The notes under the pieces were generated by a model. It searched no databases and was not told where the DNA came from. It saw only the letters and a list, made by a program, of their open reading frames with translations. The translations under genes and the position numbers were made by a program. Shown in pieces: positions 1 to 54,070 of a DNA stretch of 54,070 nt (position 1 is the first letter of the stretch; every line of letters begins with the position of its first letter). Source of the DNA: Phanerodontia chrysosporium (Eukaryota; Basidiomycota; Agaricomycetes; Polyporales; Phanerochaetaceae). Where the stretch lies: contig MJGA01000072.1 in the NCBI GenBank assembly GCA_001910725.1, positions 1-54,070 of the forward strand, in the 5' to 3' direction.

Positions 1-3000
1 CAGCAGCAGTGGCAACGAATGAAAGGAGAAAGAATGCGTACATCTCTGCGAAACACGGTCAAGTGTGGATACACAGTCTCTGAGATCGAAGGGTGACCCC
101 ATGCCTTTACGAGTGGAACGATGACTTCATGGAAGAGGTGACTGTGTACGACGTACGTCGCCGCCGTGAATAAGTCAAGAAGAAAGGGAGGAAAAGTACG
201 GAAGCAGTACTCACTTGCCATGATAGTATTCGGGTGAAAGGGCAAGCATGTCGATATGATACACGACTTCAAAACGAAGAGCGCGGGGCACGTTGTCGGA
301 AGCCATTTTCTCTGCGAAGCGTGTATGAGGCAAACCGCCACGAAGATCGCGATTGATGTTGCGAAACGAATTTGTCTCTGAAGACGACTTGCAGAAGGGT
401 AAACCGAGCGCAGCAGTAGCTTGTCCGCGCTGAACATCGTGGTTGTCTGAGGTTCGGCCGCTGCGATGCATTGCAAGATTATAGATTTGCAGAGCGGAGG
501 CGGTGATAGGTGACGCGATGTGTGACGAAGATGAAGGAGGGCGAGCAGGAGGAACTATGTCATTGTTGCTGTCGTCGTTTTCGTTGTCGTCGTCGTCGTC
601 GTCGTCGTCGTAATAATTCCTGGGGCCCGGAAACAGGTCTTCAAACCAGTCTTCATCGTCATCGTCATTGTCGACGTCGTTGTTGTTGCTGGCATTGTTG
701 TGCGATACTCTGGGACGATGGTGGTGTTGCTGTCGATCGATGGAAGAGGTGTCAGACCTAGGATCGCGGTCGTTGTCCAAGTCTTCGTAGTCGCTATCTC
801 TTGCGTGAGCGGGGCTCTGAGGTTCTTGGTTCTCTGGCTGTGAAGCGGTGCGACGGGCGACTTTGTTGTTAACCTTTTCGAGGTAGGCGTTGAAGCAAGG
901 TGGTAACTGTGTTGCTTGGAGGTGGCCGTACTTGTGTAAGGAAGCTTGAGGATAAAGGTTGTAAACGTTGGGGCGAGGTTGGTATGCTTCGCCGTCATCG
1001 TTGATGTGAGAACGGTGTTCGCCTTCGGTGAAGAGTCTATCGATGTTGCTGAAGTTGACGAGCATTCCGGCCTCTCCGATGTGTTCGAAACCAGAGCGTG
1101 AGATAGGGAAGCCATCGGATTGTATATGCGAAGATGGTTGTCCTGAGGGTCACGCATTGGCCAGTGTCTGAGTTGTCCTGGAAGTACGCGTTGACGGGTG
1201 AGAGGATCCCAGTCATCGTAAATATCGGGATTGGCGTGTTCGATATCGGCATCGTTCAAAGGAACCCATTTCAGAACGTTGTAGGCACTGAAGGAGAAGC
1301 GTCAGACGATTGTATGAGCAAGTAAGCGCAGAGTGAAACGGGACGCACGAGAGATCAGATGATAGGGCGAGGGACAAGGAGCGGAGCTCATGGTAAAGGT
1401 AATGGTCACGCCAGTCGCGTGCAAAGTCGTCGAGCGAGGCGTTGTTGGTGAAGATCGCTTTGTTTTGTCCGTAGCGACAAGTGACGACGGCGGGTGCCTT
1501 GTCTTGAAACCATTCGCGCCAGGAATCGGGGATGAGGTCGAGCCATTCTATGTAGTTCTCTCTCCAGGACAGGTTGAGGCGACGGACGTCTTGTAGACCG
1601 AGGTGTATGTCACGTAAGTCTCTCCTATGTGCGCGAATGGTCAGCCGCTGGGTGCATTGGATGCGTTTGGACGAAGTGTGCCAGAACGCATGTTTCCCCG
1701 CGCGTGTTTCGAAACACGCGCGGGGAAACAGCGTGAATCGGCGACAATGAAATTTCAGTGGTCAAATGTCTCCGCGGGTGTTTTGAAACAGCTGCGGATA
1801 GACGATAGAACATGAAGAGGGTGATATGGGTCGATGCACAATGCAAGACAATAGCACCCCGCGCGTGTTTCGAAACACGCGCGGAGGGAATATATTTGGC
1901 TCGGGGGATGAAATTGTGGTGTGAGTGAAAAATCGGGGGTTTCTCCGCGCGTGTTTCGAAACACGCGCGGAGAGGGGCCTCGTTTTGCTACCACGGTCGA
2001 TTTCAGCGAGCATGGTCCCAAGTGTGCGTTTCCCCGCGCGTGTTTCGAAACACGCACGGATGGAACGACTGTACTGTGAACGAGTGCAATTCAAAGGGGG
2101 GAATGTGGGACTTTTGGGGTCGAAAAGAAAGCGGCGTCTGGAGAGAAGAGTACTCACGCAAGACTGGTGATGCCGCGTAGGCCATCCATCGAGGTCTCTG
2201 CAGCTTCCCACGTGTGAGGGACGAGCAAGTGACGTCAGATATACCCTCTTTGTGAAGGCAATAGGCGATGAAGACAGCGGTGCGAAAGAAGTGTGTGAAA
2301 GACATCCGAGAGTCGATTGCACCTCTCTTGGGAAGAGAGTACTGAAAGTTTGCAGGGTCGTTGAAGAAGTCTTTAGGGGGAAGTATGAGCCATACACGAT
2401 CACCACGAGCGACACCGAGTGAGAGCATGGAGCCAGTAAAGTCGTAGCCGAGGAGAGCGTGCTTTGCGCGGAACGAGCGTGAGTAATTAGCCAAGGTAAG
2501 CGCAAAGTCAAAGTCGAGACCGGAAACTCTGTTGGGAAGCATGGCGACGAGGCTGGGTTCGCGGGGAACAGCAAGGATGAAGTCCAGGGTGCCGTGTTTC
2601 GCGTTGATGGCGATGTCGTTGTGGTTGGCGGGCTTGACGTAGAACGAGTCGATGTCGATGTAGTGCCTTTCCTTGAGCAACTTCAATTTGTCGCTTCGAG
2701 TTCCAGTCTTGTCGAGCGTGCGAAGGGCGGAAAGCTTGAGAGGCAAGGGAATCTGGCTATGGAAAGTGCGATCTTCCTTGTCGTCGGCATAAGCTTGGAT
2801 GTACTCTGTGACCTCGGTTTGAGATACGCCGTCTTCTGTCAGCAGAGACATTGGCAAGTCTCTAGGACCTGACTGGTCTTCCCAACGACGTCTAGAGTTT
2901 CTGGTTTCACGTTATTGGAATAAATGAAGGCGAACTGTGAGATGAAATGCAATAACTCACTCGTCAAGGAAGATTTCGTCTAGGCGGGTTGCGTTTGCTC

Positions 3001-3061
3001 TAGCGTGTCCGAGAGCAGCCGGAGCGTGCTGTGGTTGGAGAACACGGTGTTGAACAGGCAT
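1..3061 (-). CDS. A2: unrecognised module protein, 3' end outside the window
   Basis: Paralogue of the gene at 16707-12631. ATG at 3061 (protein begins MPVQHRVLQ). Exons read as 3061-2961, 2900-2158, 1624-1349, 1287-215 and 141-42; the donor GTACGC after position 42 leads off the left edge, so the last two exons seen in the paralogue are missing. Shared blocks include GISDVTCS, CRYGQNKAI, LSLALSSD, MLVNF, ALQIY..AMHRS and HDVQRGQ.TA. An Asp-rich tract lies at about 590-690. Exons 2 and 4 are each one base short of the length needed for splice phase: one base appears missing near 2230 (after a CCC run) and one near 1125. This could be assembly error or gene decay. Intron 2 (1625-2157) holds four palindromes. 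I do not recognise the family; function unknown. Confidence 0.7.
1696..2063. repeat. Type-1 palindrome array, four copies, in A2 intron 2
   Basis: Four copies of a loop-free palindrome: half-arm CCGCGCGTGTTTC followed directly by its reverse complement, often extended by one or two C/G pairs. They lie at about 1696-1725, 1858-1885, 1943-1972 and 2035-2062. The last has one base change in the right arm (CGCACGG). Spacers are 60-130 bp and mostly unrelated to each other. All sit between the donor at 2157 and the acceptor at 1625 of A2, the intron position that in B2 carries the other palindrome family. Confidence 0.9.
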
Positions 3062-4124
3062 GGTATCGAGATAGAACTAGTGGGCTGAGTGGTGAATGAG
3101 TTGAGAGACTCTGAGGAGAAGCGTGAGGCGGGCAACCGTGTGGTAGTGAACGGTGAAAGGCTTGGCTGGGCGAGCGAGGACGGTGAGGAACAATTTGCGA
3201 CGAAAAGTGGTAGCGATATTCGGCAGAGATGCCCGATGAGGCGGACTGGATGGAGGAATGTGACATGATTCGCGAGGAATGACGCTTGGCGATCGAGAGC
3301 GAAAAGTGATTAGCGTATAAAGTTAGTTTCAGGGTAAATCTCAGTGAGGTAAAACGGATCAAGACGTAGGTACGGTCCTTAGGAGCCGTGGAGCGCATGG
3401 CAACCGGAGAATGTGGGGATCAGGAAGGAGGTACGCGTGCCGGGTACGTGAGGGCTGAACACGAACGAGAGAAAGAACCGCACCTCGAGCGCAGCGCAGC
3501 GGAAGAATGATGTCGTTGAGTGTAAGAGAACGACACGAGGAGGTACAGTAGGATTGGAAGGCCATTGCAACTGCATGCGAAGGGTGAAAGTAAGTGATAG
3601 GTTCGATGAATGTGTTGCAGCAACTGTTCTAACACATTCATTTTCCTTTTCCTTTTCTTTTCATTGTTTCAATGGCAAGTCAAATTAGGGGAGTGACCTG
3701 CACGCACTGAGCAGTTGTTAGGAGAGTATGCCTGCACAGAGACACCAGACAGGGATGTACAGAATGCTGTATGAGAGCGGTGATGTGCAGGACAAGTAAG
3801 GCAAAGTCTTGAGCGTTTGAGGAGTGGATTATTGATACTTACTTGATGTGCCTGGAAGTGCGAATAGGTGGCAAACCAAAGGCAAAGCGGACAGCCGAGA
3901 GGACGAGGCAGAGTGGTATGCAGCATAGATTACGAGATACTAATACATGACAATACAGAAAGGCGAAAGCGTGAGGGGGTGACGGGTTACGGTGAGCGAG
4001 CGACATGATACAAGCAGGACGAAGGTGGATACGACATGAACGAGAGCCGAGTGCGCGAAGGAAGACGAGCGAGGGCACGAGCGCGACGACGAGAGACAAG
4101 AGAGGCCGCAGGCGAAGCGAGTGA
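3062..4124. other. Intergenic region between A1 and A2
   Basis: About 1.06 kb between the A1 stop and the A2 start, so it should contain the A2 promoter and A1 terminator. I see no convincing coding exon. There is a pyrimidine-rich run near 3640-3665 and no palindrome of either family. Confidence 0.5.
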
Positions 4125-7100
4125 CTAAAGGACTTCGTACCTAGTGGCCTTGCCCTTCTCTGGCTTGTTGCGAACGACGATTGGAGCACGCGATGGAGGG
4201 GCATCGTCCTCTGCGTCAGCGGACTCGTCTGGGACAGAGCCATGTGGAGCAGCGCTGCGAGTGACGCGCTGAGCCAGCGTGATAGCGGTACGTTTCCCAG
4301 GGTGCTTGCTCGTCGTCTTCTTGCCCTTGCGAGGCCCCTTGCTCTTCTTCAGGGGCACGTCCTCGTCCTCGTCCTCGACCTTGTCCTCGTCGTTGCATTG
4401 GCGTGTCGTGTCGAGAGGCTGCGAGGATCAGCGGCGTCATCGAGAGATGTCGTGCGAGGCGCGGGGGATGCCAGGGCATCGTCGGGGACAGGGCTGTGTC
4501 TCTCAGTGGGCGCGGGCGACGATGGGGATGGGAGATGGACTGCCGTGTGAAGCGTTCGGCGAGGTAGTCGCACGGCCTTTGCCCTTGTCGACGGACTTGA
4601 GCTGCGACGCGTCGAGGTCGTCGAAGACGTTGTCTGCGCTGAGCTCGCGCTCCTGGTCCTGAGGAACTTGCGAAGACATTGGCTGTGTCGTGAGCGGCGA
4701 AGGCGGAGCTGAATACAATATGTCAGTTGAGTCGTTGATGTGTGTGATCGAGCAAGCACGAAGATAACAACGACAACGAAGGGGTATGAAGCCGTCGAAG
4801 CTGAACAGTCCAAGAGTGGCATCACCCTCCGCGCGTGTTTCGAAACACGCGCGGATATCCAACGTTCTGAGCACAGTGGCCTATGTAAAACGAGTATACG
4901 GTGAAACCATGGTATCCTCCGCGCGTGTTTCGAAACACGCGCGGGGAAACGCACGGTTTGGACCATGGTCTCTGAAATCGACCCTGGTGCCCAACGATGC
5001 CATTCCCCGCGCGTGTTTCGAAACACGCGCGGGGATCCGACGTTCTGGAGCACATAGTGTGAAACCGTGGTATCCTCCGCGCGTGTTTCGAAACACGCGC
5101 GGGGAAACACACAGTTGGGACCATGGTCTCTGAAATCGACCCTGGTGCCAAACGATGCCATTCCCCGCGCGTGTTTCGAAACACGCGCGGGGATCCAACG
5201 TTCTGGAGCACATAGTGTGAAACCGTGGTATCCTCCGCGCGTGTTTCGAAACACGCGCGGGGAAACACGCGGTTTGGACCATGGTCTCTGAAACGAACCG
5301 TGGTGGCCAAACGATGCCCCTCTCCGCGCGTGTTTCGAAACACGCGCGGAGAGGGGTCATATTTTCGACATAGACGGTCCACGAGCAGATATTGGTATCA
5401 AGAATACTCACATGATGGACGCGGCGAGTGTTCACTCGTTGCGTACGTCGCCTGTGTACCTACTGGTGGGACCGCTTCTGTACCGACACCTTGGCCGCGC
5501 GCGTCGTCGTCGTCGACGTCCATGTCAAAGGCCTGCACGTCCTTCATGACCGTGTCATCGCGCGATTGCGACGCGGACGGAGCTGCCTGTTCTTCGACAC
5601 CGACAGACGGGCCTGCCTCTTGCAGGTTGGTATCTTCGTCTTCCCCTTCAAGCGTGAGCCTGAACGCCATCACCTGGTCTGTGGCTGCCATCGGTGAGTC
5701 GGGCTCAGAGTCTGCAGCGCGATGCTTCTTCGGTGGTGGAGAACGAAGATCCGAGTCGCTGCGTCCTGCACGCGTACCTGCAGGCGCACCAGCAGCAGCC
5801 GTCTCAGCACCTTTCGCAGGCGACGTGGGCACGGAGCGCGGACGCTTGGAGACAGTGCGCGGCTTCGGCAAAGGCTTCGTCGTCGCTCTCGCAGAAGACG
5901 ACGACGAAGGACCTGCTCGGTCCGTCGCTCGCGCCTCGTCGTCATCGACGACCATCCTGTCTTCGGCGGGCTGAGGCTGCGGCTGAGGCTGAGGCTCCTC
6001 GTCGACGTCCATCGTGTCCGAAGGCTTCGTACCCTCGGCCTTCTTCAGCGTGCTCTGTCGTAGCTTACGCCGGACCTCGAGACTGGCACCTCCTGCTGTC
6101 GAAGCAGGCGTCGCAATGAGGAGCAGCTTCGCCAGCATCTGGTCAGACGGGCCCTCCACCTCGTGCAGCGCGTTGAGGTCGATCGGCTCAGCCGGGTCGA
6201 CGTCGTTGACGATGCGCAGGCCTGAGAGCGGAGCCGGGAACATGTTCGTGGCACCCTGGATCTTGAAATACCCTGGGGCCATGTTGCTCCTGTGGCCACC
6301 GTCCTCGTCCTCGTCCGCGTCAGAGTCGTCGAAGTGGCTGTCTTTGATCTCGCGCTGGCGCTCCAGATTCTCCATGATGACCTGAATAAAAATACTTCAG
6401 TTTGACTGGCATCCAATAAACGTTTTACTTACCGTCCACGCTGCCTGAAGTGCCTGAATGACCGCCTTCGAGATGGTCTTCACAACGATCATGCCGGTGA
6501 CAGGGTGTACAGCGTACACGCCAGAGACGGAGAGAAGACGTCGGAAGATCACCTCGACCTTGGCGACCTCGGTGCGAATGTCACGATGGTAGAGGATGAG
6601 GGCCCGCAGCATCTCCAACGGCATCGGGATTTCGTCCTCCGCGTCAGTGTACGCGGAGATCTCAGACCCACCGTCGCTGCTCGACGAAGCCGATGTCGCG
6701 TCCTCGTCGTCCTCGTCCTCGTCCTCGTCCTCGCCCTCGTCGTCCTCGTCGTCCTCGTCGTCCTCGTCATCCTCGTCATCCTCGTCGTCCTCGTCTTCTT
6801 CCTCGTCCTCGTCGTCTTCGTTCTCTTCCTCGTCTTCATCGTCGCCCTCGCTCTTCGCGCCGTCTTCGTCCTCGTTCTGGTCCTCGACGTCGCCAGAGTC
6901 GTTAGCCTTCTTCTTGCCCTTCAGGCGCGTATTCCGTGCAGCTCTCGCGGCTGCTCGCTCACGCCGTGCGCGCAAGGCAGCCTCGCGCTTCTTCTCGATG
7001 GATTCTGCCGACCGCGCGCCGTCCGGCCAGATGAACATCCGGACGGACTTCGTGGTGGCGACGAGGGCAGGCTGGGAGTAAGGGTCGAGCGCGGCCTCGA

Positions 7101-10100
7101 TCGAAGCGCGAAGCTGCAGCATGTGCTCATCATCCATGATTTTCGGGAGCACCACTTTGTTGTGCGTGCTCTCGAAAATCATGGCGAGGAACAACGTGCT
7201 GATCTGCTCGTTCATGCTGTTCGCAGTGAACGCAGGCCAAAGGTAGTGAGACCGCAGTGTCCATCGGCCTGCGTCCGACCGGCTTGACGTGACAGCCTGG
7301 TGGCGTGCGCTCCACTTCTTCTCGGGGTCCTTGATCCAAAGCTTCACAATGTTCTGGAGAGCTTCGCGCTCGGTGTTGTACGATGTCAGGGCCTCGAGGA
7401 GGTCGAAGGTGTCGGAGTTGAGCCAGTCCTGGTAAGGCGCGATGTCGACGAAGGTCATCGCAGACTCGACAGTCTGGACGCTAGGCCCGGCGGTGGAGGA
7501 GGGGGGGACGTAGGCGGCGTTGTCGGAAGCTTCCTCTGCGGTCGCTTTGCTGGCCTTGCCCTTGCCCTTGGCCTTGCCTTTGCCTTTGCCCTTGGCCGTC
7601 GTGGTGGTGGTGTCCGCTGCTTTGCCCTTGCCCTTGCCCTTGCCCTTGCCGCCCTTTGCCGTCTCTGCTTTCGCGCTCTGCTGGGTGACAGCAGTACGGC
7701 CACTTCGCGGCAACTTGTTCAGCTGCTCGTTGAGGCTCGTGAGCGTACGGTTGTTCGTGCGGTTGGTGCGGCGGACGTTGTAATCGGTGCGGGCTGTGTC
7801 GATATCCTGGACGTTGCTGTTGAACCAGCCGTCTGACAGGACGGCGCCCTGTTCTGCCTTGACGAGGAGGCGAGGCGGGACAAGGGTCTTGATCTTGTCC
7901 TCGATGAAGTAGATGGTTCGCGGGCCCTCGTTGTACAGCGTCCACATCAGCTGTACCGAGGCGTAAGTACGGTGTATCTACGACGGATAGTCATAGCAAT
8001 GATATGACGCACCGCTTCCACTGCCTTGTCGACATGTTTAGGGACGATATTTGAGTTCGGGTTGCGAAAGGCGGCGATGACGCCCTCGGAGAAGTCGCGT
8101 GCGATGTACGGGGAGAAGTTCTTCGTGATGATGTAAGGTATCGAGCGGTCAAAGAAAGGAAGAATCTGCAAATATGGTTGTGTCAGTTAATCGCTTTAAA
8201 ACTGACATACACGCTCGAAAGGGGACCATGCGCGTAAATCGGCCAAGTCACCGCGCGTGTTTCGAAACACGCGCGGATGAATGACCGTTTTTGAACGGTG
8301 CCTCGAAACTGCACCATCTCCCGCGCGTGTTTCGAAACACGCGCGGAGAACTACCCCATTCTCGCCCTCGTAGGCTCGAACGACAAGAACAAAGCCTTGG
8401 GTCCAAAACGGTGTGCTCATCCGCGCGTGTTTCGAAACACGCGCGGATGAATGGCCGTTTTCGACGGTGCCTCAAAACTGCACCATCTCCCGCGCGTGTT
8501 TCGAAACACGCGCGGGGAACTACCCCATTCTCGCCCTCCTGGCTCGAACGACATGGAAGAAGCCTTGGGCCCAAAACGGTGTGCTCATCCGCGCGTGTTT
8601 CGAAACACGCGCGGATGAATGGCCGTTTTCGAACGGTTCCTCGAAACTGCATAATCTCCCGCGCGTGTTTCGAAACACGCGCGGGGAATCGCACCGAAAC
8701 TCTATACCAAGAAAAATCATACCGTACTCACCTCAGATAAAGCGTCCTTGCAAAACTCCAAGCGACGGAACGTGTCCATGACGAAGGTGAGGCTGGGAAG
8801 CGGCATCGGCCCAAAGTTCTCGTGGCACTGCTGGCCAGAGAGCACGAAGACAACGGCTTTCGCCTCGACCTGCGCCCAGAGATCCTTCGAGTGCTGCGAC
8901 GCACTGTCGTCCGCCTTCACGCTCTCGCACTTCGCAGAGACGAGCTCGCGCAGCTTCGTCAGGTACATCTCCAGCGCGTGCTGGACAAGAGCCTGATCGT
9001 CGTTGTTGCGCAGAATCTTGTTCGTCAGCAACAACGCGACGTCCGCTAGCTCGACGCGCTTCTTGTCGGTCTTGAACGCGTGCATGTACGCCTCGTCCGC
9101 CAAGGACATGATGTCAGGTAGTATTTCGTACGAAGGGCGTTCCGTCTTGTTCCCCAGCATGAGCTTGTACATTCCGCGCCAACTTTTCTTCGACTGCGCG
9201 ACCAGTTCAGGGACTTCCGAAGCACCCTGCTGCGTCCAGTTGCCGATGCTGTTGTCCAGAGTGCTGATGTCGGGCAGTCCTTGATGACCCGCCCCATCGC
9301 ATCGAAATGCACCCAGAGCGTCCCCACAATCGTCGACGCGAGCTGCGTTCCAAAGAAATCAGCAACGCTCCACGCACATCGTCAAGCCTCGCGCGCGAGC
9401 GAACTTACCGCACCGTACACGTCCAGCAAATGCTTCTGCAACAAGTTCACCTTCCAGATCGCGTGCTTCGCCAGCGCGTCCTTCGCATGTGCGATGCGAA
9501 CCAACAGGCTGAGCGAATGCGCCGAGCGAAGCAGCGCAGTCACCGCCGCCGATTTTCGCGGCTGACCCAGTTGCTGCTTCGCGACCTCGGCCATGGCTGT
9601 CGCAGCGTCGACAATCTCGGTCGTGTCCTTCTTCGCGCCCTTCGCAGCCTTGCTGGCCTTCGCGGCCTTCGCGGCCGCCTTCGCAGCCTGGGCAGCAGCC
9701 TTCGCGGCCTGAGCAGCCGCCTTCGCGGCCGCCTTCGTCTGCTTCGTCGAGGCCTCGGGCGCGGATGCGTCCTCGTTCGCGCCACCCGCGTTCGCGTCCG
9801 CCTCCTCGGCGTCCATGCTGAGTTTCTCAGCTTCCGCCGGAGGCGCGTTCGCGTCTTTCATCGAAGTCGCCGTCGTTACCAAGTTCTTCACCGCTATACT
9901 CACCAGCTTGCTCGCGTCGTTCTTCTGTTCGCCGTAGAGGAGCTTGTCCAGCTCGATGCCGAGGAGCCCCAGGATCATCTCCAGAAACTCCTCTGGAGTC
10001 TCTCCGCGCACCATCTCCCGGAAGTTCCTCGCCATCTCGTAGAGATCGTCCGAGGTGAGCTTGTCTGTCAAGTCGTAACTCGCCGTCAGCTTCGTTAATA

Positions 10101-11230
10101 GCATTTACCAGTAATTCGCCACTCACCATAGTCGTAAATCGCGACGAGCCACCATCCGCTCGCCTTCTGGATCTGCGCCCACTTCCGCGTCTGCGCAGTC
10201 ACCCTCTCCAAGTCGTCAAGCACGACCTTGTACTCACGAGCGTACGGGAGGGTGCTGGTATCCTGCGGGCCGTCGAGTTTCTCCTTCTCGACCAGCGGCT
10301 TCAGCCGCTCGGCCTCCGCGCGCAACGCATGAATCTGGGCCGCGCCTTGAACGAGCCGAACGTTCAGAATCTTCATGTACTCTCGAAGCGCAGCGAGACG
10401 ATGCTGTCCACCAGAGACAGCAACGTACTTCGTTCCGTCCTTCAGCAGCGAGTCCAGCGTAGGCCAGTCTTCTTCCGACGCCTTGACGATGTCGAGCTTC
10501 TGCAGTGCTGCGAAGCTCGCGCACCGCTGGAGTCGCTCGACCGCGTCCGGTTTCAGGTCCGTCGCCGGGCTCAGCGGGATCTTGAACATCGTCTCCAAGT
10601 CGACGCGTCGAATCTCTTCGTCGTCGAACTTCGTCACCAGGTTCGAGACACCGACTCTGTGAATCAGTCGCCTCACCCACATGCCGAACTCGGCGCGGAC
10701 CGAATCAGGTGCGATCCAGTTAACACGAGCGTACCCGAGGAACGACGCGTGGATATTCACCCGCATCTTCACGATGACGTGCGGGTCGACGATGTTCTTG
10801 TCATCGGGGAGCTCCGACAGCTCGCGCATGACCTCCATGAGCTCATTCGACTGAAAACGATTCATACTTAATATTTTGTTGCATTTAATATCAATAAAAC
10901 ACGCACGTATTGTTCCTCCGCAGTGAGCACTTCGTCTACCCAAATTTCCTTCTCCGTTGCCTTCTCCTTCCCCTTCCCCTTCTTCGAGATCCGCTCCGTA
11001 TCCTCCTCTCCCTCGCTCTTCTCGCTCTCCTCGCTCAGAACAACGATGTCTGGGTCCGCTTGCGCAGCGGGCCGGCTGCCAGATGCCTGAGCACTTGCAT
11101 CCGAGGACTTTGCAGTCCCCTGTTTGGCGAAAGACGTAAGCAACGCCTTGGGATCACTGGCCGGGTTGGCCTTGGCCAGCTTGATCGCCTTTTTCAGAAC
11201 AGAGCTCTTAGCTGACTGTTTGGGGGCCAT
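4125..11230 (-). CDS. A1: large nuclear-type protein with ParB/DGQHR-like motif
   Basis: ATG at 11230 (MAPKQSAKS). Exons read as 11230-10907, 10850-10127, 10064-9409, 9342-8732, 8165-8013, 7950-6433, 6381-5412 and 4708-4125, about 1812 aa. Exon 2 holds DLKPDAVERL and SGGQHRLAALRE, the GQHR being a GxxR-type motif as in ParB/DGQHR nucleotide-binding folds; this is motif resemblance only. Exon 3 is an Ala/Lys-rich helical stretch, exon 6 has GKGKGKGK repeats then a long acidic run (about 6700-6850), and exon 7 is Ser/Pro-rich. Exon 3 is 656 nt, identical in length to that of paralogue B1. Exon 4 is 611 nt versus 612 in B1: one base is missing near 9275, where the frame shifts between two segments both homologous to B1. 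The last exon contains an in-frame stop unless a 102-nt intron with a weak donor is removed, so the C-terminus is uncertain. Palindrome arrays fill introns 4 and 7. Role unknown. Confidence 0.75.
4828..5356. repeat. Type-1 palindrome array, seven copies, in A1 intron 7
   Basis: Seven type-1 palindromes at about 4829, 4919, 5006, 5076, 5163, 5234 and 5322, inside the intron between 5411 and 4709. The spacers repeat too: two alternating spacers (one containing GGACCATGGTCTCTGAAA, one containing GTTCTGGAGCACATAGTGTG) make a higher-order unit of about 157 bp, repeated with few changes. The array therefore grew by duplication of a two-palindrome unit, while the intron kept canonical ends (GTGAGT donor, TTCAG acceptor). 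Confidence 0.9.
8250..8685. repeat. Type-1 palindrome array, six copies, in A1 intron 4
   Basis: Six type-1 palindromes at about 8251, 8320, 8421, 8490, 8588 and 8658, within the intron from 8731 to 8166. Two spacer types alternate, giving a two-palindrome unit of about 168 bp repeated from 8251 to 8588. One spacer contains CGTTTTTGAACGGTGCCTCG or close variants. The intron lies at the same codon position as B1 intron 4, which carries seven type-2 palindromes. Confidence 0.9.
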
Positions 11231-11496
11231 TTCTAAGCAAACTAACACTCCAGTGAGTAACTTGGTAGTAAGATCAATTTGCACTGCACTCACAAACAGT
11301 ATATTCAAGGTGGGCTGGTGGGCTGGTGAAGGTAGAGAGCGAGAGGCGAGATCGACGAGGGAGCCTTGATCCATCGATCGATGGCATATGTCCCGTTTTG
11401 GACGTATTAATTGATGAGAATAAAATAATAATATTTGATATGCCCACATATGGGGCTTGTCGGACGTCTAAATGGGAACGTATCAAACAAGGCGCC

Positions 11497-11738
11497 CATC
11501 CGCGCGTGTTTCGAAACACGCGCGGATGGATGGTCCGTTTTAGAGCAGTGCCTCGAAACTGCCCATCTCCCGCGCGTGTTTCGAAACACGCGCGGATGAA
11601 TGGCCACTTTTGAAGAGTGCCTCAAAACTGCCCACCTCCCGCGCGTGTTTCGAAACACGCGCGGATGAATGGTCCTTTTTACAACAGTGCCTAAAAACCG
11701 CCCACCTCCCGCGCGTGTTTCGAAACACGCGCGGGGAA
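11497..11738. repeat. Type-1 palindrome array, four copies, upstream of A1
   Basis: Four type-1 palindromes spaced by about 70 bp, at roughly 11499, 11568, 11638 and 11708, starting 270 bp upstream of the A1 ATG. Spacers are near-copies of each other (GAATGG..C.TTTT...AGTGCCT.AAAA) and resemble spacers of the intron-4 array. Their place in the presumed promoter makes a regulatory or protein-binding role possible; that is inference. Confidence 0.88.
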
Positions 11739-11739
11739 C

Positions 11740-12235
11740 CTATGCATATTTGGTACCATGTAAATTCCTTGTACCTTCTACGAACCCTGCAACTGAACCT
11801 ATACTACACTTGCACCCTTTTGTTACCCCACTAGTACCCTCTTGTTACCCTACTAGTACCTTACTAGTACCTTACTATTACCCTCTTGTTACCCTTCTAG
11901 TACCACTTGTACCTTACCTATACCTTACTAGTACCCTTTTGTTACCCTACTAATACCCTACTAGTACCCTCTTGTTACCCTTCTAGTACCCTTCTAGTAC
12001 CACTTGTACCTTACCTATACCTTACTTGTACTCTTCATGTACCCTTATTTTACCCGTATTGTACCTTACTTATACCTCCTATGTACCTTGCGCGGGGTTC
12101 ACCCATGATTCTTGGGTACCCCCAAATAGTACCCCTTTCCCGCGCCAGGTCCAGGTTTGTACCCCCAAAACCCCACTACCAAAAAGTGGTCCAACCTATA
12201 ACCCACCTAGAACCCTGAACCCACAGTCGATTTTC
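11740..12235. repeat. TACC-rich degenerate minisatellite
   Basis: A pyrimidine-skewed stretch built from variants of ACTAGTACC, TTGTTACCC and CTTGTACC, densest at 11800-12080. No coding potential is credible here. A similar TACC-rich stretch follows the degenerate type-1 palindromes at 32580-32790, so palindrome array plus TACC-rich DNA may form one recurrent element end. Confidence 0.7.
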
Positions 12236-12239
12236 CCAT

Positions 12240-12660
12240 ATAATCGGACAGTAACACTGGTTTTACGCAGTGTTACCTGCCATGACTGGACCGTTTCCGA
12301 TCGCTGCTCGAGCAGCCATCGGAGATTCAGTCATTTTTTATAAGTTTGATCTCATGCTTGCAGCATACATAACCGATCCCGATTCATGGATTTCCACGTT
12401 CCATAATTTAACACAGGTTGAAATGTGTCGGGGATACCCCTCGTTATTTCGCAAAAATAAAAGTCAAAGCCTGGAGGGTGACCTAAGCCCTAAGGTACCA
12501 GTAAAAAACCAGTATAATCCCAGTTCATGGATTTCCACGTTCCATAATTTAACATAGGTTGGAATGTGTCGGGGATACCCCTCGTTATTTCGCAAAAATA
12601 AAAGTCAAAGCCTGGAGGGTGACCTAAGCCCTAAGGTACCAGTAAAAAACCAGTATAATC
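12240..12660. repeat. Element end with tandemly doubled terminal repeat
   Basis: 12240-12520 matches 31265-31545, the right terminal inverted repeat of the element at 27572-31545, including one type-2 palindrome at about 12297-12322. The last part (from ATTCATGGATTTCC to CCAGTATAAT) is present twice in tandem, period about 144 bp (12383-12516, then to about 12659). The outer edge abuts B2 coding sequence: the final B2 residues and its stop codon lie inside this repeat. Confidence 0.8.
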
Positions 12661-15600
12661 GTTGTCACCGAGGGCTTGGTGGGAGCGAGATTGCCTCTGA
12701 ATGTCTTGCTCGAGTTCGTTGAGGAGCCAAGCAACTGTCTCCTGCTCGAACACGCGCCAAAAGGCGACGCAGAGGTCGAATGCGCGCGTTGCCGATGAGA
12801 CAGTCTTTGATGGATCACTCGCATTGAAAGCGGATCTCGCGCTAAGGATTTTGAGGGAGAAGGTGGCTTGAAAATGCTGGAGGATGATAGACAATCAGTA
12901 TCCATCCAGGAGGAGGTTGAAAGCCATGCGAATTGTACGAGGGGGTAGGAATGTAGTACATGTTACCGACTCCGTCGAGAGGGAGGGTAACCCGACCTCT
13001 GCTCGAGCAGGGATCGGAAACGAAGGGAAGTGCGTGAGGGGAGGGGAAATCCGACCGCTGCTCGAGCAGGGATCGGAAACGAGGGAGGGTGCGTGAGGGG
13101 AGGGGAAATCCGACCGCTGCTCGAGCAGGGATCGGAAACGAGGGAGGGTGCGTGAGGGGAGGGGAAATCCGACCGCTGCTCGAGCAGGGATCGGAAACGG
13201 AGAGGCGTGGGATAGGGAGAGAGAGAGAGAGAGAGGAGAGCCGATCGCTTCTCGAAGAGCGATCGGGAACGAAGGTGTAAGGGGGCGAAAGCAAGGGGAG
13301 AAACCGACCGCTCCTCGAGCAGCGATCGGTGGACACCAGTGGGAAACAATGAACGAGAACACGACGACAGAAATAAAGTGATTGGAGAGAACAGAAGTGC
13401 GATTTCGACGGTGAAGAGCAGAGAACAAAATGTTTACTCACGGCACATAAATCGACGCCATAGTGATAGATCAGACCTGCGCGGGCGGCAGACTTTGGGA
13501 CTATTCCGTTGTCTTCGCAAGGCCAATTGTGGAGGGAAACGTCGACTTTGGGTAGGCCGTTTGGGAAAGTAATGGAGACAATGTCTGGGTTCAGACATGG
13601 CATACCGTCGATGAGCAGGCTTGTGGACAGCCAGAGGGGGTCCATGGTACTTCGAGTCATGACGCGTGCGATGCCGGTATGGCAGTAACTGAGGGCGCAC
13701 TCTAGATTGGCGACAAGGTCGATGAAATGTGATGGAACATGAGTACCGGCGCCCTCGGTCATGGTGCCTTGGTCGTGAAGGTGCTCGAGCAGAGTGGTCA
13801 AGCCCTGAGTTGTCCAGTTGTAAAGCTGGGGGTAGACCTAGCGTACGATTGAGGTCGATGAAGGAACTCTATGAACGATGGTTCGGGAATACGGCAGCAA
13901 AAGGTTGATACTCACCTTGGTGTCGATAGCTGTGAAATGTGGGATAATATCTTCTCTCAGGCTGCCGTGCGACCAGGAGCGGATGAGGGGTGAGACAATT
14001 TCCTTGAAGAATACGCTGAGGGATGTAGCGACGTGAGAAATGGGGGAGAGAAGGGTTGGAGGTGGGGTGAGTATGCGGGCGAGGAACGAGTAGGTGAGAG
14101 GGAACTTACGCGCCGTCGTAATACTTGTCCTCAAGCTTGCACATGTCAAAGTGATAGACAACTTCGATGCGCAACTCTCGAGGCAATTCCGGGGTGTTGA
14201 TCTTCTCTTTGAAGCGTTGATGCGGAAGACCGGCCTTGAACTGATCCTTGATGTTATTGAGGGTCTTGGTCTCGGGAGTGGACGTGACGTAATGGTAGGC
14301 GAGGGAAGCGGTTATTTGACCGCGTTGAACGTCGTGGTGTTTGGCGGTGCGTCTGCTGCGATGCATGGGAAGGGCGTAAATTTGAAGAGCACTGGTAGTA
14401 ATGGGGGACTCGGTGATCTTTTCCTGGTGAGGATGAAGGCTTGCCTGGCTACGGCGCTCGAGCTCGTCGTCATCGCTGGAGTCTCCGAACTCGCCCTCGT
14501 CGACCCAATGAGTGAGTCCGATGGCCCTGTTCAGGTTGCTGACGAAGTTACGATGAGGGCGCGGGAGGACAGTGGCCTGGAGGTGGCCGAGGTGATGGAG
14601 GCAAGCTTGAGGATAGATTGTGTAGAGGCTGGGACGGCCTGAGTTGATTTCGCCGTCGTCATGGGTGTAGGAACGCGATGTGTGCTGGGCGGAGCTGATG
14701 AAAAGGTCGTCGATTCGTTTGAAGTTGACGAGCATGGCAGCGGGGGAAGCAGGGACAGAAACGGTGCGAGGAACGAGGTAGCCGTCAGCGTCGTAGATGT
14801 GAATTTGGTTGTTGTCCTCATCTGCGAGAGGGAGCGCGAGGAGGTCGTCGAGCTCTAGATGTTGGCGAACCTCGGGGTCCCAATGGGTGTACAGCTCTGG
14901 GTGATCTTGGTAGATCTCTTCGTCGGGGATGGCATGGTAGGTGTCGACGAAGTCGGCTCTGAGGGGAGGTGGCGGTTAGAACAGGTGATGGATTGGATGT
15001 ATGGAGGAAAGTGGGAATAGAATGGCGTGTGGGGTGTAGGGGGTGGGGTGTGGGGTGTGGGGTGTGGGGTGTGGTAGTGGAATAACTGACCTGACATCGG
15101 TGGAGAGAGCGAGTGAGAGAAACTTGATGTTCTCGAACTTGTGGAGGGTCCGCCACTCTTGTGCGTAAGCTTTGAGTGTGTCGGGAGCAGTGCTGATGGG
15201 TTTGTTCTGACCGTAGCGAGAGCAGATGACCATAGGCTTGCGCTTTGCGAACCAGTCGCTGACGTTCTCGGGCAGTCTGCGTCGGAAGTCTTCATAGTCG
15301 TTGTTCCAGTGATCATGAAGTTTGACGACAGCATCAAGCTGTAGGGTTCGACCGCCCTCACTGGAGGAAATATTTATGTCAGTGAAATAGTGCTGGAGAT
15401 GGAGGTGAAGAGAGTTCAGGGGAGGGGCTCCCCGATCGCTGTTCGAGCAGCGGTCGGTGAAAGTGGCACGGAGGACGCCACGTTGAAATGAGGTGGGTGA
15501 CTCCGACGGCTGCTCGAGCAGCGATCGGGGCATCGACGACGACGAGGGGTCGAGGGACCGAGAATGAGGGCGGTAACTCCGACCGCTGCTCGAGCAGCGA

Positions 15601-16707
15601 TCGGGGTGTCGGCGACGACGAGGGGTCGAGGGACCGAGTTGCACCGATCGCTGCTCGAAGAGCGATCGGGGTTCGCGATGACTGGGCATGAAGTGGCTGA
15701 CAATGTCAACGTCATCATGAGGCCGCAAGAGCAGCAGGGGGAAAGGGACGACGACAATGGCAAAGACAAAGACAAGGACAATGTACTCACAGGATGTTGG
15801 TTATTTCCTTGAGAGAATCGAAGGAGGGATCGTCCAGGTTCCAATACATCTCATTGCTACAAGTAACGTCTGAGATTCCGCGCTTGCGCATAACGAAAGC
15901 GAGCCAGATGCATGCGTAGTACCAGTGTATATGTGAGAGCCTGGGATCGCCAGAGATGGTGCCCGGAGGTTTGTACTCGATTTGGGGGTCGTCGCGAAAG
16001 AAGTCGTTAGGAGCGAAGACGAGCCAGAGATCCTCGTCGTTTGCGGTGCCGATGTAAAGCATGGAGCCGACGGGGTCGAAGCCGAGCATGGCATGCTTGT
16101 TTGCGAAGAAGCGAGCACGGGTGATGAACAGCTTCCAACACCAATGAAGTCCGGCGATAGTGTTTGGAATAACTGCGCCGAAGCCGGGCTGACGAGGGAC
16201 GCAGAATTTGAAGTCCATGGTGCCAGACGACATATCGAGAGCGATGGAAGCATGGCTCGCGGGGCGGATGTAGTGATCATCGATGACGACCTTGTGGCGT
16301 GAGGTGAGGAGGCGTATCTTGTCAGATACGGTGCCCTTTTTGTAGATGTAACGGAGCTTGGATAGAAGTACTTCTTTGCGACGGGAGTCATGGAAGTCGC
16401 GATCGTCGTGCGAGCGATCGTACAAACGCAAGAAGTTGTTGACGTTGTTCTGAGGGACGGCGTCGTTTGCGAGAAAGGCGAAGGGAGGTGCAGCGAGGTC
16501 GACCTCTACTTCATTGACAGGACGAGAAGAGCTATGAATGAGGAAGTCGATTGGACAGAGTTAGCGATGGATGTCGAAGAGCATAGAGAGGAGAACGTAC
16601 GGATCTGCAAGCATGGCGTCCATTGCGAGCGCCTGCTGGACTTGGGATGAGCGTCGATCAGGAGCGAGTTGCCTGTGGGTCACAGAGGTGGGTTTGACAG
16701 GAGGCAT
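12631..16707 (-). CDS. B2: unrecognised module protein, intact paralogue of A2
   Basis: ATG at 16707 (MPPVKPTSVTH). Exons read as 16707-16601, 16531-15791, 15360-15091, 14958-14110, 14015-13916, 13837-13442 and 12876-12631; total 2709 nt, 902 aa, every phase consistent. Conserved with A2: GTMDF.F.VPR, KHA.LG.D..GSML, GISDVTCS, RYGQNKPI, LSLALSTD, MLVNF and HDVQRGQ.TA. No signal peptide, membrane segment or catalytic motif is obvious. The last few residues (after ALGDND) and the TAG come from an inserted repeat, so the natural C-terminus has probably been replaced. Palindrome arrays sit in introns 2 and 6. It starts 566 bp downstream of the B1 stop on the same strand, as A2 does from A1. Function unknown. 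Confidence 0.82.
12985..13335. repeat. Type-2 palindrome array, six copies, in B2 intron 6
   Basis: Six imperfect copies of the type-2 palindrome (half-arm CCGATCGCTGCTC plus its reverse complement) at about 12991, 13051, 13111, 13170, 13240 and 13306, between the donor at 13441 and acceptor at 12877. The 13051-13196 part is an almost exact 60-bp tandem repeat. A GA dinucleotide run lies at about 13216-13236. The homologous intron of A2 would lie outside the window. Confidence 0.85.
15019..15076. repeat. GGGGTGTG simple repeat in B2 intron 3
   Basis: A short tandem repeat of GGGGTGT-type units inside the intron between 15090 and 14959. It is G-rich on the plus strand (C-rich in the transcript). 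Confidence 0.85.
15428..15672. repeat. Type-2 palindrome array, four copies, in B2 intron 2
   Basis: Four type-2 palindromes at about 15431, 15503, 15577 and 15645, inside the intron between 15790 and 15361. Spacers around the second and third repeat a GACGACGAGGGGTCGAGGGA segment. The intron is at the same coding position and phase as A2 intron 2, which carries four type-1 palindromes. Confidence 0.9.
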
Positions 16708-17272
16708 ATTGTGTTGTGTCGTCTGCGCAAGGAAGAGATGTGCGATTTCAAAGGAGGTGATGAGAGGGAGGAGGGGAGGGGGGGTGCGCGCGGGTGAAAT
16801 GACTTTGGCAAGGATTAAAAACCGGAAAATTGCTGCGCGATAATCCGTTGATGACGGGGAAAAACATGTAAACGGAGCGATATCGATTGATGTGACTCGA
16901 TATGGTTGTAAGCGAGGTGTAAAACGCATTAGTGTGGTGTACCTCATGTCATGGGGGAGGGGAGGGTGGGAACGGAAGAGAGGGAGCGGAGACACAGACC
17001 GGTGCTATATCTAAAGGCCCAGGGAGGACGTTGCGAATTTGTGGGTAGTGGCTAAGGGAATGAAGTGGCTTACCTGAGCGTTGCGGAGACAGCACAAGTG
17101 TTTTGAGGGAGAAAAATGATGAGAAAGCGAGAATGAAATTATACGATAGAAATAGTGCAGTAAAAGTACATGTAATCTATGGACGATGATGACGAACGCG
17201 CGATGTACTCATGGGACATGGAGGGCGGGGGACGGTGACGGTGACGGGCGGGAGTGGAGGGACGAGTGAAGT
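16708..17272. other. Intergenic region between B1 and B2
   Basis: Contains the presumed B2 promoter and B1 3' region. AT-richer than the genes; a G-rich run lies at about 16765-16790. No palindrome of either family and no credible gene. Confidence 0.5.
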
Positions 17273-20200
17273 TTACCGCCTCTGATGCTTGGTACGAGAT
17301 GACGAGGGGCGAAGAGGTTCCATGGTGATCGGGGCGCGCGACGCCCTCTGCCTGGTGGTTGGACCTGGTGGGAAGTCTTCGACAGGCGACGAGCGTGACT
17401 CTTCCTCCTCGTGGTGCATTTCGACGTCGTCATCGTGTGAGGGTTGAGAGGTTTGTGCGAATGCGGGGGAGGTGGGTTGCGTGCGGGAGGGAGTGTGAGG
17501 TGAGGGAGCGGCGGGCGTCGATGATCTGGTGGCAGCGGAGGGGCGATGCGACATGGCGGGGGTGGGGCCTTGTGAGAAGGAGGGGGCCGACGATTGGGGC
17601 AGTTCGTCGAAACGCGCGGCGTCGAGCTCAAGTTCGCGCTGGGCAGCGTACTGGCGGTCGAACTCTTCGGTTGGGGGCGGGACGAACAACTCTTGGCCAT
17701 GGCGAGGGTAGCGTCTGGGCTGTGAGGGCGGAGGGGGATGGAGCGATGACTCGGGTGCGGGAGGTGCGAGGGACGATGAACGGCGAGTGGGCGGAAGGGA
17801 CGACAGACTGGACTCCGAGCTCGTGCGACTGTGGCGGACGACGCCAGGGAATGACGGGGTTGCATCGGTGATCGACGAGGACGGGGGCTGTGACGGGGGC
17901 AACGTGAGCTGTGACGAAGCAGCGATGTCGGCAGGGTTGTCGTATGCGAGCGATTGGTCGGGCTCTGGGGAAGGAGACTGCGAGCCTTCAGGAGCTGATG
18001 GTCTGCCATCGCTATCGGAGCCGCTGCCGCCCTGGTCATGGTCCTGGTGCTCGTCCTCGTCCTCGGTATCGCCGTGGACGTCGGGGTCGTCGTGCTCGTC
18101 ATTGGCATGAGGGTCGAGGAGCACCTCCCTCTCCTCCTCGGAATTGAGCATGTCTACGTCATCTGGTGAATGGAAGCAATTAGTCTACAATACGTGAAGA
18201 CGAGAAGAGTGCAGATTCCCGATGGCTGTTCGAGTAGCGATCGGGGAAACGTTGGTTCTCGACAGAAGATTGAGAACCCGTACGTTATCCGATCGCTGCT
18301 CGAGGAGCAGTCGGGAAAGGAGTACACACTCCGACCGCTGTTCGAGGAGCGATCGGATAAAGCCTACGCAACCCGATCGCTCTTCGAACAGCGGTCGGGA
18401 AAGACGTATGCAACATCCGATCGCTGCTCGAAGAGCAGTCGGGGACGGCGCACACCACCCGATCGCTCTTCGAAGAGCAGTCGGGGATGGCGCACAACAC
18501 CCGATCGCTCTTCGAAGAGCAGTCGGGGAAAGCTGGAAGCACCCGATCGCTCTTCGAACAGCGGTCGGGGCTAGCGTGCAGCACCCGATCGCTGCTCGAG
18601 CAGCGATCGAAGGAGGGGTACATCGAAGCGGGAGAACTCACCAGAGACATTTCGCGCCGCGACCTGCTCCTGTCCCCTTCGACGTGAGAGCCGCTTCTCC
18701 CTGCGCAGCTGGCGTTCCCGTTCTTGAGCCTCAGCCCGACGATGGAGATCGTCTTGCGTAGCTTGAGACGCAGCCGCAGCGTGCATCAGAGCCAACTCCT
18801 TTCCCTTCTTCTTCGCGAGTGCCTCGGCGACGTACTGCCGCAGCTCGGGGTCGTCCGAAAGCTGGTCGTCGGACTCGGAGACTCCCTCGTCAGAGGTGGG
18901 CAGCTCGCTGCTCGAGCCATCGTCAGCGTATTCATCCGAGGAGCCCGAGCCCCAGTCTTCACCGGGCATGGTGTACTGCGCCGTTTTTGACGCAGCTCGC
19001 CGAGGGCGGGGCTTGGGCTTGGAAGGGGAGGTCGACGCAAGATTGGTCGAAGGCTCCTCGGCCTCGTCCATCTCGACGTCTTCGTCCACGGCCGAGACCT
19101 CACCCTCGTCGTGGCGGGCCTTCTTCTTCACAGGTGACCGAACCACGGAACCACTCCTCGCCAACCTCGTTGAGGGGGTCTCGCCGGTGGAGCCGCTCTG
19201 CGGCGAAGACGTCACGTTGTGTTTCCGCTTCCTGGGCGTCGAGGGAGCTGCTTCCGGAGACGTCGTTGCCGCAACTTCCTGAGCTGAGGGTGGGGTATAC
19301 GTGCGCTTTTGACCGACATAGACCTCGAACGACTTGGGTACGATGACGAGCTCGTCGTTGTCGATCTCGATCGCGTCCGAAGTCGCGCCCTTGCCAGCCG
19401 AGCCTGATCCCGAGTTGGCCGGAGGCGTCCTCGTCAACGGAACGCGAGGTGGGCCATCTGGATCGAAGGAGGTCAGCGCGTTGAGGTTCCAGGGTGATGC
19501 CTTGTCGTAGTCAACCACGGTTCGAATCCCTTCGGTCGGCAGCGGATACATGTTCCAGTACTTCGACGGGTCGAAGTACCGTTCCTCCTCGAGCCTCTTC
19601 TCGAGGACTTCGCGCGTCTCCCTCTCCGGGTGCTGGTTCCGCAACTGGAGCCTGATCTTCTCGATCTCGTACTTGTGCTGCATGTTACCCATGAGTGCCT
19701 GTACGAAGGGTGAGCAAGTAACGCGGCGAGACGGCTTCAGGATTCTCACCGTGAGGAATCCTTGCGCAGCGAAGAAGACGGACTGTGAGACGGACCCAGG
19801 CATGACCTGAGAGGTCTCGGGGTTGAATGCCGACGCAGATGCGAGCCCAAGGGCCTTGAGAATGGGCGCGAGGACCTTCTGCTTCTCGCTGGCGATCGTC
19901 GCGCGGCGGACAAGCCAGAACTTCGTGTCGCTTGCGGATGGGGCGCACCAATCGTAATCGGCGTCGTTCAAAGTGACGCGGTATCCGTCTGGCCACTGCC
20001 ATTCGCGCTGACTGACGAGAAGGAGCTGGTCGCGTGTGAGGGATGGGCGGCAGTACTTGTCGAGCACGTCCTGGAGGATGTCGCGGGTCTTGCGGAAAAC
20101 GATCATGTCCTTGATTTTTGAGAGCACGACCGTCCAGTATGCGTATTCGAAGTGCAGGGCGATGAGAAGGTCACGGACGATGACGCGCGTTGAGTTGCTG

Positions 20201-23200
20201 CCGATGGCGGGATAGTTGTAGTGAATGCGCAGCAGCCACTGCGCGGGGATGGATGAGGGAACGTTTTCGCGGAGGTGGGAGTCTTTCCAACGACGCTCTG
20301 TCGTCTTGCCTACGACGAATGAGTCGATGATGGGCTTGCAGAACTGGAGGTCGTCGACGATATTCTGAACTACCTCGAGGAGGGGGAAGTTAGTCGGGTT
20401 CAGCCATTCGCGGTAGGGAGAAATGTCGACGAAACCGGAGTCGGCAACGGGAGCGGGGTCCTTGTCCTTGTCCTTGCCCTTGCCCTTGCCCTTGCCCGTG
20501 CCCTTGCTTTTTCCGGCCTTGACTTCCTTGCCCTTGCCCTTGGCCTTGCCCTTGCCCTTGCCCTTGACGCCCTTGCTGACGTCTGTCTCGACGGGTTCAT
20601 CCAAGACTGTCGCACGTGCCTTGCCCTTCGCACGCGAGGTGGACGGCCTCGGCCCCCTGGTCGCAGTGGTCTTTTTGGGCCTGGATTTGAGCGCGGACTT
20701 CTTCTGCTTCTGCTTGTGGGCGGGCTCCTCGTCGCTGTCGTCGTCGTCTTCATCCATGTCGTTCTCGTCCTTCTCGGTGGTATCGTGTTCGTCCAGCGCA
20801 TCGTCATCGTCGTTCTCGTCGTCGCGGTCGTCGTCACCCTCGTTGTCGTTGTCGTTGTCGTTGTCGTCGTCGCCGTCGTCGTTGTCATCGTCGCTGGGAT
20901 CGATCTCGTCGCCGTCGTCGAAGTCCTCGCCGTTGTCGGCTACGATGGCATCTGTGCCAGGGACGTAGTCGGCATCCGGGTCGACGACGTCTTTGTCGGG
21001 AACGATTCCGAGATCTTCTACCTTCGAGGCGCCTCGTTTGTTGATGCCGAAGAGAGTTTTGATAGCCTTCATATATTTCTGGTTCTGGAGGGAGGTATCG
21101 GCGCGACGGCGGGCGTACAACTGTTTGGCTTCGTTGAGGTCGATGTGGGGGCTGAGAGTCCAACGATCCATGAGGACATTGACCTGGACCTTCCTGTCGA
21201 CGAGACGCGGTGGCATCTTGTCTGCCAAGAAGGTGAGCTCGTACAAGGTGACGGGGCAGGCGTTGAATAGCGTCCAGAGTAGCTGGGAACATGAAGTGAG
21301 CCGTTGTACGGTATGACGGATTATGTACAAACCTCTTTCCGAGCGCGTTCGTCTGACCCAAACTCGATGCCGCTATTGGGATTCATGAGCGCGCGTCGGG
21401 CAGCATCCGAGACATCGCGGGCGACGAGAGGTGAGCTGTTGGACTTCCTGACGAGGGTGGGGATACTGGGGTCAATCATCGAACACGCCTGTGGGACATT
21501 GATTAGTGTTGGGTCGAGGTAGACTGAGGATTGTGCATAGTAAGTGAGCTCCCCGACCGCTCCTCGAGGAGCGGTCGGGGCGAGGTGTAGGTGCGCGAGG
21601 AGCTGTCGGGGAACGAGTACGCATGCCTCGCCCCGACCGCTGTTCGAGGAGCGGTCGGGGAACGAGTACGCATGCCTCGCCCCGACCGCTGCTCGAGGAG
21701 CGGTCGGGGAACGAGCACCTGCACCTCGCCCCGACCGCTGCTCGAAGAGCGGTCGGGGAACGAGCACATGTGCCTCCCCCGACCGCTGCTCGAAGAGCGG
21801 TCGGGGAACGAGCACCTGCCCCTCGCCCCGACCGCTGCTCGAAGAGCGGTCGGGGACCGAGCACCTGTGCCTCGCCCCGACCGCTGCTCGAGGAGCGGTC
21901 GGGGAAATACAATGTGTGGTGAACGTGGATACGAAGTGTCGAGCAGTACTCACCATCGCGATACCGCTTTGGCTCAGATCGAGCCGACGCATCAAGTCCT
22001 GGATGAAGCTGTACGACGGCAGAGGCATACGCGGCACGTAGCTTTCGGGAAACCCAGCCAGCGTCGTGAAGACGTGAACCTTCGCCGCGACCTGTCGCCA
22101 CAAAGCCTTCTGCGACTCCGAGTATCGCGTTTCCTTCTTGCCGAACCTCTCGACCACCTTCTCGATCTTGTCCAACAGCGTGTTCCGGTAGTGATCCATC
22201 GCCTTCATCACCATCTTCTCCTCGCCCAGCGATTGACTTCCATCCGCCGTCAGCGCCATGATCGCGTCGCTCGGCTCGCCGTCCGATGTACGAGGGAACG
22301 CCTCCAGGTACGCCTCGTCGATCACCGGCAGCAGGTCCTCGAGGATGTCGTACGACGGCTTCTGGCGAGGGTTCCCCAGGTACCGCAGCCAGCATCCACG
22401 CTGCTCCTCCTCATTCTGCTTCAACGCCTTCTCGTCCAGCGTGTCGCTCTTCTCGACGAGGCTCTGCACCCACGTCCTCACCTCCTGCTGCGAGCCGCAC
22501 TCCGCCACCATTCGCCCCATAGCGTCCATCCGCTCCCATAGCGTGTCGACTATTTCCGATGTAATCTGCCCGCACAAATACATTATCTCAGTTCGTTCGC
22601 ACGAAAAGAAAAAATTCCCAAACTCACCGCTCCAGACGTTCCAAGCAGATGCGCGAACAACTCCGGGACCTTCCACAGCGGATGCCGAGCCAGCGCACGG
22701 CGTCCACGCACCACACGGATCAAGAACGCGACCGCATGCTCGCAACGTACCAGGCCTATGACAGGGCCCGGTTTATTGCCAGCCCTGTCGTTCGCCTTCT
22801 GCTTCAGCGTGTCCATGACGCCCCGCGCCTTCGTGTTCCTCTCCTTCATTGCGGCCTCCGTCTCCTTCACCCGCGCTGCTTCAGCTGCCGCGACTGCCTC
22901 GTTCGCAGCAGTCTTCGCCTCCGAAGCCTCGACCTTCGCCGCCGCGAGCTCCTGCTTCAACGCCGACACGTCTTGCCTCGCCTTCGACGCGGCCTTGATC
23001 TTCGCCTCGAGTGTCTTCACCTCCTCCATCGCAAGCCGCGCCCTCTCCTTGAGCCGATTGCTTTCTTGGACTGCGTGCGGCACACCCTCCAGTTCGCTTG
23101 CCGCTGTAGCCATCGCCGCCGCCGCCGCCGCCTCGCCGTCCTCGCCTTCGCCGTAGATGTAGCGGTCCCGCATCTGCGCCACCTGTACCATCAGCATGTC

Positions 23201-24312
23201 CAAGAACTCCTCGTTCGATTCCACATATTTGGGGTCCGCCTCGTTCCTTGCCATAGCGTACAAATCGTCCATAGCCAATAAATCTGTTGCGCACAATTTT
23301 CAGCTCCCTCGAGACGCGTTCCACTCGAGCCTCGCACTCACCAGCGTCATACAAAGCCACAGTCCAGAGACCGCCATCCTTCCGGATCCTCTCCCACTTC
23401 GCCATCGACATGAGCAGTTTGTCTCTCTCCTCCTCCAGGAAGATCTTGCGCCGTGCCGACGGCTGCTCCGTGCCGATCTTCTCGCTCGCGAGGTCTTCTT
23501 TCAAGGCCTGGTCCTGAAGCGTCCCCAGATCGGCCTCGATCGTCGCGTAGCGTTGCATCGCCGCCGCGATCTGCGTCTCCGCAGTTTTCAGAACCGCACG
23601 CAGCGCCGCTTGACGGTGCTGTCCGCCACAAGAGGGCAACATCTTGACGTCCTCCTTGACGAGCGACTCGACCGTCGGCCACTCTTCTTCGCTTGCCTCT
23701 GAGATCGACAGCTCGCGCAGTCGGTCGAGGTCCCGGCACTTGCTCAGCCGCTCGACCGCGTCGGGCTTCAGCTGCGTCTTGACGTGGACCGGAATCAGAA
23801 TCACCGACGTCGCGTCGCAGCGCCGGATGCCAGCCTCGATCATGCCGTTCTTCAGATTCTGCGTAGCCTGCTTCAGGAGCGCGCGCGTGTTGTAGATACC
23901 GTGTTCGAGCTCGACCAACGCGCCTTCTGACAAGTTCATCCGCGCATGTCCGAGCAGTGCCTTCTTCGCCGCCTTGGACAACTGCTGCAGCCGCTCTGTG
24001 TGCGTCCTCTCCAGCTCGCTTGTCTTTTTCTGGATCTCCGCGTCAACCTTTTGCTTCTGTTCATCACGTCAGCACTTCATTTTACCCTGCAGGGAACTCC
24101 CAACAGGAGTTCCCATGACGTATCAAGCGCACCGTAGTTTCGTCGATCGTCACGTTCTTGCCTTTTCCCTTCCCTTTTCCTTTGCCTTCCGATCCTCCAG
24201 GGCGATCTCCCGCCACGTTGCTGCCGCGCCCTGTCGCCGACGACCCGGCCTCAGGTGCAGCTGCGAGAGACGACCTCGCCTTCCGTGTACCAGATTTCGT
24301 TTTTTCAGACAT
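17273..24312 (-). CDS. B1: 1949-aa protein with ParB/DGQHR-like motif, intact paralogue of A1
   Basis: ATG at 24312 (MSEKTKSGT). Exons read as 24312-24133, 24056-23342, 23283-22628, 22565-21954, 21488-21333, 21282-18642 and 18162-17273; total 5850 nt, exactly 1950 codons. Exon 1 has a GKGKGKGK stretch. Exon 2 has TQLKPDAVERL and SCGGQHRQAALRA, then LWTVALYDA. Exon 3 is a long coiled-coil-like Glu/Ala/Lys region. Exon 6 has ENDD-type acidic runs, KGKGKGKAKGKGK repeats and a folded-looking block (SPYREWLNPTNFPLLE, QWLLRIHYNYPAI). The C-terminus is Ser/Pro-rich and ends SRTKHQRR. Composition suggests a nuclear protein. Introns 4 and 6 contain type-2 palindrome arrays, and another array lies upstream. 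The GQHR motif is seen; a ParB-like fold and DNA or nucleotide binding are inferred. Confidence 0.83.
18215..18612. repeat. Type-2 palindrome array, nine copies, in B1 intron 6
   Basis: Nine copies between the donor at 18641 and acceptor at 18163, at about 18219, 18288, 18331, 18372, 18418, 18459, 18501, 18543 and 18583. Spacing is tight and nearly regular (about 42 bp). Arms vary: several have GATCGCT on one side and AGCAGTC on the other, so this is the least symmetric array; the copy at 18583 is perfect. The corresponding intron of A1 carries type-1 palindromes. Confidence 0.9.
21548..21905. repeat. Type-2 palindrome array, seven copies plus a half copy, in B1 intron 4
   Basis: Seven copies at about 21551, 21632, 21680, 21730, 21777, 21826 and 21876 plus a partial copy near 21597, in the intron between 21953 and 21489, with about 48-bp spacing. 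Here both arms differ from the usual type 2: CCCCGACCGCT on the left and AGCGGTCGGGG on the right, so the changes preserve pairing. Spacers are repeats of AACGAGCAC.TG..CCTCG. Confidence 0.9.
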
Positions 24313-24556
24313 GTTTCCTAGGGCGACCTTCCCTGTCAGACTTGCTCTGCACCCTAATGACAATGTCCCACTTACTGTTGTTGTTGCTGTTGCTGTTGCT
24401 GTTGCTGTTGTTCGCGAGTTTCTCGACCGAGTGGTGGTTGAGTGAGTAAAAAACGCCTCGATCAGCATGCGATCGATTGCACGCCGTCCAGATTTGGAAT
24501 TAACACAACTAATTAATTTATTTGATAAGGCTCAATGTGGACATAACTTTTTGTGT

Positions 24557-24880
24557 CTTCCCGATGGCTGCTCGAGGAGCGATCGGGAGCATTCAGGAAT
24601 GGCGAGAATGCAATTTCGATGCGTGTTTGGCTGTCACTACGCTGTTCAATCAAATTCACCTCGCTCTTCCGACCGCTGGTCGAGCAGCGATCGGATCGAG
24701 CAGGAGTTTGGGCATGCTGCCTGACTCCCCGATCGCTCCTCGACCAGCGGTCGGTGACACCTCTCAATTCAATCCTGCGCCAATACGGTGCCTCTTTTCC
24801 GATCGCTGGTCGAGTAGCGATCGGATGATTGCATCCATTCTCGTTGTGCCACTCCGATCGCTACTCGTCTAGCGATCGGC
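24557..24880. repeat. Type-2 palindromes, five copies, upstream of B1
   Basis: Five diverged copies at about 24559, 24667, 24727, 24798 and 24853, starting about 250 bp upstream of the B1 ATG. Several have GGTCGAGCAG or CTCGACCAG cores. The position mirrors the type-1 array upstream of A1. A promoter function is possible but not shown. Confidence 0.85.
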
Positions 24881-25175
24881 ATATATCCTATCTCTGCAAA
24901 CGCTCCGTCTGCAAACATGGCCATTTCTGTGAATGGTTTATTTTGACTTTTGGTCTTAACTCGCAAGCGCTGCTCGGGCGCCTGTATCACGCTTCACATC
25001 CTGTCAGGCCATCCCAGTCACATTGGCCTGCAGTCTGAAGGCCTTAGCCAACCCCGTCCTTTTCTTCACAAATTTGAAATCTCGTCTCATTTCTTCCTCT
25101 TCGTCCGATATAAAATAGAACACAATGAAATTCATTATTGAATTGAGTTTCGATGATGGATACCCATAATTAAAT

Positions 25176-25720
25176 TCACTCTCGACGTTCGTAGCAGCGG
25201 TCATCCCGTTCCATAAGCGTTCGCGCGATCCTTCGGTATCCATGAACAATTCCCACCTCAGGATCGAAGTAGAAAGCCGCTGGGAACTGGCCCAATCGCT
25301 CCAGTCCATGAAACTCGATTGCATGAGAGGCAGCCAGCTGCCACGCATGCATTCCGTATCGAGCAATGGACTGCCTCTGTCCACAACCACCGCTCCGTCA
25401 GTCCTCCATCAATGACGTTCAGTCCTCCAGTCACTTACGATTTCATGTTGGACTACCAACCAAGTCAGATCTCCTGCCTGCATATCAGGGATCAACTTCT
25501 CCAGCTCTAGCAACCTCGACGTAATCTGCCAAGCACTTGACACGATTCGCCTCAGCCTCGCCTTCTTCAAAGCCACTTCTCGTTCCTCGGCGTTCCCAAC
25601 CATGTTGTCCTCGCTTATACCGTCCGCCAGGTCATATGCTTCCTCTCCATAAGCTTCACCTGATAGCCCGTCAAAGGCCGATTCCCTCCCATCGTTGGAC
25701 ATCGCTGCCTCCTCCCCCAA
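25176..25720 (-). CDS. Diverged member of the small FDGLSGE gene family
   Basis: Exons 25720-25439 and 25376-25176, 160 aa. The first exon contains AFDGLSGEAY, KKARLRRIVSSAWQITSR and DLTWLVVQHEI; the second contains YGMHAWQLAASHAIEFHGLERL. These align with FDGLSGEKY, KRARFVRILTSARLIAGR and TAWEIAMRHLVWSHGLRML of the genes at 28543 and 30570. An alternative start is the internal Met six codons later. No known domain recognised; a helical, soluble protein is likely. It lies on the same strand as the module genes. Confidence 0.65.
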
Positions 25721-25983
25721 AGCCTATCCTACCACGTTAACCCCAATAACCTCATTTAGCTTAATGGCTCACCGCTCTCCTCGCCTCGGGCTCTCCTCCG
25801 TTCAATCCCTCGCCTTGGTTGTTCTGTGCCATATGAACTAACTTCGATGAGGTGGTGGTACTCTTGAAGCTGCGTTCGACAGCGAACGGGCGATGTGACG
25901 ATTTGTAATCTACTAATTGTTCCCACGCTTGATAGCCGAAGCACGTGTTTATCATTCCTGCGCACTGTCTTGAACGGTAGTGC

Positions 25984-26076
25984 CTCTCCGATCGCTGCTC
26001 GAACAGCGATCGGGAGACTTAGCACCAATCTCAATGTCCGCCATCCCCCGATCGCTACTCGAGCAGCCATCGGAGT
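25984..26076. repeat. Two type-2 palindromes upstream of the 25720 gene
   Basis: Copies at about 25987-26012 and 26048-26073, roughly 265-355 bp upstream of the gene at 25720-25176, between it and the stop of the gene at 26161. The second has one mismatched arm base pair. Confidence 0.85.
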
Positions 26077-26160
26077 CTCGCACCGTTCAACAGTAAACTC
26101 TCGTAAGTTGGCCAACAATATCTACTACAAACAGACAACTATTGTTACATTACATGGCAC

Positions 26161-27182
26161 TTAGTGAAGATACAATTCCCGCAACCGAGACTCAACACGG
26201 CGGGAGTCGAGAAGCGTCATCCCAATATCATGACGGAGCATCTTCAAATAATTATCCTCACCTAGATTCGCCACCGCGCGCAAATCCTCCTCCGTCCGAA
26301 TACCTGCCTCCAGGAACCAATCGAGGTACGTGTCAAGCGGGAGCTGCAGGTTTCGGAGAAACTCCAGGACAGCCCCACCTGACTCGACTGGAGCGCTCGC
26401 ATCCTGAGTAGCCATGCTACTCCCGACCTCCTCAGGCTCATCAGCCTGCATCGTCTCCATCACCTTGCCATCCTTGCTTCCCTCAGCCTGCTCGTCCTCC
26501 TCCTCAACAAGTTCATCTTCCTCGTCCTCGTCCTCCTCGTCCTCCTCCTCCTCCTCCTCCTCCTCCTCCTCGTTCTTCTCCTCCTTGTCCTCCTCCTTGT
26601 TCTTCTCCTCCTCCTCCTCCTCGTCCTCGTCCTCGTCCTCCTTCTCCTCCTCCTCCTCGTCCTCGTCCTCGTCCTCCTCCTCGTCCTCGTCCTCATCCAT
26701 AGGTTCTTCATTCTCCTCCTCACTCTCTTTCGCCTTGCGCCCCTTGCCTTTTTTCTTCAACAATTGTTCAGCCCGCCACTGCTGGCTCGTCACGTGTGCT
26801 CGTAGATACACCTCCAGCGACCACCCCTCCTCGTACCGTCCAAGGAACGGGCATCTCTTCATCACCTATATCGTACATCAGCACCTCGCTATATTTCTAT
26901 CTTTGCCTTCCAATTCAGCCTACTCAGCACTCACTTTGTTCCGCAGTGACTCGTATTCTGCTGCAGACCAATCACCCCAACGCCTCTCCAAAGGGATGAA
27001 CCGTGGATACTCCTCCCTTGCCACCTTCTGCACATTCAACAACAATATTGCAATTAGCTTTTCAATCGACCCTCCAAGTTCCTTCACCAACGCACGATCA
27101 GTTCCCTCCTCTCTCCCGCCGTCATTCCTTCAATCGAAGTGAGCCCGCGGAACTTTGATGTCGACTTTGGAACCGGAATCAT
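26161..27182 (-). CDS. 294-aa protein with long Glu/Asp tract and SAM-like C-terminus
   Basis: ATG at 27182 (MIPVPKSTSKF). Exons 27182-27096, 27027-26935 and 26865-26161; 885 nt in phase. The N-terminal part (ERRWGDWSAAEYESLRNK, CPFLGRYEEGWSLEVYLRA) is followed by KKKGKGRKAK and about 90 residues of nearly pure Glu/Asp. The C-terminal 65 residues (VLEFLRNLQLPLDTYLDWFLEAGIR and following) look like a five-helix SAM-like fold; similar tails occur in many Agaricomycete hypothetical proteins. The acidic run suggests a nuclear, histone- or chromatin-interacting protein, which is inference. Confidence 0.7.
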
Positions 27183-27571
27183 CGTGGTCCGTGAAAGAGA
27201 AGGGGGGGGAGGCGAACGGAGAGCATTCTGTCGCCTACCATCCACAGTAACAGTACAATAAAGAAAGAGCGCCAAGCATGTACAATCTAATCTTGGGCCC
27301 TGTCCACTCATATGAATTTCTCACATGACACTCCATTTATCACACGCCAGGTAGACGCGACAGCGGAACACGCACGGTTTGATTGCTTCACGGATTGACA
27401 GATTCTGACCGTCCCATCTCATTCTGCGCATCCTGACCCTCCTCTCGTTTAAACAAGGCCCAATTTTGTTATTTAGCATTCATGCAGACAGCCCGCCCTT
27501 CTGGTGTCAGCCGACCGGGGAAGCCGCAACTTCCATCCATTCCCTCCATTGAATTCAATTAATAAACTCTT
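27183..27571. other. Non-coding flank between the acidic-protein gene and the inverted-repeat element
   Basis: Should hold the promoter of the gene at 27182. No palindrome, gene or obvious repeat seen. Confidence 0.4.
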
Positions 27572-27754
27572 CAATATAGCGGTTTTTTACCGGTACCTCA
27601 GCGCCTCGGTCACCCTCCAGGCTTTGACTTTTATTTTTTGCGAAGTAAAAGGGGGTATCCTCGACACATTCCAGTCTATGTCGAATTACGTAAGCGGGAA
27701 ATACAAATTATTTATGCTACAAAGATGAGATCGACCGTATGAAACGTGACTGAA

Positions 27755-27995
27755 TCTCCGATGGCTGCTCGAGCAGCGATCGAAAACGGTCCAGTCATGG
27801 CAGCTAACACTGTGTAGAACCAGTGTTACCGCCCGATCACTGCTCGAACAGCGATCGGGTGGCGACAGCTGACGAGATTGGTAGGACCACCCGATTGCTG
27901 TTCGAGCAGCGATCGGGAAGCACCGACAATCGAAGGCAGCAAAGGGAGCGAGTATACCCATGAGCCCCGATCGCTGCTCGAGGAGCGATCGGAGT
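27755..27995. repeat. Type-2 palindromes, four copies, left arm of element
   Basis: At about 27759, 27834, 27888 and 27965. They are the inverted counterparts of the four copies at 31112-31350. Confidence 0.9.
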
Positions 27996-28542
27996 GAGGG
28001 CTTCATTGCACAGAAGGCACTTCGATCACACCCCATAGCAGGCAAAGTGACAACAAATTGTCATACGCAAGCGACAACAGTCTGCATATCATGACATGCT
28101 GGTTTTCAAGTCACCAGTCCCTCAATCATGTAACCACAAACAGAGATCGTGAATAAATGTCAGAAGTGTTTATGCCTCGAATAAATTGCCCTCGGTTCAG
28201 GGTAGATGTTGGGTTCAGAATGGGTTAGGGGTTCAGAGGGTTCAAAGAGGAGTTGACGAAAAGGCATTTGTGCCACGACCAATTTTACAGATGTTTGTGT
28301 CGGTCACATAGTAGAGATCATACTATCTGGGATGTCAGAAATTGCATACGTCTGCCACAAACATATTTAAAAACAAAAACAAATGCAAAGGCGGGAATGT
28401 CCATTCCACCGCCATCAGCTGGTCAATCTATCTGCAAACAGGTGCATACAACATGTGATCAAATTCTTATCAGTAGCGATCTCGCGCAAGGGCAGTGCTG
28501 AGCGACTTGAAAGACAACCACCACCACCACCCCCTCATCATA

Positions 28543-29210
28543 ATGTCCACAAACGCTCCTTCTCGTGCCGTGACCGAAGAGGTCGACGATGGCGAGCATG
28601 CCTCATCTCATGTAAGTAAGGTTTTCGCTGAAGTGAAGAGGGTACTGATGAAGAGTTTGGCAGGATCGACGTGGGAGGATGCTCCGCGAGGTAGAATACG
28701 CGGTTGAGCGATATTGGGACTTCGATGGTTTGTCTGGGGAGAAGTACCACGAACGAGATCGGGACAACTTCGAGGGGGATTTCGCAGAGTACGCGCGGCA
28801 GCACGATGATGCTCAGGACGTCAAGAGGGCCAGGTTCGTGCGCATACTCACCAGCGCGCGGTTGATTGCTGGTCGGATCCTGAGGATGAACCTGGAGATC
28901 AACAGAATGACTTCCGACGACCCGGCATGGACCGCCCTCCGCGATTTCGCGGTGAGTTGATGGACGATAATGATGCATAGTGCGACAGCGAGCTCACTGT
29001 TGAACCCAGCCAGAGTGTATCCAGAAATACGGAGAGACTGCGTGGGAAATTGCCATGCGTCACCTCGTGTGGAGTCATGGTCTGCGGATGCTTTTGAACT
29101 TCAACGGCGAGTTCAAGTATGAGTGGTCCGGTGACTACGCGCTCCCGTTTGAGGACTCAATCCACCAGGAGCTCTCTCAGATCGAAAGGTGCATCTGCTT
29201 CTATGAATAA
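28543..29210 (+). CDS. Small FDGLSGE-family protein, copy 1 (185 aa)
   Basis: ATG at 28543 (MSTNAPSRAVTEEVDDGE). Exons 28543-28611, 28664-28951 and 29010-29210, 558 nt in phase, stop TAA. Features: acidic N-terminus, YWDFDGLSGEKYHERDR, FEGDFAEYARQHDD, KRARFVRILTSARLIAGRILRMNLEINRM, then TAWEIAMRHLVWSHGLRML. Two helical blocks with an Arg-rich surface; no signal peptide or membrane helix. The first exon and upstream DNA lie in the element's left inverted repeat, so copies 1 and 2 share promoter sequence. Family not recognised, function unknown. Confidence 0.75.
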
Positions 29211-29571
29211 CTCATTGCTATGTGCGTTATCTGCTGTACAAATCGGTTTCAAATGTATCCAGTCTATCCCGAGGAAGAGAAATAATTTGTGTGATTTATG
29301 GTGGGCTTTGAGATAAGGTCACATTCATATAAACTGCTTGTATTCTAACATCGATGATGAAAGGCGACTTGTTGTCTTCCAGCAGTCACATTTGCATACT
29401 ACTGACACTGATTCACAATCTCTGTTTGTTGTTACATAACTGAGGCACCCGTAACTTGAAACCTAGCATGTCGTAATATGAAGACTGTTGTGGCTTGCGT
29501 GTGATAAGTGGTTGTTACTGTGCCTGCTATGGGGAGCGATCAAAGTGCCTTCTGCACAATGAATGCCTCTC

Positions 29572-29815
29572 TCCGATCGCTGCTCGAGCAGCGATCGGGG
29601 CCCATGGGTATGCTGCCTCTCTTCAATGCCCTCAATTGTTGGTGGTTCCCTGACCGCTGCTCGAACAGTGATCGGGTGACCTTACCAACCTCATTATCTG
29701 TTGTCACCCGATCGCTGCTCGATCAGCAATCGGATGGCCACACTGGTTCTATTCGTTGTCACCTCTCATCAGTGTACGCTGTCCGATCGCTGCTCGAGCA
29801 GCCATCGGAGATTCA
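29572..29815. repeat. Type-2 palindromes, four copies, in the element centre
   Basis: At about 29574, 29650, 29707 and 29780, between the two convergent genes. The flanking sequence (CGATCAAAGTGCCTTCTG.AC, GAGATTCAGTC.) matches that around the arrays in both element arms, so this is a third, diverged copy of the array segment. Confidence 0.88.
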
Positions 29816-29914
29816 GTCGCTTTTCATGTGTTTGATCTCATTGTTGCAGCATACATAACTGACCCCGAGTTGTAGATTTTCACGACCAAACATGCCAATA
29901 ACGAGGGATACTAG

Positions 29915-30570
29915 TTACAAGTAGCAACATTTCTCATGCTGCGCGAGCTCCTGATGCAATGTGAACTCAAAGTCGAAACTCTCGGACATAGTAAAAATGA
30001 AATCGCGCTGAAAGGTCCTAAGCCAGTGCAGACCATGACTCCGCACGAGGTGATACATCGCAATGTTCCAGGGACTCGGTCCGAAATGCTCCCGACAATA
30101 CGTCTGGATTCGATAGTAAGCCCGCTTTCACACTATGCATCAATGTCGTTCACGAACTCACCCCGGTGTCACGGATCGTCGTCCAGGCCTCGTCACCCCG
30201 CGACATATCGTTGATATTCAGGTTCATCCTCAGGATCATTCCAGCAATCGCCCGCGCGCTGTGGAGTATGCGCACGAACCTGGCCTTCTTGACGTCCTCA
30301 GCGTCATCGTTCTGCCATGTGTACTCTGCGAAATCTCCCTCGAAGTTGTCCCAATTTCGATCGCGGTACCACGGCCCAGACAAACCCTCGAACTTCCAAT
30401 GCTCCTCAAACACGTATTGTCGGTTGCGCACCGGGCTCCCATCTCCGTTCTGCCAAACTCTTCATCAGTACCATCTTCACCTCGGCGAAAACCTTACTTA
30501 CGCCAGATGAGGTATGCTCCCCATCCTCGACCTCTTCGGGAACGGCACGCGAATCGGTAGTGCTGGACAT
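29915..30570 (-). CDS. Small FDGLSGE-family protein, copy 2 (181 aa)
   Basis: ATG at 30570 (MSSTTDSRAVPEEVEDGE). Exons 30570-30502, 30449-30162 and 30103-29915, 546 nt in phase. Exon 2 is 288 nt, the same as copies 1 and 3. Motifs: WKFEGLSGPWYRDR, WDNFEGDFAEYTWQNDD, KKARFVRILHSARAIAGMILRMNL and SPWNIAMYHLVRSHGLHWL. Points toward copy 1 (convergent); its first exon lies in the element's right inverted repeat. It has diverged from copy 1 most in exon 3 while keeping an open frame, which suggests it has been functional. Confidence 0.75.
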
Positions 30571-31109
30571 TACGAGGGTGGATGGTGGTGGTGGTCTTTC
30601 AAGTCACTCAGCACTGCCCTGGCGCGAGATCGCTACTGATAAGAATTTGATCACATGTTGTATGCACCTGTTTGCAGATAGATTGACCAGCTGATGGCTG
30701 TGGAATGGACATTCCCGCCTTTGCATTTGTTTTTCTAAATATGTTCGTGGCAGACATATGCAACTTCTGACATCCCAGATAGTATGATCTCTACTATGTG
30801 ACCGACACAAACATTTGTGAAATTGGTTGTGGCACAAATGCCTTTTCGTCAACTGCTCTTTGAACCCTCTGAACCCCTAACCCATTCTGAACCCAACATC
30901 TACCCTGAACTGAGGGCGATTTATTCGAGGCATAAACACTTCTGACATTTATTCACGATCTCTGTTTGTGGTTACATGATTGAGGGACTGGTAACTTGAA
31001 AACCTGCCTGTCATGATATGCAGACTGTTGTCGCTTGCGTATGACAAGTTGTTGTCACTTTGCCTGCTATGGGGTGTGATCGAAGTGCCTTCTGTGCAAT
31101 GAAGCCCTC

Positions 31110-31352
31110 ACTCCGATCGCTCCTCGAGCAGCGATCGGGGCTCATGGGTATACTCGCTCCCTTTGCTGCCTTCGATTGTCGGTGCTTCCCGATCGCTGCT
31201 CGAACAGCAATCGGGTGGTCCTACCAATCTCATCAGCTGTCGCCACCCGATCGCTGTTCGAGCAGTGATCGGACGGTAACACTGGTTCTACGCAGTGTTA
31301 CCTGCCATGACTGGACCGTTTCCGATCGCTGCTCGAGCAGCCATCGGAGATT
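31110..31352. repeat. Type-2 palindromes, four copies, right arm of element
   Basis: At about 31112, 31189, 31246 and 31322, the inverted counterpart of 27755-27995. Nearly the same segment also occurs at 12240-12330 with only one palindrome remaining. Confidence 0.9.
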
Positions 31353-31545
31353 CAGTCACGTTTTATACGTTTGATCTCATGCTTGCAGCATACATAACCG
31401 ATCCCAATTCATGGATTTCCACGTTCCATAATTTAACATAGGTTGGAATGTGTCGGGGATACCCCTCGTTATTTCGCAAAAATAAAAGTCAAAGCCTGGA
31501 GGGTGACCTAAGCCCTAAGGTACCAGTAAAAAACCAGTATAATGC

Positions 31546-31977
31546 ATCATTATGGTCCATCAACTCACCGCGAAATCGCGGAGGGCGGTCTATGCCGGGT
31601 CGTCGGAAGTCATTCTGTTGATCTCCAGGTTCATCCTCAGGATCCGACCAGCAATCAACCGCGCGCTGGTGAGTATGCGCACGAACCTGGCCCTCTTGAC
31701 GTCCTGAGCATCATCGTGCTGCCGCGCGTACTCTGCGAAATCTCCCTCGAAGTTGTCCCAATTTCGATCGCGGTACCACGGCCCAGACAAACCCTCGAAC
31801 TTCCAATGCTCCTCAAACACGTATTGTCGGTTGCGCACCGGGCTCCCATCTCCGTTCTGCCAAACTCTTCATCAGTACCATCTTCACCTCGGCGAAAACC
31901 TTACTTACGCCAGATGAGGTATGCTCCCCATCCTCGACCTCTTTGGGAACGGCACGCGAATCGGTAGTGCTGGACAT
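31546..31977 (-). pseudogene. Small FDGLSGE-family gene, copy 3, exon 3 lost
   Basis: ATG at 31977; exons 31977-31909 and 31856-31569 are open and in phase (357 nt). After the exon-2 donor about 24 bp of intron remain, then the right end of the element at 27572-31545 begins, so exon 3 is cut off. The sequence is a mosaic: exon 1 and the first half of exon 2 are almost identical to copy 2 (FEEHWKFEGLSGPWYRDR), while the second half of exon 2 is identical to copy 1 (ARQHDDAQDVKRARFVRIL). The switch lies near 31730. Confidence 0.8.
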
Positions 31978-32314
31978 TATCAGGGTGGATGGTGGTGGTG
32001 GTCTTCCAAGTCACTCAGCACTGCCCTTGCATGAGATCGCTAATGATCAGAATTTGATCACATGTTGTATGCACCTGTTTGCAGATATATTGACCAGCTG
32101 ATGGCTATGCAATGGACATAGCCACCTTTGCATCTGTTTATTAATATGTTTGTGGCAGACATATGTATTTTCTGACATCCCAGATAGTATAATCTGTACT
32201 ATTTGGCCAACCCAAAGTCTGTAAAATTTGTCGTGGCACAAATCCCTTCTTTAACCCCTCTTTTAACCCTCTCGACACCTATCAATTCTCATCTGCGTTC
32301 TGGACCCCCCAACG

Positions 32315-32572
32315 CCGCGCGTGTCTCAGAACAGTCGCGGCTGACTCACATCCATATGGGTCCATCACTCATCCTGTCAGTCCGCCGTGCGTGTCTCAGA
32401 ACATTCGCGGCTGACCGATGTCCATATGGCTCCATCACTCATCATCACCTCAGTCCGCCGCGAGTGTCAGAACATTCGCGGCTGACCCATGTCCATATGG
32501 CTCCATCATCATCTATGTCACTTCGCCGCGAGTGTTTCAAAACATTCGTGGCGCATACGCTGTCTTAACACT
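32315..32572. repeat. Degenerate type-1 palindromes, four copies
   Basis: Four diverged copies with arms like CCGCGCGTGTCTCAG..CAGTCGCGG, about 70 bp apart, separated by spacers containing CATATGG.TCCATCA. Symmetry is partly lost (for example CGAGTGTTTC against AACATTCGTGG). They lie upstream of copy 3 of the small gene and are the only type-1-like palindromes outside module A. Confidence 0.7.
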
Positions 32573-33595
32573 ACTTCACATTCCTTACCTTCAACCCTAT
32601 CAAAACCTTACATATACCCTTCTTTTACCTACCCAGGACCCATATTAGGCCCTGTACCCCTTATGTAACCATAACCTACCTGTACCATATTTATATCCTA
32701 GTTGAACCCACCTTAACCCATTAATAACCCTCAACCCGTACTTAGCCCCATTCTGAACCCAACATGTACCCTAAACTGACAGCAAGAATCTAGGCATAAT
32801 CACCGGTCTGCCTTGCAACCGGTTCCCCGGATCGCTGAGGGAGCACTGTCATCTACAATGACTCCCCTCACCGAGACACTCCGAGCTGTCATCCTGTTGA
32901 CACAGCCTCGGCCCGACGCAGCCTCATGACATAGCCCCGGTACAGCCTCGCCACGCAGCCCGCGTCGCAGCCTCGCTGGCTATGCCAAGCACTGCCCATC
33001 AGCTCATGTAACCGTACAGCCTGCCCTGAACTCTTGTAGTATATATAGGTAGCACCTCTCGCTTCTGTCCGTTATCTCGACCTCTTGGTCAATACGGACA
33101 GGTAAGCCCTCATTTGTAAAGTAGAATAGCTCACTAATGCAACTTGGTCAATACGGACAGCTGCGCAAGTTTGTTCGTCGCCGCGTGATCTGCTCCGCTG
33201 CGCCTTGTTGTCGACCTCCCCATCTGCCCTCCCTCGTGCAGCGTTGAGCCTTTGCTCCGCGACAACACCTTTACAACCCCTGTCAGGCCTCGCTCTCCCC
33301 TCTTGAAGTTGCCACAGAGGCTGGAGCGCCGCCGTGTGTCAAAGTAAACCCCGCTACTTACCTTAGTAGCTTAGTGGGGTGACTTGACTGCGAGTGGTGC
33401 GAGTGAAGTGGACGATAGACGAGGTAAATGATGCTGGGGACTTAAGCTCAGCAGAGCCCAGTATATATACATGAAGGGGAGGACCTCTGGTACTACCCGA
33501 GACCCTTGATACTGACCATCACATGCACGATGGCGTGATGATGGTGCGATGCTTGCCAAGACACTCCGAGCTCGGCGAAGTCTAGAGCCTAGTAC
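32573..33595. other. Non-coding, repeat-derived DNA
   Basis: 32580-32790 is TACC/AACC-rich and includes CATTCTGAACCCAACAT.TACC, also present at 30880-30905. Then GC-rich unique DNA; TTGGTCAATACGGACAG occurs twice (about 33085 and 33144). TATATATA lies at about 33041 and again near 33462. No gene recognised. Confidence 0.5.
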
Positions 33596-34471
33596 TGTCA
33601 CAGTTTTTCGTCTCAAACCTTAGGGTTAGGGGCAGCAGGTGACAGAAGCGATTACTCCGAACTGTGACATGCAGAAGCGCTGGAGTGACAGTCCTAGGCT
33701 CGGGGCTGGTCACGTGATACGGCGGTCACGTGATGCGCACACGTGCGGTATCCCAGGGTCACATGGTCGAAGGTCTAGAAGCAGGCAAGGGTCTGGAAGC
33801 GCCGAGACACTCTGGAATGGACTAGAAAGTCCTGGAGGTCTCTGGACAGGTCCGAACAGTGCTGGAACGTTCTGGAGGTTTCTGGGACATCGTAGGAACA
33901 TTTAGGAACGTGTAGGAGAATGTAGGAATGTCTGTAGGGCACTAACCAATAGCGTAGTAGGTATTAGATAGCTAGGACCCCGAACACCGGTTCCTGGGGA
34001 CCTGGTGCACATGTATATAAACCCTGAGGGCTGGGGGTGCCTCCCCAGCTTCAATCTCATCACATCTCACCTCTCTAGCCTCTATACCTCGTCTTCAAGC
34101 TTGGCTACACCTTTTGTAGTCCAAGTAAACCTTTGCCAGTGAGTATTGCTGGTTGGTTTGGTGTATAGGCGCTAGGGCAGCGCATTTTTGTGATAAGTAC
34201 CAGATGTGTCTGGAACCTTCTACGCTATTCTAGAATACACTACCCGGACCCTGGGTCCGGCTACCTACTATACTCCTATATCGGAGTGTCTACATCATAG
34301 ATAAGATAAAGATAAGATCCTCACATGACTCTGAGTCCGTTCCCAGCACGTGACCAACACGTGACCGCGTTTTGACACATGCCTGTCCTAACCCTAGTCC
34401 ATAACCCTAACCCCTAGCGCCTACTGGGCGCTTACAAGAATAAAACCGTAGGGAATGAGAAAACTGTGACA
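33596..34471. mobile_element. Solo-LTR-like element
   Basis: An 876-bp segment starting TGTCACAGTTTT and ending AAAACTGTGACA (TG...CA ends within a 12-bp inverted repeat). It contains repeated TCACGTGA motifs (33707-33735), a TATATAAA box at about 34014 and short CTGGAA.G repeats (33770-33895). This resembles a solo LTR of a fungal retroelement, but flanking 5-bp duplications do not match, so a decayed or differently bounded element is possible. No reverse transcriptase sequence is present. Confidence 0.4.
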
Positions 34472-34875
34472 CCGTGAGATGTCTCAACAGATTGAATGCT
34501 CCGAAGTTGTCCTTTCGTGCTCTCGCACCGTAAGCTTACCTTACACTACTCATCTCTTCAGCTCATGCCACATTAGACCCCTCACTTCCGTGATCAACCA
34601 CAGCTTCTACATGTCCCGAAAACGAGATACATTTGAGCGGCGGGTAGAAGGGCCGCGCGAAACGTTGTTCGCTGCCAAGACACGTGGCAAGCCTGGGTTT
34701 GTGCAGTCCTCGCGTAATTCAGTGGGTACTCCCTGGTGAGAAGTGTTTGGCTGCCAGCTGGGCAACAGTGCAAGGTGCGGACAAGGTTGGGAGCGAGTCG
34801 CGAAGCGTGAATCGATGCATTCTCGCGTTCCACATGATCACCGGTCTACTACTGTTGGCTTGACTACTTTATAAC
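34472..34875. other. Intergenic region
   Basis: Spacer between the LTR-like element and the tRNA gene. Only short open frames; no gene or repeat recognised. Confidence 0.4.
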
Positions 34876-34947
34876 GGCCGCCTGGCGAAATGGCATCGCG
34901 TCTGACTACGAATCAGGAGATTGCAGGTTCGACCCCTGCGGTGGTCA
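34876..34947 (+). tRNA. tRNA-Arg(ACG)
   Basis: A 72-nt cloverleaf: acceptor GGCCGCC pairs with GGTGGTC (two G-U pairs), D arm, anticodon stem TCTGA/TCAGG with loop CTACGAA giving anticodon ACG, T arm GCAGG..TTCGA..CCTGC, discriminator A. No intron. A T-run follows at 34952-34956, a likely Pol III terminator. It is identical to the gene at 52985-53056. Confidence 0.93.
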
Positions 34948-35180
34948 TTACATTTTTCCTTCTTTCTCCCTGGGGCTGAGGCCGTATTACTCCCTGGGTG
35001 TGAATATTGTATTTTTGAGGTCTAAGACCTAACTCAACGCGCACAAGGACATCGTTGAGCGGAACATTGCGCCGACATCCAAACTTTTCTACTCCAGACC
35101 AACACTGCATGATGTCATGTATGTCAAGCAGCATATGTGATTACAACTGCCGGCAAATTATTACACACCAGGCCACACGC

Positions 35181-36091
35181 TCACGTTATCATAGAGTGGT
35201 CACGGAGGTTGCGGAGCCATGCACCCGCTCGACGCGCTGCCTGCCTCGAACGTGCTCTTTCTTCTGCTTCCCTCTTGCTATCTTCTAATCTCTGCCGAAG
35301 CGAGCGGACGACGCTTTTGATCACTGGATAGATGTCTTGCCCCGTCTTTGCGGACACTTCGAAGAAGGCGCATCCCAGGGCCTTGGCGAATTGCTTGCCC
35401 TCGTCTGTCGAGACCTCGCGAGCAGTTGTTATGTCACACTTGTTGCCTAACAGAACCAGGACGGGCTCGGATCCACGCCGGATACGCTGGACCAGCGAAA
35501 CAAGCCTCTCGACATGTTCAAACGACGTGCGCGATGTGATGGAATAGATGATTGCAAAGGCATGGTTATCTTTGCATCTGTACTTCTTTAGCGCGCACTG
35601 ACGGACTGCGATAGCAAAAGGGCGGGACGAACCGTATCAAGTCGTTATTGAGATTTGTTGCGTCTATGTGGAGTTGACCGATTGATGGTACCAGCGACGT
35701 CTTACGGCGACGTACCGTCAGGTGCACCCGCTACCTCTCCAATTTCGACAAAACAAACGCGATCGTCAACGCGCACTTGTAAGCCCTGTGACTTGTCGCC
35801 ATCTTGCCGCCTAGGGTCAATCTGAATGGTGTTTCAGCTCTAGCGTCGAAGGCATGGATAACGATGCGTACATCTGCCACAAGTAACCGTCAGCCAGTGT
35901 CAGCCAGTGTCAGGAGCTCTGTGAGGCGCGGGAAGAACTACGCACTGTCATCATGCACGAACTATGAATGGATATGAGCACAGAGTGTCCGAAACCGACA
36001 TATCATAGAACACGCCGACACTTGCCTGGTTTATCAAAGCGGTCTTGCCCACGCCCACGTCCCCTACCAGCGATAGTTTCCAGCTATCCAT
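35181..36091 (-). CDS. Divergent Ras-family small GTPase
   Basis: ATG at 36091: MDSWKLSLVGDVGVGKTALINQ carries the P-loop GDVGVGKT. The C-terminal exon has RCKDNHAFAIIYSITSRTSF, the base-recognition motif GNKCD and EVSAKTG (SAK), ending in a basic Arg-rich tail. The exon with QVRVDDRVCFVEIGEVA sits where Ras has DTAGQ, so the canonical switch-II DTAG is replaced by EIGE. There is no C-terminal CAAX box (ends HSMIT). Exon 1 is followed by GCAAGT, a GC-AG intron. The exon carrying switch I (about 35961-35820) could not be joined cleanly: the frame is off by one or an exon was missed. Membrane anchoring and GTP hydrolysis are both doubtful. Confidence 0.7.
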
Positions 36092-36331
36092 ATTGTGAAA
36101 GGCTACCAGCTGACTCAGTGCCGTTAGTCGGCAACTGGCTATCTGCCCAAGAATCGTCAGCAGTGGTAGATGTACAAGGTGGCCCCGGCTACAATCAGAC
36201 ACACAGGCATATCGCACCGTGAGAGCTGTTCACGTGCAGCAGATCAGCACGCGTGTAATCGTTCTAGGCAACATGATTAATATTACCAAAGTCTTCTAGC
36301 ATATGGCGTGTGAGGACGGTACCATATACGC

Positions 36332-39241
36332 CTACATATTTAGCACGTTTCTCCACCGTACCCCGCCAACCTCGCCCAGCACACGCTCGACCTCTCCAAA
36401 CTCTAAGTTGAGCACCACCCGACGGTCATCTTCATGCTTCCGCAAGGCCTGCGGGCCGTCCTCGCAGAGCACAGCTCGAGAGGTGGCGAGAGAGTCGAGT
36501 ACGAGTAGAAGCTCCTCGCGCGTCGGGCGGTAAGCAGCGTCTGCGCCGTCAGCTAGGACCGGCACGTGTAAGAGATGCTGGTGCTGGACGTCGCCCCAGC
36601 GCACCTCCTCGACGCCCTCGCGGCGCACACACCGTAGGATGGCCACGAGAAGCAGCCGTTCGTGGAAGGAGAGCTCGCGCAGGTACGCGGCGGTCGGGCT
36701 GTTCTGCATCTCCCGGATGACGGCCTTCACGTCTTCCGTCCGCGCCGTGCGCTTCTGCGGGTGCACGAGTTCCACTGCCCGCCGGCAGACGTCGAGGACC
36801 CGCCGTGCGTCGCCGCTGATAGAGCTGACCTTCATGCAGGAGAACTTGATACCGTCGGGGGCTATGACGTCCGGTGTACCTTCGGGAAGTCCGCGTTTGG
36901 CCGTGGCAAGTCGGGCACGGACGATGGCCTCCAATTGGGGCGTCGTGTATGGCTGGAAGTTAATACGGACCATACCTACGCGGAGTCAGCCAGGTTCTGA
37001 GAGGGAAAGTGATCACCTACCCAGTCGACTGCGAACCCGACCACTCATGACGCGCTCGGGCAGGTCCATAGTGTTGGCTACGGCTAGGACAATGAGCTTG
37101 CTGCCGACGAGGGTCGGCCAGTTGAAGAAGTTGTAGACCACGTCTTGCTTCGCCGTCATGAGCTGGTCAAGCTCGTCCATGAGCACGACCCTGTTCATGG
37201 ATTAGACCGAGGACCAAAATGCAGATATATCGCTTACGTCGCGTGCCCACCCGGTCCGCCACCGCTAGAGAACCACCGCCCCAAGCGGCGCAGCGCTTCC
37301 TTGCTGCTCATGCGAAGGTGTCCGTCCTTCGTCGCGTCATGCCCGCTAACGGCCTCCCAGAGCAGGCCGTAGGCAGCGCCCGGCTCTGGTATGCGTAGTC
37401 CGTTGATCTCGACGTAGGTGAACGGTGCGACGAGGGACTGCAGTGAGAGCGCCTTGAGTGCGCGCACGACGGCATGGACGGTCGCGGTCTTGCCCGTGCC
37501 CGGCACGCCAGAGATGTCTGTAACAACGGTCAGAAACTGTGATAGGACGAATAGAAGAGCACACGAACAGATACAACCACCACTACCCTCTTCTAGGAGC
37601 TCCTCGACCGCACCAAGGATGCGCCCATATTCCGCCTCACGACAGGGTAACATGCCCTTCCCTCGCTCGTCGCCTTCTCCGGTACCTTCTGGCCGCGATG
37701 CGACGTGCAGCACCTGCATGGCGCGCAGCCACGGGTCTTTTTCTCCGTGAAAGTCGACCTCATCATCGCCTACTCCCTGCGGCGGAAGGTGTCCGGGCCC
37801 GGGCGGTGGCCTGACCGCGAGCTGCCGCGCGCGTTTGTGATTCGCGCGTGCGCGTAGGGCAGCCTTCGAGTGCGGTGTCGGGGCTGCGAGTGTGCCCCTT
37901 CCGCGTCGCCGTGGGGTCGACAGCTCGGTTTTGACCTGCCGGCGCCGGCGAGGCGTGCGAGGGTAGACATTGACGTCGTCAGCGGCATCAGAACCCGCAG
38001 AGCTCTCGTCGTCTGTCGGGACCCCGTCGCTGACGTCGTCCTCGGACTCGTCATCCTCAGCGTGCGGGTCAAAGTCGCCACCAGCATCGCCTTCATCCTC
38101 CGAGGAAGAGAACGCGTCGTGTCGTCGTCGCTTTTTCGATGGTGTGCTGGGGTCCAGTGTGAACACTGGCAGCTCATCGTCGGCTCTCGCCTCTTGGCGG
38201 CGCCGCTTTGCAAGCCAGTTGTCCTCTCCCATCCTCGGCCTCCTCTTTCCTGGAGAGCGAGGCCCATCGTCGTCCTCGTCGGCTTCCGCAATCGCAGACA
38301 GTCTGCTTGGCTCTTCGTCGTGGTCCGAGACGCCGTCGGCGGTGCGCATATAGGCATAGTTCGAGCGTTGTTTGGGCTTTGCCGGCGTGCCAGGCGTTTC
38401 TCCGGGCGTAACATCCCACAGGCTGGCTCTATCCCAGGGGTTCTCTGCGAGTTTGGACGTGCTTGGGGCCGAATAGGACGATGTGAAGGACGACAGGACA
38501 GACAGTGTGCTGTCGCGGAAGATATTCCACTCGAACTCGTAGTACAGATTTTGACGTGCGTATATCGCAGACAGACAGACGAATGTCTTGTCGTCGGGTG
38601 CCCAGTTCGTCCTCGGACGCGAGAGGACTGTGCAATGGCTGAGGATGGCGTTGGGAGAAACAGAGCCGGTGCCTTCAAGCTGGTAGTATATCTCATTCTG
38701 CAGGCAAATGAGTATGTAGGATAAGGACCAGAAGCGGGTCACGCACCTGGACTACGTCTCTGTGCGGGCGAAGCTTGGCCAATTCCTCCGGCCGCGAGAA
38801 CCAGTGCACAAGCACATTTGCACCGCGCTCCTCCTCTCCCGCAAACACCTTCATGATGGCGACAATGACACCGACCGCAGGAAGTGCGCGCACGGACTTT
38901 ACGAGTACCGTGTCGCCGACCTTGAACTCCTCGAGGGTAGTCTTGTCCTTCCCCTGCGATTTCGGCTTCCCGTAGACTTTCTTCTCGCGTTTGAGCCCGT
39001 CCGCATTTCCGCGGCGTAGAGACGCGTAAAGCCTCGTCTGCAGGCCGCGCAGGCCCTGGTGGCCATGCTTGTCGATGATGGCCTGGCGCTGGAGCAGCCG
39101 CAGATCGCGAGCGACGTCGGTCTCGCGCACATGGACGGGTTCGTCGGTGGCAAAGCTGGCAGAAAAGTCGTGTTGAGCAGACTCTGCGGCAACGGGCTGT
39201 CCACGACGCGAGCGTCGCGTCGGGGTCTGAGGCAGGGACAT
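36332..39241 (-). CDS. ORC1: Origin recognition complex subunit 1
   Basis: ATG at 39241 ([15 protein letters not shown]). Exons 39241-38747, 38697-37569, 37517-37238, 37190-37022 and 36976-36332; 2718 nt, 905 aa, in phase. Order: N-terminal BAH-type domain ([31 protein letters not shown], through about residue 270), a long acidic and Ser-rich linker with Arg/Lys stretches, then the AAA+ ATPase with Walker [15 protein letters not shown] and Walker [11 protein letters not shown], sensor region [13 protein letters not shown], and a C-terminal winged-helix region. This is the DNA- and ATP-binding subunit that marks replication origins in the nucleus. The donor of intron 2 is GTTCGT; it restores [14 protein letters not shown]. 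Divergent from the MYND gene with only 90 bp between starts. Confidence 0.95.
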
Positions 39242-39331
39242 GGTTGTGGTCAAGGTGCGGGCGTGATGGCGCATCACCTGATGCGCACTTCATTGGCGCT
39301 CCTGTCTCAGCGTCTCTCGCCAACGACGACG
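39242..39331. promoter_or_regulatory. Divergent promoter region, ORC1 / MYND gene
   Basis: Ninety bp separate the two ATGs, so core promoters and 5' leaders must overlap the opposite gene or be very short. No TATA box seen; location is inferred from gene layout only. Confidence 0.4.
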
Positions 39332-40161
39332 ATGAACAAGGGAAACTGCAACAATTGCGGGGCTCCGCCGAGCAGAGCAGTCTTGAAGGCATGCAGCGGC
39401 TGCCGGTGTGTCACAAACTTCCAGGTTAACCAGCTACCGTAAGCTCATCCACGAGGCCAGGATAGTCAGGTACTGCTCTCCGGAATGCCAGAGGACAGCG
39501 TGGCCGCGGCACAAGAGAAGCTGCGCAACAACAGGGCAGGCTCGTGAAAAGATGGACCTGCCTGAGTACCGCAACGAAAAGGTCGCATTCGAAACAACCA
39601 TGAAGTGGATCAACGAATGGAATGAAGTGCTCATAATATTTGGGCTTGGAGCTATGGACTTGTCCAATCACCCAGACAGACTGAAAACGCATGTGTGGGT
39701 TTCAAATTGCCTGTTGGCTCTCACAATGCACCTAACACCATCCCGACAGGTTATATCTAGACCTCAGCCCCAAGCGGCCGCGTCCTCAGGAGAGAGCGCA
39801 GTGGATGACCGTAAGTCCTTGGTCCGCTCCTTTTACTCTACCTCGTGTGGTGACTCCTGAGGAGATGAACGAGGGCTACATCATACCAGTTCCGGACCTT
39901 CTAACACGCCTGCGCGGAATGCGTATGCCAGAGGATCGACTGGAGCTCATCGGCAGCCTTCCGCCTGTCACAGACGGCGCGCCGGAGGATGTGCTGCAGG
40001 TTTGCGTCAACGCGCACATTACTGTCCGGCTGTACAAGTGTGGTGTCAACCACGTACAGAACTGGAAGACGATCCCGAAGGAAGTGTCTGCCTGGCGCGC
40101 TGCGACCTGGGAGGAACGCCTAAAGGCCAGGGTTAACGAAGGCCGACTTGAACCGTGGTAG
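39332..40161 (+). CDS. MYND zinc-finger protein (236 aa)
   Basis: ATG at 39332. Exons 39332-39405, 39470-39694 and 39750-40161, 711 nt in phase. The MYND finger is at the N-terminus: CNNC, then CSGCR, YCSPECQ and HKRSC. The rest (WINEWNEVLIIFGLGAMDLSNHPDRLKTHV..., VQNWKTIPKEVSAWRAATWEE) is a fold common in Agaricomycete MYND proteins without a SET domain. The finger normally binds zinc and proline-rich partner proteins. It is a paralogue of the next gene, sharing the MDL.NHP.DRL.TH block and intron positions. Confidence 0.85.
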
Positions 40162-40330
40162 CACTTTTCTCTCCATTCCGAAGATAACATACGTCTGTAT
40201 CCATAGTTCATAATGTAGCAATTCTCTGTACTGTACTCGTTGATCGTCGAACTTTATACCTACAGTCAGTAGACCTCGTCTTTGCGCGGCTTTTTATCCG
40301 GAAAACACACAGTGCACACTACACATGGTC

Positions 40331-41198
40331 TCAGAATCCATTGTTCATCGACGGTTTGCCACAATCCAACCGGTCACACAGCTCAACATCCCATCCTTGC
40401 GCACGGCGACGTGACAGCGCCTTGTCCGCGTCTTGCCACTGGGAGAGGTCCCCGACGCCCACCCAGAGCGTGCGGACGTGTGATTCGATGGCGAACGAAA
40501 TCTGGAGCACGTTTGGCCCGCGGCAGTCCGCCGTCCATGCGTCGATGGAGGCCTCTGCGAAGCCGTGCTCGCGCAGCATTTCGGCGAACCGCTCGCGGCG
40601 GACGACGAGGCCCCCGCGCATCTGCGGGGTGCGCGGCGGACGATCAGCCGCGTTGTCTCCGCGCGCAACAGGCGGCGCGACGCACCTGCAACAGCCGGTG
40701 CCGCTCGCGGGGCTCGCGGAACTCGAACTCGATGAACACGCTGAGCCCAAACGCGAATCAGCCACGGGCGCAACACGTGGAGCTGAGACTGCGAGAACGT
40801 ACATGTGTGTCGCTAGGCGGTCGTGCGGGTGGTTTGCGAGGTCCATTGCGTAGAAGCCGTACTCGAAGAGCGTAGTCCGCCAGAACGTGAGCCACTTGCT
40901 GATCGCGGTCGCCTCCTCAGCTGCCTGCGGATTATTGGCACGGAGGTCTCGCTGTGTCGTGCTACCCAGCGCGCACGCCTTTTTGTGCATGCTCCAGTGC
41001 TCGCGCTGGCAATCTTTGGAGCAATATCGCACTAATCTGAGAAAGAAAAAAGTCAGGCAGGCGGACAGAAATCTGGCAGAGCGGACTTTACCGGCATCCG
41101 CTGCATTGCTTGAGGTCAACTTTCGCAGCCTTCTTCTCGCAGTTATTGCAGCGCTCAAAAGAGCCCGGCTTGTCTTCATTGAAACTCTTGCGGTCCAT
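40331..41198 (-). CDS. MYND zinc-finger protein, tail-to-tail paralogue (228 aa)
   Basis: ATG at 41198 (MDRKSFNEDKPGSFERC). Exons 41198-41092, 41036-40803, 40740-40686 and 40621-40331, 687 nt in phase. MYND residues: CNNC, CSGCRLVRYCSKDCQ and HKKAC. Downstream: WRTTLFEYGFYAMDLANHPHDRLATH, FIEFEFREPRERHRL, and a C-terminal domain with VRTLWVGVGDLSQW. Shares architecture and two intron positions with the convergent gene at 39332-40161, 169 bp away, so the pair arose by inverted duplication. It has an extra intron (40685-40622). Confidence 0.85.
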
Positions 41199-41510
41199 GT
41201 GGTTATCGAGAGGGTATGCTGACGCTTAGAGCACCTCGAAGTTGGAGCACGTGACGCCACATGGGAGGTAAGCGAGTAAACGCGAGACACAGATCACTCG
41301 TAGCTTGTGTACAGACGCATCTCCTGTTGTAAACACGGTATACAAGATGCAAGGGTATATCACCACGGCCGTAAATCTAGTGCAACGAGTGTATTGCCAA
41401 TAGTTGTCCAGTAGTGTAGTACGAATCGTAGTAGATAGTCCAGACCCGACTCCTCACCCAAATGCGCCATCAAAGTCGCGAGGAAAAGATCCTAGATGGA
41501 GGAGTGCACC

Positions 41511-42995
41511 CTATGCGAAGAACGCGACGGCGAAGACAACGCCCGCAATGGTCGCGAACGCGGAGGTGCGGAGGGACGCAGCACCACCGGTGAGCGAAGA
41601 GCCACCGGTAGGAGCAGCACCAGCAGCGCCGGAGCGTGAAGCAGAGCCAGATGGCGATGCACCGGACTTGCCAGTAGCGGCAGGGCCAGCAGCGCCGGAG
41701 CCAGAGCTCGCGGAGGTGGCGGGGAGGTTGGTGGGGGTAGGCAGCGACGGGAACAGGTCAGAGGACTGGTAGGTGACACAGTTCGACGATGCGGGGACCC
41801 TGGCGGTGTAGGGCATGGAGGTGATAGCGCCAAGCGACTCGGGGGGCTGGGTGTAAGAGGTGGTCGTGCCGTCGGACAGGGTGTAGACACCGGGGAAGTC
41901 CTGGTTGTCGGAGTCGCAAACCTCGAAGACGTGGTTCTGAGCCCGGTTGGGGCAGACATACTCGATACCGACACGGTCAAGCTGGTTGTAGCAGTAGTTG
42001 TGGTCGTTCGGGTCCTTCGGGTCGCAAGCCTTGAAGCAAGAGAAGTTGGAGCCGATGAAGCTGAAAGCCGGTCAGCATATGAATATTGAAATGAACTGTC
42101 TGGACGTACTTGTGCCACTCAATCACCTGGTTGTAGGTGTTGTTGTCACCGTTACCACTCTGAGGCAGGCCGTTGGAGAAAACGAGACCTCCGAGAGGGT
42201 TACCACGCTGAATAGTATGTTAATATGGTTGGGGTAGACGGCCAGACTGTGTACTTACGAGATCGGCACCGTGGGGGTCGAGCTCTCCTCCATAGTCGTC
42301 GGGAGTGAGGTTGAGCATCGTCTGGTCAAGGAACGCGATGACTTCGATGTACGAGGGCGCCTTCAGGAACTGAACACCGGTAATGGCACCCGCGGGGATG
42401 AGACGGGTGCCACGACCAGGCTTCGTGCACCACGCGACTTCCTCACCCTCGGACTCGCCGATGGTAGTAGGGCCTTTCGGTGGAGCCCAAACACACCAGT
42501 CTGAAAATCAGGTGAGCAAAGAGTTGGGGGCAACGTGCTTGACACGTACCATCAATATGGTTGATGAAGGCAGTCTGACACAGGGAATCCTGGTTCTCGG
42601 TGGTAGAGTTGCACTGGTTGTAACCGATCTGAGCACCACGGACACCCTGGTTGGGGTCGACTTGATAGGGCTGAGAGCAAGTGCGTCAGCGAGCCGTCCG
42701 TGAGCGATGGGGAGTCTCTTGCGGGGAGATGCATCCTCCCGCAAGGCGGTTCTTCAGGGACGCTTCGCGGGTGTGCCGCTGGGTCTATGACGCGCTTTCC
42801 GACAAGCGGTCAGGTACGCGCCGGGCGATCCCGAAACCACCTTCGCGGCTTCCCCTGCGATGTTTATTGAGAGATACTCACGATTCCAGTCGGGTAGGTG
42901 AAACGCTTGTCGGCGAGAGGCTCAGTGCCAGTGGGGTCTTGCGCGACGGCGACGGCGGCGGCGGCCAGGAGAGCAGAAAGAGCGACGCGGGACAT
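41511..42995 (-). CDS. Macrophage-activating-glycoprotein-like GPI-anchored surface protein
   Basis: ATG at 42995. Exons 42995-42882, 42670-42550, 42500-42259, 42207-42110 and 42060-41511; 1125 nt, 374 aa, in phase. Signal peptide MSRVALSALLAAAAVAVAQ, then a Cys-rich ectodomain (NQCNSTTENQDSLCQTAF, DWCVWAPP, AWCTKPGRGTRLIPAGAITG, GELDPHGADLRGNPLGGLV, CFKACDP), a Ser/Gly/Ala-rich stalk and a hydrophobic C-terminus (SAFATIAGVVFAVAFFA) typical of GPI addition. The ectodomain matches basidiomycete proteins usually annotated as macrophage activating glycoprotein; the physiological role in the fungus is unclear. The 211-nt first intron is longer than its neighbours. Confidence 0.85.
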
Positions 42996-43435
42996 TGTCC
43001 GAGAAAATTAAGAGGGGATTAGGTGAGGAGGGGCGGGGACGGGGTCAGCGAGTGACCGGCGCGGACGAGGAGGAGAAGAAAAGAGAACGATGAGCTCTCG
43101 AGGAGGACGTCCATCCTCATATAGAGGCCATGTCGGCACGTTCAAACTCCGCACAGAGCTCAGCATCCATACATCCCCCCCGTTCTATTCTTGGACGAAA
43201 AAGTCATCAGCTCGTTGCAACCCTCCCAGCTCTCAATGCGGACTCGGCACTCTCCGAAAAAACCGATCCGCGAACGCTCCTCCCACGTGACCGCGCTCGT
43301 GGGCGTGTTTGAAAGCCCGCCGGGAGCCTGTCACCCCAGGAGTACATAATCCGCCGCCCATGCCCTAGCCCTGTCTTTCATCCTTTTCTCCCCACCACCA
43401 CCGCCAAAACTCGTCCCCCGCCGCCGCCCCCCAAC

Positions 43436-43925
43436 ATGGTCAAGACAGTCACCGGTCAGTTTCACCGCGATCTGCGCTTTGACGCGTCTCATCAGGGGCA
43501 CCTGCTGCAGAAACGAGGTCCAAGGCGGCGACCAAGGCCTCCAACGAGGGCAAGACAAAGGCAAAGAGTGAGTATATGCACCCTTACCACTTCCCCCCGT
43601 TGACACCGATGGTAGGTACGCGTGCTCCGAGCGCATACAACCTCTGGATGAAAGACAACCTCAAGAAGTACAAGGAGGAGCACCCTGAGGTCGCTCAGAA
43701 GGACATCATGAAAGCTGTATGCTCACCTTGCTCTTCTTCTCTTCTCCCCTCATGTCTGACCCCCCAACGCAGGTCGGTGCACTCTGGAAGGACGCTCCAG
43801 AGAACCCGAGACGCGGCCAAGAGCCCAAGGCCAGAACGAAGAAGGCGCCACAGGCAAAGACCAAGAAGCCTGGCGACGAGACCGCCACCAGCGAGCCCGA
43901 GCCCGAGCCCTCGAGCGATGACTAG
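43436..43925 (+). CDS. Small YABBY/HMG-box-like protein (109 aa)
   Basis: ATG at 43436. Exons 43436-43454, 43511-43567, 43616-43716 and 43773-43925, 330 nt in phase. The core PSAYNLWMKDNLKKYKEEHP then DIMKAVGALWKDAPENP fits the short HMG-like (YABBY type) fold: P.AYN.FM...L...K...P......AF...A..WK.APENP. Flanks are Lys-rich and the tail is acidic (EPEPEPSSDD). Probably a nuclear, DNA-bending or chromatin-associated protein; this is inferred from the fold. The first exon codes for only six complete residues. Confidence 0.85.
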
Positions 43926-44327
43926 GCTGCCTTTGCCATCCTCGCGTCTGACGCTGACACTCACTGACCTGCTCCCCCGCGTCGCGTCTGCTCCCTGCGC
44001 CTTGCGCATGACCGTGCATACATCTCGATCGCGTCTTCGTGTATATTATTCTTCCGTGTATTCTCCGCTGTACAGTACCATCGTGGAATTTCAGTCAAGT
44101 ATTCTTGTCACTATAAACGCCCTCGTTGCCGTGTCGACGGCACGCTCATCAAACGCGGCCGACGCGTACCTTGCCATTCCAGATCGCCCGCTGCGCCGCA
44201 CGCCAGACTCGCGACGCTCAGCAAAGATAAAAATACATCTGTGAGCACGCTGGCACCGTGGTACACTCGGGTATCCGTTGCATAGCAAGGTTTAGGCTCT
44301 AGCAAACCCGCACTACTCTCTCGCCCG
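43926..44327. other. Intergenic, convergent gene ends
   Basis: 3' regions of the HMG-like gene and HOP2. No gene recognised. Confidence 0.4.
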
Positions 44328-45454
44328 TCACCGGCTGCGCTTTCCTAGCACAGACGCCGGCATGCACAGCGGCCCCTTCTCCAGCGCGGCGTGTTCGCTC
44401 GTGTCGTACTCGACGCCCAGGTCTTCGGCCAGCACTGAGGCATCCTGCGGCGGCAGCGCGTCGGTTGCCAGAGCCCAGAAGCTGCAGTCGCCGAGCAGGT
44501 CCCAAGAGGTCAGTACCCAGAGTGCATGTATGCGCCAGGAACCAGTTCAAGATATCCAAGAGAGGACGCCGAGGGCTACCAGAGAGCCAGAGAAGGGTCA
44601 GGTGCACGGATGCATCACGTACGTGTTAAATATCTTCTTGCGGCGGACCCACTCAGCGCGCCAGTAGATCCATTCCTTGTCCAGCTGCGCGAGGTCGTCG
44701 GCGGAGACCAGGGACGAGCCAGAACGCAACGGCTCCAAGTGAGCAGCGCACTTTTTGACCTGCGCGGCAAATCATCAACAGAAAGGCACATGGCCATGTT
44801 GTACGACATACTTTGAGAATAGTCTCTCGCAGCTGACTTTCTAGGTCCTCGTCCGTAGGCGTCGCCTTGAGCTTGACGAGCTCTTCGCGAGACTGAGCGG
44901 ACAGTAGACCGTCTTCAGGCAGTGCGTACCTGCGTTTGCAGCCTTTAGCTCGGACGCAAGTGCCTTGTTCGCCTCTTCGATAGCCTTGTGCTCCTCCTCG
45001 AGCTGCTTCAGCTTCTCAGCAGGCATGTCTTCGAGGTTCGCCTGGTTGGCGACAAAGAACGTCGTCTTCCCTAGCATACAGGCAGCATACGTGACATTTA
45101 CCCGCATATATACATTCATTGAGCGTACCATAGGTCTTCTGCACGAGCTCGCCCTTCTCCGCGAGGGCGACAAGGATCTTTTGGGTCGCGGTCTTCGGCA
45201 CGGCGCCCTTGAGGTTTGCGGCGACGTCCACAGCCCCAAACGGGCGGTTCATCTACGGGGTGGCGGCGTACGCACTGTCCCCCAGAATGATAGGGAAAAT
45301 TGTGCGCACCCGCTTGATGTATGCAAGGACCGTATCCTCCGCTGGAGTGGTCATGAGATACGTCAGGACGGCCGACGGAGCATACGCGCGAAAGCGTGCC
45401 TTCTTGGCCCTTGAGCACCGGAACCTTTGCTTCAGCTTTGGGCTTGTTCGACAT
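44328..45454 (-). CDS. HOP2: Homologous-pairing protein 2 (meiotic recombination)
   Basis: ATG at 45454 (MSNKPKAEAKV). Exon pieces give KGQEAEDTVLAYIKR, MNRPFGAVDVAANLKGAVPKTATQKILVALAEKGELVQKTYG, KTTFFVANQ, a coiled coil (EKLKQLEEEHKAIEEANKAL), then SQLRETILK, EWIYWRAEWVRRKKIF and a C-terminus ending LGKRSR. This is the TBPIP/Hop2 winged helix plus leucine-zipper layout. Hop2 acts with Mnd1 to help Dmc1/Rad51 strand invasion in meiosis. Firm exon borders: 45341-45310, 45252-45129 and the 45068 start. The first intron appears to use a GC donor, and the last intron lacks an obvious AG acceptor, so those two joins are uncertain. Confidence 0.85.
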
Positions 45455-45595
45455 CGCTTTGCTACGGTACGCGCGGTGTGCAGTATTGTCGATGCTGGAC
45501 GGGAGGGGACGCGGAAGTGGTGGACAGGAATGCAGGAGACAAGATTGGTCGCGACGGCGGAACCCTAGCGCGAGTGCGGGGAAGGCGCCGGACCC

Positions 45596-46854
45596 TATTG
45601 CTGATTTCATTTGGGAAGGCCCTCGCGCCTATTTGCGATTTCCACCACGGCCTAACCCCTAGCGCTGGGGTTAAGAGGTCTCCAGCTTCGACCGCTCATA
45701 TCTCGACGACCACGCATCCTTAACCCTCAATTCTTGCCTTATGCCATCCGCAACGTCTACGCGCAGGTCCTGACGGCGAAACTTTGGCGGCCAGCCGCCG
45801 CGACATCGTTTGGAACGAAAGCGCCGGTTCTGAGGCTCTCGGACGCGGAGAACGGCGACGACGCGTGAATGCGCCAGCGGTGGGCCGCCCCCACGGTCGG
45901 GAAAGGTGTTGGGCGTGTGTGAGGAGGACATAGGGTACTTAAAGTAGCGGAACAGTGCGTATCTCTGTGTCTATGGTGTGACTGACTTGCTTGTCATGCG
46001 AGATTCAGCACTCCATGCTCCCTGCGATGTCCTCAAGTCCCAACCACTGTGCTCCGGACCTTCGAGCGACCACATTCCACCATATTGTAGAATATAGGAT
46101 CCCTCCGTCGCTGTTTACTTAGCACAGGAGGCTCAGAAGTTGCAAAAAATCTCTAGAGAATACATGACGGAGTATTAGCCCACCCTCTTGCATGCTCCAG
46201 GCCAGCTCTCCTTGATAGTCCTTTCCTGCAGGCAGAATACATCATCTACGACGACACACACGCCTCGGAGAGCGGTCTGGCTGCCATTATCGACTGAGTG
46301 AGGTCACCCACAAGTCATCTTTGCCCAAACTGCACGGCGCAGCGTAGAAGTAATCCCCATGCCCTTATATAGCTTCTATATCTGTGCCCCGTCGGAATAC
46401 ATGGTTCTGTGTGGTAGATATAGTGTTACAACTACAGAACAACGCCAAGGGGCAGATAGTATCTGGCACAGGACGATTGGCACATACATAACGCACCTGA
46501 GTGCCGGTCCGAATTGTCGAAACCCTCCTTACACACGCCCAACACCTTTCCCGACCGTGGGGGCGGCCCACCGCTGGCGCATTCACGCGTCGTCGCCGTT
46601 CTCCGCGTCCGAGAGCCTCAGAACCGGCGCTTTCGTTCCAAACGATGTCGCGGAGGCTGGCCGCCAAAGTTTCGCCGTCAGGACCTGCGCGTAGACGTTG
46701 CGGATGGCATAAGGCAAGAATTGAGGGTTAAGGATGCGTGGTCGTCGAGATATGAGCGGTCGAAGCTGGAGACCTCTTAACCCCAGCGCTAGGGTTAGGC
46801 CGTGGTGGAAATCGCAAATAGGCGCGAGGGCCTTCCCAAATGAAATCAGCAATA
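45596..46854. mobile_element. 1.26-kb non-autonomous element with 330-bp inverted repeats
   Basis: The ends are near-perfect inverted copies of about 330 bp (45596-45925 against 46854-46525), starting TATTGCTGATTTCATTTGGG. ACCC flanks both sides (45592-45595 and 46855-46858), a likely 4-bp target duplication. The 600-bp centre has no meaningful open frame. It sits between the starts of HOP2 and the LEU5-like gene, which without it would be about 290 bp apart. Confidence 0.85.
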
Positions 46855-47000
46855 ACCCGGATGTGGGGGTGACATGACCGAGATCCGAGCCCGCCTCTTC
46901 AGCCTCAGCCCGCGCACTCTCCCTCTCTCGTTCTCTGCCTCTTTTTCTCCCTCTCGTCCCGCACCGTACATGACCTAAATCCGACCACAGGCTGCAACGG

Positions 47001-48509
47001 ATGAGTTCTCATGGCGCGGTCAAGCATGACAAGCAGAGTCTACACTACATCGTGCGCTCAGGGCTGGCAGGAGGAGTTGCAGGCTGCGTCGTGCGTACCC
47101 CGCCTCTGGTGTCCGCGCACAGGCGATACTGAGCTCAGCATATACAGGCAAAGACGGTCGTTGCACCGCTTGACAGAGTCAAGATCCTCTTCCAGGCGTC
47201 GAACCCCGACTTCCGGAAATATGCCGGTACGCATGCATACACCCATGGCAGTTCCTTGCGTGCACTCACTCTGCTGCCAGGAACATGGAGCGGCGCGTTC
47301 GGTGCTGGCGCACAGATATACAGAGAAAATGGCGTTATGGGCCTATTCCAGGGCCACTCCGCGACCCTACTGCGTATCTTCCCGTACGCGGCCATTAAAT
47401 TCATGGCATACGACCAGATAGAGCATGTACGTTTCTCGTCATACCCATGCTTCTTTGCACTGACCTTTCATAGCTGTTAATGCCCACGCGGGAGTCACAA
47501 ACTAATCTTCGGAGGTTTACTGCTGGGGCTATATCTGGTACGTAACCTGTTCCGGTCTGGGTGCGTCAAGGCCACGGCAGTCGTAGCGCGAATCGTGAAC
47601 ATACTGGGGTTGCTGTCGCCGGTTGGTCACGTAGAAACGTTATGTGTGCGTCGCAAGACGTTCATCTGCATTAGCTCCGCGCCTCGCCGCCGCATCGCGT
47701 TGCACTGCGTCCTTCATACAGACTGTCCCATTGCGAGCATCCAAATACAGAGCATGCTGGTTCCCTTCATAGGCCAGAAGAACTGAGAGGGTGCTTTTTA
47801 TTGATTGGACTACTCCCCACTGTTACGCCATGCCACGGCCGATCGGTTCCCTCTCCGTGTGCTTGCCCTTACTGACGCTATTCTCTACAGGAATGATATC
47901 TGTATTTTTCACCTACCCATTAGACCTTATCCGCGTTCGCATGGCTTTCCACACCCGCTCTACCAACAACGGGCACATCGCGAAACCCACCTTCATCCAA
48001 GCCGCATCTGAAGTCTATCGCGAAGCTCCGAAAGCGCCATCACCCTCGTCTGCCACCTCTCTCCCCCAGCACCGTCAACACTCTTCACCCGCATGCCTAT
48101 CCTCAAATTCTACCGCGGTTTCACGGTCACACTCACGGGCATGGTGCCCTACGCGGGGACGTCCTTCCTCACGTGGGGCTTCCTACGTGCGCACTTCATC
48201 CCGCCAGCACCTGACGGCCGCAAGCGGCGGCCGACGCCAGTCGCGGACCTCGTCATTGGCGCGGTCTCGGGTGCGGTCGCGCAGACGGTATCATACCCGT
48301 TTGAGGTCGTGCGACGACGGATGCAGGTCGGTGGGCTGACGCATCCGGACCGCTGGATGCGCTGGGGCGAGACCGTGAGCACGATCTGGCAGCAGCGTGG
48401 CTGGCGCGGGTTCTACGTCGGGCTCAGCATTGGCTACCTCAAGATTGTGCCGATGACGGCGGTCAGCTTTGCAGTGTGGCAGTGGGGGAAGCGGTTCCTG
48501 GATGTTTAG
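47001..48509 (+). CDS. LEU5: LEU5-type mitochondrial carrier (coenzyme A transporter family)
   Basis: ATG at 47001. Exons 47001-47090, 47148-47226, 47281-47426, 47474-47537 and 47891-48509. Three carrier repeats with PLDRVK, PLDLIR and PFEVVR signatures, plus [15 protein letters not shown] and [25 protein letters not shown], match the Leu5/Graves-disease-carrier group of the inner mitochondrial membrane. Exon lengths total 998 nt. One extra C in the run of five at 48063-48067 would give 999 nt (332 aa) and restore ...[22 protein letters not shown], so a single-base deletion, probably an assembly error, interrupts the frame. Intron 4 (353 nt) is unusually long for this region. Confidence 0.85.
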
Positions 48510-49065
48510 TGTTATGTATCTATATTCGGCGTAATTCCGTGGTGTATAACATCGCTCTCTCGTCAGGAGCAATCACCAAGCTCGGCAGTGCAAGTTGATA
48601 CAAGAGTAAGAAAATGTACGGTTGTTCACGCGGTGAAACGGTATGTGAGAAATCTAGCATATATAATGGCATAGAGTCAGAGGTAGTATGAACAAGATGT
48701 GCGGATGTGGAGGGCTACAGTCGGGAGTGCGTATGAGGCGGGGGCTATGCGACAGTCAGGTGTATGAGGGGAGCTATGCCACAGTCGGAGGTTGTATGCG
48801 GACAAAACCAGGAAAACCAAAGGAAATATGCGGAAACGTGAAGTTGGAGGGGGCAGATATGTGACACGGGTATCCAAAGGAGCAGAAAGAGTACACAAAG
48901 AAGCGGAAGATGAGGTATCAAGACAGTCCGTGCTATTGTACATGGGGCCGAGACGAGTGTGATGTAGATGGGAGATGCGCCACGAGAACCAAGAACGAAA
49001 CGTGAAAGCGAGATTGTATGGGTCTGAGTCCGGGATGGTGACGATGATGTACGACAAACAAAGGT
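48510..49065. other. Intergenic, convergent gene ends
   Basis: 3' regions of the carrier gene and the F-box-like gene. AT-richer, no gene recognised. Confidence 0.4.
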
Positions 49066-50463
49066 TTAGTCGTAGTGTGTCTGCTCCGCGCGGAGCAGAG
49101 TGCGGATGTTGATGTTGAAGCCGTGGCAGTCCTCGAGCCACACGCCGCGCTTGCCACTGAGCTCGACGACGCGCTCCCAGAACTGACCGACGCGTGCCTG
49201 CGGGCGGAACGAGCGCAGGCGGTGGCTCTCCGCGCTCAGGTCGCGAAGATACTTGAGTTGCGGGAACGCGTCCTTGCGGAGGAGGCTCGCGAGGAGTTCG
49301 AAGAGCGTGAAGAACGGCTCGCGCGAGAAGCCGTCGGGGTCGTCGCGGATGCGCTTGTCGATGTCACGGATCCCGATGAATTGTACGTTGGGGTGCGCGG
49401 GGAGAAGGATGTGCGCCGTGATCCAGTCCGGCGATTGCCAGTGCCATTCCGCGTCGGCGGAACAGATGAATTCGCGGAGGTTGGGGCACCAGGTCGCGAG
49501 CGGGACAGGCGTCGGCGGCTGCGTGCGGTGCGGCGCTGTTAGATAGTGCTTCTCGATGAGCGAGGACGAGTGACCGAGCTCGAGCTGGACAAGCTTCTCG
49601 CCGTGGGCCTGGAAGAACGATGCGAAGCCGGGGCCGGTGTAGCTGAAGTCAGAGGACAGCACCGAAAGATTTGTGAGATTCGGCATGTCCCAGCTCGACA
49701 GCACGGCAAACGTGTTGTTATCCAGGGACACCTTGAGCGCCTTGAGCGATGGCAACCGAACGTCCATTTTGGTCCCTGCCGTTGTCGGCTGTGAGAACAT
49801 CGCGCGAAAGTTGGGCGAACACGAGGAGAGCTCGAGGTACTCGAGCTGGGTGGCAAGGTTCGTCAGAAGCGGAGTCATACGCTGCTGGAAAGGCACATCG
49901 CCGTAGCTCGTCCAGCTGAGCCGCCGAATCTTGGGGTTCGCGACAAGCTTGAGGATAGCTTCCGGGCTACACCTCGGGTCAGGGCCGTCGTCGTAAAGGC
50001 TGCGCTGGAGTGAATGATGGTCCGAGTAGACGACGAGATTGGGAGTCAGCTCGACGATAGATAGCAAGTCGGCAGGGGCGCAGCGCTCGAGCACGGGTGT
50101 CTGTATGTGTATCCGACGGACGAAGGAGCCGTACGTGAGAGTGGGAGACTGCAATGACTGCATGACGAGGGTGTGGGCGAGCTTCTTGGCCTGTGCGGCG
50201 CTGGATATCCAGATGAACTCGTACAGGTGCTCAATGGCATATGCATGCCACGTCTTGCAGACGTAGAGCAGTGTCATCTTCTCTCTGAGCGCTGCCATGT
50301 ACGAGTCGAAGCGAGTCGATGTGTCGTCGAGGAAGGAGAGTTGGTGCGACGCGCTGAGCGGGTCGCAGTCATGGGAGCATGCCTGCTGAATGACCACGCC
50401 CCATACTTCCGGGGAAGGTAAGGAAAGTCGGATGTCGCCGCCTGGGCTTGTTTGGGTGATTGC
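49066..50463 (-). CDS. F-box-like / leucine-rich-repeat-type protein (main exon)
   Basis: A single 1398-nt open exon after the acceptor at 50464. It begins AITQTSPGGDIRLSLPSPEVWGVVIQQA, the F-box-like LP.E.W..I start common in Agaricomycetes, then LLYVCKTWHAYAIEHLYEFIWI and irregular Leu-rich repeats (LEYLELSSCSPNF, LPSLKALKVSL, MPNLTNLSVLSSD, LVQLELGHSSS). Such proteins usually supply substrate recognition to SCF ubiquitin ligases; here that is inferred. At least one upstream exon joins through the donor after position 50767, but no ATG could be chosen, so the N-terminus is missing from this call. Confidence 0.75.
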   Translation of the reverse strand, partial: AITQTSPGGDIRLSLPSPEVWGVVIQQACSHDCDPLSASHQLSFLDDTSTRFDSYMAALREKMTLLYVCKTWHAYAIEHLYEFIWISSAAQAKKLAHTLVMQSLQSPTLTYGSFVRRIHIQTPVLERCAPADLLSIVELTPNLVVYSDHHSLQRSLYDDGPDPRCSPEAILKLVANPKIRRLSWTSYGDVPFQQRMTPLLTNLATQLEYLELSSCSPNFRAMFSQPTTAGTKMDVRLPSLKALKVSLDNNTFAVLSSWDMPNLTNLSVLSSDFSYTGPGFASFFQAHGEKLVQLELGHSSSLIEKHYLTAPHRTQPPTPVPLATWCPNLREFICSADAEWHWQSPDWITAHILLPAHPNVQFIGIRDIDKRIRDDPDGFSREPFFTLFELLASLLRKDAFPQLKYLRDLSAESHRLRSFRPQARVGQFWERVVELSGKRGVWLEDCHGFNINIRTLLRAEQTHYD

Positions 50464-51207
50464 CTGCGAGCGGGAACAGTTAGAAACCGCAGTCACAAAT
50501 GAGTGTAAATAGAGATGGTGATGGTGATGGAAACAATTGTAAAACGGGAGGCTTGCGCATACGGCGGGAGCTGAGTTGGGGTGCAGGCCGTGGGCATCTC
50601 GGTGTGCAGATTGGGTGGACACGAGTGGTTTGGGAACGTGTTCAGACACTCGTGTCTTGACTGAGTTCCCGCTGGGTGCTCGCGTGGCGCAGCGGAGACG
50701 AGAGACGGCAGAGTCGGGCAAAGTAGAGCCAGGAAGAGAAGGAGAGAGCATGGCAAGCAACTCACCTCTTTGCCCTGAACCTCCTGCCCACATACTTGAA
50801 AGCCTTTGCGAAGAGCGGCCTTGCCGCAGCGACGTGGTCTCCGTTGGGTGTGCGCTGGGTCGAGCAGGCTGGTTCCGCCGGTGTGCGGCGGGATAACGAA
50901 GAAAGAGCGTGCATGTTGCGCGAAAAGTCGTGCGACGGTGAAGGGAGGGGGCGCAGATGGTAGAGAGAGCGGGAGAGAGGGCAGAGCGCTTTTGACTGGA
51001 AGCGGGAGCGGTTTTGGGCGCTTGGCGATCTGCAGCCGATTCGAGGACAAACGCCGGCTGTGATATTTTCCACGCCTCCGCTTTCCATCCTCCCCTTCCC
51101 GCTTTTCCAGGCCCTCGCCGCACTCGACGACGACGCAGCCTAATCCACGTTGTTCACCCTACAATATCTTCGCTGCTTCCACCTGCTCTCTTTTTGTTCC
51201 CTCGACT

Positions 51208-52700
51208 TTGACTGATAGGCTGCTCTGTTCGCCAGGCCCCAGACTCCAGCCCCGGGTGCAAGAGCTCCCTCCTCCCGGAGCATGCACCGCCGCCGCTAGG
51301 CCAGGCACTCAGCCAGAATCCCCCACACGTCCTGCCGTCCACGCTGGACGCTGGCGCGGCCCCCGCCAGCAGCCCAGCACGCCCTGGTACGCCGCCCTCG
51401 CGAGCCAATGGCCTCCGTCCAGGCTAAACCCGTGCCTGATTCTGAAGGCACCGCGGCTCGTCCCCGACCACGGGCGACGCCGCGGACGGCTGCGCCACGT
51501 AGCCTTGCCCGACCCAATCACCGTCGTCGGGGGTGCCGTCCCGGCACACGCAGCGCCGACGCGCTCCGCGGGGACCACAACCCGCCGCACGTCGCGCACC
51601 GCGACAGGCGATGCTCTGGCCGCACGACGTCATCCACAAGCACCTTGGAATTCACTCGGTCCAGTCGACCACGCGACATCTGGTGCGCCCGCCACCCTCG
51701 TTTCAGGCGCACCAGGCACCGTGCGCGATGGACGATGGACGGCGAGCCCATCTGTTCTGGAAACGGCCCGCCGCTCAGCGCCCTCGGCGAGCACCGCGCT
51801 GGGCGAGATTCCACACTCACCTATCCACTGCGCGCATCCAGGCTATATCGGCCAAGCGTCGGTCACCAGTGTGCCGAGGCCCAACACGCCACGCGTTCGA
51901 GGACCGGCCCCCGCTTCTGGAAGCAACCACCCTCGGGCAATCCTGGAGGTCTTCCGAACATCAGCAGGCGGCCATCCGCTTGTCTGATCTCCAGCATACC
52001 GCTCAACGACCACCGAGACTCAGCCTGGCATCGGTCAGACATTTCCGACGCTCTACGCGGTCTCTGAAGCATAACGCGCTCTGTGCATTGACCTGTCTGG
52101 GTAGCCAATCGACGGCCGTTGCTACGTGCATATCCAGTCGCTCTGCGGTCCGTTATTGCCTCCGCTTTCTCTCAATTGCCTCCGCAGAAGGAGCCATATG
52201 GATCCCGCAGCGCAGCCTTGGGATTGATGCTTCGTATTGTGGTCCTGTATGTTGCCGTGGTCCTCTAATGCGTCCGTGCAATGTTTTGCGCCTACACTTG
52301 CAGCCTTACAACCGAAGGACTGCACCTCGCCAAGGCACCAATTGTTCACCAATCTCGCTCTACATTCTCGCTGCCAACCACGTCATTACGGCGTGCAGGG
52401 CACACGCACCTCGGTCATCATTCCCTGTCCCACGCACCAGGCTCACCATTCTCCGTAGAACCCGGCGGCCTTGTGGCGGCCACGCTGCCGCCCGTTCCGT
52501 GGTTACCCCGGAGCGAATACGCTGCGTCCTACCATGCGTCCCCCACGCGCGAGATAGCCACGCGGACGACCTCCGCCAGATCGATACCGATGGGCATCGG
52601 AGCGACGACAGGCGAGCGATGCATACTCGGCGCAGCTGCGTCGGCACCTGTCGTTCAGCCATTCTTCGTAGGGCTCGGGAATGCGCTGACGGATATCTAG
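51208..52700 (+). CDS. Possible spliced Ser/Pro/Ala-rich gene, structure unresolved
   Basis: Long overlapping frames with biased composition occur in all three forward frames. Best coding-like stretches are LGQALSQNPPHVLPSTLDAG (about 51290-51350), DPITVVGGAVPAHAAPTRSAG (about 51520-51580) and a C-terminal block HAPGSPFSVEPGGLVAATLPP through FFVGLGNALTDI (52430-52700). They suggest a spliced, low-complexity protein transcribed divergently from the F-box-like gene. I could not link them with confident splice sites. A GC-rich non-coding region is an alternative. Confidence 0.25.
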
Positions 52701-52984
52701 CCCTGCCCTTGGGGGTGCTCAGGAGTTTTCAAAGATCAGAACCTCATCCCAACCAGCAGCCGGTAAAGCTAGTAGCGGTCGTCCGATTGTGGTGGACTAT
52801 CTCGCTCTCTGTACTTCTCACAGATATGTGCCAGTAAGTTTCGTCAAACTGGCTCGGTATAATCTTAAGTACAAGGTAAATGCGTATGGCTAGAAGCCAG
52901 AGAAGACGCAACAGACAACGACGTGGGGTGACAAGTGATTATATGCTGCTGAATCGTACTGGTGTTTGTGAGACGTTACATCAC

Positions 52985-53056
52985 GGCCGCCTGGCGAAAT
53001 GGCATCGCGTCTGACTACGAATCAGGAGATTGCAGGTTCGACCCCTGCGGTGGTCA
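52985..53056 (+). tRNA. tRNA-Arg(ACG), second copy
   Basis: Base-for-base identical to the 72-nt gene at 34876-34947, anticodon ACG, no intron. A T-run follows at 53057-53067. Upstream and downstream flanks are not alike beyond a few bases, so this is not part of a longer recent duplication. Confidence 0.93.
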
Positions 53057-53727
53057 TTTTTGTTTTCTTTTGCTTTCCGTGGTAGCACTAAACGCTATGA
53101 CTTTATCCTTTTGTATGTCCTTGTGGTTTTTTCAAATAACCCGTGGCACTCTTTGAACGCAACTCGAATGCACTGGTACATCAATGGTCCATATCCGCAT
53201 AACAAGGCGCTAGAAATACGAGATTCTCGTCCGAGGAGCCGCGTTCTATACCATCTACCATCACAACTAGAACTAGGGTGGACCAGCTTAGCCCTCAGCA
53301 ACTACCAAACGCTGACTTTCTGTGCGTGTTGGAATCTATGTATCTGCTGCCTGGCAGTACACGAGATAGCTAGTGACGCAGAGTGACGCGCGGCTGTGTC
53401 GGAAGGTGAATCCTCCCCATCTACAGTGTTTGTGACGCTCGCTAGACCTCGTCCCACGGTCACTCTGGTTGGTGCGCTACCGACTCGCCGCCTCGCTGCG
53501 GACCACATACACCGTCTCCAACGGCACTGCAGGCGTGCAAAGTACCTCTCGTACCTCTGGGCTGCGCAATCCAGGTCGGATGTAAGCATAGCAACTTGAC
53601 GTGCATGACTGATGCAGACTGACAGAACGCTTTACAGGAAGCTGTGCATCATCGTCCGAACGATAAAACATGATTGGGCTTGTCTGTCGTCGACGATCCA
53701 CTTTACCCGCCCTCCGACGCTAGCCGT
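53057..53727. other. Intergenic region
   Basis: Spacer between the tRNA and the last gene, containing the latter's presumed promoter. No repeat or gene recognised. Confidence 0.4.
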
Positions 53728-54070
53728 ATGTCAGACTCGTGCGCCGCGATCGTCTACGCTGAACAGCTCGTCAGCCGTGGCTACGGACTTCCTCTGTGGC
53801 ATCCTGAGCCAACCCGGTTTGGCGAGGTTGAGATCGGGGACGTCGGCTTCGTCTCGAAGGCAGTTTCATCCGTCTCTTCAACGCAATGCGGCCCGAAGGC
53901 GATCCTATTAATGAAGACGGGGTGCCGGCTGGCTTCGTCGTGTTGCAACCCAATGAGCGTCTTCTACACTCAGCGCAACATCATGTCTCTGCGGGGCCGA
54001 TCTGCACCACCACCACAACGTACCGGAAGGTAAACGCGAAGCATCCACTTCGAGGTGAGCCTCACTCGTC
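53728..54070 (+). CDS. 5' exon of an unrecognised gene running off the right edge
   Basis: ATG at 53728 ([18 protein letters not shown]). The exon reads [27 protein letters not shown], then in the next frame [26 protein letters not shown] and [17 protein letters not shown], ending at 54029 before a GTAAAC donor. The two halves read as one protein if one G is added to AAGGC near 53858 (302 nt becomes 303). The pattern [17 protein letters not shown] is common at the N-terminus of Agaricomycete hypothetical proteins. Function unknown; the rest lies outside the window. Confidence 0.7.

Follow-up and report, generated by a model that had tools for sequence, protein, structure and literature searches.

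Why do two copies of a duplicated gene module carry different palindromes in the same introns? The question is raised by a stretch of 54,070 nt of Phanerodontia chrysosporium DNA, here called the window, for which a preliminary description counted about 21 palindromes of one type and 45 of another. We find 22 type-1 and 46 type-2 near-palindromes, each of 26 bp, where chance would supply about 0.8. Counted without regard to type, 26-bp dyads number 22 with no mismatch, 33 with at most one and 63 with at most two, against means of 0, 0.05 and 0.8 in 20 first-order Markov simulations. The type-1 site is CCGCGCGTGTTTC.GAAACACGCGCGG and the type-2 half-site is CCGAYCGCTSYTC. Twenty of the type-1 sites are perfect, one has a single mismatch and one, at 1772, is degenerate. 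Two other degenerate relatives of type 1 are found at 32315-32551.

Arrangement of the palindromes

The type-1 sites belong to element A (1-12244, minus strand), whose 5' tip (TATATGGGAAAATCG...) adjoins position 12245 and which runs past the contig start. Its gene A1 (4503-11230, minus strand) is modelled with nine exons and has no credible Pfam domain; gene A2 (211-2851, minus strand), also a model, is cut off by the contig start. By these models 18 of the 22 type-1 sites are intronic, with five at 1698-2059 in A2 intron 2 (1625-2157), seven at 4829-5349 in the last A1 intron (4659-5463) and six at 8251-8684 in A1 intron 4 (8166-8731). The remaining four, at 11500-11734, lie upstream of A1. 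Beyond the A tip come two nested B-tip relics of about 276 and 141 bp (12245-12659, minus strand), and then element B, present without its 3' part (12658-31543, minus strand, 5' tip at 31543). Its genes, again models on the minus strand, are B1 (17139-24312, the last predicted exons being uncertain) and the truncated B2 (12815-16707), which is broken at 12658; an unbroken copy of B2, at C113, is modelled at 1396 codons.

Four B introns hold 25 of the 46 type-2 sites. Seven are in B1 intron 4 (21553-21902), nine in a late B1 intron (18219-18610) and six in a late B2 intron (12992-13329). The array of four at the B2 intron that follows the first long exon (15432-15669) includes one site, at 15432, that lies across the predicted splice acceptor, and that acceptor is probably placed a few bases off. 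Elsewhere, five sites stand upstream of B1 (24561-24879), 14 form four more arrays in the 5' part of element B (25988-31347), and one (12297) is inside the relic of another B tip. The gene models confirm the matching introns and upstream arrays first described for the paralogous A and B genes. The companion claim, that each palindrome family is confined to one module, stands as regards a private type at matching places and has to be widened for type 2, which runs beyond the B gene module to 31347, past the span first described.

Mobile elements at chromosome ends

What are the two modules part of? Both are parts of mobile elements that occur in multiple copies and lie at chromosome ends. The A tip occurs at seven places in the genome, always after AT, and the B1 gene has ten near-identical genome copies and one partial copy. 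All tips examined, 24 of B and seven of A, join AT and have non-telomeric flanks, and AT was already present at all five unoccupied relatives of the target that were compared. One further B copy (C21), lacking its first 46 bp, abuts telomeric repeats. Most elements face the nearer contig end with their 3' side. Three B copies are cut off at different points, each capped by telomere repeats (the unit is TTTAGGG; TTAGGG telomeres are absent), and C64 ends right after the B 3' part (77% match to C113). We set aside C55 as another such ending, as the last 250 bp before its telomere match nothing in the C113 sequence read.

The arrays extend through the element. At C113, ten arrays of the same palindrome leave no gap longer than 3.25 kb across the 22.6 kb of the B element (P about 0.002 for uniform placement, in a post hoc test with the left border set at C113:18112). 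An inverted B tip is also found inside the element, its distance to a tip being about 3.9-4.0 kb at most loci and 2.4 kb at C60. We rejected an independent TIR transposon as its source and keep the inverted tip as part of B, because its spacing is recurrent and B sequence lies on its far side (in the window, C113 and C57).

Divergence of proteins and palindromes

Do the palindromes change as the proteins change? A third family, C, is about 57% identical to A in the exon-2 protein and carries a distinct palindrome that departs from type 1 at one half-site letter. A sub-family of B, B', is about 63% identical to B, also has an upstream array, and its palindrome is type 2; it carries stop codons and may be dead. 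The more distant pairs, A-B and B-C, show exon-2 protein identities of about 35% and 36%. Among the 13 half-site positions, one differs between A and C, none between B and B', and five or six between A or C and B or B'. For gene 2, the first long exon of A2 is 66% identical to that of the C82 homologue, and each is 38-39% identical to B2. The exon-2 dN/dS is 0.13 when A copies are compared with each other and 0.25 for B copies; in the comparisons A-C and B-B' it is 0.24 and 0.30. Site and protein have diverged together, in a sample of four gene families from one species with two independent splits at most.

Palindromes fill the same kinds of place in the copies compared. Homologues devoid of them were not seen: every A, B and C copy has an upstream array of its family's palindrome, type 2 for the 11 B copies, type 1 for the five A copies and type C for the five C copies. 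Intron 4 has palindromes in all nine B copies reaching it and in all five A copies; only C82 among the C copies reaches there, with palindromes at C82:30765-30895, one of its three sites being nearer type 1. Nor did we see scatter unrelated to these genes, as among the matches listed the type-1 sites (50 of 71) are all on the five A1-bearing contigs and the type-C sites (50 of 137) all on the five C1-bearing contigs. The expectation of one private palindrome family per homologue was borne out for the A, B and C copies, and B' shares type 2 with B. We part from the preliminary description in its view that inheritance is insufficient and that each locus re-fills its introns. The closer proteins, A with C and B with B', have near-same palindromes, and therefore the expanded introns look inherited, the motif having drifted with the protein. 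The pattern is accounted for by inheritance in which site and protein diverge jointly, and independent re-filling is unnecessary.

The element proteins

What kind of proteins are encoded? Among ten pieces searched against Pfam, the sole match with E below 0.1 was PepSY_TM (0.096), which falls well short of that family's cut-off; the long spliced pieces gave none at E 1, and no DNA-binding domain is recognisable in the element proteins. Structure prediction gave models of low quality (pLDDT 50, and 35 for the gene-2 exon). An NCBIfam match to archaeal G3PDH (E 0.0004 over 53 residues, in B only, at 19 bits against a cut-off of 780) is taken as chance. No homologue of B1 (query residues 60-900 of a 1462-residue piece) or of B2 was found in a set of 5.8 billion proteins, in searches that scored just the 8000 or so candidates with the most words in common and may thus miss relatives; for B1, low-complexity stretches may have crowded the candidates. 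A host F-box protein, searched against the same set, gave 271 homologues, the best at 89% in Phanerochaete sordida. Thirty stretches of viral contigs matched a pattern, with zero relatives among them, and no prior description of the system appeared among the listings from open-licence PMC literature.

What are the palindromes for?

On balance, and with some reserve, we favor the view that the palindromes are putative DNA binding sites, one motif per family, for a protein encoded by the element in gene 1 or gene 2, and that motif and protein co-diverged. That each element's own protein reads its sites, as was first suggested, is probable. We infer the binding and its role as follows. Sites would run through the whole element, being placed in introns where exons fill the space, and this full-length spread would let the element protein nucleate along the entire element. 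The most likely role would be a VANC-like self-marking, by which the element may stay active in silenced subtelomeric chromatin.

Other roles have to be weighed. The sites might serve the element's own recombination or transposition machinery, for synapsis or cleavage, like the subterminal repeats of DNA transposons. The elements are indeed mobile with precise tips, the motif is family-specific, and one B array is no more than 0.5 kb from the B tip; however, the arrays are element-wide, mid-gene introns included, with no concentration at the ends, and the proteins scanned by Pfam include no known transposase. We think this role rather unlikely. Might the palindromes instead be passive repeats with no reader, multiplied within introns by slippage or gene conversion, their co-divergence being descent? 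Plain descent would by itself also pair A with C and B with B', and the arrays turn over fast, with copy number and spacing that vary between element copies; arrays of B copies, palindromes included, differ by 2.6%, versus 1.3% at third codon positions and 1.8% in short introns, on an array alignment that is unreliable. What argues for a reader is that the 26 bp are kept while the flanks are near-unrelated. When sites of different arrays are compared, identity among type-1 palindromes is 99.6%, against 41-45% in their 20-bp flanks (from 21 of the 22 sites); for type 2 the figures are 84% and 33% (from 31 of the 46 sites), and random 20-mers give 31%. Ten of the 13 type-2 half-site positions are at least 90% constant (126 pooled sites, 49 distinct), and one palindrome is repeated across the ten separate arrays of a single element, so that passive growth seems distinctly unlikely.

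A partition function, in which centromere-like sites and a ParB-like protein would carry an extrachromosomal or chromosome-end form through division, is hinted at by the palindromic sites near the gene of the candidate reader and by an invariant GGQHRxAALR in gene-1 exon 2, after a predicted strand in a low-confidence model, which we take to resemble ParB/Srx-type motifs. ParB homology goes no further than this motif lead, as profile, family and fold searches were not above controls: hhalign with three ParB sequences gave 0.13% probability and the reversed control 0.18%, PF02195 has 0 matches in the genome, and no ParB is among the PDB sequence and fold matches listed, the fold search starting from that low-confidence model. 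We hold partition to be highly unlikely. RNA hairpins in the unspliced transcript, acting in splicing control or as a small-RNA source, would suit the intronic or intron-edge position of 26 of 46 type-2 and 18 of 22 type-1 sites, but arrays also stand upstream of gene 1 and in the element's 5' part. Moreover, the arms of 26 type-2 sites, read in gene sense, have 29 C.C and A.C mismatches (15 and 14) against 19 G.U, with 3 G.G; the half-sites vary independently. The palindrome constraint fits DNA and not RNA pairing, and a hairpin role is scarcely credible.

Relation to known systems

For family-specific binding sites, the nearest functioning parallel is the anti-silencing by VANC proteins in the VANDAL transposons of Arabidopsis. 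Each VANC protein binds short motifs particular to its family, in many cases repeated in tandem, within introns and other non-coding DNA, and the motifs evolve together with the VANC protein (PMC5735166, PMC10398659). Our elements likewise carry arrays of a motif peculiar to each family, in introns and in intergenic and terminal non-coding DNA; motif and protein differ in parallel between related families (four families here), and element-encoded proteins are proposed to act on the whole element. They differ in the 26-bp palindrome, the basidiomycete host, the location at chromosome ends and proteins without detected relatives, and loss of silencing is here a prediction from the analogy. Pfam gave no match to a MULE-type transposase or other VANDAL protein in A1, B1, B2 and ten further ORFs or pieces.

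Terminons, or telomere-associated Penelope-like elements, are also large, multi-gene and head-to-tail at telomeres; they are joined at their 3' end through telomeric repeats and possess reverse transcriptase and hammerhead motifs (PMC6431247). Our elements, in contrast, join AT by the 5' tip; Pfam scans of gene 1, gene 2 and further ORFs (part of the element's ORFs) found no reverse transcriptase, and Rfam, run on the five sources given, reported no hammerhead that reached its cut-off. Helitrons target AT and have a 5' end TC. Insertion at AT and a precise 5' end are common to both, but the tip here starts TAT, the elements are biased to chromosome ends, and Pfam detects no Rep/helicase in A1, B1 and B2, nor a tyrosine recombinase of the Starship/Crypton kind. 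ParB-parS systems have palindromic sites near the ParB gene; a palindromic site close to the suspected reader's gene is found here too, whereas the ParB N-terminal domain is not.

Implications

If the palindromes are sites for the elements' own proteins, transposons would have a second, independent example of sequence-specific self-recognition, this time in fungi, and the matched protein-site pairs of A, C, B and B' would be a natural series for studying shifts in DNA recognition. Much more tentatively, we raise the possibility that the elements form a new class of mobile DNA in eukaryotes, one that lives as chromosome ends: the 5' tip would join AT, the distal sequence would be lost and the far end would bear the telomere, each family being self-marked over its full length with a private palindrome read by its own, so far unrelated protein. 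If this terminal reading holds, it would be one route by which fungal chromosome ends get replaced.

Results

The genome searched is 39.0 Mb of eukaryotic sequence in 145 contigs, one of which (C116, 54,070 bp) is the window. Splice models place four minus-strand genes in the left 32 kb of the window, genes 1 and 2 of two mobile-element families, A and B, and these models match the exon structures of the preliminary description. The A1 model has nine exons. Intron 4 is common to A1 and B1, as is, with less certainty, a late intron, and A2 and B2 have in common the one following their first long exon, as judged visually from the residues on either side. Identity is about 35% between A1 and B1 in exon 2, and 39% between A2 and B2 in the first long exon. 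The host part of the contig includes a single-exon gene (49072-50400) with 89% identity to a protein of Phanerochaete sordida (Polyporales, Phanerochaetaceae), which places the host among the relatives of that species, and a 271-nt inverted repeat (45657-46794; arms 99% complementary, spaced 596 nt) that is possibly a recent small transposon.

Each family has its own 26-bp near-palindrome, built of 13-letter half-sites. The window has 22 type-1 sites, 20 of them perfect, and 46 type-2 sites, close to the earlier estimates of about 21 and 45. Perfect 26-bp dyads number 22 versus a mean of 0 in simulated sequence, and dyads with two or fewer mismatches 63 versus 0.8. The type-1 sites form arrays in A2 intron 2 (5 sites), A1 intron 4 (6), the last A1 intron (7) and upstream of A1 (4); type-2 arrays lie in B1 intron 4, a late B1 intron and two B2 introns, and upstream of B1. 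The claim that the two modules carry different palindromes in equivalent places stands for the introns and upstream regions; it does not describe all of type 2, which also forms four additional arrays, reaching 31347, and a single site in a relic at 12297. Between arrays, type-1 palindromes are 99.6% identical and the adjoining 20 bp 41-45% (21 of the 22 sites, the degenerate one excluded); for type 2 the values are 84% and 33% (31 sites, 12992 to 24879), random 20-mers giving 31%. At 32313-32552 is a decayed 70-bp tandem array whose palindrome resembles types 1 and C; an older element probably left it behind.

When one B1 ORF was used to search the whole genome, 26 matches were found. B is represented by ten copies (96-100% identity) and one partial copy on C60; a relative, B', is more divergent (62-63%) and has stop codons; A and a third family, C, have five copies each, and there are also fragments. 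Family C is 57% identical to A and 36% to B, and has a distinct palindrome, CCGCGAGTGTNTC... There are 71 type-1 and 137 type-C sites in the genome at three or fewer mismatches, and 535 type-2 sites at two or fewer, the reversed controls giving 0 in each case. Among the matches listed, the five A1 contigs account for all type-1 sites (50 of 71) and the five C1 contigs for all type-C sites (50 of 137); the listed type-2 sites, of 535, are on C9, C21, C33, C44 and C55, among which C21, C44 and C55 carry B1 and C9 a B tip. Isolated half-sites are present elsewhere, as on C69.

The private palindrome proposed earlier for each module recurs genome-wide in the upstream arrays, where each family has its own type: type 2 in 11/11 B copies, each with 5 sites, type 1 in 5/5 A copies (2-5 sites) and type C in 5/5 C copies (6-13 sites); B' has four type-2 sites upstream. 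Intron 4 contains type 2 in 9/9 of the B copies extending that far (5-9 sites), a count without the interrupted C63 copy and the C60 copy, which stops before intron 4, and type 1 in 5/5 A copies, in which the sequence examined stops there. Four type-2 sites of B' lie about where intron 4 would be expected by distance. The only C copy extending through intron 4, on C82, has three sites there (C82:30765-30895) with 3-4 mismatches, one being closer to type 1; similarity to C82 stops at the end of exon 4 in C73 and C21 and earlier in C117, and C79 is cut by the contig end. A gene-2 homologue on C82, assigned to family C by contig and palindrome alone, has three sites of a variant palindrome, CCGCGATTGTCTGGG.., after its first long exon. 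The half-sites of A and C differ at 1 of 13 positions and those of B and B' at 0; between the two groups there are 5-6 differences.

The B element has a single sharp 5' tip, at 31543 in the window. AT precedes the tip at 24/24 B tips examined (of 27), with differing flanks, two tips (C44:891 kb and C60:512 kb) having a similar flanking stretch; it precedes 7/7 A tips and the 3/3 C tips read, and was already present in 5/5 unoccupied relatives of the target compared. An inverted, slightly different copy of the B tip (TATAGCGG...) lies about 3.97 kb inside the element (27575-31541; 672-nt arms, 96% complementary), and the pair is found again on many contigs. In and beside the 5' part of B is a small repeated ORF family (..FEGLSG..DNFEGDFAEY..; 28495-29186, 30165-30416, 31599-31823), one member of which gave no match in a Pfam scan. 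In the A tip region (11824-12089) an 11-bp repeat similar to the TTTAGGG telomere unit (TACCCTACTAG) is present about 20 times, and TTAGGG occurs within the first 40 nt of the B and C tips. The A element at 12245 is inserted in a B-tip relic, within what is, in an intact tip, a type-2 palindrome, and a type-C-like palindrome adjoins the B tip of C64, these cases being too few to indicate a preference.

Discussion

How are these elements placed on the chromosomes? The 3' side faces the nearer contig end in 20/24 gene matches (the 26 less two second pieces), in 20/25 B tips (two of 27 excluded) and in 7/7 A tips, counts in which elements on the same contig are not independent and the nearer end of a short contig may not be a chromosome end. 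Four gene matches do not follow this pattern: B and B' on C44, the C copy on C21 and the C76 fragment. Eight contigs have perfect runs of four TTTAGGG units, and these elements are present on six of them (C21, C55, C57, C60, C63, C64). On C21 (15740-15880), interstitial telomeric repeats lead directly into a B element without its first ~46 bp, and the ends of C44 and C88 have a common stretch (..GTGTCGGCTGCCTTCGGTTTTC..) outside or in place of telomeric repeats.

Several arrangements suggest, from sequence, that the element takes the place of the chromosome end, but erosion with telomere healing, or assembly gaps, are possible explanations of them too. On C64, B sequence gives way directly to telomeric repeats close to its 3' end, at 22.7 kb from the tip. 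The C55 B tip occupies a site whose counterparts on C51 and C63 are empty, and there the telomere begins 103 and 90 bp past the AT; the C55 contig instead has B1, B2 and type-2 arrays, with the telomere at the contig end, 22.9 kb from the tip. The 100 bp past the empty site are absent from the last 400 bp of C55, telomere-like matches aside, the intervening sequence having been only partly read, and the last 250 bp before the C55 telomere match none of the B sequence read from C113. Telomeric repeats also directly follow B elements that break off about 4.8 kb from the tip on C57 (660100-661148) and about 3.3 kb from the tip at the C60 end. On C63 an A element interrupts B1, no remainder of B was seen in the 33 kb read, and the B2 exon has no match on that contig.

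Is the palindrome a DNA or an RNA site? Selection for an RNA hairpin ought to prefer G.U and shun C.C, but among 26 intronic or intron-edge type-2 sites, taken in the gene sense, the arm mismatches are 15 C.C and 14 A.C against 19 G.U, with 3 G.G. Instead, the type-2 half-sites resemble a binding motif in which three positions (5, 10 and 11) are free.

Gene 1 exon 2 looks to be under purifying selection, with dN/dS of 0.13-0.30 in four of six comparisons; the values for C copies (0.89, too similar) and for A versus B (0.72, too distant) are uninformative. Domain, fold and relative searches with the element proteins scanned gave no credible match. The best family match, archaeal G3PDH (E 0.0004), came with B alone, over 53 residues and at 19 of the 780 bits required, and is not credible; ParB, prompted by the invariant GGQHRxAALR of gene 1, gave a profile score no better than the reversed control.

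One B element has ten arrays over 22.6 kb and no gap larger than 3.25 kb (P ~0.002 for uniform placement in this single element, tested after the data were seen). A family-private site in ten arrays along the element would need a reader acting over the whole length, and genes 1 and 2 both diverge in step with the site. An element-encoded protein would read the palindromes along the entire element, and such self-marking would most likely serve escape from silencing. We make this proposal because the anatomy matches that of VANC and the VANDAL transposons, to our knowledge the sole studied system of this kind. The parts of PMC5735166 consulted place VANC motifs in the introns of VANDAL elements, between their genes and in their terminal regions, motifs that differ among families and evolve with the protein via tandem repeats, and hypomethylation by VANC across the whole element (PMC5735166). 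The likeness lies in family-private motif arrays along the element, introns included, diverging with the protein; the difference is that the fungal proteins are not members of the VANC family by any test made. We propose that the fungal system would work like VANC.
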